DNA of 64,000 nt, from assembly GCA_030062745.1 (NCBI GenBank), contig CP099852.1, positions 20,916,266-20,980,265 on the forward strand, in the 5' to 3' direction. Positions 1 through 64,000 of the stretch are shown in pieces. The notes under the pieces are model-generated. The model did not search any database, was not told the origin of the DNA, and saw only the letters and a list, made by a program, of their open reading frames with translations. A program made the translations under genes and the position numbers. The DNA is from Capitulum mitella (taxonomy: Eukaryota > Arthropoda > Thecostraca > Pollicipedomorpha > Pollicipedidae). Each line of letters begins with the position of its first letter. The first letter of the stretch is position 1.

Positions 1-873
1 GATACGTCATAGTGATCATACATATGTTGCAAAAGGAAACATGATATGTCTTCTTGTGCGTGAAAAATGAGGAAAAATGAATAAAATTGCTGCTTTTTCC
101 TGTAAATTTCCTCATATGCCAGAGGCATGTAATAAAATTCGACATTGGCCCCCACCCCGAGGAAAATCCTCTCTACGTGCCTGTCTTTTGCCCCCTTTAA
201 TCTGTCGTCCTTGCATGATGGAGACCAGACTTCACTGGCAGTTTATTTTAGAGGCGGATCCAGGCGGGCCATGGTCCCCTTTCGTGAGAAAAGGGGAGCC
301 ACCATGTCGTTTGGACATGCTTTTTTGGATGCTTTTTTTGTACGGAAAAGTAAAGTTTTGTTCATTTTTGAAGCAGTTTCTTAATAAATGTTCATTTTAA
401 GAAGTGCTGAAAAAAACGAAATCTGGGGGGAAATCAACATTTCGGAGAGGTGAGGTTGCGACCCCCTCCCTCCCACACTGAGCACATGGTCTGGATCTGC
501 CCTTGTCCAGAGGTGTTAGAAGCCATGGAAACTTGTAGGGGAAGGGAAAGAGATAACATTTTGAGGTAATAATTTCCATTTGTTGTCATTGGCTGAATGC
601 TAAAAGTTCGGCAAGGCGGAGAGCAGAGGATCATGGACTCCTCGATCTTCCGTTTCTTTCACCCAGCGTTCGTTTCACAGGACCCGGGGCCCTCTCTCCG
701 TTTTCGAATGATTTCAGGGTCATTGTGGTGTTTGTGATCACTGGCGGTGAAACCTTTCGGGGGTTCGCTGAGAAGGGCCAAAACATTCTTTTCTTGATGC
801 CATGCTCCCGAGCTAGGAGGAAAGCTTCCGGAGAGATAAAACAAAGATAACTCAACCACTAAAATAACTGAGG
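1..873. other. No gene recognised
   Basis: Short open frames only. I see no splice-framed exons, conserved domains or repeats that I can support. The segment ends at the 8-bp target duplication of the neighbouring TIR element. Confidence 0.5.
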
Positions 874-881
874 AATCACTT
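874..881. repeat. Target site duplication AATCACTT, left copy
   Basis: AATCACTT here matches AATCACTT at 6090-6097, immediately outside the two inverted termini. Confidence 0.7.
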
Positions 882-882
882 C

Positions 883-1077
883 ATGTGTGTCAAGACAGCC
901 CACGGTCAGCCCACGGTCAGCCCATAAAAGCGACCCCTTCAAAAGCGCCCAAAATGCACCATATGATGCATCTCGACGAGCTGAACACGATGGTGCAATT
1001 TAATGTTGGGTGCATCCAATACTTTAGCCTGCAGAGCCAATTATCAATCAAGGGGTGAGAGTTTCTCACTAGTATTT
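883..1077 (+). repeat. Left terminal inverted repeat
   Basis: Reverse complement of 5885-6089. It starts ATGTGTGTCAAGACAG and includes two tandem copies of a CAGCCCACGGT-like 11-mer (three on the right), then the ATGCACCATATGATGCAT palindrome region. Confidence 0.75.
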
Positions 1078-1119
1078 AATACACAATATTATATATATAT
1101 AAATATATATATAAATAAC

Positions 1120-1640
1120 TAATAATACACAGCCGACTGCATATAGTCAAGTAGCTTCTCAAACGACTCCCCGTATCAAGCCCAGCTCAAAACTACCTCT
1201 TGTTAATCAATATCTTTTCAACTTTTTTGAGAAACATGCATCCAGAACCGGTTTTTCACCTAATGCTTTATTTCCCATGGGCTTTAACACTGAGGGTAAC
1301 GGTCGTGAATTGGCCGGCCCCTACGATTTTTCTAATTTCTGATGGATGGGTACCCTCATGCAAGACACACTGCCCCTCAGCGAAATTTGCCGGGTGCATT
1401 GACATTCTCATTAATTACAAGGGGTGGGAGTTTCTCCCGAAAACTCTGATCCCTGTAAACGCTGTCAAACTCTCCGTGTGATGTTGAGCTCAAAACTATC
1501 TTTAGTTGATTTCTATTTCCTCGAGTTTTGTGTAACATGCATATCTATTTGTTTTTTTCCACGTAATGGTGTATTTCCTGTAGGGTTTGGTAGGCATGTG
1601 TCTCCTTGTTGTGGGGGCATCGCGCGTGATTTGTCTGACT
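1120..1640 (+). repeat. Left subterminal repeats (inverted relative to right arm)
   Basis: About 1.6 degenerate units that are reverse complements of the 317-bp units at 4931-5881. They share the GGCCGGCCCCTACGATTTTT segment and the CTCAAAACTACCTCTTGTT segment. A short AT-rich (TATATA) stretch at about 1083-1120 separates them from the outer TIR. Confidence 0.65.
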
Positions 1641-2204
1641 CCTAGGATGTGCCTCTTTTTGTTATATAGGCGACTACTTGTCCGATTTATCAAAGTAAGA
1701 CGTGTGTTTCGGTTAATTTTCATCACCTGAAATACTGGCTCGAAAACGTAAGTATATTTATCTGGAAAACAATTGCATCTTTATACACTGAAGCGAGGAA
1801 TTACAATCTCACAGGGGTCAAATGCTCGCGATAATGCCATCCCTTTGGAACGACTATTGGGACAGGGTTCTGTAGCGCAAAATCGTTGGTCAAAATCCCG
1901 TAGGGCATCGGTACATTACTGGTGATATTTAGATTTTTATCAGCCGTTCTCAACGTTCAGTGTGAAACAAAGTGATGTACACAGCACAGCACGCATGATG
2001 TAGAGCCAGTTGTTTCGCTGCTTGTTGTTGTTTATTGGTGTTTTCGGGCGCGCCGACTTCTGAGGTTAGTTTGCGCTTATAACGAGGTTGCTTGGCCTCA
2101 CTAGTGAGGTGTGTAAAAACATCGAAGTCAGCGTCTTTAAGAAATAGAAAGAGCTATTTCGATTCAAGACAGCGTGAGTTGTCTCCAAGTACATCGCAGA
2201 GCGT

Positions 2205-2290
2205 CAGAGACGAAGCGTGCTGTCCGAAGTGAAGTCAACGTTCTTCACAGAGACGAAGCGTGCTGTCCGAAGTGAAGTCAACGTTCTTCA
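2205..2290 (+). repeat. 43-bp perfect tandem duplication
   Basis: Two adjacent copies begin at 2205 and 2248 (CAGAGACGAAGCGTGCTGTC...). The repeat lies inside the TIR element, next to the 3'-truncated end of the nested retroelement. Confidence 0.8.
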
Positions 2291-2374
2291 GCCAAGTATG
2301 GACACGAAAGGACCACGTGGTTGACAGTGAGGAAGGCACCATATCGATGGCAGAGAGGCCTACCAGCCCTAGGC

Positions 2375-4924
2375 AACAGATAGCCATGGGTCGTATAAGT
2401 GACCGATACGCAGTCTGCGCAGTATTATTTCCTCTCGCCTCGCCTTGCGAGAGCAGGACAACCATGAACCAGGCTTGGGTTTTACCATTGTGAGTTTATT
2501 GCCATCTGTCTCATCCCAAGAGCGCTGCCACTTGTTGTACAGGAAGTTCCTAATTGCCGGATAAAAGTCTCTGGCAAGATTGGCAGAGAACGTGTACATA
2601 GTGTCAGCGCTGCTCGCCTGGCAGCGGCATCGGTCAACTCGTTGTCCGTAATTCCGACGTGACTGGGTATCCAGCACAGGATGATTTTATTCCCAGTCTG
2701 ATCCAGTTGTGTCAGACGTAGTAAAATGTCCTGTAGAAGGAAACATGCTGAATGCAAAGATCTAAGAACAATAAGGCTGCTAAGGGAATCCGTTAAAATC
2801 AGGTATAGTGATTCGTCACCAACTTCGATGAAACATAACGCCTTGGTGACTGCTATCAATTCCGATGTAAAAACACGCGTGTGCAGGCAACGAGAACGAT
2901 CGGGTGACAGAACCGCACACAAACGCACAACCAACACCACCGGCGGTCTTAGATCCGTCCGTGTACGTCAGTGTGTATTCGTCATATGATGCCATGCCCT
3001 CCAGCGCCCTGGATCCCATTATATTTGGCATGGCTTCATTCTTTCCAATTTCTGCAAGCAAGGTGTCTATTGAAGGTGACGTCAAATGCCAGGGAGGAGA
3101 AGGCAGATGGCTTATTCGCTTCACCCCTCGAAGAGGAATTTCGCTCTCCTGCAACAGAGCTCGCATTCGGAAGCCGAAAGGCGGAGTGCGCTGCTGCGAT
3201 CCACCGCGAAGGAAGCTCACAGTGGACCGTGAAAAACCTGCGTCAAACGTCGGGTGTCACGGGAATTGTCGCAACTTCAGGGGATAGCGCATGCCGAGCA
3301 TTTTCCTCCTCGTCGACAGTGGCGACTCGTGTGACTCTGCCATAAGGCTAACAGTGGATGATGTGCGGAAGGCCCCTGTGGTGATGCGGAGAGCGGTGTG
3401 ATGGATGGTGTCTAGAATGCACTTGCTGGATCACATGCGCTGTAATACACAAAACATGCATAATCCAGCTTGGAGCGGACGAGAGAACGATATAACAGCA
3501 TTGTGCGTGACACACATTTTAATATGTTCAGAGACTTAAAACAGCGATCGCTTAAAGTTTCCAGATGTGCATTATACGTAAGGCGGCGGCCAAAATATAC
3601 CCCAAGATATCTGGCCACAGACCCTGTTGGAATGCACTGTCCATACGAACGGAGAGTCATTTCACCGCAGCTCCAGCGACGAAGAAGATGCATGGCTACG
3701 GTCTTATTGTTTGAAAAACTGAACCCATTCATGGTGTTCCACCTCTCCACGCGGTCCACAGCCAGCTGGAGATGCCGTTCCATTGATGGTGCTCTTACTG
3801 CACTCGTCCAAATGGCAAAATCATCAACAAAAAGAGCACGGCCAACAGACTGGGGGAGCACATCACCGATGTCGTTTATCATAACTGCGAACAACGCTGC
3901 ACTTAACACACCGCCTTGGGGTACAACGTTTATTTGTGGGAACTTTTCGGAGAGCGTGTTTTCAACACGGACACGGAAAAAACGGTCAGCTAAAAAGCGT
4001 CGAAGAAAAGTACCCATACGACCACGTTTACCATATCTAAACAGCTTTACAAGAATACCATGAAACCAAGTGGCGTCATAGGCGCCCTCAGTGTCAAAGA
4101 AGACTGTGCCTATATGCCTGATCGCTTTAAAACCGGTACGAATCATAGTGTCTAGAGCTATAAGATGGTCCACTGTGTCCGGTTCTTTCTAAAACCGCAC
4201 TGCGCGTTAGTAAAAACGTGATGCTGTTCAAAAAAAGGTCAATCGTGCGTTCACCATCTTTTCCATCAGCTTACAAAGTGATGACGTAAGAGAAATGGGT
4301 CTGTAGTGAAGAGGATCTAATCTACTTTTGCCTGGTTTCAGAAGTGGAACTATCACAGCTTCTCGCCAAACAGCTGGGAATTCATCTCTTAACCACAATA
4401 AGTTAAAAACCGCCAAAACCACGCGAAGTATGCAGGGCGGCAGATGTCTGAGCATGTCGTTGCGTATGGTATCAGGGCCTTCTGACACACTGCGAAGCTT
4501 GACAATTGCCGATTCCAACTCCATCAAAGTGAATGGCTCATTGTATGCCTGCGATTCACTCGTGGAAAAATCTATCACTGTTAGCTCACATCGTGCTCTG
4601 TGCCGTAAGAACTGTGGGTTCGTGTTACCACCTTTGCTACGGTGTGACAAGGCTGTGCAATCTCGTTAGCCACGTCCAATGGCTGCGTCACAGTCTGGCC
4701 GTCCACACGTAGCACAGGAAGCGGCACGGATGAAAACTGCCCAGAAATACGCTTGTTCCGCGCCCAGATCTGCGAAGTTGGCGTAAATCGGTTGAGCGTG
4801 TTACGTACGCACGCCAGGAAATACGTTTCGCTTCCCGTACCGTCCGCCGAACTAAAGCTCTCGCCTTCTTGAAGGCTATCAGGTTCTCCATGCGACTCCT
4901 GACGTCAAAAGCACGGAATGCGCG
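2375..4924 (-). pseudogene. Decayed I-group non-LTR retroelement ORF2
   Basis: Minus-strand reading pieces align in order with the intact element at 24.9-29.4 kb: a helical linker (MENLIAFKKARALVRRTV, 4.7-4.9 kb), RT fingers (YRPISLTSSLCKLMEKMV, about 4.3 kb), RT palm (FFDTEGAYDATW, about 4.1 kb; VPQGGVLS; FVDDFAIW, about 3.8 kb), RNase H (TDGSKTAGGVGCAFVCG, about 2.9 kb; WIPSHVGITDNE, about 2.65 kb) and part of the C-terminal tail ending near 2375. Frames are broken several times. The endonuclease and the 3' UTR are absent, so the fragment is truncated at both ends. Protein similarity to the intact copies is clear but moderate, so this is an older or sister family, not a recent copy. It sits inside the TIR element. 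Confidence 0.85.
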
Positions 4925-4930
4925 TCGGTT

Positions 4931-5881
4931 GTGAATTTTAGTGAGAGATTCTCACCCCTTGTGATCGGTGAGAATATCGATGCACCCGGCAAATTTCACT
5001 GCCAGGCAGTGTGTTCCTGGTCAGGGTACCCATACACGAAAAATTGGAAAAATCGTAGGGGCCGGCCAATTCACGACCGTTGCCCTCAATGTTAAAGTCC
5101 ATGGGAAATAAAGCATTAGGTTAAAAACCGAATCGACATGTGTGCTACTGAAAAAGCTGAAAAGATATTGGTAAACAAGAGGTAGTTTTGAGCTGGGCTT
5201 GACACGGGGAGTCGTTTGAGATGCTACTCGACTATATGCAGTCGGTTGTGAATTTTAGTGAGAAATTCTCACCCCTTGTAATCGGTGAGAATATTAATGC
5301 ACTCGGCAAATTTCACTGCCAGGCAGTGTGTTCCTGGTCAGGGTACCTCTACACGAAAAATTAGAAAAATCGTAGGTGCCGGCCAATTCACGACCGTTGC
5401 CCTCAGTGTTAAAGACTATGGGAAATAAAGCATTAGGTGAAAAACCGGTTCTGGATGCATGTTTCTCAAAAAGTTGAAAAGATATTGATACATAAGAGGT
5501 AGTTTTGAGCTCCGCTTGACACGGGGAGTCGTTTGAGATGCTGCTCGACTATATGCAGTCGGTCGTGAATTTTAGTGAGAAATTCTCACCCCTTGCAATC
5601 GGTGAGAATACCAATGCACCCGGCAAATTTCACTGCCAGGCAGTGTGTTCCAGGCCAGGGTACCCATACACGAAAAATTAGAAAAATCGTAGGGGCCGGC
5701 CAATTCACGACCGTTGCCCTCAATGTTAAAGCCTATGGGAAACAAAGCATTAGGTGAAAAACCGGTTCTGGATGCATGTTTCTCAAAAAGCTGAAAAGAT
5801 ATTGATAAACAAGAGGTAGTTTTGAGCTGGGCTTGATACGGGGAGTCGTTTGAGAAGCTACTTGACTATATGCAGTCGGCT
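4931..5881 (+). repeat. Three 317-bp subterminal tandem repeats
   Basis: Units start at 4931, 5248 and 5565 with GTGAATTTTAGTGAGA, and a fourth partial start lies at 5882, giving an exact period of 317 bp. Each carries AAATTTCACTGCCAGGCAGT, a GGCCGGCCAATTCACGACCG-like segment and a CAGTCGG end. They continue directly into the right terminal inverted repeat. Confidence 0.85.
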
Positions 5882-5884
5882 GTG

Positions 5885-6089
5885 AATATTAGTGAGAAAC
5901 TCTCACCCCTTGATTGATAATTGGCTCTGCAGGCTAAAGTATTGGATGCACCCAACATTAAATTGCACCATCGTGTTCAGCTCGTCGAGATGCATCATAT
6001 GGTGCATTTTGGGCGCTTTTGAAGGCTTCGCTTTTATGGGCTGACCGTGGGCTGAGCGTGGGCTGACCGTGGGCTGTCTTGACACACAT
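5885..6089 (-). repeat. Right terminal inverted repeat
   Basis: Reverse complement of 883-1077, with one extra 11-bp unit. It is followed directly by AATCACTT (6090-6097). Confidence 0.75.
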
Positions 6090-6097
6090 AATCACTT

Positions 6098-8594
6098 TCC
6101 ACAAAAATTGCAATGTTATCCAGTTTGCGACAAAAAATGAAAGCTGTGTGCCATTGGTCCTCTGGTCTGTCCTGCTCCCACGCCTTAAGCATTTTCTCCT
6201 AAGCTCTACACAGTCCACCTTGATTTAGAAATGAGTCGCTATTAGTTTAGTTACCACTAATACCACAACCAGACGAGAGGAAGATGGCCTCGTCATGTCA
6301 ATTAGGAGGGGGGAGATTCAACCTCGGGGGGGGGGGGTTCAGCCCCGACAGAGGAGTCGCCAGCCACCCTCCCCTTCCCATCCCCGTCCTACCTATTCAG
6401 TGAAGGCAAAACTAGATAGCCGAGGGGGGGGGGGCAGTTGGAATGCTGGAAATCGTGAAATCTAATACTGGTACTGTGGAGACATCTTATTTCCGAAACG
6501 TTAAGTGGCTACAAAAATGCGAAGTCCATCCACGTTTTCAACGGCGTTATGCTTGAATCACCAGGATAGTTTTCGCCAAGTAACATATGCTGGGTTGTTT
6601 TATGCTGCAAGAACACCGAATATGGAAAATCCCAAATAAATGTGGCTGACCTATTAGGAAGGAAAGATGGGTAGATAGCAGGACGAGAAAAAATAAGCAC
6701 CTGAAAGCAATCTTAACGTTTTTTATGAGGATATCTTCCAGACGCCACTACTGCCTTATTTCTATGTAGTCGGCTTCTGAACAGATGATCTTTTTAAACC
6801 TTGCATTTGTTGCCTTAACCCTGTTCACGGAGGGCTACACGGTATGGCCGATTCTCGGCAGGGGGCGGATTCGGTCCCCCCCCCCTGAAATCTCGAGAAC
6901 TACGCAACCGATTTCATGGCAACAAATGGCAATCATTTTCCCATGACGCAAACTACACTTAAAAAAATAATTTTCCAAAATTTCCAAATGAGTGGATACA
7001 GGGGAGCACAAATATGAAAATGAGGGGTAATTTTGGACTTGTTATAACTCCGTTGTTGGGCCAATTTCGGTGAAATTGGCATGAATCGAGGGATTATGGA
7101 CAGGACTTTTACCATTGGTGTACACATTTAAAATTTTGAGAAAATTCATGAACGTTTATAGGGTTTCGAAAATAGGATTAGTTTCTTTCAAAAACTGCAT
7201 CAACAAAAAAGGTCAAAGCACTTTTTCGGCTTCTGCTAGTCATGATATGTTAATCAAGTGCAAATCGCATTACAAAGTTTGCATAATATTAGCGTAGGCG
7301 GTGCCAGGGACATAAAAAAGGGGTAACTGTCATGGTCACATGCTCTTCAGATCAACTTGTGACCTTTGACCTTAAATGACTTTCAGTGACCTTGGGGTCA
7401 AGTGGAATGACCTCGTATGCATTTAGTATTATCTGTACACGTTTCCGATCAGTTGAATTCACTCTGTTTTAAAAGATTTCATTTTACGGCTATTGTGATA
7501 TAGGGTATGCGCACTGACATTTTAGGTCATAGCTCCGTGACCCAACCTGATATCAAACTGAAACCTGATTAACGATCAGAGGGCACCTTTCTACGTCATA
7601 TAATTCCGGGTTTGGGACTTGAAAAAACAGCGCTAAAATTATTGCTATGAAACCAAATTTTGACATTTGACCTTGTCATGATCTTGTAAAGTGGCCTCAC
7701 ATGAAAAAATGTATCTACGTATTGCCCAAGCATTTTCTATACATCCATATAACGTTTTAAGTTTTACCCTAGAAAAGTTATTTTCGGCAGACATTTTCCT
7801 TTTACCCCCAACAGGGTCAAAAATGGTTAGAGGTGCCTCCCAAAAACGTCGCCTGGCTCCGCCCTGTGCAAAATGAAATTTTGAAATTTTGTCACGGCAC
7901 GTAGAAAAAATAGCTAGGAAAAATCACCAAGTTTCGTGAAGCCACGTCAAAAAGCCTGGAATTGGCAAACAAAAAAACCCGAGGGGACCCAATTCAGCCC
8001 TCCCCCCACCCGCCGGGAATAGGGCTAAATTGCCTGTTTTTCGCGCCGTAAACGTTTGCTCTTAAAATCCCAGTTTTTCGCAAATGCTAACCATGTCATG
8101 AGGCGTACATTGTTTAACGACACCGCTAACCGATACGCCATTTATTTCTGCGACACAAGACATCAGGAAAGAAAGCATCACTGGCATTTTGACACCATGT
8201 CGGTGGCACGAACTGGACATGAACCGAATCTTAAAGCGACATGACCACGCACTTTCATTCGCTTGGTGGTACAAACTGGTTAAAGTTGTGCTTTCATTCC
8301 GAACGAGGTTATACCAGTTAAATCCCATGTGAATACATTTAAAGCCGTACTCCACTGATTCAACGGCCTGCAAAGTAAGTGGGTCTGAGCTGCCCCATGA
8401 TTTAATTTTGGTATCGAATTGGTCGAATTCTACCACAAATGCCGGATTGCTCGTCTTCTACCGCAAATAGATTTTTAAACATTTCCTGTTGAACACTGTT
8501 AATCTCTTGTCTACTTCCTTGTAACGAAACCTCTCCGATTTACCCCACTTAAAACAAAACCCATTTCACGGGGCATGTTAGATATGAACAGTAC
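6098..8594. other. Non-coding stretch, no gene seen
   Basis: It contains homopolymer runs (G12 at 6326-6337, a second G run near 6425-6433, a C run near 6879-6888) and a segment at about 7330-7450 rich in TGACCT/AGGTCA half-sites (GTGACCTTTGACCTTAAATG). No exon, domain or transposon terminus could be supported. Confidence 0.4.
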
Positions 8595-8650
8595 GAGAAA
8601 CATATTTTATTCATACAGAGGAGACTAAGTAGGAATAAAATATGTTTCTC
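8595..8650. repeat. Perfect 18-bp inverted repeat (hairpin)
   Basis: GAGAAACATATTTTATTC at 8595-8612 is perfectly repeated in inverse at 8633-8650, with a 20-nt spacer. It could be a cruciform or hairpin, or the residue of a small palindromic insertion. It stands directly beside a GC-rich segment (8670-8830) with no recognisable coding content. Confidence 0.8.
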
Positions 8651-9255
8651 AGCATTGATAGCATTCGTTTGCGACTAGGCCCCGACTGGGCGCGGACTGG
8701 GCAATGAGGAGGGGATCGCCGCGCTGTCAGCAGCTGCGCAAAGCGTTGGGCCTGTGCTGGGCCCGGACGCAGGCTCCCTGAGGTGCCGGTATCGGCCACG
8801 CTGGACCCTGCCGCTCCGCTCAGTCGCAGTGCGGGCTGGGCTAGAGCTCACTGAAATATAAAATGACTCGTAATTTGAGCGCGGTTGGTCTGACGACCAC
8901 TTTTTACAACTTTTACGTCGTAGTGGTCACAAATCACCCATTTTCTTTTTAAGTGGAGCCAAACTGGCTGGCAAGAACCGTTTGATTACAGGACATAATA
9001 CCGCATGGTGGAATTCAAATGGAAACTGTGAGAAGCAAGCCAGAGAACTCAACGCACCCAACAACAGAAATAACGACGAAAATAAAACTCGGGCGGGAAG
9101 ATATGGAATGCCAGATATCTATCTGGTAATGGCTGCAGAAAAAAGTATTTCGTCGAATGGAACATGGTATGAGAAAACATCGGATGCGAAATATTCAGCA
9201 TGTATATAGACGTTGACTCACTTGGTCACCGGTATTCCCAAGTCAGCGTTCATCC

Positions 9256-9417
9256 ATGGCTCCCGGTACGTCCTGCACCGATGAGCGTAGTTTCTCCATG
9301 CTGAGGCGAACTAAGACGTCGTTGCAGTCCACAATGTCGCAAGCACGCCTCAACCACTGTGCAATATGCATGGTGCACCCAGAGGAGCTCCTTCAGTTAA
9401 ACCTAACCGACCTGGAG
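9256..9417 (+). pseudogene. hAT transposase C-terminal dimerisation remnant
   Basis: The frame reads SCTDERSFSMLRRTKTSLQS, then TMSQARLNHCAICMVHPEEL and QLNL. This is the ERSFS..+R.KT.LRSTM...RLN..... pattern of the hAT C-terminal dimerisation domain, best known from zinc-finger MYM-type and hAT transposase proteins. Only this final block is recognisable. The upstream 8.98-9.21 kb frame shows no RNase-H-like core, and the frame runs on past the motif into unrelated sequence. It is therefore a 3' fragment of an old hAT copy, not a working gene. Confidence 0.75.
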
Positions 9418-10189
9418 CGGACTGTCATCACACGAGATTCGGTACGGCGCGGCAGGTTTGGGCTGCCGTGGGAGCAGAACAGTACCGTCTCGCACGCGTT
9501 TTGCAGAGCAGCAGCGGGCTCACTGATCTCGTGCTGTGCTTCGCTGTCACCGAGCTGGCGCAGACCGTGTGATGTGAGTGGGTCCGGCAGGCCTTCTGAT
9601 GTGGGCGTGTCAAGTGGACAGCTCACAGCCGTCGTCCCGTGGACATGACGGCTTTCCGGTCGCCTACCATGTACTGAGCTGCTTTTTTCTTGAAAACTTG
9701 ACAGCAGTGCCTGCACTGAGTGGTGCTTTTTGGGGGGAGGGTGACTTGCGGGCGGGTTCCTCATCACTTTCAGGAAGGAGCCGTGGTGCAGGAACCGGTT
9801 TTGTTGGTTGGAACGTGGTTTTTGGTATGTATATTCTTACGGATGGCGCTTTGGCCAAGCCAACGCAGTACAAGTTTATTGGAACTTCAAATTGGCATTT
9901 TGTTTGACTATGTGTTGAAGTGGAAATCAGATGTGACGAAAGGTGAACATCTGTCCAAAACGATTCAGTACAAAATCTACAATATCATTATCCGTAGAAA
10001 ATAATGATTGTGTAAGGGCTGGATACCCTTAAAAGATGGCGTCTTTTAGGTTTCATTGAATCAAACTTTTTGACACCAATATATTAACAGATTGTACACC
10101 CATCGTACCGAGGAAAAGGCAGTCTAATGACAGTCCAGGGTGTTCCTGCGACATGCTAAGGTGCTTATTTCTCCAACAAGGCGGAACGG
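9418..10189. other. No gene recognised
   Basis: Several overlapping frames of about 100 codons are open on both strands, but none shows a domain or consistent splice framing. Confidence 0.35.
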
Positions 10190-10410
10190 CCATCAGACAA
10201 CCAGAGCGCCTTTGCCTTTCTGACCTTTGGTCCTCTAGCAGAAGTCCACATGCCCTCAGACAGCCTAAGATGGTCCTCTGGCATGTCAGCCACCCCTCTG
10301 GCAAGCCAAGATGCCCCTGCTCCAGCTTACAGTGCACATGTGAAGGCTTGGTGTGCCTCTCTGGCAACTCTACATGCACCCTTGGCAATTTAGAGACCAG
10401 TTATGGAAGC
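10190..10410 (+). repeat. Imperfect short repeats around CCTCTGGCA
   Basis: A diffuse series of about 20-25-bp segments built on CCTCTGGCAnnnCAAGATG and similar. A second such series lies at about 11560-11790, on the other side of the retroelement fragment at 10905-11530. The array could once have been continuous; the periodicity is weak. Confidence 0.35.
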
Positions 10411-10904
10411 TTTGCGGTCTAAGCCGGTCCGTGAAATCTAGGATCCAATCCATCCACAATCAGCTTTTCAAAAAAATTCCTGAATCCTTTCCTGTCCAAT
10501 CAGTTGTAGCGCAAATATGCCAACGAAAATCCGCGCCAATCTGCATTCAAGTTTTCGGTTTTGTCATCATAAATAGATAAATGCGACATATCTAACCACG
10601 TTTAACTACTCCCTTTTAACAAAATCAGACAGAAGTCGTCTGACTCGCTCTACAAATCTTGTCCACCTAGCGTCTTTTAAAATCTTATCGATTTCCAATC
10701 TGTCCAATCAGTGTCGCCTGGCAAATTCTAAAATCTGGTCCGGTCTCAGTTCATATCTTGCTTGAACTTTCTGGTCCGATCCAATCTGGCCGCGGATCGG
10801 TCAGAGATCCGCGGATTTACCCGATCCGTGAAGTGCTCTATTTCGGGTGCCCCAGAGACGATTAATGGACGACATTAAGCAGCTCAGAGTGGCAGTTTCG
10901 AATT

Positions 10905-11530
10905 TGCCTGCTAATGACTTTTATCGTGTGTTTTCATCGTATATGTATGACTTGTGGCAGCGTGAGTGGGATGCGCTCGGTCCGAATAAGCTCAAAAGTA
11001 TTAAACCCCGCCTAGGAACTTGGGCCTCAAGTTCACGCGAAAACCGGCGAGAGGAGGTTATTCTCTGCCGTTTGCGCCTAGGCCACACATACGTAACGCA
11101 TCACCATCTGTTGAAGGGCGAAGAGAGAGGAATGTGCCCCCGCTGCAGTGAGCCCCTCACTGTGCACCATGTGCTGATCACATGCAATGGTTTGACTTCA
11201 GAGCGTTTGCGGCACTTTGGGCACAGTGCGACACCTCGCACTTTGCTGGATTTGCTGAGTGACGAGTCTCGTTTTATAGAGACGGGACAGTTGTTCCGGT
11301 TTTTGTTGGATGTCGGTTTTTCTGCGGTGTTTTCACGCTACTAGTCACATGTGTTTTATTTTGTGTATGCTGTTGTAGGCAACTTTTTTGTCTTGACATA
11401 ATTGCGCTATATTACGCCGTCGGATTTTATTAATCGTCGTGACTCTTTTTAATGGAGCTACTTGAAGAAGTTATGGGCGCCGAATGACCCTGCAGTCGGT
11501 GCGCCCCTAAGCCCCAATAACCAACCAACC
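10905..11530 (+). mobile_element. 5'-truncated non-LTR retroelement tail
   Basis: It carries the last roughly 150 codons of ORF2, stop at 11342-11344, and the whole 3' UTR of the element seen at 24.9-29.4 and 59.05-63.8 kb, in plus orientation. Visible pieces include the end of the RNase H region (YRVFSSYMYDLWQREWDALG) and the terminal CPRCSEPLTVHHVLITC zinc-binding motif. The 3' end is AATAACCAACCAACC with no poly(A). CGAATT occurs on both sides (10899-10904 and 11530-11535) and may be a short target duplication, overlapping the element by a base. The frame is still open, so it is a young dead-on-arrival insertion. Confidence 0.85.
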
Positions 11531-11559
11531 GAATTAACGGATTAAAGTGTCCCTCTCAC

Positions 11560-11790
11560 ATGTCAGGTTGCCCTTTGGTGGCGCAGTGCTCATCTGGCAA
11601 CTCAAGGTGCTCTCGGGGAGCTCAAGACGCTCCTCTGGCAGGTAAAGAAGTTCCTCTTGCGGCTCAGGACGACCTTAAGACAGCTAAAGGTGCCTTGTGA
11701 AAACCTACAATGCCTTCCCGAAGGTTCAACGTGTCCACTCGCCAGTTCAGAATCGTCCCTGAAACCATTAAAGGCGAACCTTGGCACACT
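11560..11790 (+). repeat. Imperfect short repeats around CTCTGGCA
   Basis: Companion of the series at 10190-10410, with related CTCTGGCAACTCAAGGTGCT-like units. Weak periodicity. Confidence 0.3.
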
Positions 11791-12089
11791 CAGGGAGGGG
11801 ACTTTTCCTTGGGAGGAGGGGGGCTGGTTGGTTGCGTGGAACAATATTCTTAAAACAGATGCATCTCATACTGACGTCTTAATTCAAAAATGTATCAGTT
11901 TTAAAAACAAACGTCCATTTACGCTATGTCCCTTTACAAAACAAAAAAGCGCACTTTTCATCCTAATGGGGAGCATTTTGGGTTTAAGGACTGCTCTTGC
12001 TCAAGTGTCTCCCAATGAAAATCCCACGAAAATGCATTTAACAAAAGGTATAATCTAGCTCCCACATGTTGCATGCTGCAACCCGTCAG

Positions 12090-13312
12090 ATGCTGGACAG
12101 CGCCTGTGTGGTACCGACAGAGGCAGGACAGTGACTGTGTGGTACCGACAGAGGCAGGACAGTGACTGTGTGGTACCGACAGAGGCAGGACAGTGACTGT
12201 GGTACCGACAGGGGATTGGGCAGAGACAGGTGACTGTGTGGTACCGACAGAGGCAGGACAGTGGCTGTGTGGTACCGACAGAGGCAGGACAGTGATCGTG
12301 CGGTACCGAGAGGCAGGACAGTGACTGTGTGGAGGGGGACGTGGTGGTACCGACAGAGGCAGGACAGTGACTGTGTGGTACCGACAGAGGCAGGACACTG
12401 ACTGTGTGGTACCAACAGAGGCAGGACAGTGATTGTGTGGTACCGACAGAGGCAGGACAGTGATCGTGCGGTACCGAGAGAGGCAGGACAGTGACTGTGT
12501 GGTACCGACAGAGGCAGGACAGTGACTGTGTGGTACCGACAGAGGCAGGACAAGGATCCGGCGGGACCGGGAGAGGGAGGAAAAGGACCGGGGGGGAACA
12601 AAAAGAGGCAGGACACTGACTGTGTGGTGCCGACAGAGGCAGGACACTGACTGTGTGGTACCGACAGAGGCAGGACAGTGACTGTGTGGTACCGACAGAG
12701 GCAGGACAGTGATCGTGCGGTACCGAGAGAGGCAGGACAGTGACTGTGTGGTACCGACAGAGGCAGGACAGTGACTGTGTGGTACCGACAGAGGCAGGAC
12801 ACTGACTGTGTGGTACCGACAGAGACAGGACAGTGACTGTGTGGTACTGACAGAGGCAGGACACTGACTGTGTGGTACCGACAGAGGCAGGACAGTGACT
12901 GTGCGGTACCGACAGAGGCAGGACACTGACTGTGTGGTGCCGACAGAGGCAGGACACTGACTGTGTGGTACCGACAGAGGCAGGACAGTGACTGTGTGGT
13001 ACCGACAGAGGCAGGACAGTGATCGTGCGGTACCGAGAGAGGCAGGACACTGACTGTGTGGTACCGACAGAGGCAGGACAGTGACTGTGTGGTACCGACA
13101 GAGGCAGGACAGTGATCGTGCGGTACCGAGAGAGGCAGGACAGTGACTGTGTGGTACCGACAGAGGCAGGACACTGACTGTGTGGTACCGACAGAGGCAG
13201 GACAGTGACTGTGTGGTACCGACAGAGGCAGGACAGTGACTGTGCGGTACCGACAGAGGCAGGACACTGACTGTGTGGTACCGACAGAGGCAGGACAGTG
13301 ACTGCGCGGTGC
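12090..13312 (+). repeat. 31-bp minisatellite with 310-bp higher-order period
   Basis: About 39 units of 31 bp, each containing GTACCGACAGAGGCAGGACA followed by GTGACTGTGTG. The first full unit starts at 12111, the next at 12142. Variant units (CACTGACTG, GATCGTGCGG with CCGAGAGAGG) recur in the same order 310 bp apart (for example at 12608 and 12918), so blocks of ten units were duplicated. A diverged, purine-rich patch lies at 12551-12606. Because the minus strand of the unit has no stop in any frame, three long overlapping frames (up to about 486 codons) run through it. I read these as artefacts. Confidence 0.92.
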
Positions 13313-15926
13313 CGTTTGAGTTTTCTGCAGCTGGCTGCCCTCCAGGCCGGAGGTGAGCTCAGACGTCCCACGGGCAGCAGTTGTATCGCCACTCCTCTCG
13401 CAGCCACGCTCAGTCGGACGGTCGGAACTAGTGCCAGACTGCGGCGGTCTGCAGTTAAATGTTGGACTTCCCGATTTAACTCTATGATACCGACGAAATG
13501 CGTCCAAATCAACATCCAAACAAAGACAATGGCATTAACAAAAGTGCGGTTGTGGTTCCCAGCTTGCTATGCTTCTAACAAAACAATTTCGTATGTTGTG
13601 TCCCTCAGACAGGTTAACCCACCACCGACTGGGGGACGGCTGACCGCCCCCGAGGTTTTTCCGCGAATGCGACTGAACAAACGAACGCAGCGCCATAAAA
13701 CTTGACACATTTTTTGTTTGGGCATTTTTACACCGCGTCAAAGTTTTGACCTCGGGTCACGTCAGGTGTCTGACCTAGGTCGGGTAAAGCGGACCTAGGC
13801 TCGAAAAAGTTAAGCACCCTGTAAGTTTTTCAGAAAACATATCATGAAAAAGTTTCAGGAATTAGAGATCTTGATACATGTAACACATCTGCCATCTCAG
13901 ATTTTTAAGCCATTTTCCGGGCCAATGACCTCAGGTAAAACCCATTTTCTAGATATGTTATGGTTTTTCTTCGGAATCTGACGGATTTTTTCGTAAAATT
14001 TTTAGAGTGAGGTGATGCAGACATCACTTTGGCGTCGATGGACAAGGTATCAATGACTTCCGACCACTGACCTGAGGTCAGGTCACGAATAGCTTATGGG
14101 TCAAAGTGCACCGCCCTCAAAATCGGGGATGACGTACTCAGAATGGGAAGAAAATGTCACAACTGGCTTGCACAGTTGAGAGTAACACCAAGAATATAAA
14201 AGTTTCAAAAAACTGCATATTTTGGAAATAAACACTCGCAAAGAAAGCTCGGCCAATTGCTCTGAGTGATAACAACTGAATTTCTCCAAAATTTAAGCAC
14301 AAAAAAAACATCACAAGAACCCCATGATTAATATATATTTCATGGAAGACCTATATCATGAAAATGAGGACAAGCTAAAACTGGTTCCCATTAATTTCAT
14401 ACCGCGTTTGGCTACGGCGCCCGCCGGCAGTCGGCGCGACAATCGCCGTGTCTTTAACTCAACATTCCAGCGTATACATTGAACAAATCAGAGAAATTAG
14501 GCGTGTGTCGGTATCTGCGGACTTTTACCTGTTCAGTGGTGCTTTTACCTAGACGTTATTAATCACAGCCTTTGAGATCCCGCCGTTTCTCGGTTTCATG
14601 CAGTCGGCTGTGAGAAAACACTGATAGGGCATAAATGGCCTACATATCGCAAAAAATGAGACCAGATTCCAACTCTTCTTATCACGAGCTTTCCAACGCT
14701 GTGCTTATTTTTATCTACTTTATCTTTATCGTGCGACCTTCTTTATCGTGCCACCAGTCCTTCGTTAGTTCGAGGAGGGCGGTCAACCCCCAGTCGAGCG
14801 TGATCGGCGCCGACTGCCAATGGGCCGCGAGTTTAAGACGTTACGAGGGCAAGAAACATATATTCGTGCTACTGAAAAAGAAATTTACTTGAACCCGATA
14901 CAAAATATACTATTTACACCAGCAGACGTTACCGGTCCCCACACAGCACGAACAAGGTGGCTCCTGTTGCTTGTCGGGCGACGGCGATGTCGTCGGGGCT
15001 CCATGTGTTAAATTGTAATGTGTTTATGGTGACACGACTGTTGTTAAGTGTTAAGTGCTATGTTGTTAACAGGAGAAGCTGCATTTCTGTGAACTGAATG
15101 TTGTGGGTGAGAGCAGCTTCTTGGTGTCCTTGGCGCTCGTGGTGAGCACCAGGACGTGTTTGTGGTGTCTGGTGAACTGGCCCTGGGTTGTGCTGTGGGT
15201 GGTGTTCGAGTGTCTTAGTCAGTGTGAACGCCGACTCCTTGGCGACGTCGTGTGCGGAGTCCGTGGTAGATGCCGACGACGAAAGAGCCGTCCTCGGCGG
15301 TGATGGGATAATACATGGTTTTTAGAGAGGTGTGTGTGGTGTGTTAGTAGGTTTCGGGCACTGGTGGCCCCGGAAAAGTGGAAGACCGGTTTCGTTGACC
15401 CCCAGGCCCAGGCGTTAGCCCAGGGGCCGTCCAGTCCTGGCCGCAATGGCCCCAAGCAGGGGGGTATACACCGTTAGGTATCAGCCGTCTTATAACTTAT
15501 AGAAAAAAGAGAGAAAGAGAAACAGGGCGGGAGGGATTTCCAGTTGGGTAACAGGACGCCCAGTGTAGGCTCTCCATCGGTGCTTTTTGTCTTGAGTCTT
15601 TGGGTCTGCTGCTCACCTGGTCCTCTTGTTTACACCTTCCGTTCCTGACGAGCGAATCGAATGTTTGCCAACAGGGGGAAATTTAGCTAGAGTACCCCCT
15701 CGGATAACAAACAACCAGGCATTTTAACCCCGGACGTGACGGGGCTAACACACAGCCTCCACAACAGGTGTGGGCGATATCCTGGCCAGCACGGTAAAGA
15801 CCTCTCGGTACTTTTCGAGAGGAGTAGGTCATCACTGGCGCCCTGTCTAAAACTGAGATTCCAAAGAAGCTTTTTTTGAAGGAGGCCTAAGTAATCACTT
15901 CAAGCAACAGATTCGAGGACCCCCTT
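13313..15926. other. No gene recognised
   Basis: A TGACCT/AGGTCA-rich patch lies at about 13745-14080. GT-rich, GC-rich sequence fills 15000-15480, and a GAGAAA-rich purine patch lies near 15506-15530. TGGCGCCC at about 15836 resembles a primer-binding-site core, but I see no LTR pair around it. No exon supported. Confidence 0.35.
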
Positions 15927-17307
15927 TCACTTCCTCCGGCGCGTTTTGCCTTCGACAACGGTGGCAGCGGACTGAGCCGGACCGCGCGTCAGGCCGGACA
16001 GCCGGACGGCAGGGACCGGACAGCAGGGGCCGGACAGCCGGCAGGGGGGCCGGACAGCAGGGGCCGGACAGCAGGGGCCGACGGCAGTCAGCCGTCTGCC
16101 GGCTCTCGACCCGGGCTGGGGAGAAAAATACGAAATGTCCGGTCTGGCGGTGGCAATGCGATCCGAATATATCTCCGGTAAGACTGCTGCACATTTGGTA
16201 AGCATCTTCTGTTTAGGGACACAGTCATACCAGCTTCAGATCATAAGACAATGCGGGTCCAGTGAACGAGTGCACGAATTCCATTGCTTCATTGTTCTAG
16301 GAAGCACGCGGCCACTATTTGCATGCGTTCACTTGCGAAACAGCAGAGATCCACAGTCAATGTTTATCTTCCTTACCCGCCTATCTCGCCGATCCTGCCA
16401 GAAGCAGTGCCGCTTGCTGCGGCCGAAGCCGAAATGCAGCCCGGCCTGCACGAGAAGGCCCGCATGCTGCGGAAGCTCCGCCCGTCCGGTGAGACGAGAC
16501 GGTGCTGCACTTCCTCATGACAGCACAAGACGGCCATCTCGGCCGGTCTCCAGCGGGTAAACTGCCTGCTGGGCCGACCGGCGGCCGCCTGCTGGCCGGG
16601 CTGCTGCTGCCGGCTCTGGTATACTTCCCCAGGCGCCAGCACCTGCTCCGCCCGAGCCGCCATGTAGTACGGCCGCAGGGCCTCCATCTGGGAACACAAA
16701 TCGAACGGCCGGGCGTCAACATCACCGCTCGCGCTCAGGTGCAAGGCTCGACTCGGGCAGTAATTAACGCTTAGTGACGGACTCACGGTACGAAGAATTT
16801 CCCCGCCCCCTTCAGCCAGTGCTTACAATCCTGATGCCGGTCACTTCCTCCACCGCCACTACCGGACCGGTGGGGAACGGCATGATTCCCGCTGGTGGCT
16901 GCCGGCGACACACAATCAATGACGTCAACATCAGAGGAACAATGGTCGATCGTTTCATCTGACTTGAGATGTGGTGCCTGTATACCTTGTCGTCCACCAC
17001 ACAAATGGAAACAGACAGAGAGGTGATGATGGCGGCACTGCATGCATTGTGCTTTCATCAACAAAACTTATGGAAAATTGGCGTGTGTCTTCCAAACGTG
17101 AAACATTTTGTTGAGGCTTTAACAATAGCTTCCAATTGTTCTATGCACTTATCGGGGCGACCGGCATCGGCGCTCCTTCCGCGGGCTGGAACAGGGCGCC
17201 GGGCGGACCGTGGGGCTAAAGCGCCGGCTGGCCGACCCGTCCGAGGACGACGGACTCCCGCCGGGCCAGACGGGGTCCGGGGCGCTGGACGGGCCGGGCG
17301 GCGGCTC
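15927..17307 (-). pseudogene. YR-like gene copy A: 3' exons only
   Basis: Four minus-strand exons match the 3' part of the repeated gene: proline-rich 17153-17307 (starts EPPPGPSSAPDPVWPGGSPS), a 72-bp exon 16827-16898 (PPAGIMPFPTGPVVAVEEVT), the Myb-like exon 16377-16687 (MEALRPYYMAARAEQ...), and a terminal exon 15927-16115 (starts PGSRAGRRLTAVG, stop at 15927). Damage: the proline-rich exon has lost its donor (ATAAGT where other copies have GTAAGT) and its length is out of frame; the Myb-like exon has a one-base loss after RSMRAF compared with 18535-18852. The terminal exon is the only one in the window that stays open, the others reading TGA at the fourth codon. No upstream catalytic exons belong to it. 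Confidence 0.7.
15975..16085 (-). repeat. CCGGACAGCAGGGG minisatellite within terminal exon
   Basis: About seven imperfect units of roughly 14 bp. On the minus strand they read GPCCPAPAVRP-like peptides in the open frame of the terminal exon. The same repeat follows the Myb-like exon at 17930-18250 and 41806-41876. Confidence 0.7.
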
Positions 17308-17929
17308 CTGCGGCGGCATTCGTGCAAAAACATGAACAAACTCCCAAAGCTATTACAGGTATTACAACACCTCTAACGAATATAGCTTGTTCACAGGCAT
17401 CGAAAATGGTTTCGTCCTGTATTGTCGCGTATTTTGTCCGTGATTTATCGTTAGATGCACCGTTATGCCGGCGGCAGATCACGCGACGATTAGATCAGGC
17501 GACAATTTGATTTTAACACGCTAACCATCACCCGTCGGCCGGCGTCGAAGAGCGCGCTCTCCGGCTCGGACTCGGCGCCACACCAGGTTTTGCGGCGACC
17601 AGTTCCAGAAGCGAAGGCGGCGGCGGTGACAACCCCCTCTGCTGTGGCGGTGTAGGCGACGGTGGCGGCGGTGGCGGCCCCCGCTGCTGTGGCGGTGGAG
17701 GCGACGGGGCGGCGGCAGTGATCCGTGTCGATAAGACGCGAGCCGGGTGTTTGCGCACTTACGTGGCGCATTCTGTGGCTTTCAGTATGAAACACGGTCT
17801 GCCGCGAGAAGGCAGCCACAACAGACCGCGTCTCCGTTTTTCCTTACCCAGAACTGAGTCCCCTGCCCGTGGCGGAACGGACCGAGCAGACGAAACTGGG
17901 GATGAGCCGCTCCGCACGCCGTCAGCCCG
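17308..17929. other. Intergenic, GGC/CCG triplet-rich patch
   Basis: GGCGGCGGTG-type triplets at about 17610-17715 leave several frames open. It lies between gene copies A and B on the minus strand. No exon supported. Confidence 0.4.
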
Positions 17930-18250
17930 ACGGCAGGGGCCGGACGGCAGGGGCCGGACAGCAGCCGGACAGCAGGGGACGGACGGCAGGGGCCGGACAG
18001 CAGCCGGACAGCAGGGGACGGACAGCAGCCGGACAGCAGGGGACGGACGGCAGGGGCCGGACGGCAGGGGCCGGACAGCAGGGGCCGGACAGCAGGGGCC
18101 GGACGGCAGGGGCCGGACAGCAGGGGACGGACGGCAGGGGCCGGACAGCAGCCGGACAGCAGGGGCCGGATAGCAGGGGCCGGACGGCAGGGGCCGGACA
18201 GCAGCCGGACAGCAGGGGCCGAACAGCAGGGGCCGGACGGAAGCCAACCG
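17930..18250 (-). repeat. GGCCGGACAGCAGG minisatellite (expanded)
   Basis: Over 20 units of 13-14 bp with GACGG/GACAG variants, directly 3' of the terminal-exon start of copy B. It is the expanded counterpart of 15975-16085 and 41806-41876. Frames through it (Gly/Arg/Gln/Pro-rich or Pro/Ala/Cys/Val-rich) are open because the unit lacks stops. Confidence 0.85.
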
Positions 18251-18258
18251 TCGGCTGC

Positions 18259-21200
18259 TCACGACCCTGGCTGGGGAAAAGTGCGAAATGTTACGTCTGA
18301 TGGTAAAAATGCTCTCCCAATGAATCTCCCGTCAGATTGTTCTGTGTTCATCTCGTCATGTTTTCTTTAGGGCTACAGCCATGTACCACCTAGAGGTCAT
18401 GCGATATCTGGGTTCCAATGAACAATTTAACGGATTCTAGTGCTTTGTTGTTCTCGGAAGCAAGCGAACAATATTCGCGTGGGCTCAACTGTAAAAGCAC
18501 ACACATTCAAAGCCACAATGTTTCTGTTCTTTACCTGCCTATCTCTCCGGCGCCGCCGGTACCAATGCTGTTCAGTCCGGCCAAAGCTGAAGTATAGCCC
18601 GGCCTGCACGAGGAAAGCCCGCATGCTCCGGAAGGTCCGCCCGTCCGGAGACACCAGGCGGTGCTGGACCTCCTCGTGCCAGCGCATGACGGCCATCTCG
18701 GCCGGGCTCCAGCGGGCGTAATGCCGCCCGCTGGGCCGACCGACGACCGCCTGCTGGCCGGGCTGCTGCTGCTGTCCGCTGCTGTAGGTGTCACCCGGCG
18801 CCAGCCCCTGCTCGAGCCGAGCAGCCTCGTAGTAAGGCTGCAGGGCCTCCATCTGGGAACATAAGCCGAAACGCCGGACATCAACATCACCGCTCGCGCT
18901 CCGGTGCAAGGTTCGACTCAGGCTGTAATTAACGCTTAATGGTACGCTGTATAGTATGGGTATGCAGTATGTAGGTACATGGTACGGGTAGGTAAAGGGC
19001 TCACGGTACAGAGCATTCTCCCCGCTCCCTGCAACCACTACTTACGATCCTGATGCCGGTCGCCTCCTCCACCGCCACCACCGGACCGGTGGGGAATCGC
19101 ACGATTTCCGCTGGTGGCTGCCGGCGACATACAATCATTGACTTCATTATCAGTGACACAACAATCGTCTGTTTTTCGTGTGACTTCAGTTGTGGTTCTC
19201 GCTTACTTGGTAGTTAATCACACAAACGGAAACCGACTAAGAGATAATGACAGCAACATTACATGCATTGTTTTTCATGCATAGGAGAGCTTAAAGAAAA
19301 TTACGGTGTGTCTGAGAATCGCAGAACGTTTTCTTAGGTCTTTGATGAATTCCTTCACGACTGTTGTTCTTTTCACTTACCGTGGCGACCGGCATCGGCG
19401 CTGCTTGAGCGGGCTGGGGCGTGGCGCCCGACGGGCCGGGCCGCGGCGGGCCGGTAGCCGCTGCCCAACCGCGGGCGGCCGCCACGGTAGCGGCGGCGGG
19501 CCACGCGACGGGCTCAGGCGGACCGGCGGGCTGCGGCGGGTCTCGGCTGCAGGCCAGCGGGCAACACCTCGGGCTGAGGCAGGCCGACAGGCTGCGGCGG
19601 ATAGGCGAGCTGAGGCGGGCTGCGGCGGGTCCTCACCAGGGCCACCAGGAGGCTGTTCCGGGATGGCCGACTCGTCCGAGGAGGACCCCGGACTCCCGCC
19701 GGGCCACACGGGGTCCGGAGCGCTGGACTGGCTGGGCTGCGGCTCCTGCGGGCAAAGTCAGAGACCGACCGTTTGTATTCAGGCGATACGGTACATGTCA
19801 GACACCGGCCCGCACGCAAAGGACACTGGTCATGGAGCACTGCTGCCGCCATAATGCGCACGACATTACCGCTGACCAAAACCATGGATTCATTACGACC
19901 TGGATTAGTAGCTGGCGTTTCGCCGTTTTGCCAGTTGGCAAAACGGCGAAAGGGCCTTTATCCGAAGAAATCGCTGGGTTTTCTTAGCCCAGTTTTCGGA
20001 TGCCAGAGGTGAAGACAAATTTAACGAAGGCATCTATCTCTCTTCGATCTCAAACAGCCATCACTCTTTGGCCGCCGAAAAGGCTGGGCTTTGCCACCCG
20101 AAACCCCGTAACAAATGCTGCACAAGAGAACGCGGCCAGGACCGAGCTGCGCTACAGAGACGGGTCGTTCCAATTCCCGAGGATTCTGTTTCGCCCCCTT
20201 CTACTGATGCGATGTAGCTAAGTCACTACTCGGCTCCAGCAGCTCGACTGGAAGCCAGCTGGAAGCCAGCCAAGCCACGACACCGCAGCGCGCCCGCAAA
20301 AAGACGCCCGCGCCTGCGACACGAAGACAAACAATGCGTCTCGTACGCCAGGGCTGCGGATTGCTTTGACAATTCATCGGCACGTGCGTGTTGGCCCAGA
20401 CAGCAAACCCGCGCGCGGACACCGAGCGCAACGTACCCTCTGTACGCGGCGTTTCAATGGCCACGGCCAACGCAGAATGGCCGACGCAACAACTCGACGG
20501 AGACCGGACTATTCGATCGCTCGTCGGAGCTCGACGTTCGCTCGTCACTAACCGGATTTGTGTTGTCTCCTGAGACCGACCAGGCCCTCCGCCACCTGCG
20601 CGAACTGGCGCGTCACGGCCGCCGACCGCAGCGTCCACGCCGACTGGGTGACGCGACTGCAGAAATGCTGCAGGGCCCTCATCAGCCGCAGGCCGTTGAA
20701 GGGCTGGACCCTGAGCATTCTCGCAATCGCGCCGAACACCTGTCGGCAGAAAGAGTACGTCTCGGAAAACGGCCGGCCCGCGGCCGCTGTCCGGCGCGCA
20801 ATACAGTCACGCCGCGCACAGAACGCGCGCGCAAAAACTTGGCGTCACGCGGACACCGCCACTGTTCAAACGGGGATTATCGTGCCGTGAGAAAAATTGA
20901 AGGCAACTACATTTCCCCGCTGCCGCGGCAGTCGACTCACCGCTGCGGTCGACGTCTGATCGCAGGCGATGTGGCGCCAGTCGTCGTCGCCGCCGCCGAC
21001 GTCGGCCAGCCGCAGCAGCTGGCTCAACGCCTGGCTGTTGGCCAGCTGCTGCTGCTGGTACTGAAAACAGAGAACCGCCTTTCAGCACGAGGTGCCGCTC
21101 GCGCAAAGCGTGACGACTCGTCTCGCTGGACCGCGGACACTGCCGGCCGTCTGTACGCAAGCGGGCTGGCTCGAGTGCCGAGGCTCGACGACGCTTTTTC

Positions 21201-22990
21201 GTCACGCGGCCGGTTACCTGTGCCAAAAGCTTGCCGCAAAACGCGACACCATTACCACCGCCGTCAGGTGCGCGTGCGACTCACCGTGCCCGTGTGCCGG
21301 TACAGGTCGTTTTCCACGCCGTCCAGTCGCAGAGACGCGGCAAGGACCCGTTCCGGCAGCGGCTCGCCGGACAGCTGTGCCTCCTCCTCCTCCAGCTCCT
21401 GCGCACGGCGCCGCACCCGAATCGCTTCCTGCGAACACGCGCCGGTCGTCAGTCGCCTCCTCGCGGACGACCAAATAGCTCACGGAGCAGCTGCACGAGG
21501 CAAGGCACAGGGCGCACTGCGGCACGTGCGCGTCGGCGCGTCGAGCTCAGGCATTCAAGCGCGTCACGGCGCCGACCACTGACGCGCGCCGTCATTGTCT
21601 GTCGTCTGTGGACCCCATGGCCGTAACAAATCCGATGTAAAACCGCTGGCGATTCGCAGAAAACAGGACCAGCCAAGACGGCAGCAGCCAATACGGCGCT
21701 CACTCACGTTGATGCGATCGATGGTCTTCTCGTGCACAGGAGCGGAGAGTTCCCTTGCCGCCGCCTCCGTCATGGCTCGCAGGCACTGCGGCGCACGTGA
21801 AGGTTGGCGCGTCACTATTCACAGTCAGCACCTTGCGCGCGGCCACCTGACAGCCGACGGCGCGGACGGCCACAGAGGGTATACCTGTATAGGAATCTGC
21901 AGATGAGGCACGAGTAGTTTCACGGTGCAGCAGCCACCAGCGACGTTTCCGACATTCAGATTACAGCTATGCTCGGAAATTTAGAGCTCAATGGCCTTCT
22001 GGACATCGGCACGCATGCACAGCTCGATGAATTTTAAATGCGGCACAAAGATAATTTTTTCGGACGCGCTCGGCCGGCGGTGGACGTTTCCGGATCGGGT
22101 GGATCATTTCAGCGACGCGCTCACCTGTCGCTTTGTCTTAACAAGGTGCGCGCAAACAGCTCCTGCTGCCGCACCTGCCGCCCCTGCTCCGGGTGCACGC
22201 GCCGCACGTGGCTCTGACAGCTGCGCAGCCCGTTGCGGCCGGCACCGAACCAGACGGTCGGCCGGCACAACGGGCAGCGCACCTCCACGCTGAAAACGCA
22301 CAGCAGCGCGTCAGCCACCGTCCAATGTCCGACCGTGCTCGTCCATCAAGAACAACACAACGTTTTTCGGATGGCGATCGCTCTTCCGACGGTTCCGACT
22401 GCCACTGTCTGCGTTTACGCCATTATAACACGTGAGTTTGTTATTGGATCTCTTCCGCTCTGCCGAGAACGAATGGTGACTCACCGGTCGGCGGCGGCGT
22501 GTCGGTACAGGCGGCGGCGGCGGCGGCGGCGGCGGAAGTAAATTCCGGGCCACAACCCACCGTGGTGCGGCAGCTTGCTGCTGCCGTGATGCCCCAGGCC
22601 GGGTGGACGGCGCCTGGCGCGCCGCCGTGGCGGGGCCGGCCGGCCTCCAGTCCCGGCGTTGGGCGGGCGCCACGGGTTGGCGCGGTTGCGTGCCGCCGGG
22701 GAAGACCCGCACGCGCACGCGCAAACGCCGGGCCGCTCGCTGCGCCGGGCTGAGTACTTGGCCGCCAGCGGCCGGCCGCAGCAAGCTGTCCGCCGATGGT
22801 CGGGCGAGCCCGCTGGGCTCAAGGCCGGGCCGGCGGCGCGAGAGCCCGGACGGCCTCTGGCTGCGCCGGCTCTTCGCCAGCGAGACAGCCAGGCCGTCCG
22901 GGCCAGAGGCCGGGAGCTGCTGCTCCCAGGCGGTGGGGCGTCGGCGCCCTCTCTCTCCATTGCTTGTCTGTGGACGTCGACGACAGAAAT
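18259..22990 (-). pseudogene. YR-like gene copy B: N-terminal and 3' exons
   Basis: Minus-strand exons in order: proline-rich about 22480-22990; C2H2 finger 22125-22289 (CPLC..., then CQSHVRRVHPEQ); a small exon ending 21718 with MTEAAARELSAPVHEKTIDR; 21285-21428 (144 bp, EAIRVRRRAQELEEEEAQLS); 20941-21060 (120 bp, YQQQQLANSQALSQLLRLAD); 20577-20739 (163 bp, VFGAIARMLRVQPFNGLRLM...); proline-rich 19381-19745; 19046-19117 (72 bp); Myb-like 18535-18852 (318 bp, ending RRRRRDRQ before GTAAAG); terminal-exon start 18270 with TGA after three codons. All catalytic-domain exons (equivalents of 38632-39991) are missing between 20577 and 19745, and the proline-rich exon is 365 bp, breaking the frame found in the 405-bp homologue. 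Individual exons look well kept; the copy as a whole cannot encode the recombinase. Confidence 0.75.
22125..22289 (-). CDS. C2H2-type zinc-finger exon of copy B
   Basis: The 165-bp minus-strand exon has an acceptor TTTTCAG and a donor CAG/GTGAGC. It reads EVRCPLCRPTVWFGAGRNG, then LRSCQSHVRRVHPEQ and LFARTLLRQSD. CPLC and SHVRRVH supply the Cys pair and His pair of a finger with a long Cys-His loop. N-terminal fingers of the type CPxC...HLxRVH are usual in animal tyrosine-recombinase-like proteins. This is the only complete finger of the family in the window; the plus copy at 32.54 kb keeps just the His half. Confidence 0.65.
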
Positions 22991-23004
22991 AAATGATGGC
23001 ACCT

Positions 23005-23165
23005 GACCCGGAGATGGACGTTGAAATGACACCAATGTTTTCATTGACACCGACATGAAATGGAGTTTGAAATGACACCAATGTTTTAATTGACACCGAC
23101 ATGAAATGGAGTTTGAAATGACACCAATGTTTTAACTGACACCGACATGAAATGGAGTTTGAAAT
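23005..23165 (+). repeat. 46-bp tandem repeat
   Basis: Units starting GACATGAAATGGAGTTTGAA at 23052, 23098 and 23144 give an exact 46-bp period, with a diverged unit in front. Confidence 0.85.
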
Positions 23166-23465
23166 GACGCTGTTTGCACGTGAATAACTCAGATCCTAGT
23201 TCATTGAGGCAACGGATTTTGCGTCGTCGACATCAACGCCAGGGTCGGCATGAGTGAGACCATTTACATCGCTTCGTTGAAATGGACGCCTGGGTCAAGA
23301 GCGCTTTCCTAACAGTGATCAAATTCCGATAACTTTTCTGGAAACTATGTCACGTGCAGCCCAGAAATTCCACTTTCACAGGACACAGATGACGCCCTGT
23401 TGTTCAAAGCCAGGCGGAAAAAAGGATCTCTTGACATTAACTACACATTACAACGGGAGTGAAGT

Positions 23466-23672
23466 AGAACGACCTGCCGCCCGACCCGCCATGTGGTACG
23501 GCCGCCGGGCCTCCATCTGGGAACATAAGCCGAACGGCCGGGCATCAACGTCACCGCTCACGCTCAGGTGCAAAGCTCGAGTGGGGCAGTGATTTGCGCT
23601 CCATGACGGGCTCACGGTACGGAGCACGTGCCTGCGGGGCTCCTTCGGGGCTGCCGCGGCAGCAGCAGCCTC
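23466..23672 (-). pseudogene. YR-like gene fragment (fused exon remnants)
   Basis: On the minus strand the start of the second proline-rich exon (acceptor CCGCAG, EAAAAAAAPKEPRRH, from 23672) runs directly into what is intron upstream of the Myb-like exon in other copies, then into the first 50 bp of that exon (MEARRPYHMAGRAAG, 23466-23516). A deletion removed most of the proline-rich exon and the 72-bp exon. It belongs with copy C (30.1-31.2 kb), from which it is separated by the retroelement at 24901-29383. Confidence 0.65.
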
Positions 23673-24891
23673 CTGCGGGCAATGCCCGAGACCAGCCGTT
23701 TGTAGTGAGGCGGTACGGTACATGCCAGACATCGGTCCGCGCTCAAAGGGCAATGGGCATGGAGAACACAGCTGCCACCACAATGCACCAGACATTCGGG
23801 TTTCCGTATGTTTGATGATGATATGATATATGATCACTCTGCCGGAGATCGTCGGACCACCGTCAGCTGACAATCACAAGAAAACACTGGACCCGCGGGA
23901 CCGCCTGGTTTACCGGGACGGGTCGGCTGCCAGGCCGGTCCGCGCCAGCATCGGAAGGAGGAGAACACAGGATTGTTCACAGTCTTAACTGCAGTGTTTT
24001 CGACCGTCCAGTTTAAGATTGGTCTGATTCTGACACTGCCTCCCCGTGCCAATCGTGTCCGGCCAGCGGCCCGGCGGTTGTAAATGGCGCCAAACTGAAG
24101 AGAAAGGAGCTCTCGTCTCGTCCATACACTATTTGAGAACTGTGTCTGTCTGTCGTCAAATCTTTCCTCCTGTCCAGGGTCCAAACGGATAGGCGGATCG
24201 GCACGTGCCATACACCGTTCGAAAGGTCTCGGGGGCCACCAGAAAATCCATTCATTTTCGTCAAACTGGGACCCGTCGTTGGCGTTTGCCGCGCGCTTAA
24301 AGGGGGAACTTTAGCCCATAAGGATAACACGTACCACGGAAACGCAAAAGGCGGCGAACGTTGTTGCGGTCCCGGCGAATTTCCTCGGCAACCATGGGTC
24401 AGATCGGCTCAAAACGCATCAACCTGAAAAGACAAATAACGAGCAATCGCGTGGCGCAAAACATGTTTCAATGCGCTCCGCCATTGAACGTGCCACGCGC
24501 AAGCGAACGCAATATGAAAAGCTGTTTCTCGTCGTTTTTCAGGATTGGATGTGGTGCTGGCGATCCAGATATAGCACAGTCTCGGACAAAGCATCACGAT
24601 GTAACTCGATGTACCGTTTTTCATTGGTACCGGCAGCCCGGAGGCTTCGACCCACGGTTCGGGTGCGGTCCCGCCTGGAAGCAGACGATACGACGATACA
24701 GTCATTCTCAAACTTCTGATCGATTCCGCTTTAATATCACACAGAGGCTCTTGATTTTTTGCAATGGAAATCGCAGCAGCGTGTAGCCTGTGCTTTTACG
24801 TTCCGTATCAACCGAAAAAATCACCGCATTTAATTGTAGTATGTCCATAACAGGTCGATTAGTAATGTCCTGCATGTGCTAGCGTGGATTT
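23673..24891. other. Probable intron sequence, no exon seen
   Basis: Lies between the fused exon remnants and the retroelement insertion. No domain or repeat recognised. Confidence 0.4.
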
Positions 24892-24900
24892 ATCGGGAAA
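24892..24900. repeat. Target site duplication ATCGGGAAA (retroelement copy 1)
   Basis: Matches 29384-29392 exactly; the two copies flank 24901-29383. Confidence 0.85.
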
Positions 24901-25087
24901 TGGTTGGTTGGTTATTGGGGCTTAGGGGCGCACCGACTGCAGGGTCATTCGGCGCCCATAACTTCTTCAAGTAGCTCCATTAAAAAGAGTCACGACAATT
25001 AATAAAATCCGACGGCGTAATATAACGCAATTATGTCAAGACAAAAAAGTTACCTACAACAGCATACACAAAATAAAACACATGTGA

Positions 25088-28000
25088 CTAGTAGCGTGAA
25101 AAAACCGCAGAAAAACCGACATCCAATAAAAACCGGAACAACTGTCCCGTCTCTATAAAACGAGACTCGTCACTCAGCAAATCCTGCAAAGTGCGAGGAG
25201 TCGTACTGTGGCCAAAGTGCCGCAAACGCTCTGAAGTCAAACCATTGCATGTGATCAGCACATGGTGCACAGTGAGGGGCTCACTGCAGCGGGGGCACAT
25301 CCCTCTCTCTTCGCCCTTTAACAGATGGTGATGCGTTACGTATGTGTGGCCTAGGCGCAAACGGCAGAGAATAACCTCCTCTCGCCGGTTTTCGCGTGAA
25401 CTTGAGGCCCAAGTTCCTAGGCGGGGTTTAATACTTTTGAGCTTATTTGGACCGAGCGCATCCCACTCACGTTGCCACAAGTCATACATATATGACGAAA
25501 ACACACGATAAAAGTCCTTGGCAGGCAATGACATTCGTCGCGTCACACACATGCGTGACGCACGCTTCGCGGCTGCATCGGCTCGTTCGTTGCCAGATAT
25601 CCCCACGTGGCTGGGGATCCAACAGAACGTCACTCTCTTTCCATGTCGGTCTAACGCTGTCAATCGTCTTAAAATATCCTGTATAAGGGGATGACGCGGA
25701 TGGAAACACTTCAGCGCTAAAAGGCTACTCAGCGAGTCTGTAAAAAGTACGTAAAAACCATCGTCGCTTGCCTCAATGAAACACAGCGCCTTGTCGATGG
25801 CCACGAGTTCCGACGTATAAACCGATGCATGAGGTGGCAAAGTAAATGACCGAGTGTCAGGGCCACACACGAAAGCACAGCCCACACCAGCCTCCGTCCT
25901 CGATCCATCGGTGAAAGCAGTCATATGGCCATCGTAGGATGCCATGTGCTCCAGTGCTCTGCACCGTAACTCCTCCGGGGCCACGTCGCGCTTCCGGTTC
26001 TCAGCCAAAGACACGTCCACCACAGGGGACACCAGTTCCCAGGGAGGTATGTCTAGATCGTAAGAACGTGCCACGGACCTCAGTCGCACACCGCTCTCAA
26101 TTAACAGGTCATGGACTCTCACACAGAAAGGAGTGGCTTTCAGAGATCGTCCGGTGCGAAAAAGGGCTATTGTGCTGGAAGAAAACACCGCCTCATATGT
26201 CGGGTGGTCGGGGAACTGAGCTAACTTGCATGCATACCGCAGCCCGAGCACCTTCCGTCGCAAAGCCAGGGGTGGCTCATTAGCTTCCACCAAGATACTA
26301 GCGGTGGGAGACGTTCTGAAGGCACCCGTAGCAATGCGCAAGGCAGAGTTGTGCACTGTGTCCAACGTACGCTTGCTGGAATCGCATGCAGAGTCATACA
26401 CAAAACAAGCATAGTCCAACTTAGAGCGAATCAGGGATCTGTATAGACGGAGCAACGTCACTCTGTCCGCACCGTACGATGTACCTGCGACACACTTTAA
26501 AACGTTCAGTGATTTAAAACACTTCTCACGCAGCGATTTAAAATGGTCCCTGTACGTCAATCGTTTGTCAAATTGCAGTCCAAGAAACCGCACTACTGGC
26601 TCCGACGGAATCAGTTTCCCGTACAGTTGCACAGATAAAGCGGGACAGCCACGGCGAGAGCGGCAAAAGTGGCACGCAACTGTTTTTGACGTCGAGAAAC
26701 GGAAGCCATTTGCCAGGCTCCACTTCTCCAAGCGGCCGACGGCCAGCTGCAACTGCCTCTCCATCGAGATAGCACTGGACGCCTTACACCATATTGCCAG
26801 ATCGTCGACGAACAGTGACCTTCCTACAGAGCGAGGCAGTCTGTCTACCACATCGTTAATCATAATGGCAAAGAGTGTCACACTTAACACACCACCCTGA
26901 GGCACGCCGTTCACCTGCAGAAACCGGTCAGAAAAGTGCTTTCCTACACGAACACGGAAAAAACGGTCATCCAAGTAGTTCTGTAAAAAGACGCCCATAC
27001 GACCACGAATGCCTTGCCCAAAGGCCTTCAAGAGAATGCCGTGTCGCCACGTCGTGTCGTATGCACCCTCGATGTCAAAAAACACACCTCCCACATGACG
27101 TCGTTCCCGAAAAGCAACACGCACTGCTGTGTCTAGGGCTAAAAGGTGGTCCACAGTACTACGGTTTTTCCGGAGACCGCACTGAGCATTGTCAAACACG
27201 TTATTCTTCTCTAAAAACCAGGTTAGGCGGAGGTTAACCATCTTCTCCAAAAGTTTACACAAGGAAGATGTCAGAGATATGGGACGATAATCAAGAGGGT
27301 TTAAACCACTCTTGCCGGGCTTGCACAGTGGGATGACGATGGCCTCTCGCCAGGCCAACGGGAACTCGCCACGGGTCAAAATCGCATTGAACATAGTCAA
27401 CAGTGTCTCAACCGCGCAATGTGGAAGGTGTCGAAGCATATCGTTATGCACTTCGTCTGGGCCCTCCGACACACTGCGCAGGGACGATATTGCTGACCTG
27501 AGTTCAGCCATTGTGAACACTTCGTTATACGAGTGCTGCTCAGAGGTATAAAAGTTCACTGGCGACCGCTCACAGCGAGTTTTGTGACGCACAAACTCAG
27601 GATCGGCGCCGCCACCCCGGCACCGCTCTGCGAGGGCGCGGCCGATCTCGTTGGCAACGGCAGCAGGGTGAAACACGTCATGGCCGTGCACGCGCAGCAC
27701 GGGCAGCGGCGCAGAGCAATGTCGGCCCCCTATCCTCTTGATGCGGTCCCAGACCTCCGAAGTGCGGGTGGAGCGGTTCAGGCCACCCACATACTCTCGC
27801 CATGACCGCCGTTTCGCCTCCAAGATAACACGGCGTGCCGAGGCCCTCGCTTGTCGAAAAGCGATCAAATTATCAAGTGTACTGCAACGGTCGAATGCCC
27901 TGTAAGCTCGCCTGCGTGTACGAATGGCGTCTCTACACGCTTTCGTCCACCATGGCACTGGTGGGCGGCGGGGAGCACCAGATGTTTTGGGGATGCTTTG

Positions 28001-28822
28001 TCCGGCTGACTGCACGATCATCTCGGTAAATTCGTCCACCGACATCGGACGCTCCTCCGGCTGACGCCAACGCATGGCCAATTCAACCTGTTCCTCAAAC
28101 TGGCCCCAGTCAGCACGCCGAAGCAACCACCGTGGTGGCCTTGAGCCGAGCACGGCACCGTCCTTATAGTGCAGCCATACTGGCAAGTGATCGCTTCCGC
28201 ATGGGTCGTCATCAACCGACCACGTCAAGTACTGCATCATCTGTGGGCTACAAATGCTCAGGTCTAGAGCCGATGTTTGTCCGGAAGGCAAAGTAAAATG
28301 TGTTTTGGCTCCAGTATTTAAAAGACATAGTGATTCGTCGTTCAACAAGCTTTCTAAAAGTCGACCACGTGTGTCGGTGTTGTCGCAACCCCAATTAGTA
28401 TGGTGAGCATTAAAATCACCTAAAAGCAGGAAAGGTGCAGGCAGCCCTGCAACCAGACGCCGGAGCTCCAACGTGGGAAAAACACAACCAGGCGCCAAAT
28501 ACACTGAGCACAGTGTTACTTGACGGCGTCCCAAGTGCGACCTCACTGCCACAGCCTGCACATCAGCGCGCACGTCGAGCCGCTGGGTGGGAACACCATG
28601 GTGAACGGCTAGTAGGACCCCACCGTGCGCAACGGTGTCGACTGGCTCGTCGCGACGAAATATGCTGTAACCTTTGAGACTAAAACAAGTGTTTGGTGCC
28701 AGTTTTGTCTCCTGGAGGCCAACAGCAAATGGGCAACGCCGTCTCAGAAGAGCCTGCAGATCACTGGCGCTCGACCTAACACCTCTACAGTTCCACTGTA
28801 AAATGACCTGTATAAGGTCGGG
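25088..28822 (-). CDS. Retroelement ORF2: endonuclease, RT, RNase H
   Basis: The frame is open from 28822 to the stop at 25088, about 1244 codons. It has no early ATG, and the stop of ORF1 (28785-28787) lies within its first codons, so reinitiation or frameshifting from ORF1 is likely. Domains in order: AP-endonuclease (LQWNCRGVRSS at the start, ETKL, GDFNAHHTNWG, SALDLSIC, GSDHLPVWLH); reverse transcriptase (YRPISLTSSLCKLLEKMV, FFDIEGAYDTTWR, NGVPQGGVLS, and the catalytic FVDDLAIW, with FVDD for the commoner YADD/FADD); RNase H (FTDGSRTEAGVGCAF, YTSELVAIDKAL, FTDSLSSL, WIPSHVGISGNERADAA); and a C-terminal CPRCSEPLTVHHVLITC zinc-binding motif. RNase H plus this order places it in the I group. 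There are no stops or frameshifts, so it could still be catalytically competent. Confidence 0.93.
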   Translation of the reverse strand, partial: PDLIQVILQWNCRGVRSSASDLQALLRRRCPFAVGLQETKLAPNTCFSLKGYSIFRRDEPVDTVAHGGVLLAVHHGVPTQRLDVRADVQAVAVRSHLGRRQVTLCSVYLAPGCVFPTLELRRLVAGLPAPFLLLGDFNAHHTNWGCDNTDTRGRLLESLLNDESLCLLNTGAKTHFTLPSGQTSALDLSICSPQMMQYLTWSVDDDPCGSDHLPVWLHYKDGAVLGSRPPRWLLRRADWGQFEEQVELAMRWRQPEERPMSVDEFTEMIVQSAGQSIPKTSGAPRRPPVPWWTKACRDAIRTRRRAYRAFDRCSTLDNLIAFRQARASARRVILEAKRRSWREYVGGLNRSTRTSEVWDRIKRIGGRHCSAPLPVLRVHGHDVFHPAAVANEIGRALAERCRGGGADPEFVRHKTRCERSPVNFYTSEQHSYNEVFTMAELRSAISSLRSVSEGPDEVHNDMLRHLPHCAVETLLTMFNAILTRGEFPLAWREAIVIPLCKPGKSGLNPLDYRPISLTSSLCKLLEKMVNLRLTWFLEKNNVFDNAQCGLRKNRSTVDHLLALDTAVRVAFRERRHVGGVFFDIEGAYDTTWRHGILLKAFGQGIRGRMGVFLQNYLDDRFFRVRVGKHFSDRFLQVNGVPQGGVLSVTLFAIMINDVVDRLPRSVGRSLFVDDLAIWCKASSAISMERQLQLAVGRLEKWSLANGFRFSTSKTVACHFCRSRRGCPALSVQLYGKLIPSEPVVRFLGLQFDKRLTYRDHFKSLREKCFKSLNVLKCVAGTSYGADRVTLLRLYRSLIRSKLDYACFVYDSACDSSKRTLDTVHNSALRIATGAFRTSPTASILVEANEPPLALRRKVLGLRYACKLAQFPDHPTYEAVFSSSTIALFRTGRSLKATPFCVRVHDLLIESGVRLRSVARSYDLDIPPWELVSPVVDVSLAENRKRDVAPEELRCRALEHMASYDGHMTAFTDGSRTEAGVGCAFVCGPDTRSFTLPPHASVYTSELVAIDKALCFIEASDDGFYVLFTDSLSSLLALKCFHPRHPLIQDILRRLTALDRHGKRVTFCWIPSHVGISGNERADAAAKRASRMCVTRRMSLPAKDFYRVFSSYMYDLWQREWDALGPNKLKSIKPRLGTWASSSRENRREEVILCRLRLGHTYVTHHHLLKGEERGMCPRCSEPLTVHHVLITCNGLTSERLRHFGHSTTPRTLQDLLSDESRFIETGQLFRFLLDVGFSAVFSRY

Positions 28823-29383
28823 TTAAAAGGGTCTTAAAACACAGCGTCCCGGGATATAAAAGAAGCATCAGCACCTGCAGGAACACTAAAACAGTCACTG
28901 CAAGTGGAAGATTAAAGTGTTCAAAAGAAGTGGTCAGCCCTTTTGCAAGGTCATAACCCTCCCGTGACTGGACGACCTTCTGCAGAGCTGCCGCGCACCT
29001 TGGCCCTGCCCCCGTCCGTCGGGGACACAGGCCAAGGCGGCGGGCGTTTTGTTGTCCGGCCCGCGGCCGGGGAGGACGACGCCGACCCACCCCGCGCCGG
29101 AGCAGGGGGAGGGCCCATGGCCGCGCCATCGCCAGACGGCGACGGATGGGCCCGGGCCGGCGCAACCGTCGGCCCCACGCCCCGGGCCGCGCGACCCGCA
29201 GCCCCCAGATCTGGAGCACCCGGGCGCACGGTGACACCCGTACTCCGCGGCGCCCCAGGACGGGAAGCCCCGCCCGAGAGCTGCGCCCCCGACGGAGCGG
29301 TCACCGGGGAACGTCTCGAGGCCGCGGCACGAGGCGGCGTGGGCGGCGCGGACGCGGGGGACGCAACAGGTCCCGGTGGAGAG
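28785..29383 (-). CDS. Retroelement ORF1 3' part (5'-truncated)
   Basis: An open minus-strand frame ends at 28785 with PYTGHFTVEL, overlapping the start of ORF2 by about 38 bases in another frame. The 5' part of this segment is very GC-rich, and a second frame there is a Pro/Ala/Ser-rich stretch (SPASAPPTPPRAAASRRSPV), so which frame is coding over 28951-29383, and whether a frameshift joins them, is uncertain. No CCHC knuckles are visible. ORF1 of I-group elements encodes the RNA-binding, Gag-like protein. The start codon is lost by truncation. Confidence 0.5.
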
Positions 29384-29392
29384 ATCGGGAAA

Positions 29393-30130
29393 AAAGAATT
29401 CATGCCGGCTGCAGTCATAGGTTCAAGTCACAGCTCAATAGAATGAATAGCGCACACGTTCCCCACACTCCAGGATTCGCGAAGTTAAAAACTCGGCTCT
29501 TCCAAGAGACAGTGACTCGAAATGGGCACCCTCTCAAAAGAAACTGGACAGTGCATCGCATAACGTCCTATGTGCGTTTAAGCAGAATGATCGAGGGCAA
29601 AGAGGAAAATCGCAATTCTCCATGTCTTTTCACTTTTTGTGTCGGACATAGAGACCGTCGCCAAGATCAGATGATGAAAGCAAGATGCAAAATAAAATCA
29701 AGGGCATTTGGAAATGGGGCCTGTCGTGTACAGGAACGCCCAGCAAGAAGCTCGTTACCGTCACTTATCATCCGCGCTCCAAAGCCAAAAACCATTCAAT
29801 GATCCCAAAACCAACCAAAGATCCCAAGGTGAGACTGCTCTGAAACCTGAACTCTTAGAAACCGGGCAATTCAGCGTCCTTAAACCTTGGTTAACGAAGT
29901 AAGCGGCAAGCCCTAGTCTGAGCTGAAACAAGACGTTTCGCTCATGCAACAAAGCCGGCCTGCAATAGCTGGCTGACTGTCACCGACTGACTGATGACTG
30001 ATACCCGGCTACTGTGGCAAACAAAACCATGCATCGATTATGGACTGGGATTATTGTGAGCGTTTCGAGGGTTTGGCCGTTGACCGTTCGACCACTGGTG
30101 ATCCCGGGCTGCTGAGGCCACCGCGCTCAC
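29393..30130. other. Probable intron of copy C, no exon seen
   Basis: Sequence between the retroelement and the 132-bp exon at 30131-30262. No domain or repeat recognised. Confidence 0.4.
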
Positions 30131-31166
30131 CTGCAGGACCACGCGCCGGAAGACGAGGGCGTACCCGTGTACGCGCTCCTGGTGGCCGTGGGCGCTGCAG
30201 TGCCGCTCGGCCGTCTCGGTGGAGTGAGCACGGACCTCAGCGGCCGTGGCGGCGCTGAAGCCCGGCAGACGGCCGGCGGCACGGAGTTGGCGATCCTGGC
30301 AACAGCGACGCCCACCTTCAGTTCAGTCACGGCCACGGCAGTCGGCTCTAGCGTGTCAGTCACGGCTGACCATGCGCGCGGAAAGAACTGCGAATGCGGC
30401 TTTCGCGGCCACGGCTCAACGACACCCGAACACAACACACAAACACACACACGGACAAACGGAACGCGCCCAGAAGACCGACGGCGATCACTGAACGCGC
30501 CGAGAAAGTGCGCAGTGCAACGAACGTTTGTCATTTTTGCGAATCAGCAGCAGCAGAGAGACGTGGTGCAAACAGAGGGCGTGTACGCAGATCTGGTGCA
30601 GTGCACGTGGTTGTCGAACTCGTGACCTGTCGGGGCGCCGGCCCCAGCCCCGGCTCGGCGGCGGCAGCCTGCAGGGTGGCGTCCAGGACGACGATGGACG
30701 TCCTGACGCCGGGCAGCACGGCCTGCGTCGCGCCTGCAGCACGGAGCGAGGGCGACGACGGGTCATACGCAACGCAGGGAACACCGTCTCGCGCAGTGCG
30801 TCGATATGCCTTCTGCATTTCCTGGCATCGTGTCGTGACACGTTGCCCTCATTCGTCCGCCGTAGCGTCCGGCAGCCTTCAGGCGTCCGACCGTACGCGC
30901 GGAAACTGACCACCGTGCCGGCCGGCTATCGAGCCACTCGGGACGGCTTTGATGAAGAACACACTGCACGTCACCGCCAGGAGACCCTGGGCGAAGGAGC
31001 TCTCATCTCACCTGCGGGTTCGGCGTGACTGACGAGGGGTCGGAGCACACCCATGAAGAACTGAAGTGCGCTCCAGACCTACTCCGTCACAACGACCAGG
31101 ATCTGCCCGACGTCCTGCACACCGTGACCACGACCAGCTGCATCCACCGTCATCTGTCTCACGCGC
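30131..31166 (-). pseudogene. YR-like gene copy C: catalytic exons, decayed
   Basis: Minus-strand exons matching the recombinase domain of the plus copy: 31012-31166 (Lys-box exon, fused to the 60-bp minisatellite and carrying an indel, so the SKTLG lysine segment is gone although VVVTEWVW is still readable in another frame), 30627-30733 (AVLPGVRTSIVVLDATLQAA, 107 bp instead of 155, ending 16 codons early at a CAG/GTCACG donor) and 30131-30262 (132 bp, GFSAATAAEVRAHSTETAER then HCSAH). In the last exon the acceptor CAG has become CCG, and the predicted nucleophilic Tyr codon TAC has become TGC (Cys). The downstream exons lie beyond the retroelement at 23.5-23.7 kb. The copy is clearly dead as a recombinase. 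Confidence 0.75.
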
Positions 31167-32025
31167 CTGTGGAGCGACACACGGTCACCACGACCAGCTG
31201 CATCCACCGTCATCTGTCTCACGCACCTGTGGAGCGACACACGGTCACCACGACCAGCTGCATCCACCGTCATCTGTCTCACGCGCCTGTCGAGCGACAC
31301 ACGGTCACCACGACCAGCTGCATCCACCGTCATCTGTCTCACGCGCCTGTGGAGCGACACACGGTCACCACGACCAGCTGCATCCACCGTCATCTGTCTC
31401 ACGCGCCTGTCGAGCGACACACGGTCACCACGACCAGCTGCATCCACCGTCATCTGTCTCACGCGCCTGTCGAGCGACACACGGTCACCACGACCAGCTG
31501 CATCCACCGTCATCTGTCTCACGCGCCTGTGGAGCGACACACGGTCACCACGACCAGCTGCATCCACCGTCATCTGTCTCACGCGCCTGTGGAGCGACAC
31601 ACGGTCACCACGACCAGCTGCATCCACCGTCATCTGTCTCACGCGCCTGTGGAGCGACACACGGTCACCACGACCAGCTGCATCCACCGTCATCTGTCTC
31701 ACGCGCCTGTCGAGCGACACACGGTCACCACGACCAGCTGCATCCACCGTCATCTGTCTCACGCGCCTGTCGAGCGACACACGGTCACCACGACCAGCTG
31801 CATCCACCGTCATCTGTCTCACGCGCCTGTCGAGCGACACACGGTCACCACGACCAGCTGCATCCACCGTCATCTGTCTCACGCGCCTGTGGAGCGACAC
31901 ACGGTCACCACGACCAGCTGCATCCACCGTCATCTGTCTCACGCGCCTGTGGAGCGACACACGGTCACCACGACCAGCTGCATCCACCGTCATCTGTCTC
32001 ACGCGCCTGTGGGGCGACACACGGT
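31120..32025 (-). repeat. 60-bp minisatellite built from an intron/exon junction
   Basis: Fourteen full 60-bp units (31141-31980) plus partial ends, nearly identical; the main variation is one base (CTGTGGAG or CTGTCGAG). On the minus strand each unit contains CGCTCCACAG followed by the start of the Lys-box exon of the YR-like gene (compare TTCACAGGTGCGCGAGACAG at 51722 and CCTTGGCAG before 38841). As 60 is a multiple of three and the unit lacks stops, frames of 331-395 codons are open on both strands. Within the exon frame used by other copies, each unit ends in TGA. Confidence 0.93.
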
Positions 32026-32538
32026 CATTGCGATTCGTTTCATACCGACGGCCAGACAAGGTTTGCCACCCCACAGTTTGCAGTCAAAGCCGCCGCTGTC
32101 GCCGCCGATAGCTCGTGTTGGTGAAGGTGCACGGTTGGCGCGCGCAGACGAGACGAGGTGCGCTTACAAACAACGTTGCCTGGTGCGGAGGCGTTCACCG
32201 CCGGCGCAGTGAGAGACCTGCACCCGTCTGCGGACGGACAGGTCATGTGGACGACTGCGCTAATGCGAGGACGTTTCATGATGTGAACTCGGGGACCGCG
32301 CGTTTGTTTTTTGTTACTTTTTTGTTACTTTTTGTTTTTTGGTAGTGCGATCACGCTCATATTATCCTCATATTCGAAACGCAGGAGCCTGGGCGTAATA
32401 TGTTAGAAGAGTGTGTTATACTGGGGGGAGGAGGATGCGGGCATTGACAGATCAGAGATTCATGGAGTTTCAGGTTTATGGATGTTAATGGAGGTTCAGG
32501 GGGTTGGGAAAACTGCACAGTGTCATGTACGAAATCCG
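32026..32538. other. Centre between the diverging gene arms, no exon seen
   Basis: Separates minus-strand copy C from plus-strand copy P1. Contains T-rich runs (TTTGTTACTTTTTGTTTTTT at about 32320-32341). No promoter motif could be assigned with confidence. Confidence 0.4.
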
Positions 32539-35395
32539 GTGCAACTTCCAGCACCACGTGCGGCGCGTGCACCCGGAGCAGGGGCGGCAAGTGCGGCAGG
32601 AGCTGTTTGCGCGCACCTTGTTAAGACAAAGCGACAGGTGAGCGCGTCGCTGAAATGATCCACCCGATCCGGAAACCTTCACCGCCGACCCAGCGCGCCC
32701 GAAAAAATTATCCTCGTGCTGCATTTGAAATCCAGCGAGTTGTGCATGCGTGCCGGTGTCCAGAAGACCATTGAGTTCCAAAGTTCCGAGCATAGCTGTA
32801 ATCTGAATGTCGGAAACGTCGCGGGTGGCTGCTGCACCGTGAAGCTACTCGTGCCTCGTCTGCAGATTCCCATGCAGATATACCCTATGTGGACGTCCGC
32901 GCCGTCGGCTGTCAGGTGGCCGCGCGGAAGGTGTTGACTGTGAATTGTGACGCGTCAACCTTCACGTGCGCCGTAGTGCCTGCGAGCCATGACGGAGGCG
33001 GCGGCCAGGCAACTCTCAGCTCCTGTGCACGAGAAGACCATCGATCGCATCAACGTGAGTGAGCGCCGATTGGCTGATGCCGTATTGGCTCGTCCTGTTG
33101 TCTGCGAATTGCCAGCGGTTTTGCATCGCATTTGTTCCGGCCATGGGGTCCACACCAGACGACACAACAGACGACAGACAATAACGGCGCGCGCCAGTGA
33201 TCGGCGCCGTGACACGCCTGAATGCATGAGCTCGACGCGCCGAGACGCACGTGCCGCAGTGCGCCTTGTGCCTTGCCTCGTGCAGCTGCTCCGTGAGCTA
33301 TCTAGTGGTCCGCGAGGAGGCGGCAGCTGACGACCGGCGCGTGTTCGCAGGAAGCGATTCGGGTGCGGCGCCGTGCGCAGGAGCTGGAGGAGGAGGAGGC
33401 GCAGCTGTCCGGCGAACCGCTGCCGGAACGGGTCCTTGCCGCGTCGCTGCAGCTCGACGGCGTGGAAAACGACCTGTTCCGGCACACGGGCACGGTGAGT
33501 CGCACGCGCACCTGACGGCGGTGGTAACGGTGTCGCGTTTCGAGACAAGCTTTTGGCACAGGTAACCGGCCGCGTGACGAAAAAGCGTCGTCGAGCCTCG
33601 GCACTCGAGCCAGCCCGCTTGCGCACAGACGGCCGGCAGTGTCCGCGGGCCAGCGAGACGAGTCGTCACGCTTTGCGCGAGCGGCACCTCGTGCTGAAAG
33701 GCGATTCTCTGTTTTCAGTACCAGCAGCAGCAGCTGGCCAACAGCCAGGCGTTGAGCCAGCTGCTGCGGCTGGCCGACGTCGGCGGCGTCGACGACGACT
33801 GGCGCCACATCGTCTGCGACCGGACGTCGACCGCAGCGGTGAGTCGACCGCCGCGGCAGCAGGCAAATGCAGTTGCGTTCAATTTTTATCACGGCACGAT
33901 AATCCCCGTTTCAACAGGGACGGTGTCCGCGTCACGCCGTTTTTGCACGCGCATTCTGAGCGCGGGGTGACCGCCGTACCGCGGCCGCGGGCCGGCCGTT
34001 TTCCGAGACGTACTCTTTCTGCCGACAGGTGTTCGGCGCGATTGCCAGAATGCTCAGGGTCCAGCCCTTCAACGGCCTGCGGCTGATGAAGGCCCTGCAG
34101 CATTTCTGCAGTCGCGTCGCCCAGTCGGCCTGGGCGCTGCGGTCGGCGGCCGTGACGCGCCAGTTTGCGCAGGTGGCGGAGGGCCTGGTCGGTCTCAGGC
34201 GGCAGCACAAATCCTGTTAGTGACGAGCGAACGTCGAGCTCCGACGAGCGATCGCAATAGTCCGGTCTCCGTCGAGTTGTTGCGTCGGCCATTCTGCGTT
34301 GGCCGTGGCCATTGAAACCCCGCGCACAGAAGGTGCGTTGCTGCGTGCTCGGTGTCCGCGCGCGGGCTGTCGGGGGGCCGACGCGCACGTGCAACAAAGG
34401 ATGTAAGATGATGACTACGGATGAACTGTGCCCTGTATTCAAAGCAATCTGCAGCCCTGGCGCACGAGACGCATTGTCTGGCTTCGTGTCGCAGGCGCGG
34501 GCGTCTTTGCCGGCGGGTGCGATCGGGTGGCGCGCTGCGGTGTTGTGGCTTGGCTTTGTCCAGTCCAGCTACTGGAGCCCAGTAGTGATTTATGTACATG
34601 GCATCGTCAGCTCGGTCCTGGCCGGGCTCTCGTGTGCAGTATTTGTCATGGGGTTTCGGGTCGGCAAAGACCGCCTTTTGCAGCGGCCGAAGAGCGATGG
34701 CTGCTTGAGATAGATGCCTTCGTTAGATTTTTCTTCACCGCCGGCATCCGAAAACTGGGCTTAGAAAACGCAGCCATTTCCTCGGATAAAGGCCCTCTGA
34801 TAAATGCCAGTCGTTTTCAGATGACTCTGACAATAGTTTCACTTCTGCCTCTGATCATACATCGAATGACATGACACGTAGCAAAGCAGGCCTGATACAG
34901 ACGGACGGGTACTTGTCGTGCAGCTTGCATGATTACTGCCATGAACAGCAGTACAGAAATGCACCAGAAGACCCGTCCTGCGGGCATTGTTACTTTTACT
35001 TGCATGCGGTGCTCACTACGTGCGTGCAACGTGTCGTGACGTCAGAGATTCGTTGAAGGCTGTAGTTTCTTTCGCCCGAGCTGCTTTAATCCGCAATGTC
35101 TGGCGTGCATACGATCCGGAACAACGCGGGGATTCATCTGCCGTGTATTTCATGTTGCCAGCTTCTTTCGCTCAGGAGCTAATGCATTTTGCCGTTCTGA
35201 AGCCGAACTGAAACAACGCAGCGCTTTTGCAGAGATCGACCAGGCCATGGCGCGCCGGCAGGACGCCAAGCGCGACCCGCGCCTTCAGTTCGGCCTGGAG
35301 GAGCGGGTCGCCATTGAGGACGTCTGCCAGCGCTTCTTCCAGCGGCACAGCTGGCCGGAGCCGCCCACCGCGCCGTCCAGAGACCTGGCCGTCAG
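32539..35395 (+). pseudogene. YR-like gene copy P1: N-terminal exons
   Basis: Plus-strand exons: half of the finger exon about 32539-32637 (CNFQHHVRRVHPEQ; the CPLC half is missing), a small exon 32977-33054 (MTEAAARQLSAPVHEKTIDR), 33351-33494 (144 bp, EAIRVRRRAQELEEEEAQLS), 33719-33838 (120 bp, YQQQQLANSQALSQLLRLAD), 34029-34191 (163 bp, VFGAIARMLRVQPFNGLRLM...) and 35233-35395 (163 bp, EIDQAMARRQDAKRD...). Phases fit: the fifth ends with one base and the sixth begins with two. These would be the coiled-coil and helical DNA-binding region in front of the catalytic domain. The expected next exon (88 bp) is missing: after a TG repeat the sequence jumps to the first proline-rich exon of the next copy. 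This is the mirror image of copy B. Confidence 0.75.
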
Positions 35396-35625
35396 GTTCA
35401 GAGACAAAGTGTGACGATGTCGACTGTGCGCGCCATCCGGCCGCCGGTGGGCGCACATTCGTTACCCGTTTTGTGGTATCGCCGGCTTGCGCTGCGCGGA
35501 TCTCCGGTGCGTTCGACGCGGACAGCTGGCGCGGCGGCAAACGGTGATCAATAGAGCGGCCATTGCGCCGCGCTCGTCGACCGACCGCCGACTAATGGCC
35601 GCCCGCCACAGACCGCGGCGCTCTC

Positions 35626-35661
35626 CGTGTGTCAGTGTGTGTGTGTGTGTGCGTGTGTGTT
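35626..35661 (+). repeat. TG dinucleotide repeat (intron)
   Basis: (TG)n with a few interruptions. A matching run stands at 38578-38607, at the same place in the intron before the 88-bp exon. Confidence 0.85.
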
Positions 35662-35713
35662 TAATGCTTTCGCGTCGCCGGCCCGGCCTTGAGCCCCGCG
35701 GGCGCGCCCGCCC

Positions 35714-36468
35714 TGTAGCGTTACTCCCGTTCCGCTCTCCGTCCGGTCTGCTGTAGTTGTCCGAATGCTGATGATCGTCTTGTTGTTTGTCTGCGAGGCA
35801 CTAGACATTCGGATTTTCGGATTCGACGCTGTATTGAAACTTGCAGAGCAGCGGACAGCAAATAACAGCGGAGAATAGCGGAGAACAGCGTAGTGCAGCG
35901 TAATCTAGCGGTAGGACCTTGATCCGCGTTGTGAATTTGGAAGATAACCGAAGCGGGAACTCACGGTCGAGAGAGAGCAGAGCAGAGCAGAGTGGTGCCG
36001 GCGATGGCGGGCCGGCTAGCAAGTCCAGAATCCATGACGGGGTCTGGGGGTTACGAGTTTTATACCTGGCCCGGGTGTGACGTAGAAGTGTGACGCGATG
36101 GTGAAGAAGTAAGTGACGTGTTGTGTGGTGGCGGGTTGTGATTGGCTGATTCCGATGGAAGGTTCTAGAAGCTTTTGGGGATGAGGCTGGGGTGTGAGCG
36201 CGTGACCGGTGCGTGGTTGGCCGTCTGGCACGTGTCTCTATGCGGGCCATGTGTCAACTTGCAAAAAGATAAACGGGCTGGCTGGCCTGGGAGTGGTGAG
36301 GCAAACATGTATGATTAATTGCTCTGCATCGGTAGTTAAGTCGCATGGTAGCAGCGTCAGAAATGCGGTCACAGCAACAGAATCACGCAGGCTCATCTCG
36401 CGGGCGCAGCGACGAAACAATATCTCCTCGCGGACACAGCGACGAATTCGTGCAGTACAATTGCTACA
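35714..36468 (-). mobile_element. Solo LTR
   Basis: A 755-bp segment beginning TGTAGC and ending GCTACA, flanked by GCCC on both sides (35710-35713 and 36469-36472), interrupts the first proline-rich exon. In copy B (22480-22990, minus) the same exon is continuous across this point and has a single GCCC, which gives an empty-site comparison. On the minus strand it contains AGCCAATCA (about 36140) and TATAAAA (36058-36064), as expected of an LTR promoter. Perfect 6-bp inverted ends and a 4-bp TSD fit a Gypsy-type LTR left by recombination between the two LTRs. No internal region is present. Confidence 0.8.
36058..36064 (-). promoter_or_regulatory. TATA box in solo LTR
   Basis: TATAAAA on the minus strand, about 80 bp downstream of a CCAAT motif, inside the solo LTR. 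A TTCTAGAAGCTTTTGG stretch at about 36161-36178 resembles a heat-shock element; that resemblance is weak. Confidence 0.45.
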
Positions 36469-36472
36469 GCCC

Positions 36473-37044
36473 GACCATCGGCGGACAGCCCGCGGCGGCC
36501 GGCCGCCGGCGGCCGACTTCTAAGTCCGGCGCAGCGAGCGGCCCGGCGTGTGCGCGTGCGCGTCTTCCCCGGCGGCACGCGACCGCGCCAGCCCGTGGCG
36601 GCCGCCGATCGGCGCGACCGGAGGCCGTCCGTCCCAGCCCCGGCAGCACGCCAGGCGCCATCCGCCCGGCCTGGGACATCAGGGCAGCGGCAGGCTGCCG
36701 CACCACGGCGGGCCGTGGCCCGGGATTTATTTCCGGCGCTGCCGCCGCAGCCGCGGCCGCCACGGCCGCCGCCGCCACCGCTGCCGCTGGCACGACCGCG
36801 GCCGCCGCCGCCGCCGCTGCGGCTGGTACGGCCGCGGCCGCCGGCACGGCCGCGACCGCCCCCGCCGCCGCCGCCGTCGCCGTGGCGGCCGGAGCGGAGT
36901 GAGCTCGGCGACACGCGGCCCGCAGCGGCCCGCCGGCTGGTGTTTCCGCCGGCACCGCCGCCGCCGCCGCCGCCGCCGCTTTCGCCGCCGCCGCCGCCGC
37001 CGAAGACGCCTTCGCCGCCGCCGCCGCCACCGCCGAAGACGCCT

Positions 37045-37094
<50 letters not shown>

Positions 37095-37430
37095 GCCGAA
37101 GACGCCTTCACCGTCGTCGCCGCAGCCTCCAGCGCCGAAGACGCCTTCGCCGCCGCCGCCGCCACCGCCGAAGACGCCCTCGCCGCAGCCGCCGCAGTCT
37201 CCACCGCCGAAGACGCCGCCGCCGCCGCCCCCGCCGCCGTATCCCCCGTCTCCGCCTCCATCGTCGGAGACGTCTTCGCCGAAGACGCCACCGCCGCCGC
37301 CGCCGCCGCCGCCGCCGACGACGGCCCCTTTGCCGCCGGCAGAGCGCCATCTTCCGTCGTCGTCGCAGCCGGCACGGGCCCTGTCGCCTCTGGTCGCCTC
37401 TGGTCGCGAAGACTGGACGCGGGGTCCACA
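36473..37430 (+). repeat. First proline-rich exon with CCG expansion (copy P2)
   Basis: From 36473 the sequence matches the proline-rich segment of copy B (shared VRVFPGGT...PRQPV, and later GLGH.GS..LPHHGG.WPGIYF in another frame). Copy B has one short run of about nine CCG/CGG triplets; here CCG triplets with CCGAAGACGCC interruptions run from about 36950 to 37330. One plus frame reads PKTPSPPPPPPPKTP-like repeats. All six frames stay open for hundreds of codons, so the true coding frame is not decided. No clear splice donor was found. Confidence 0.6.
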
Positions 37431-38577
37431 GACGACAGACAATGGCGGCGCGCGTCAGTGGTCGGCGCCGCGACACGCCTGAATGCCTGAGCTCGACGCG
37501 CCGACGCGCACGTGCCGCAGTGCGCCTCGTGCCTTGCGTCACGCGGCTGCCTCGTGAGCTATTTGGTCGTCCGCGAGGAGACGGCTGACGATCGGCGCGT
37601 GTTCGCAGCAAGCGATTCGGGCGCGGCGCCGTGCACAGGAGCTGGAGGAAGAGGAGGCACAGCTGCCCGGCGAGCCGCTGCCGGAACGTGTGCTCGCGGC
37701 GTCTGTGCGGCTGGACGGCGCCGATAACGATGTCTTCCGGCACACGGGCACGGTGAGTCGCACGCGCACCTGACGGCGATGGTAATGGTATCGCTTTTCG
37801 CGACCAGCTTTTGGCACGGGTAACCGGCCGCGTGACGAAAAAGCGTCGTCGAGCCCCGGCACTCGAGCCAGCCCGCTTGCGTACAGACGGCCGGCAGTGT
37901 CCGCGGTCCCGCGAGACGAGTCGTCACGCTTTGCGCGAGCGGCACCTCGTGCTGAAAGGCGATTCTCTGTTTTCAGTACCGGGAGCAGCAGCTGGCCAAC
38001 AGCCAGGCGCTGAGCCAGCTGCTGCGTCTGGCCGACGTCGGCGGCGGCGACGACGACTGGCGCCACATCGTCTGCGACCGGACGTCGACCGCAGCGGTGA
38101 GTCGACCGCCACGGCAGCGGGCAAATGCAGTTGCGTTCAATTTTTCTCACGGCACGATAATCCCCATTTGAACAGGGGCGGTGTCCGGCGACCAGGCCAT
38201 GGCGCGCCGGCAAGACGCCAAGCGCGACCCGCGCCTCCAGATCGGCCTGGAGGAGCGGGTCGCGATTGAGGACGTCTGCCGGCGCTACTTCGAGCGGCAC
38301 AGCTGGCCGGACCCGCCCACCGCGCCGTCCAGAGAGCTGGCCGTCAGGTTCAGGGAGTAAGTGTGGCGATGTCGACTGTGCGCGCCATCCGGCCGCCGGT
38401 GGGCGCACATTCGTTACCCGTTTTGTGATATCGCCGGCTTGCGCTACGCGGATCGCCGGTGCGTTCGACGCGGACAGCTGGCGCGGCGGCAAACGGTGAT
38501 CAATAAAGCGGCCATTGCGCCGCGCTCGTCCACCGATCGCCGACCAATGGCCACCCGCCATGGACCGCGGCGCTCTC

Positions 38578-38607
38578 CGTGTGTGTGTGTGTGTGCGCGT
38601 GTGTGTT
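38578..38607 (+). repeat. TG dinucleotide repeat (intron)
   Basis: (TG)n just upstream of the acceptor of the 88-bp exon; homologous in position to 35626-35661. Confidence 0.8.
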
Positions 38608-38631
38608 TTATGCTCGGTATGCGTGCTTCAG

Positions 38632-39009
38632 GATGCTGTACATCGCAATCTCCAACCTGAGCGGCCTGCGGACTGGCGCGGTGGCCGGCACAACCCTGGC
38701 GGAAATGGCCGCAGGGCAGGTACGTGTCTCGACGCGCGGTCCGTGTGATTTGTCGCGGCGCGCGCCGCAAACGGATGCAGGCTCTCGCGTGTCGACGGCA
38801 GCGGCATCACGCAGCGCAATGTCCGTCTTTCCCTTGGCAGATGCGCGAGGTGGACGGCGAGGTGAGCTGGTCGTGGTACAACACGGCCAGCAAGACGCTG
38901 GGCAGCCGCGGCAGGGTACTCGTCGTGGTGACCGAGTGGGTCTGGAGGGCGCTCCAGTACTTCGTGGGCGTGTTCCGACCCCTCCTGCTGAGCCAGACGG
39001 AGCACTCAG
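38632..39009 (+). CDS. Catalytic exons with Arg I and Lys of the YR-like domain
   Basis: Exon 38632-38719 follows GCTTCAG and reads MLYIAISNLSGLRTGAVAG, then TTLAEMAAGQ before GTACGT. Exon 38841-39009 follows TTGGCAG and reads MREVDGEVSWSWYN, TASKTLGSRGRVLVVVTEWV, then RALQYFVGVFRPLLL. This is the beginning of a tyrosine-recombinase catalytic domain: the Arg of the (T/S)GLR.G motif, then the beta-hairpin Lys (SKTLG) and a conserved ..RP element. The same pattern (RTGAV, HKT, RP) occurs in recombinase-like proteins encoded by Crypton-like elements and their relatives in animals. Donor, acceptor and phases agree. Confidence 0.7.
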
Positions 39010-39301
39010 GTGAGAGTTCGCCAAATGACAACGGGCGGCGTCGTGTAATGAGTGTGCTGTTCTTCACCTGAAAGCCGTCCCGCGCGAGTCACTCGAAAGC
39101 CGGCCGTCGCAGGGCTCAGTTCCTGCGCGAACGGTCGCACGCCCAACGGCTGCCGGACCCGGCGGCGGCGGCGGCAGGGGCCGGCGACCGTGGCAACATG
39201 AGGCTGGCATTGGGCAAGCCGACGCGCCGCGGCAGCGGGGCCGAGAGACTGTGTACCCTGAGCTGCGTGTGACCCGCCGTCGCCCTCGCTCCGTGCTGCA
39301 G

Positions 39302-39991
39302 CCGCGACACAGGCCGTGCTGCCCGGCGTCAGGACTTCGACCGTCGCCCTGGACGCCACCCTCCAGGCCGCCGCCGCCGAGCTGGGGCTGGGGCCGGCGC
39401 CCCGGCTCGTCGGCCGCTTCATCGGCAGCCGCAACAGGGCGTCCCAGAAAATCATGGTGAGTGGACAGGCATGAGCGCAACAGCCGCGTGCTATGCACTA
39501 GATGTGCGCGGTACGTCCTCTGTCTGTGCGTGTGCGTGTTTGCAACACGTCTTTCTACGATACCGTTGATTCGCGGAAAAAAACGTGCATTGCGCTGCGC
39601 ACTTTCTTGCGCGTCCACTCATCCATGGCAGTTTTCGGAGTGCGTTCCGCTTGTGTGCGTGCGTGCGCGGTTGTGTGCCAGTGTTTGGATGTCGTTGAGC
39701 TAGCGTCGCAAAAGCCGCATTCGCAGTTTTTTCCGTACGCATGGTTCGTCCTGACTCACACTCCAGAGCCGACTGCCGTGGCCGTGACACGCCTCAGGAA
39801 TGAACGGTGGGCTTCGCTGTTGACAGGATCGCCAACTCCGTGCCGCCGGCCGTCTGCAGGGCTTCAGCGCCGCCACGGCCGCTGAGGCCCGTGCGCACTC
39901 AAAGGAGACGGCCGAGCGGCACTACAGCGCCCACGGCCACCAGGAGCGCGTGCATGGGTACGCCTCCGCCTTCCGGCGCGTGGTCCTGCAG
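39302..39991 (+). CDS. Catalytic exons with box II and Tyr of the YR-like domain
   Basis: Exon 39302-39456 (acceptor GCTGCAG, donor ATG/GTGAGT) reads AATQAVLPGVRTSTVALDAT and ends NRASQKIM. Exon 39860-39991 (acceptor TCTGCAG, donor CAG/GTGAGC) reads GFSAATAAEARAHSKETAER, HYSAHGHQERVHGYASAF and RRVVLQ. The AHS..TAERHY block is the usual (G)HS..T...Y nucleophile region, and VRTST would be the second Arg. The His of the canonical HxxR is not conserved here (PGVR), so the box II assignment is less sure than the Tyr. Confidence 0.65.
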
Positions 39992-41182
39992 GTGAGCGCG
40001 GTGGTGTCTGCTGCCGGTTGTCACCAGTGGTCAAACTGTCAACGGGCAAAAGGACGAAACGCCGGCTACTAATCCGGGTCGTAATGGATCCATCGTTTTG
40101 TCAGCGGCAATGTCGTGCGCATTATGGCGGCAGCAGTGCTCTCCGTGACCAATGTCCTTTGCGTGCGGGCCGGTGTCTGACATGTACCGTATCGCCTCAC
40201 TGGCAACGGTCGGTCTCGGACTTTGCCCGCAGGAGGCTGCTGCTGCCGCAGAAGCCTCGCAGGAGCCGTAGCCCGGCCCGTCCAGTGCCCCGGACCCGGT
40301 GTGGCTCGGCGGGAGTCCGGGGTCCTTCTCGGACGGGTCGGACAGCCCGGAAGAGCCTCCTGGTGGCCCTGATCACGACTCGCCGCAGCCCGCCGGCCCT
40401 CCGCCGCAGCCCGTGGCGTGGCCCGCCGGCCCTCCGCCGCAGACCGTAGTGTGGCCCGACGGCCCTCCGCCGTAGCCCGTAGTGTGGCCCGCCGCCCCGC
40501 CGCAGCCCGCCGCGTGGCCCGTCGCCGCCACCGTGGCGGCCGCCCGCGGTTGGGCAGCGGCCGCGGGCCCGCCGCAGCCCGGCCCGTCCGGCGTCCCGCC
40601 CCTGCCCGCTCAAGCAGCGCCGATGCCGGTCGCCACGGTAAGTCAAAAGAACAACAGTCGTCAAGAAATCTCATGAAAGCGCTGAGAAAACGTTCTACCA
40701 TTGGCAGACACAACATTATTTTCTTAAACCTCTCTTATGCGTGAGAAACAATGTATGAAGTGTTCATGTCATCATCTCTTGGTCGGTCTCCATTTGTGTG
40801 ATGAACTACAACGTATACGAGAACCACACCTCAAGTCAAACGAAAAACAGACCATTGTCAGTGTCACTAATGTTGACGTTAATGATTGTGTGTCGCCGGC
40901 AGCCACCAGCGGGAATCGTGCGATTCCCCACCGGTCCGGTGGTGGCGGTCGAGGAGGCGACCGGCATCAGGATCGTAAGTAGTGGTCGCAGGGAGCGGGG
41001 AGAATGCTCTGTACCGTGAGCCCTTTACCTACCCGTACCATATACCTACATACTGCATACCCATACTATACAGCGTACCATTAAGCGTTAATCACTGCCC
41101 GAGTCGAACCTTGCACCGGAGCGCGAGCGGTGATGTTGATGCCCGGCGTTTCGGCTGGAGTTTCTGGAGTTTATGTTCCCAG

Positions 41183-41500
41183 CTGGAGGCCCTGCAGCCT
41201 TATTATGAGGCTGCTCGGCTCGAGCAGGGGCTGGCGCCGGGCGAGTTATACAGCTGCCGGCAGCAGCAGCAGCCCGGCCAGCAGGCGGTCGCCGGTCGGC
41301 CCAGCGGGCGGCATTACGCCCGCTGGAGCCCGGCCGAGATGGCCGTCCTGCGCTGGCACGAGGAGGTCCAGCACCGCCTGGTGTCTCCGGACGGGCGGAG
41401 CTTCCGGAGTATGTGGGCTTTCCTCGTGCAGGCCGGGCTATACTTCAACTTCCGCCGGACGGAACGGCATTGGTACCGGCGGCGCCGGACAGATAGGTAG
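41183..41500 (+). CDS. Myb-like C-terminal exon of the YR-like gene
   Basis: This 318-bp exon is present at five places (16377-16687 minus, 18535-18852 minus, 23466-23516 minus in part, here, and about 50897-51218 plus). It starts LEALQPYYEAARLEQGLAPG, has a Gln/Gly/Pro linker, then RWSPAEMAVLRWHEEVQH, SPDGRSFRSM and ERHWYRRRRTDR. The Trp...Glu..Ala...His spacing and the final basic R.W/Y..RRR helix resemble the Myb/SANT-like C-terminus of other animal recombinase-like proteins, such as the one at 45.8-47.9 kb (RAWHEAEKAAVLRPF). That family link is an inference. Here the last codon before the donor is TAG where copy B has CAG. Confidence 0.55.
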   Translation: MEALQPYYEAARLEQGLAPGELYSCRQQQQPGQQAVAGRPSGRHYARWSPAEMAVLRWHEEVQHRLVSPDGRSFRSMWAFLVQAGLYFNFRRTERHWYRRRRTDR

Positions 41501-41805
41501 GTAAGGAACAGAAACATTGTGGCTGTGAATGTGTGTTCTTTTACAATTGAGCCCACGCAAATATTGGCCGCTTCCTTCCCAGAACAACAAAGCACTAGAA
41601 TCCGTTAAAATGTTCATTGGAACCCAGTAAGCGCATGACCTGTAGATGGTACATGACCGTGCCCCTAAAGAAAACATGACGAGATGAAGACGAGACAGTC
41701 TGACGGGAGATTCCTTGGAAGTGCATTTTCACCATCAGACCTAACATTTCGCACTTTTACCCAGCCAGCGTCGTGAACAGCCGACGGTTGGCTTCCGTCC
41801 AGCCC

Positions 41806-41876
41806 CTGCCGTCCGGCCCCTGCTATCCGGCTGCTGTCCGGCCCCTGCTGTCCGGCCCCTGCCGTCGGGCTGACGG
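41806..41876 (+). repeat. CCGGCCCCTGC minisatellite (short version)
   Basis: Four to five units of the same repeat that is expanded at 17930-18250, at the same place behind the terminal exon start (41765). Confidence 0.75.
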
Positions 41877-44643
41877 CGTGCGGCCCGGCTCATCCCCAGT
41901 TTCGTCTGCTCGGTCCGCTTCGGCGTGCTTTACTTCGGCGTAAAATTATGAAAAACTCAGCTTGCCAAAAACTATAATAATGCCTTCAGAAGCCGCTACT
42001 CTGTAATACGCAAGAGAGTTGGCTGCTTGTTTGCATCTCTGATTGGTCATGCACTATGTGGTGTGGAGCTGTTCATGTAAAGATCTTTTTTGTCTTTGTG
42101 TTATCGATCTTTGTTTTATCTATCTTTTAATCGGAAAGCAATTTAGCTTGTTCATATTGTTGTTGTGGGTTGTTTTGAATGTAATTAAGGGATGGGAGCT
42201 TTTTAAAACCTCTTTGCAGTTACCACTTGACCTGGACGTGTCAGTTGCCTTTTTCTATATATCACCACAGTATAAGAGGACATCGCCTTCAAGTCATCAA
42301 CTCCGGGTCGAGGAACATGTCTACTACCTGAACCCTAAATGCATAAAACCGCCTGACCATTTTGAACGCGATGAATGCAGGGATTCTTGTTCTTTGTAAA
42401 ATGTCCATTAGCTAAATAATGATACTCTGTCTTTTGCACAACTTTCTGCAGGCTTTTCCCGAAGAAACAGCGAGCGGACCCGGATATCAGTGCCGCGGTT
42501 TGGAATATTGCTAAGTTTCCAATGATCGAATTACTGAATTCGAAATGATCTTAATTAGCAATCGTGCTTTATGTATGGTGATTGGAATAATCAACCTTTC
42601 TTATGTTTCATTCAAAAGGTGTAAAAAACGCATTTCCTGTGAACTGCGTGTGGTTCACGGGACCCGAAAAACCAGCACAACTTCAGCGGAAATGTTCGCC
42701 GGCTGGTGTGTAATCTTGCTAAAATCATTCTACTAATGAAATGAAAAGCCAAATGATGTATATGTAGTAACTTATCTTGCTATCGGTTCAGTAATGAAAG
42801 TCAGATATCAAATGTAAGATGTCTTCATCGTCGCCAGTTCAATGCGGCAGTTTTCGAAATCATTCTAAACTGGATCAGATATCATCTTAACGTCATAATC
42901 CATTTCGTAAACAATTACTTTTTCTTTAGAAGTCCAATGGTACCAAAATCAAAGTAAAGCGCCCCAGGGCGCTGCGGCGCACGGCCGTCCAGCCGGTGGC
43001 CATCCGTTGCGCAAAATTCCATGACATTCTAATGAGCGGATTCAAAGTTCGATAACATGTGGCACGAACAAGAAGATGACTCGAGCTTTACCAAAGCGAG
43101 GAAAGCAACGGAGACTCATCTTTTGGGCTTTCTGAAATGCATTCGCTAATTCCAAAATTTGCATTAAGTTTGACATTCTGTCTTCCTGGACAGGAAACGA
43201 TAAAATCAAAGCTCTTATGTTAATCTGTTTTTCCGTTTCAGAAAACTTTTCGGGGCCACCAGCACGCCCGGTCGCTCGTCCTGCCCTCGCTTCGCGGGCG
43301 CGGCTTCTTCAAGTTCCGCGTGCGATGAGCGCTACGCGCCGCTCGACCGTTCATTTGCATCGTTTATTGATTGTAGTTGGCATGGTTTTCGTCCTTTGTT
43401 GTGCTGCATATACAGGTATGCGGACGGAGACAGTATTATTACCGTGTTTGGGTACGGAAGGTAGCGAAACACGGGATTTAGGGAAATGACACCACAAAAA
43501 AACGGAATTTTCAGTGAAATCTTGGGAAATGTACCTGGACCCGCGCAGCCACACAGTAGAGGACGTAGATATCACTAGATTCCATCTAAAGTTCTCGCTT
43601 TACAGCCAGGAGGCGGGTAATACAGAACTCTTGTCACGTTCTCAGTTTAGCAGCGAAGTTATTTGAATGCTTTTGGTGACGTGGATGCAGACGTCGGGAG
43701 TCGGATGGAGCTGCGACTGAGAGGAGACTTGGGTATGGAGCATTGACAGAGGAACGAGTCTCCGTGGGAGGCGGAGCACCTTGCCTTATCCATTGCCTCA
43801 CAGACGACGTCTCATCCTGCTCTTTAACCTGCCGGCTCTTTACTGAAAACGGACGCGCTAGTCTTATGCCCATCGCATGGACGAAACAGTCCTTTCCAGG
43901 TCACTCATTCAAGTTTTGATGAAAACGTACAGAAACGTTGTTCACTGAAAAGTTGTGTCTGAGACACAACAGTCATTTGATAACCAGTAATCTTTGCCAC
44001 TGGAAGCATGCAGCGAAGCATGTGTAAAGGATGTCAGTACTACGCCGTAAAATTCAGTTTCCTAGCGTGAGCTGTTTACCGGCGGTTTACGAAAAACCTC
44101 ATGGGGCGAGACAACCATACTCCGTCCGGCGAGGAATAACAGTGTTTAGCGTCCCCGTTCAAGGGTGCCCTGGTTTTGTAGCTCCTCATTCGTGGTAAGC
44201 ACCCATTTCCATCACCACCCACTCTATTGAAAATAAAACGCCACATGGATGTTGTGCTGAGTGCCAACAAAGGCAGATAGGTCGCTGAACAACAAAGCAC
44301 ACTTTGGGCGCCATTTTGTTTGATAAGACGGCACCACCTTCGCGTATGAGGCATCGACACAAAGAAGCAATTTGTGCGCAAGTCCCGACAAAGATGTCAT
44401 GTCAGTGCTTTAGTATTTTATGATGTCCAGGCATTGGTCCAAGTATGATCCAGCCATGAGGTGAAACGGCAGTCCTCTCGGTCGGCATCGACTGTTGCCA
44501 TTTAGTCCCTGGCTTCGGCTTTACCTGCGTTTCCACCTGACCGCCTGAACGTCAATCAGTTCAGCCCGCACCTGCGATGCCCTCCCGAGCGACATACGCA
44601 CCGCGGCCACCCCTCTCGCCCAGCGCAGCGAGGGCTCCTTCAG

Positions 44644-44664
44644 CCCCCCCCCCCCCCCCCCCCC
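44644..44664 (+). repeat. C21 homopolymer
   Basis: Twenty-one consecutive C residues; length likely uncertain in the assembly. Confidence 0.9.
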
Positions 44665-45057
44665 ACATCGGCATTCAGTCGGACGGTCCCGACACAAGTC
44701 CCTCTGGTATGCGGATTCACGGAAAACGGAAGAGGGAAGGGGTTCCTTGGACCTCTCCCCAAATACGAACAGGGGGCGGGCACGCGCTTCTTTGGACGGG
44801 ATGCTGGCACCTTTAGCCTAAACGAACCAATGAGGAAGCCGGCGTGCTTCAGACCGTCAGGGCGTTCAAAACGTTTTTTGCTGAAAGGCTGCGTACTAAA
44901 GTTTGTCCTTGCTCTCGGTGCATTTGAGACAGCTTGGGTGACCCGCACGAAGACTTACGACCTCCATCAGCTGCGATCAACGTAAGTACTCATATGTTTG
45001 CTTGACAGATTTCATTTATTTGTGGAGACCGTTAACCGCTTGTTTTTTTCCCGCTAG

Positions 45058-45084
45058 AAACGGACGGACGGACGGACGGACGGA
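45058..45084 (+). repeat. GGAC tetranucleotide repeat
   Basis: About six CGGA/GGAC units in a row. Confidence 0.85.
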
Positions 45085-46802
45085 CCGTGTCAGTTAGGCA
45101 TTTCGAACTTTCCTTACGCCTGCCCCAATAAGGTGGATACAAGAAATCCTTTACGCCTTGAAAAATGTGGTAGTTATGCTCTGAAACGTTCTAAGATGTG
45201 AGTCCGTTAGGCTCAACCGGGCGGCGCCTCCCGACAGCGGACATCTTTTTTCGTCACACATCAACTCGGAAACCATCATTATTACATCTTGCCTGTGCAA
45301 TTACTGCTTTCAGCCTTAAGCCGCTGAAAAACGTTTATGCTCTCCAACATTCAGTCGTCTTCTATGTTCTATTCCATGTTCTGTCAAGGATCAATAACAG
45401 TGCAAACAAAAAGGCAACGAGTACCTTTGGACTGAAACTTCGTTCCGGGTTTCACAACCGTGATCCTTGGGTGCTATATAAGGTTGATCCTGTGACCGGA
45501 CCTTAATAGATTAATGTAATACCTTAAAAATAGACAAAACATAGATAAATAGCAAAATAAAGTAATAACAAGTGCAAGGTGATGATAGGTCATGTGTAAG
45601 TGCACTTACACAGAATGAGTTCTGTGCGTAACCCGTAATCTACGTATCGTTCAAAGATATAACGTTTGATTGGATTGTGTATTAGTGGAGCATCACAGCC
45701 ACGCTAATTAATAATGCTAAACGATATTTTCGGTGTCCTCGTCGGAATGCGACGACTGGATGAATGAAAATATTTCGTCTCCGTCATCTACTCATTCTTC
45801 TGAAGAATGTACATCAGCGCCCTTAAGCTAGCTCTCAGCTTCATTTCCGCCGGCTTTGTCCAATAGTACTATTTCTCCAGCCGAGATAAGCGTCGCCCTT
45901 GCGGTGAACGCACCGAAAGGAGCGCGTGATCAAAGAAAATGTTGTGTATTTTGTGGAAAGCCGTACAGCCAACTGGCTCGACATATGATACGGAAACACA
46001 AAAACCAATGAGAAGTTCAATCGACCATGCTTTACGATGTTAGCTGGCACAAAGCACGTCAAGCATTCCAAGCTTTATGCCACAAGGGCAATTACGAGAA
46101 AAACACTGATGCAGTTAAATCGGGGGAACTGTTAAACTGTTAAGCCTGGTCGTAGCCCTGGTGCAAAAAAAAGGCAGCAGTGAATATATTCCGCGTTCCC
46201 ATTGCCTTGACTCCTTTAAAGCGGACTGTATCTGGTAACATTCGAAATCGTGCACTGAAAACAGGTCGCGGCCAGATATCCCACAAGTGCCTAGCAGACT
46301 CCTGCTTCCTGGGACGCCTGCTGAACTTGGCGATAGCATCAAATCTTTAGTCTGCGGCATGCAGCAACATCGCATTACCCAAAAAATTAGACGAGATCCC
46401 CTTATTCTAAAGCCGGGAAATCGACTTCTCTTAAAAAGCGGATCAGTTGAAAGCCACCAAAGACAGTATGTTAGAAACAAAATGAGGGAAATGAAAATGA
46501 CGGAAATGGGGAGACTTTTGCATGGTCTTGAGAAAATAGTGGTAATCAGCTGCTTACAATGAATGATTTTTCGACGCCTGGTATGATCAACTGGTACATG
46601 TAATGAAAACAACTTCATTTGATGGCCTTATGAACAAATTTAGGACTCCATCACCAGCTCTGAAAACTGGTCATAGCTTGAAACACATGGCAAAGCTGAT
46701 AACAGCAGAAGCCTTGATGCAGGGAACCCCGGACTTTGAGCAGCCCGCTGAACAATTTATCCAGGTGTGTGAGATTGACTGGACCCATCAGGTTTCAACC
46801 AG

Positions 46803-46848
46803 AGCACTTGCCACCATGCACGAGGAAAGATGCACTTGCCACCATGCC
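46803..46848 (+). repeat. Local direct duplication in the decayed recombinase gene
   Basis: GCACTTGCCACCATGC occurs twice about 27 bp apart and shifts the reading frame after STRALATM. A likely duplication-type mutation. Confidence 0.7.
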
Positions 46849-47196
46849 CCAGCTTCCTCCAGTTGCAAAAGATGTACAAAAAGTGCAGAACATTCTGAAC
46901 GGAAAAATGTGGGCAGCAAAGATAGCCAATGAAAATGGGGGATGCACCCAAAATGTTTTCAAGAGCTGGCTCAAGAACTACTAGCAAAAATTATTCCGTT
47001 CAACAGATGGCGTCAGGGTGAGGTTGCACGCCTTAAAGTAACACCTTTCATTGAAAGACATACCATGAACTTCAATCCGATATTCTGGCTTCTCTTAGCA
47101 AAAGCGAACAGTACCTCTGCTCATCTCTGACACGAGTTGTCACAAAACGTAAACGTACACGACTTGTACCGGTCCTGATGACAGCCGAAATGAAAT

Positions 47197-47236
47197 CGTA
47201 GATGTACTCATAGATGTACATGTAGATGTACTCATC
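47197..47236 (+). repeat. 12-bp GTAGATGTACTC/CATAGATGTACA repeat
   Basis: Three GATGTAC units interrupt the catalytic domain of the decayed recombinase gene between the VLMTAEM and box II segments and add stop codons. Confidence 0.7.
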
Positions 47237-47930
47237 ACGAAAAGAAACGGAGTTGTCAAGCGTAAAAGCAATCGTTACGTCCTCGTAAGCCCATACTCGC
47301 TGACCGGTGAACCGTTCCGTGGAAGTGATTCCATCAGGAAGTTTGCAATGCTCTGTGGAGCCCGGCACCCAATGACCCTTTGGTCTACTAAGCTTCGAAA
47401 GCAGATCGGAACACTGTCGCAAATTTTAAGTCTAAAGGAAAACGAGTTGGATTTGCTTGCGAGGTTCATGGGCCACAGCGTTCGGGTTCACAGGGCTATC
47501 GGCTATCGTCTCCCGGAGCAAGAATTGCAAATCGCAAAAATGGGAAAACTGCGTATGGGTCTCGATAGAGGGATCACTTCTTATGCAGGAAAAAGTCTCG
47601 ATGGCATCCAGATCTTTGAGTCTCAACGGAAGGATGGAGATGGTGGTGATCACGACGACCCTTCTTTGCCCTTCTCAGCTAGTCAGTATCCAAGTGGTCC
47701 CCAGGCTAGTGAAACCACTCAGAGTCGTTCCGATGACGGAAGCGTTTTTCTTCCCAAAAAGCGTGCTCGTAACAAGAGAGCTTGGCATGAAGCCGAAAAA
47801 GCAGCCGTCTTACGTCCATTCAAAACGAAATTGGATACCTTGACAACAACAAACAAGGAGGAATGTGCAAGAGCCATCAGTTCTGAGTCCGTTTGACAAG
47901 AACTGGACGTTAAATATTGCTTATAACATG

Positions 47931-50159
47931 ACAGTATGTAAGCGTCGAAAAATGCAATAACAACCAAACCCTGACATCTTCTGGTGTCAGCGTTGGACGT
48001 TTTGATGGCAAAACTGCCATGTTGTTAAATATCTCCTTGGTGTTTAAAAAATCGTAACACATACTGAACGTTTTTCTGCAAAAAGTACTACCATTCCTAG
48101 CATTATTCAGTTGTCTGCAATACTGATTACTGGCAATATTGACCTGCCTTATCCATTTCTTACTTGGGGTTAAGCTATTTTTAGTGAGATTTTGGATGGT
48201 TCAGAGTTAACAAATTTGGTTGCGCTGACGGTCTACCACGGGTAACACCCGTCATCAACCGTATGCAAATAAGCCTTGATCGCAACAAAGATCTCGTGAA
48301 CTCTGCTGTTAGGAGTGCGATGGTCGGTGTTTTTTGTAGCGTACGTAAAGGATTTACTTTCCTCGTAATGAGCACAGATTAGAGTACTTCAGCAGAAAAA
48401 CATTAATCACCTTGCAATTAAAAAAAAACTGAAAAATCTAAACATGCAGAAATCACGAGAAATCTGTTTCCTTGTGGCGCTGATGAGACGCAGCGTTCTT
48501 AGTTTTCCTAGGTATTTATTCCTTTGCAGATTTCCACTGTCTGTAAAACCAAAAGTGATGGCACCTTCAATTTACGCCTTGTTTGGGACTGCGTAAGTTG
48601 ACAAGTCTGTCTTACAATACTAAATCGTGTTTAATTTTCCAGGTCAGAATCCACTGTTGCCAGCATGCATGGCGGCAAAACACTTCCTTTAACTTGACCA
48701 TTTTGAGCGGTTTTGCTGCCACAGAAGAGAACAAGTAACTTTGTCGGTCTCCTGGTGGTTGATCAAATGATGCTCATTGCAAAAGCGATGCTTTATTAGA
48801 CCCATTTACGTTCGTTGATCTCACTACCATTTAAAACTAATCTCATGTAGCTGACTTTGCATTAGATGAAACCCATTTTTAGACATAATCTCTTGGTTAA
48901 AAGTTCAGGTCTCTTGGGACATGCAAATCTTCTCATGAACCCTTTGCGTGCGACTGATGAACCTCGCAAGAAACTGTAGTTCGTAAACTTCCCCGCTGGT
49001 AAACAGTCGCAATTGGTTATGGCCTGACTGCCTTTCTTCAGTGAACGCTGCAGCCATACTGAGCCATTCACTTCCGCTGTACGGATTACGGACAACGGAA
49101 CTGGATTTTGGGAGACGTATGGGATATGTTCACGTTTTTATCTACATTTCTGGCTCTTGGGTGGGACATTCATGCAAGATTTCGTTTCGACTCCTTCAGC
49201 CGCAAAATTATATAATTGTTGCTGGAGTAAGAGTACCTCTTTGAATAGGTTTTCATGGGCCGTTTCCTTGGACTACTGTTTTTACTTTTGACAACCTCAG
49301 CAACTTGTCAATTTCTCTCTCTCAACTCAACAATTTCTTTGACGAGCTACATGGTTTGGCGGTCACCTTGCGGGCATTTTCTTTTTTCTTCAGAGGAAGG
49401 AAACTTCTAGCTTCAGTATAAGATGTTATCGTCTCAGGTCCCCAAAGCGGTGACGTCATTAAATTAGGATTTCATTTTGTTTAAAAACAACCATTGGCTC
49501 GCAAAGCGGAAATCTTGAAGCCACTTGTGTTAGGAAGTCTGGCATACGACGTTTTGGCCTTCAAAGTCGTAGGAGTCGTGCTTTTATTAGAAGGAAAAAT
49601 TCAAATACAGAAGCCAGGGCAACGGGAGCGACTTGCAGCATCAACCATGAAATGGTTTCGAACACAGAATGCCGATAACAGAGTCCCACTGGACTTCTTT
49701 TGGCATGCAGATGTTTTCCTTGCGGTGTGTACCTTACCGTTCATATTTAAAAAAAAAATCGTTCAGCAGGCTAAATGTTAGAAAACTTTGCTTTACTGTC
49801 ATTATGTTTACGTGACACTTCACACGCGACGCTTCTGCGTTGATCCCTCTCGTTATGTGACGTTTTGGGGATACGCTTCTGTGTAGGACAAACCTTCGTG
49901 CTATGTTATAGGTCTGAAAAGCTTTTCATCCTCCAAAAGAGAGCCCTCCGCATGACTGAGTTTGTCTTTCCCCCTCAAAGCTCTGAGCCAATCTTTAAAC
50001 GTTAAAAATTTTGAAGCTTAAAGACCTTGCAAAATCGTTGCTACTTATATTAATGTACAACTTTTTACTCATCAGTTACCCTCGCCTTTCACTTTGTTGC
50101 CTGAGATAAAACGTCGCAAAACGTAGCAACGTACACACAGCTAGCCGCCAGTCCTGAAC
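47931..50159. other. No gene recognised
   Basis: AT-rich. Short frames only. No repeats or domains I can support. Confidence 0.4.
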
Positions 50160-51836
50160 AGCCCTCCCATCTCCCGCAACCCTCCACAACCCTCTGGCCC
50201 GTCGCAGCCCTCCGACCCGCCACAGCCCGCCGGCCCACCACGTGGCCCGCCGGCTTGGCGCAGCTCTCCGCCCACCACGTGGCCCGCCGGCTTGGCGCAG
50301 CCTTCCGGCCCGTAGGCCGGAGGCCTGGAGCCACAGCCCTGTGGCCCGTCGGCCCGTCGGCCCGTCGCAGTTCGCCGTGTGGCCCGCCGCCGCTACCGTG
50401 GCGGCCGCCCGCAGCTCGACAGAGGCTGCCGGCCCGCCACAGCCCGGCCCGTCCGACGCCCCGCCCCAGCGCCGATGCCGGTCGCCCCGGTAAGTGAACA
50501 GAACAGTCGAAAAATATAATCAAAGACCAAACAAAATGCATGCAGTGTTGCTATCATCATCTCTCAGTCGGTCTCCGTTTGTATGTTGAGCTACGAGGTA
50601 TACAAAAACCACACCTCAAGTCAAACAAAACAAAACGATCGACCATTGTCGTGTCACTGTTGATGACGTTAATGATTGTGTGTCGCCGGCAGCCACCAGT
50701 GGAAACCGTGCCGTTCCCCGCCGGTCCGATGGTGGCAGTGGAGGAGACAACCGGATTCAAGCAGTGGTTGCAGGGGGCGGGGGACATGTTCTGTACCATG
50801 AGCCCGCCATTAAGCATTACCTACTGACCGAGTCGAGCCTTGCGTTTGAATGCGAGCGGCAATGTTGACGCCCGGCCGTTCGGCTTATGTTCCCAGATGG
50901 AGGCCCTGCAGCCTATTATGAGGCGGTTCGGGCGGAGCAGGGTCTGGCGCCGGGTGACGTCTTCAGCAGCCGACAGCAGCAGCAGCCCGGCCAGCAGGCG
51001 GTCACCGGTCGGCCCAGCGGGCCGCATTACGCCCACTGGAGCCCGGTCGAGATGGCCGTCCTGCGCTGGCACTTGGAAGTGCAGCAACGCCTCGTCTCAC
51101 CGGACAAGCGGAGCTTCCGCAGCATGTAGGCCTTCCTCGTGCAGGCCGGGCTCCATTTCAACTTCCGATACACCGAGCGGCACTGGTACCGGCCTACGCG
51201 CGCCGGCGAGATAAGAGGGTCAGGAATAGAAACATTGTGGCTTTGGATCTCTGATGTTTCACAATTCAGAGCATGTGGAAATATTGGTTGTTTGCTTCCT
51301 ACAAAAACGGTGTACCTGAATTCGTCCGCTCGTTCATTTCACCACGATTGTCGTATGACCTTCAGCTGGTATGACTGTGCCCCTAAAAAAAGATGACGGA
51401 CCAAACACCATAAATGTCGCCATCTCCAGTCTCAGCGGCCTGCGGACGGCGCGGTGGCCGGCACCATGTTGGGCGGCCTGGCCACCGGCCAGCTAGGTGA
51501 CGTACGGCCGTGTAGTCAGCGCGCGTCGCAAATGGATGCAGCGCCGTCTTTCCGGCCGAGACGAACGCTTCCGCACCCGGCAACGTTTGCAAACGCATCA
51601 CGTCTTCGGATCACTGTCCCTAACAACGGCACCAGTTAGAGGTGGCGAAACAGACAAAACTCTCATGCCAAACCGCGTCTGGCTGCTGGAAGCGCAACAC
51701 AGCGCAATGTCCGTGTGTTGCTTCACAGGTGCGCGAGACAGACGACGGTGGAAACCGCTGCTTGCGGTACACCTCGGCCGGCAAGACGCTGGGCAGCCGC
51801 GGCAGGGTTCTCATTGTGGTGATCGAGTGGGTCTGA
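50160..51836 (+). pseudogene. YR-like gene copy D: rearranged and decayed
   Basis: Plus-strand exon remnants in unusual order: proline-rich 2 (about 50160-50489, donor CCCCG/GTAAGT), 72-bp-type exon from 50693 (PPVETVPFPAGPMVAVEETT; donor deleted), Myb-like exon about 50897-51218 (one-base deletion after CTGCAGCCT; TAG at 51127 in place of CGG/TGG), then the Arg exon about 51413-51492 (VAISSLSGLRT, one-base deletion, acceptor not recognisable, donor GT changed to CT) and the Lys-box exon 51729-51836 (VRETDDGG..., SAGKTLGSRGRVLIVVIEWV, then TGA). The 3' exons of one unit are thus followed directly by catalytic exons of the next, as expected from a tandem array with internal deletion. It is separated from copy P2 by about 8 kb that holds the other recombinase pseudogene. 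Confidence 0.75.
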
Positions 51837-52989
51837 AGCGCGATCCGACGCCTCGTCGTCAGTAACACGGGACCCGGAGGTGCGAGCACAGCTCTTTCAC
51901 CCAAAGGCGGCGGCGTGTAGTTTGTTCTTAATCAAAAACCAATGTACTCAATCAATGTTCTTAATATTCGCCAGCAGCAGGCGTCACTCATACCAGAGGA
52001 GCCGGCGTGAGAGGTGGATGAGAAAAGGAAAACATTCGGACGGCTGTTGTTACACAATGCAGCGCATGGAAATGTTTGCCGGTTGGTTCCCAGAAAAACG
52101 ACGCACTGGCAAGTAAGCACTCGTTCACTTAAGCTCGAGCTTTTTCTCGCAATGGAGCAAGCCGACATGTGTACGCAAGTAAAGATGTCCAGAAGACCAG
52201 TGATTCGAAAACGAAAGAAAACGCTTTGCCCTCAGGCAAAAGAAAAACGTAATGGTAGCAAGCAATGGAAACGATGACAAAGACCAGCAGCGACCAAGAC
52301 GTCGACAGCATATATCGTGCGGACTTCAGCGGTGCAAACACAAGCCACTTCTGATAAGCAGGATGACGAGCTTCAAGCAGCAGAACCGCTGCCTTCGCCG
52401 CTGAAGCAGCCGCAGCCGCCGCCGTCGGCTTTGCAATTGGTCGCAGAACCAGTGCCAGAGGGGTTCAGTACGTTGACTCATGCAGCCTGTGTAAAGCGAC
52501 TTGGATGTCACCCAAGTTCATGAGCTGGCTTTCCAATAAATTGTTTTATTGAGAGCTGGAAGTGTGAAGAAGTGTTTAATTTTTGGAGTCCAGTAGAAAC
52601 GCGATCACCGAGATAAAGCTGAACTTGCAATACTGTACAGCGTCCTATATTCGTGCGCGTCAGTGGTGGCAGAGCTGGCTGGCGACGGCAACGTGCCGAA
52701 CTCGTGCGGCAAGCTCTTCGGCTCGGGCAACGGCGTCAGGCACCGCGGCTGGCTCTCAGGAAATTTCATTGTCTTTGTGTATAAGGTTTGCACACCGGAT
52801 GCATGGCCCTATACGTCATGCATATTTGACACGTGCACTTTTCACGGCGTCCTACTTCGTGTGTTTGAAATGACTAGTCGCATGTCAAGCACAGTGATGT
52901 AATTTCCCATTTGCACTTGCCTTATTGGAATAGTGTCAGCAGCACGCAAATACTGACCAGTAGGTCACCCAAGACAACTGACTACGGAT
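51837..52989. other. No gene recognised
   Basis: A plus-strand frame at 52317-52523 (EPLPSPLKQPQPPPSALQLV) is proline-rich but short and without splice support. AATAAA occurs at about 52530. Confidence 0.3.
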
Positions 52990-53720
52990 TTCAGTCTAGG
53001 TAAAGTGGACCATATTTGCATCCTTAAATGCAGACGGACTCAAAACCGTGCATGGCGGCGTGCCAAAAAGACGTAAGTAGTCTACTTGATTAAAAAAACA
53101 GAATGACATAGTTCTGACTCAAGAAACCCGCTGAAATGAAGCGATGGGGCAACTGGTCCTTTTCCACATTGGGAGAGACATTTCACTTCAAAAGTGGTAC
53201 TGCGAGAACAAGGGGTGGGCAATTTCAGCGCATCCGAACGTAAGTGCTGATGTTGGCCCAGTGCCGCCACATAAATGGGATGACATCTGATCCTTCAGCT
53301 TGTGATGGATAGCTCAATTGTAGTAATAGGCTACATTTACAATGAACGTCGAAACACCAGATGTTTTCGAGAATCTGCATCGAAATAAGCAATTACAGCT
53401 GTAACAATTATGTAACGGCGGGTGATTTTAGTTTTGTAATCGTAGACTCACAAGACGGGGTGAGCGTATCAGGCAACATGCGTAACCATATCTGAAGCCG
53501 AGAAGTCGTAACAAAGTTTATGGAGCAATGTCATCTAGTAGATATATCGCGCATAACTCATCCAGATGCCAGCGAGTATACTTTCGCAAGAGGCAACGCC
53601 AAAAGTTTACGCAAAACAAACATAAACCGCTCACTCACCCGCTCGCTGTCCACGACCGGTGCCCACTTCCACGGACGTCCGGTGCAGTCCTCGCTCTTCG
53701 AATAGGGGCTGAACTGCGAA
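52990..53720 (+). pseudogene. L1/Tx1-like LINE endonuclease remnant
   Basis: Across three frames the plus strand reads IFASLNADGLKTVHGGVPKR, then NDIVLTQETR, GWAISAHPNVS, GYIYNERRNTR, VTAGDFSFVIVDSQDG and LVDISRITHPDASEYTFARG. These are, in order, the N-terminal strand, the QE catalytic Glu, the G(V)A(I/V)...P strand, the NIYAPN-like strand, the GDFN block (N changed to S) and the LVD.WR..HP...EYTF.R block of the AP-endonuclease domain of L1/Tx1-type LINEs. Several stops and frameshifts. No reverse transcriptase was found downstream, so it is an old fragment. Confidence 0.65.
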
Positions 53721-54190
53721 AGGACGTTTCCGTATCACACTGGGAGCAATTTAAACAGCACTGTGAAACACATTTGGCAGCCATGCCACGTGGCGCACAA
53801 ACGGACAATGAAAGCAGACCGGCCGTCCGGCTGAACTACTCAAAGCACGGTGATGATGGTCTCTGTCAAAACCGTCTGTTTGCCAACGACAGGAGGAAAT
53901 ACACTAGCCGATTTTCTGTGTTAAACAGGTATCCCTCCGCTGCGATGCTGCTCGTTCAATCGCCAGTAACGAAGCACCGCAATCTTTTTACCACCACCAG
54001 CTATCGAGCGTCCAGGTTTGCCCTGTTGCTGCTGTTGAAAACGATACCATGAACTCAGCAACATATTTTGCCAGAGTAAAATAACCCACCTGAGCTGGAT
54101 ATAGAAACAGTTAATTTTGTGCTACTAATCTGCTGTCCTCTTCAAGTTTCCTTCGCGTCAGAACGAGAGCAGCACAGCCACCCGCCTCGG
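53721..54190. other. No gene recognised
   Basis: A plus frame stays open to 54052 in continuation of the endonuclease remnant, without a recognisable domain. Confidence 0.3.
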
Positions 54191-54300
54191 ACTGAACTGA
54201 AGATCTGACCGACAGAGCAGGCCTACGTCTCCTTATCGTCCCCAGACTGAACTGAAGATCTGACCGACAGAACAGGCCTACGTCTCCTTATCGTTCCCAG
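54191..54300 (+). repeat. 55-bp tandem duplication
   Basis: Two copies start ACTGAACTGAAGATCTGACC at 54191 and 54246 and differ by two bases. Confidence 0.85.
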
Positions 54301-56882
54301 GACGGTCAGTGCTCGCAAGCGGTGAGGATCAAGCGGTCGGCCAGCCCTCTCCAGGGGACCGCACCACGCACTGCAACCATTCCCTATACCATGACCATGG
54401 TGGTGGCCACTGGGCTATGACGGTCCTCCGGGGCACAGAGCGGTCGCCTTTGATCCAGACTCGTCAACACCAGGCGGGGGGCCAACAGAACACGTTGGCT
54501 TGTTGGATCGTCTCACGGTCCGTGTCCGGCTTCATACCTTGGTCCGCTCCACGGTCGTTCTGTTCGTGTTCGTTACAAATGATCGCTTCTGAAAACACGG
54601 ACACCCACCTGGAGTGCCCACCCGGCACTGGGTACAGTTGCTGGGCTCCTTTTCGGACGCATCCGTCGCCGTTTCATCGTTCAACACGAAATCACCTTCG
54701 CCGGAGCATGCGTAACAGTTACTTGTACATCAAATTTACCTCAGTACCTCGTCAGGTGGACGCATCGCCATTACTTCACGAAGTACAACCGTGAATCCCA
54801 ACAACTTCTGGAGTCGGTAAGCTGCGATTCAAAATTAGTTGCCGCACGCAAAGCTGTCCGCTCGCCGCAAACGATCACCAAACGACACTATGATCCCTAC
54901 CGCCCTCGCTCTACCTCCGAGGCTGGGCGGCGCCGCACGAATTGCCGCGAGGTGGGCAAAGGCGCACCCAGCAAGAGGTCGCCAACCCAGGCTGCCTCCA
55001 GCACGAAGGACCAGATACATTCAGAAGAGACAAAACTGTGAAAGAATGTGCCATTCTCTTTTTGACAACCTTTTCTGAAGAGTTTTACCCCGGGCCTCCT
55101 CGTGGCAAGGCGCCTTAAACCTACAACACGACGTCTCCAGGGTGCGCCTCTGTTGCTAGGCAACGGGCGACAAGCCAGCCGGGCGATGACGCGTCCAAAA
55201 GGCAATCGAGAATCTTCCCGGAAATAGAAGAATCACTGGACAGCCCCGCACGTGGAATATTGCTCATTACTAAGCTGTCAGTACTCAGTTCCGAAATGAC
55301 GGTTACAGAGACTTGGCCCTGGCTCGACTTGACAACTGTACTGACCAACTTCTCCGCCAATATAACCATTCACAGTGCGTTAACCTCGCAGAATTCTGCC
55401 ATCTTCACACTGCTGCATGATTGATTGGCAGATGGATGCGACGTTATAGCCATATCGCAAATAATTACTCTCGGGTATTGTTGTCATCAGTCAGGCCGAC
55501 TATGTAAACGGAAAATTACGCATCACTGCAGCGAGTGGCCGCCAGGTTAAACGGTAACTGCAAATGACTTGTCAGTCACGAAAGGAGCTGTGCTTTGATT
55601 TGCATGCTGCCGAAAAATATCAGTTCCCCTAACTGGTGTCGGCCCTTGCGAGGGTGGCGCATCCAGCGGCGTGTCCCAGTTTCCTGCTGCTTCCGCCGCC
55701 ATCATGGCCGATCGGGGCGGAGGCGCTTCAGACAAAGCCGCCAACGGCGGCGCAAGCTGACCTCTGACACCGGGCGGCGGGAACATGACGTGTTGCCATC
55801 CGACGCCCGGCGACTGATGGCACGCAGAAGACGCAAATAACATTGCTTTGTAAAGGCATCAACCGTCCTGTGACGTTTTGCTTTCAGGCTAAACGTTCCT
55901 CTGTGTGTGTTTGACAACTTATTCTCTGACATGTCGCAAACTGCAGGTGAAAACTTCACAGGGCGGAAAATTCTCCGCATGCCGTCCGGTGCGGGTCCCA
56001 ATCGGCAAGCGGTGTATCACTTACCTGGAGCCCGGCGCCGGTGACAGTGGCTGACGGCGGCGGCGGTCGGCCCGTGGCGGCTGGCGAACGTTCGGCACTC
56101 TGGGGACGCTCCTCGCTGGTTTCCACCGAACTGTCCGGGGCACACAAACCAGCAGGATTAAGTCGCTGCAGTAGAAACGTAGTAAAACTGCGAGACACGT
56201 GCTAGTTAAAACACAGACACCGCCACCCACGATCTACTTTCTCTTCCGAAACGGTCCAATACGGTACAAATGACAATTACAGAAACCTGGCCTTGACCTA
56301 ATTGCAGGTGAGGTATTTTTCCGTCTTTACATTTTCACGCTGTGGTCCCATTTCTTGTTGTTTAATTCCTAATTTGCGTTCTGCCATTAGCATTTTAGAT
56401 TGTATTCCATTAATCCTACTGCGTTTATTCTTTCTGGTACATTTCTGTTATTTTTTGCACCACTTACAATTATTTCTACTGATGTCAATTTCACTTATGT
56501 TACTATATTTACTTTACTTTGTTTTTGCACTGTCATTATTAGTATTTTCATTCGTGAGGTTTTAATACCACAAACGTTTCGACTAAAAAAAAATCTGATC
56601 CCATGATCTTAGAACAATCCACTCTAAAACCAACACCAAATAAACGATACTGCGTCCTCTTTATGGCAACTGAAAATAACTCTTTATGATACTGTGGTAA
56701 GATAGGACATCCGCCTAGTCTGGCTGTGTCTCGACAATCCTTCACCCTCCAGGCTCACACACGCGTCCCAACCTCTCCACGCTTTATTCCCGAGTGCCCC
56801 CGACGCCGCCGCACACGTCGGCCTGAAATCCGATCTGCGCCCGGGGTCGGCTCCTTAGCCCCGACGTTAAAATAACACTGTG
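54301..56882. other. No gene recognised; short upstream-type ORF near 55.7 kb
   Basis: A plus frame of 161 codons at 54309-54794 has no domain I know. At 55703-55768 an ATG in a strong context (GCCGCCATCATGG) opens an 18-codon frame (MADRGGGASDKAANGGAS) in a GC-rich patch. A second GC-rich patch lies at about 56030-56130, and AT-rich sequence fills 56300-56600. Confidence 0.3.
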
Positions 56883-56965
56883 ATGGCGGCAACGGCTCTG
56901 CCTGAGTTCAGGGTCGGCATACGTGGCGACGGCAGGATGGCCCCGCTCACCAACAAAGACCACAG
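56883..56965 (+). CDS. Candidate first coding exon, unknown gene
   Basis: In a GC-rich, CpG-containing patch the frame reads MAATALPEFRVGIRGDG, then RMAPLTNKDHR, and ends at CACAG/GTACCT, a good donor. It is followed by AT-rich sequence as expected of an intron. I do not recognise the peptide, and no continuation is evident downstream in the window. It could equally be an unrelated open stretch. Confidence 0.3.
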
Positions 56966-58107
56966 GTACCTAAAAATAATCTATCCTCTCAAATAATAAC
57001 AATAAAATCGTAATGAAAACGTTCGATACACTGCAACTGTGCCGGTCGACTGACAAACGGCAGTATTCTATGGCGAAAAATGTAGTGCTTCCCCGGTTAA
57101 GGTTGTTCGCACTAGGGATCTGTGAAGATCCTGCACAAGTAATCTTGAATATGAATTTATATTTACTCTTCATTTATTGCGTTCTTGTATTACTGTATTA
57201 TACAACTGTCATGATATACTGCCGTCACAGTGAGAATAAGTTAGGTGAAAGGTTGGGTTGGGTTAGGTCATGTGGTTATTTTCATTAAGTTTACGGAGTA
57301 TTTATTATTCCATTTTATCTTTATTTTACTGCGATTTTTTCAACGAAATTTCCCTTATCTAGCAACCTAAATTGCACATTACATGTTTCCACATCTTCTC
57401 AATCACTTTTGATCCGACCTTGGGTCCGACCAACAGCCTATCAGCGCCCACGTATAAGATTCCACGCACGCTAACAATGAAGGCAAAAAAAAACGTCGAA
57501 AATTTCTACACGAGCATCTGGCGGCTGGCGTCGCAGTGACGAAGCAATTTCTTTTCGGGGAAAAACGGTGCATTTTGAAGCCTTTCCCGACTGAAGTCGT
57601 AAGTAGTACATCTCGGCATCGTGTTTCAAGAATCATACAACCCCTGTTACGATGTTTTCGCACAATGTAGGCGATAGGTCATAATCTAACTGCCCACCAA
57701 TGTTTCCCTCTTGTACATCGGTATCACCCAATGAACAGTGATGAGTTCGTGACCCATGTCCACTTTAACTGAGATGGGTCTCGACTTGCTGTTACTACCT
57801 TTCTCCAACCAACTACTGCTTACGAACTCCTCAATATCTGTCCCTCCGACATCAACATCGCCTGTTCCTAGCCTCCGCTGGAAGTGTGTGTGTGTGTTTT
57901 TTCTCCATTGTGCATGCAGCCATTGTTTGACTTCGGGCCCGGAAAAAGCCCTGTTGTCTTGGGCCATGCATGGTGGATGAACCCACCACGTAAAATAATA
58001 ATACTTAAGCGGAACCAGGATAATAATGGCGTGCCATGCTTTTGCACGGAAATACAATCCTTTGGTGTTTAAAATGGCACGTTTTCTGCACTGGCCTGCA
58101 TATTCTG
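56966..58107. other. AT-rich, no gene recognised
   Basis: Contains AGGTTGGGTTGGGTTAGGTC at about 57247-57270 (short GGGTT/GGTTA units, not a telomere array) and a (TG)n run at about 57884-57898. Confidence 0.4.
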
Positions 58108-58115
58108 CATTGCAT

Positions 58116-58480
58116 CAGGGGTGTCAATTTGTATTCTTCTTAGAGGGCCCTGGCCCATCCAATGTTCATTTGGGCCCCTCCAATATTCTCTTCCAGTTTT
58201 AAAGGGAAATGGGCAAAAATAATGTAAAAACGGCAACAGATGAAAGACAAGCAGAAAGTAGAGAATAAAACATGAAGTGGTGCATCTATCTTTCTGTCTT
58301 TTATCTATTTATCCCATGTACGGAAATTTTTTGCTTGAAAAACAGTTACAAGAAACTTATGAATTTCCACTGATCAAAATAAAATGGGCCAAATCTGCTC
58401 AGACACCCACATTTAGGGGAGGTTAGGTTGCAGGCCCTAGGCTTGGCCCATCCAATCATTTACGGAAACTGACGTCCCTG
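58116..58480. mobile_element. hAT-type MITE
   Basis: A 365-bp non-coding element with imperfect inverted ends, CAGGGGTGTCAATTT on the left and the inverse of CAGGGACGTCAGTTT on the right. CATTGCAT stands immediately outside both ends (58108-58115 and 58481-58488), a perfect 8-bp target duplication. CAGGG(G)TGTCA termini with 8-bp TSDs are typical of hAT elements. It has no coding capacity, so it is non-autonomous. Confidence 0.85.
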
Positions 58481-58488
58481 CATTGCAT

Positions 58489-59036
58489 TATCCTTCTACC
58501 ACAATATCGCAATCTTCAATGGTCTGGTGCAGCACGGGCCAAAGGGGGATACTGGAAACTACGCACAGAGCTTGGAAACGAGAACCATGTCAAACCGTGA
58601 GCCGGAGCGCAAACCGTGGCAGGTTTCGACGAGGTCTTGTCGACATGCATCGGATAGTTCAGGCCAGCTTAGGTGTGCGCCTCGCTATTCCTATGCGTGC
58701 ACGAAAATGTTCTGGCGTACACCGCGTGTGCCATCGTTCAAAACAACTTCGGACAAACAAAATAGCAAATTCGCTTGAGGCCAAAAAACGCACTGTACCA
58801 AGCAAAGCGCGAAAAAGGCAGTGTGCACCAGAATTATCGCATTCAATAGTTTCCAAGTTATCACCAAACTCAACAGATTTTATGCGAAAAAAAATGTTGA
58901 ATGAAAAAAAAACGATTTCCCCATTTCCCCATTCACCATAGCATAACCACTGATGCTGATTCAGTGATCTTAAAATGTCTTTGGGCACAAAAAAATCAGC
59001 ATTTAATCTAAAAATCTCCTCTGGTGGATTCTGATA
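58489..59036. other. No gene recognised
   Basis: A plus frame at 58483-58941 is open but shows no domain or splice framing. The segment ends at the target duplication of retroelement copy 2. Confidence 0.4.
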
Positions 59037-59195
59037 TTTAAATGTCTAGCTGGTTAGTTATTGGGGCTTAGGGGCGCACCGACTGCAGGGTCATTCGGCG
59101 CCCATAACCTCTTCAAGTAGCTCCATTAAAAAGAGTCACGACGATTAATAAAATCCGACGGCGTAATATAACGCAATTATGCCAAGACAAAAAAG

Positions 59196-62100
59196 TTACC
59201 TACAACAGCATACACAAAATAAAACACATGTGACTAGTAGCGTGAAAAAAACCGCAGAAAAACCGACATCCAATAAAAACCGGAACAACTGTCCCGTCTC
59301 TATAAAACGAGACTCGTCACTCAGCAAATCCTGCAAAGTGCGAGGTGTCGCACTGTGCCCAAAGTGCCGCAAACGCTCTAAGTCAAACCATTGCATGTGA
59401 TCAGCACATGGTGCACAGTGAGGGGCTCACTGCAGCGGGGGCACATTCCTCTCTCTTCGCCCTTCAACAGATGGTGATGCGTTACGTATGTGTGGCCTAG
59501 ACGCAAACGGCAGAGAATAACCTCCTCTCGCCGGTTTTCGCGTGAACTTGAGGCCCAAGTTCCTAGGCGGGGTTTAATACTTTTGAGCTTATTTGGACCG
59601 AGCGCATCCCACTCACGTTGCCACAAGTCATACATATATGACGAAAACACACGATAAAAGTCCTTGGCAGGCAATGACATTCGTCGCGTCACACACATGC
59701 GTGACGCACGCTTCGCGGCTGCATCGGCTCGTTCGTTGCCAGATATCCCCACGTGGCTTGGGATCCAACAGAACGTCACTCTCTTTCCATGTCGGTCTAA
59801 CGCTGTCAATCGTCTTAAAATATCCTGTATAAGGGGATGACGCGGATGGAAACACTTCAGCGCTAAAAGGCTACTCAGCGAGTCTGTAAAAAGTACGTAA
59901 AAACCATCGTCGCTTGCCTCAATGAAACACAGCGCCTTGTCGATAGCCACGAGTTCCGACGTATAAACCGATGCATGAGGTGGCAAAGTAAATGACCGAG
60001 TGTCAGGGCCACACACGAAAGCACAGCCCACACCAGCCTCCGTCCTCGATCCATCGGTGAAAGCAGTCATATGGCCATCGTAGGATGCCATGTGCTCCAG
60101 TGCTCTGCACCGTAACTCCTCGGGGCCACGTCGCGCTTCCGGTTCTCAGCCAAAGACACGTCCACCACAGGGGACACCAGTTCCCAGGGAGGTATGTCTA
60201 GATCGTAAGAACGTGCCACGGACCTCAGTCGCACACCGCTCTCAATTAACAGGTCATGGACTCTCACACAGAAAGGAGTGGCTTTCAGAGATCGTCCGGT
60301 GCGAAAAAGGGCTATTGTGCTGGAAGAAAACACCGCCTCATATGTCGGGTGGTCGGGGAACTGAGCTAACTTGCATGCATACCGCAGCCCGAGCACCTTC
60401 CGTCGCAAAGCCAGGGGTGGCTCATTAGCTTCCACCAAGATACTAGCGGTGGGAGACGTTCTGAAGGCACCCGTAGCAATGCGCAAGGCAGAGTTGTGCA
60501 CTGTGTCCAACGTACGCTTGCTGGAATCGCATGCAGAGTCATACACAAAACAAGCATAGTCCAACTTAGAGCGAATCAGGGATCTGTATAGACGGAGCAA
60601 CGTCACTCTGTCCGCACCGTACGATGTACCTGCGACACACTTTAAAACGTTCAGTGATTTAAAACACTTCTCACGCAGCGATTTAAAATGGTCCCTGTAC
60701 GTCAAACGTTTGTCAAATTGCAGTCCAAGAAACCGCACTACTGGCTCCGACGGAATCAGTTTCCCGTACAGTTGCACAGATAAAGCGGGACAGCCACGGC
60801 GAGAGCGGCAAAAGTGGCACGCAACTGTTTTTGACGTCGAGAAACGGAAGCCATTTGCCAGGCTCCACTTCTCCAAGCGGCCGACGGCCAGCTGCAACTG
60901 CCTCTCCATCGAGATAGCACTGGACGCCTTACACCATATTGCCAGATCGTCGACGAACAGTGACCTTCCTACAGAGCGAGGCAGTCTGTCTACCACATCG
61001 TTAATCATAATGGCAAAGAGTGTCACACTTAACACACCACCCTGAGGCACGCCGTTCACCTGCAGAAACCGGTCAGAAAAGTGCTTTCCTACACGAACAC
61101 GGAAAAAACGGTCATCCAAGTAGTTCTGTAAAAAGACGCCCATACGACCACGAATACCTTGCCCAAAGGCCTTCAAGAGAATGCCGTGTCGCCACGTCGT
61201 GTCGTATGCACCCTCGATGTCAAAAAACACACCTCCCACATGACGTCGTTCCCGAAAAGCAACACGCACTGCTGTGTCTAGGGCTAAAAGGTGGTCCACA
61301 GTACTACGGTTTTTCCGGAGACCGCACTGAGCATTGTCAAACACGTTATTCTTCTCTAAAAACCAGGTCAGGCGGAGGTTAACCATCTTCTCCAAAAGTT
61401 TACACAAGGAAGATGTCAGAGATATGGGACGATAATCAAGAGGGTTTAAACCACTCTTGCCGGGCTTGCACAGTGGGATGACGATGGCCTCTCGCCAGGC
61501 CAACGGGAACTCGCCACGGGTCCAAATCGCATTGAACATAGTCAACAGTGTCTCAACCGCGCAATGTGGAAGGTGTCGAAGCATATCGTTATGCACTTCG
61601 TCTGGGCCCTCCGACACACTGCGCAAGGACGATATTGCTGACCTGAGTTCAGCCATTGTGAACACTTCGTTATACGAGTGCTGCTCAGAGGTATAAAAGT
61701 TCACTGGCGACCGCTCACAGCGAGTTTTGTGACGCACAAACTCAGGATCGGCGCCGCCACCCCGGCAGCGCTCTGCGAGGGCGCGGCCGATCTCGTTGGC
61801 AACGTCAGCAGGGTGAAACACGTCATGGCCGTGCACGCGCAGCACGGGCAGCGGCTTAGAGCAATGTCGGCCCCCTATCCTCTTGATGCGGTCCCAGACC
61901 TCCGAAGTGCGGGTGGAGCGGTTCAGGCCGCCCACATACTCTCGCCATGACCGCCGTTTCGCCTCCAAGATAACACGACGTGCCGAGGCCCTCGCTTGTC
62001 GAAAAGCGATCAAATTATCAAGTGTACTGCAACGATCGAATGCCCTGTAAGCTCGCCTGCGTGTACGAATGGCGTCTCTACACGCTTTCGTCCACCATGG

Positions 62101-62967
62101 CACTGGTGGGCGGCGGGGAGCACCAGATGTTTTGGGGATGCTTTGTCCGGCTGACTGCACGATCATCTCGGTAAATTCGTCCACCGACATCGGACGCTCC
62201 TCCGGCTGACGCCAACGCACGGCCAATTCAACCTCTTCCTCAAATTGGCCCCAGTCAGCACACCGAAGCAACCACCGTGGTGGCCTTGAGCCGAGCACGG
62301 CACCGTCCTTATAGTGCAGCCATACTGGCAAGTGATCGCTTCCGCATGGGTCGTCATCCACCGACCACGTCAAGTACTGCATCATCTGTGGGCTACAAAT
62401 GCTCAGGTCTAGAGCCGATGTTTGTCCGGAAGGCAAAGTAAAATGTGTTTTGGCTCCAGTATTTAAAAGACATAGTGATTCGTCGTTCAACAAGCTTTCT
62501 AAAAGTCGACCACGTGTGTCGGTGTTGTCGCAACCCCAATTAGTATGGTGAGCATTAAAATCACCTAAAAGCAGGAAAGGTGCAGGCAGCTGTGCAACCA
62601 GACGCCGGAGCTCCAACGTGGGAAAAACACAACCAGGCGCCAAATACACTGAGCACAGTGTTACTTGACGGCGTCCCAAGTGCGACCTCACTGCCACAGC
62701 CTGCACATCAGCGCGCACGTCGAGCCGCTGGGTGGGAACACCATGGTGAACGGCTAGTAGGACCCCACCGTGCGCAACGGTGTCGACTGGCTCGTCGCGA
62801 CGAAATATGCTGTAACCTTTGAGACTAAAACAAGTGTTTGATGCCAGTTTTGTCTCCTGGAGGCCAACAGCAAATGGGCAACGCCGTCTCAGAAGAGCCT
62901 GCAGATCACTGGCGCTCGACCTAACACCTCTACAGTTCCACTGTAAAATGACCTGTATAAGGTCGGG
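59196..62967 (-). pseudogene. Retroelement copy 2 ORF2 with two frameshifts
   Basis: Same domains as 25088-28822: endonuclease (GDFNAHHTNWG, GSDHLPV), reverse transcriptase (FFDIEGAYDTTWR, GVPQGGVLS, FVDDLAIW), RNase H (TDGSRTEAGVGCAF, IPSHVGISGNERAD) and the terminal CPRC...HHVLITC motif. A one-base deletion near 60120 (CTCGGGG for CTCCGGGG) ends the frame after KRDVAP, just before RNase H. A second near 59380 (CTAAG for CTGAAG) breaks the last 60 codons. Endonuclease and RT are intact in one frame (60067 upwards). The frame is open upstream of the first ATG, as in copy 1. Confidence 0.9.
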
Positions 62968-63780
62968 TTAAAAGGGTCTTAAAACACAGCGTCCCGGGAT
63001 ATAAAAGAAGCGTCAGCACCTGCAGGAACACTAAAACAGTCACTGCAAGTGGAAGGTTAAAGTGTTCAAAAAAAGTGGTCAGCCCTTTTGCAAGGTCATA
63101 ACCCTCCCGTGGGTGGACGACCTTCTGCAGAACTGTCGCGCACCTTGGCCCTGCCCCCGTCCGTCGGGGACACAGGCCAAGGCGGCGGGCGTTTTGTTGT
63201 CCGGCCCGCGGCCGGGGAGGACGACGCCGACCCACCCCGCGCCGGAGCAGGGGGAGGGCCCATGGCCGCGCCATCGCCAGACGGCGACGGATGGGCCCGG
63301 GCCGGCGCAACCGTCGGCCCAACGCCCCGGGCCGCGCGACCCGCAGCCCCCAGATCTGGAGCACCCGGGCGCACGGTGACACCCGTACTCCGCGGCGCCC
63401 CAGGACGGGAAGCCCCGCCCGAGAGCTGCGCCCCCGACGGAGCGGTCACCGGGGAACGTCTCGAGGCCGCGGCACGAGGCGGCGTGGGCGGCGCGGACGC
63501 GGGGGACGCAACAGGTCCCAGTGGAGAGCCGCTCCGCGCCGGAGAAGAGCGGGGTCCCCGACCCCGCCGGACCACGGTCCACCCACTGCCCCGGCCGACG
63601 GAACGTCCGGGGCCGTGGACACCACCGAGGTGGCGGGCGCAAGAGGCGTCGGGGACCCCAAGGACGTGGCCGGTGCAGAGGGCGCAGGTACGACGGCAAG
63701 GCCGTAATGCTTTAAAATGTTTACTAGTTGAGGCAACGTCATCACTTCAGACTGCGTCGCCGGCACAGCAGTCTTCACCT
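62930..63780 (-). CDS. Retroelement copy 2 ORF1, 5'-truncated
   Basis: The frame ending at 62930 (PYTGHFTVEL) and the Pro/Ala-rich frame correspond to copy 1. Copy 2 adds an upstream segment reading ATQSEVMTLPQLVNILKHYG, then LAVVPAPSAPATS, at 63690-63778. The frames are not continuous through the GC-rich middle, so one or more frameshifts or assembly indels are likely. Probably the Gag-like protein of the element; no zinc knuckle is seen. Confidence 0.45.
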
Positions 63781-63794
63781 TTTAAATGTCTAGC

Positions 63795-64000
63795 ATAAAC
63801 TGCATCAACTGTTTTGGAGAGAGGTTGATAACAGATGGCAAGTCGCAGGATATGGCGTGGCTGAGTACTTCACAGCTAACGTCCATGTTCGTCTCTAATG
63901 CCAGTAGTGCGTCAGACAGACAGTCAAACAAAATCAGTGAAGGGGGGAGGGTGCGTGGGTAGACAAAAACAGTTCTGCGCAGCAACTGTTACCGTCGGTC
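63795..64000. other. No gene recognised
   Basis: Genomic flank continuing the pre-insertion sequence of 58489-59050. Confidence 0.5.

Follow-up and report, generated by a model that had tools for sequence, protein, structure and literature searches.

An array of related gene copies

The window, a stretch of 64,000 nucleotides of Capitulum mitella DNA, contains 35 exon matches by self-BLAST and exon BLAST. They lie in six places on both strands: 22289-18531, 16898-16371 (with e9 pieces up to 17312) and 30131-31107 on the minus strand, and 32541-35404, 37609-41506 and 50213-51846 on the plus strand. BLAST thus confirmed the recurrence reported in the first-pass annotation, but the six places are partial mosaics of the exon set, not full sets. 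Copies are lettered below; copy K, the most complete, comes from outside the window.

22485..22854, minus: copy A, GC/Pro-rich first-exon region, homologous to K 1585-1926
22142..22289, minus: copy A, finger-2 exon (VRCPLC...H...H)
21708..21785, minus: copy A, linker exon, 78 bp
21285..21428, minus: copy A, e1, 144 bp
20941..21060, minus: copy A, e2, 120 bp
20553..20739, minus: copy A, e3, 187 bp
19381..19752, minus: copy A, e9, Pro-rich, 95% of the exon
19046..19117, minus: copy A, e10, 72 bp
18531..18854, minus: copy A, e11
23470..23672, minus: fragment, e9 start and an e11-like piece
17153..17312, minus: copy A', e9 fragments
16828..16898, minus: copy A', e10
16371..16689, minus: copy A', e11, split over two frames by tblastn
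30131..30295, minus: copy E, e8, 165 bp, Cys at the motif Tyr
30631..30732, minus: copy E, e7, partial
31034..31107, minus: copy E, e6, partial, stop within the matched part
32541..32620, plus: copy B, finger-2 exon, 3' part
32977..33054, plus: copy B, linker exon
33351..33494, plus: copy B, e1
33719..33838, plus: copy B, e2
34029..34215, plus: copy B, e3
35233..35404, plus: copy B, e4, donor lost (CAAAGT), stop codon spanning the e3/e4 junction
36469..37398, plus: copy C, GC/Pro-rich first-exon region
37609..37752, plus: copy C, e1
37977..38096, plus: copy C, e2
38189..38356, plus: copy C, e4 without acceptor; e3 and adjoining intron sequence missing
38632..38719, plus: copy C, e5, SGLR motif (core R67)
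38841..39009, plus: copy C, e6, SKTLG motif (K101)
39302..39456, plus: copy C, e7
39827..39991, plus: copy C, e8, 165 bp, DRQLR...AHS.ETAERHY (R193, H215, Y224)
40233..40637, plus: copy C, e9, Pro-rich, two in-frame stops
40903..40974, plus: copy C, e10
41181..41506, plus: copy C, e11, Trp-rich C-terminal piece
50213..51193, plus: copy D, e9 (partial), e10 and e11; internal stop
51417..51846, plus: copy D, e5 and e6, partial
52693..52752, plus: small finger-1 exon match, 31% of the exon

Exon BLAST gave no match to e4-e8 in copy A and none to a finger exon after the first-exon region of copy C. An Rfam search of the window returned no match.

Family exons also occur outside the window, between -98 and +96 kb and, farther along, between about +176 and +190 kb. 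The sequence read between +96 and +164 kb contained none, showing that the cluster is discontinuous. Of eight pieces sampled at greater distances along this contig, only one (+174 kb) held the family; weak e11-like matches in stretches L025 and L026 were put down to chance after six-frame reading. Gaps of 500 N adjoin family copies.

Gene model and splice borders

The gene model has 15 exons and 14 introns. It opens with a Pro-rich exon, followed by two finger-like exons and a linker; then come e1-e4 (mostly helical when read by eye), the core e5-e8, the Pro-rich e9 and the Trp-rich C-terminal e10-e11. The Pro-rich and finger-like exons are found upstream in the fuller copies. Support is best for eleven exons of the model, finger 1 (exon x2) through e8. 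The first-pass annotation had proposed mutually compatible phases, and in copy K these eleven exons indeed join in one frame, with GT-AG at each intron and a single stop.

Exon lengths of 144, 120, 88, 169, 155 and 72 bp held, whereas those given earlier for e3, e4 and e8 needed correction and e9 varies in length among copies. Exon e3 is better read as 187 bp, with the donor gttagt in 8 of 9 copies and gtaagt in the ninth. By its donor, e4 measures 172 bp in K; C and G have GT at the same donor position, and B has lost that donor. Of seven copies, one has the acceptor that a 132-bp e8 requires, while all seven have an acceptor (gacag or gccag) 33 bp farther upstream: e8 is thus 165 bp long. 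The AG/GT borders hold in most copies but are lost in some: the e6 acceptor in 2/5 copies and the e7 acceptor in 1/5, and the usual e2 donor is missing in 1/9.

The exons evolved as protein-coding sequence

We scored variable columns by codon position. In the exons, positions 1, 2 and 3 had 93, 94 and 168 variable columns of 664 each (p = 1.9e-9); the same positions counted in ten introns gave 107, 93 and 92 of 797, 793 and 788 (p = 0.49). The exon bias persisted without CpG sites (53/442, 58/492 and 99/445). The exons have thus evolved as protein-coding sequence. Their GC content at the three positions is 0.72, 0.52 and 0.90. With e8 in its 132-bp form, pN/pS was 0.41 pooled over ten exons and ranged from 0.10 to 1.01 per exon; finger 2 (1.01) and e8 (0.70) show little constraint. 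Stops occur in 2 of 72 exon copies (x2 to e8, counting copies with 85% or more of the exon), a set from which insertions were dropped, so that frameshifts are hidden. Openness alone is weak evidence, as one reverse frame of the joined GC-rich exons likewise has only one stop.

A candidate recombinase-like core

In the core, R67, K101, R193, H215 and Y224 stand in the order of tyrosine-recombinase catalytic motifs, with Ile190 at the His position of HxxR. The spacing is R-K 34, K-R 92, R-H 22 and H-Y 9; the Cre residues R173, K201, R292, W315 and Y324 (PMC4381057) give 28, 91, 23 and 9. SGLRTG, SKTLGS and AHSKETAERHY, previously read as recombinase motifs, agree in order and spacing but have no profile or sequence match. 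PGVR, previously taken for the box II Arg, is misplaced: its Arg, R150, precedes the motif His by 65 residues. Box II spacing is fitted by R193, which is the first Arg of DRQLR and had been missed because e8 was cut short. A strict motif pattern, formulated after the sequence had been seen, fitted 3/3 full-core copies (K, C and G) and 14 of 20,000 shuffles. Among e8 copies, the DRQLR Arg is present in 7/7, the motif His in 6/7 and the motif Tyr in 6/7. We infer that the core may be a very divergent tyrosine-recombinase-like domain with R-K-R-H-Y kept.

The homology claim itself was not borne out by profile searches: on profile similarity it failed the refutation test named in the first-pass annotation, leaving motif order and spacing in its favor. 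No significant recombinase match for the family proteins was obtained with Pfam, PHROGs, NCBIfam or profile-profile comparison, and the core matched no Pfam family at E<=10, DUF3504 included. A PDB search gave no usable match; the best, 6ywe chain 8 (mitochondrial ribosomal protein mL50, E 0.072), was put down to composition. A database of 5.8 billion proteins yielded no relative among the roughly 8000 candidates scored per search, those sharing most words. In viral contigs, 68 stretches fitted a pattern and none was confirmed. A PF00589 scan of the whole genome, which reads each exon separately, picked up two places elsewhere and missed this cluster. A narrow scan for the YR-tail motif gave four matches, all in stop-filled frames, and was uninformative, having missed the family itself.

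We also compared the copy G core by Smith-Waterman with nine proteins (P0001-P0008 and the window ORF 47153-47896) that are YR-like by motif reading only, which makes them a soft control; z ranged from -1.7 to 0.9. Profile-profile comparison gave no signal against aligned P0001-P0006, P0008 and the same ORF (P0007 left out). Both tests have little power because the effective number of sequences on the family side is about 1.

These negative profile tests are what one would expect if the same amplified coding family had a core unrelated to tyrosine recombinases, with R, K, R, H and Y falling into place by chance in Arg/Ala-rich sequence. A loose motif pattern fitted 194 of 20,000 shuffles, and single-sequence AlphaFold2 modelled e6 alone as one long helix (pLDDT 80) instead of the hairpin expected around the Lys, weak evidence against a hairpin since no alignment was used. 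However, the strict pattern is rare among shuffles, most copies keep the motif residues, and the Cre-like spacing emerged only with the e8 correction, which was made on splice-site grounds. We consider such a chance origin a little less probable than not.

Finger-like exons and C-terminal part

The N-terminal finger proposed earlier survives in part: the fuller copies carry two finger-like exons, judged by Cys/His spacing read by eye, but neither finger 2 alone nor the joined finger exons significantly matched a Pfam zinc-finger profile. A Myb-like C-terminus had also been proposed but is unsupported: searched for Myb/SANT, the C-terminal exon returned only DUF3653 (E 0.028, below its cut-off). 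AlphaFold2 on two sequences of this exon reached pLDDT 55 with no confident fold and was left unused.

Most copies are damaged

Only in copy K is every exon from finger 1 to e8 present; its e4 contains a stop, and its frame is lost in or after e9. Finger 1 and half of finger 2 are missing from copy G, e4-e8 from copy A, and the fingers and e3 from copy C; copy B stops after e4. The 284 kb read in the cluster and next to it yielded no complete, defect-free copy; a present function is thus putative. All copies here could be pseudogenes, their parent gene being elsewhere or lost, whichever reading of the core is right. Constraint among the copies is still visible in pN/pS and codon-position bias, however, and the reading covered only those 284 kb; we consider such a relic array possible but somewhat doubtful.

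The copies lie in segmental duplications

The cluster holds direct and inverted duplications of 1.5 to 5.7 kb that are 86-98% identical (LINE pairs left out; 1.5 kb is our chosen lower cut-off). In several copies the breaks fall at the same points, near K 1585 on the 5' side and near K 10230 on the 3' side, as would be expected of a large intron-rich mobile element of the Crypton kind that inserted through its own recombinase and became nested here by coincidence. Inspection of the lined-up breaks revealed no target-site duplication. Sections of a Crypton survey (PMC3212892) describe terminal repeats as missing in animal Cryptons, so that an absence of repeats would not rule out a Crypton. However, the flanks past the common breaks fall into few shared classes, as duplicated blocks predict, the long duplications extend into neighboring sequence, and the family is missing from 7/8 sampled pieces. 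A mobile element is thus unlikely, and the earlier suggestion that the gene is still mobile lacks support, the copies lying in segmental duplications. The exons of each copy lie apart; the one exception is at -96.46 kb, where e2 and e3 are joined. We considered a retrocopy and read the join as a deletion instead. The array looks like the product of segmental duplication rather than of mobile-element insertion.

Interpretation and comparison with known systems

Taken together, the exons have a coding history and an exon and phase structure, cluster on the contig, and sit in direct and inverted duplication blocks that bear the copies. This gene family is real and locally amplified, an orphan so far, and possibly recombinase-derived. 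We favor, as somewhat probable, a host gene rich in introns that has been multiplied into a local ampliconic array, many of its copies being broken, with a putative recombinase-like core. The encoded protein would be nuclear and DNA-binding: the fingers and C-terminus would hold DNA and the recombinase-like core would bind it, probably leaving its own gene in place. The array may have grown by unequal exchange and by inverted duplication of blocks that also held neighboring sequence. That it represents a new animal family, a tyrosine recombinase that is active, or was until recently, in an amplified host gene of about 15 exons and acts on host DNA (for example rearranging its own array in germline or soma), is very improbable.

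Should the core prove to be a tyrosine recombinase, the family would represent a domestication that has many introns and has retained most of the motif residues; no such case appeared in the literature searched. If it is not, the family is still intron-rich and locally amplified, with no relative in protein-database searches. Either way, it could pass for a repeat and drop out of gene annotation.

The core resembles tyrosine recombinases (PF00589; Cre, XerD, lambda Int) in how R, K, R, H and Y are ordered and spaced. It differs from them in lacking profile similarity, in having Ile for the HxxR His and in being joined to finger-like and Pro-rich exons, in a gene model with 14 introns. With animal Cryptons (CryptonA, CryptonI) the family shares a possible YR core in an animal genome; unlike them, it has finger-like exons, a C-terminal part and a segmental-duplication setting. 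The Crypton survey, in the sections cited, reports no C-terminal domain in animal Cryptons (PMC3212892), at odds with the earlier premise of a Myb-like C-terminus in these elements. Here, in copies C, G and K, the core is followed by e9-e11, of which e10-e11 are a putative folded domain.

The same sections list DUF3504 genes domesticated from Cryptons: KCTD1, KIAA1958, ZMYM2/3/4, QRICH1 and WOC (PMC3212892). The proposed history is of the same kind, a recombinase-derived domain in a multi-exon host gene, some of them zinc-fingered. However, DUF3504 lacks most catalytic residues, whereas the family here keeps four of five positions and the Tyr; and DUF3504 genes are widely conserved, whereas no relative of this family was found. 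The window ORF 47153-47896, whose relatives are P0001-P0008, has no detectable similarity to the amplified family but by motif also has a YR-like tail (R...GH...Y).

Family copies in and around the window

The window lies at C14:20916266-20980265 in an assembly of 477 Mb and 16 contigs. Beyond the window we examined both 100-kb flanks, eight more distant 10-kb samples and one further 10-kb piece. Positions below are in the window frame, where values below zero or above 64000 fall outside the window. The exon set had been proposed to recur at six places on both strands; self-BLAST, exon BLAST and tblastn of each exon indeed found the six places, but the copies are partial. Copy A is missing e4-e8, copy C is missing the fingers and e3, copy E consists of e6-e8, and copy B ends at e4. 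Within the window, exon BLAST gave 35 exon matches (37 minus two antisense self-matches of e4).

Family copies in the window (exon BLAST, tblastn)
22289-16371, minus: copies A and A'
30131-31107, minus: copy E
32541-35404, plus: copy B
37609-41506, plus: copy C
50213-51846, plus: copy D (small finger-1 match at 52693)

Outside the window, tblastn matches span -97.7 to +95.6 kb, and reading through +96 to +164 kb by tblastn gave no family match. The family reappears as copy K at about +176 to +184 kb in L027, the only one of the eight outlying samples to carry it; a further e11 piece lies at about +190 kb (L031). The other seven samples, from -500 to +564 kb, gave hits that we judged to be chance only (best E 0.032). 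One outlying piece, L025, has in translation an open stretch (5600-6400, minus) that resembles a PIF/Harbinger-type transposase.

Gene model of copy K

Exons of copy K, in order
Pro-rich first exon, ends L027:2391
x2 (finger 1), 193 bp, VPCCCGKLF...HH
finger 2, 148 bp, VRCPLC...H...H
linker, 78 bp
e1, 144 bp
e2, 120 bp
e3, 187 bp
e4, 172 bp
e5, 88 bp
e6, 169 bp
e7, 155 bp
e8, 165 bp
e9, between e8 and e10
e10, 72 bp
e11, last exon

Every junction from x2 to e8 has GT-AG borders, and the phases join up into one frame that is interrupted by a single stop, in e4. The e8 acceptor of the first-pass annotation (132 bp) occurs in one of seven copies, and an upstream acceptor in all seven. The reading frame of K is lost in or after e9. 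In copies C and G (the latter outside the window) an in-frame stop occurs early in e9; e9 of copy C begins and ends in phase 0, so skipping it would preserve the frame.

Evidence for coding

We projected the exon copies onto copy K as reference. Each codon position had 664 exon columns, of which 93, 94 and 168 were variable at first, second and third positions respectively (Fisher p = 1.9e-9); ten introns treated in the same way gave 107, 93 and 92 (chi-square p = 0.49). CpG sites in exons were more variable than non-CpG sites overall, yet the third-position excess persisted without them (53/442, 58/492 and 99/445, p = 1.3e-6). Exon GC was 0.72, 0.52 and 0.90 at the three positions. Pooled pN/pS across ten exons, with e8 in its short form, was 0.41; single exons ranged between 0.10 for e5, where one pair was compared, and 1.01 for finger 2. 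Of 72 copies of the exons x2 to e8, two contained stops, in a projection that drops insertions. The joined K exons hold one stop in the coding frame and eight and five in the other forward frames; because one reverse frame also has one stop, their openness is by itself weak evidence of coding. An odd finding is that third codon positions were more divergent than introns. This held for 29 of the 31 copy pairs, the ratio to the intron rate ranging from 0.65 to 3.2, and CpG sites do not fully account for it.

The core compared with tyrosine recombinases

SGLRTG, SKTLGS and AHSKETAERHY had been read as tyrosine-recombinase motifs. Their order and Cre-like spacing are consistent with this; profile and sequence searches gave it no support. 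In alignment A2 the motif residues are R67 (SGLR), K101 (SKTLG), R193 (DRQLR), and H215 and Y224 (AHS.ETAERHY), spaced 34, 92, 22 and 9 (R-K, K-R, R-H, H-Y), against 28, 91, 23 and 9 in the same order from the Cre residue numbers (PMC4381057). The proposed PGVR motif (R150) lies too far upstream. Where the HxxR motif has its His, the family core has Ile190. Among e8 copies the DRQLR Arg is kept in 7/7, the His in 6/7 and the Tyr in 6/7. The spacing pattern, written after the sequence was seen, is present in all three copies with a full core; 14 of 20000 shuffles matched its strict form and 194 of 20000 its loose form.

The searches were negative: Pfam, PHROGs, NCBIfam and PDB lent no support to a recombinase, and profile-profile comparison gave no recombinase signal. 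The protein database likewise gave no match, and Smith-Waterman comparison with recombinase-like proteins no signal (z -1.7 to 0.9). In an exon-by-exon genome scan with PF00589, the tyrosine-recombinase profile, two other places rang and the family cluster was silent. We also counted the helical e6 of a single-sequence model against the recombinase reading. On balance, we consider recombinase ancestry of the core slightly favoured.

In the protein, finger-like segments would lie at the N-terminus, followed by a recombinase-like core and, towards the C-terminus, a Trp-rich part; Pfam searches gave no profile support for the earlier zinc-finger and Myb-like readings. Our best guess is that a host gene encodes a nuclear protein, which from its motifs would bind DNA, and that the gene was amplified as a block, with many copies since decayed. 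A literature search, mostly outside subscription papers, found no description of such a family.

Spread of the array

We compared long matches (cut-off 1.5 kb) inside 264 kb and found them in both direct and inverted orientation, up to 5.7 kb at 86-98% identity with LINE pairs set aside.

Examples of duplications within 264 kb
38189-43295 vs 76990-82106: direct
-11400 to -7754 vs 23226-19614: inverted
46618-50229 vs 90559-94186: block with the unrelated ORF 47153-47896

Breaks recur in several copies close to K 1585 and K 10230. Unequal exchange and inverted duplication fit the array better than independent insertion, because the blocks take neighbouring sequence along and the sequence past the breaks sorts into shared classes. 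The layout from -100 kb to +164 kb is ampliconic, with direct and inverted duplications and four 500-N gaps; these gaps and duplications possibly reflect assembly trouble.

Neighbouring features

The ORF at 47153-47896 (plus), which sits within a duplicated block, has a recombinase-like tail by motif (STKLRKQ...GHSVRVHR...YRLPE); it is related to eight proteins (E 7.8e-28 and weaker), three from fish, and has no Pfam match. Two 4.5-kb LINE copies, 99% identical, lie on the minus strand at 24905-29383, with endonuclease, RT and RNase H domains, and at 59051-63528; further copies lie outside the window, and the 264 kb contains the LINE at five positions, 98-99% alike. Self-BLAST offsets reveal tandem arrays at 12083-13314 and 31118-32027, whose repeat units measure roughly 31 and 60 bp.
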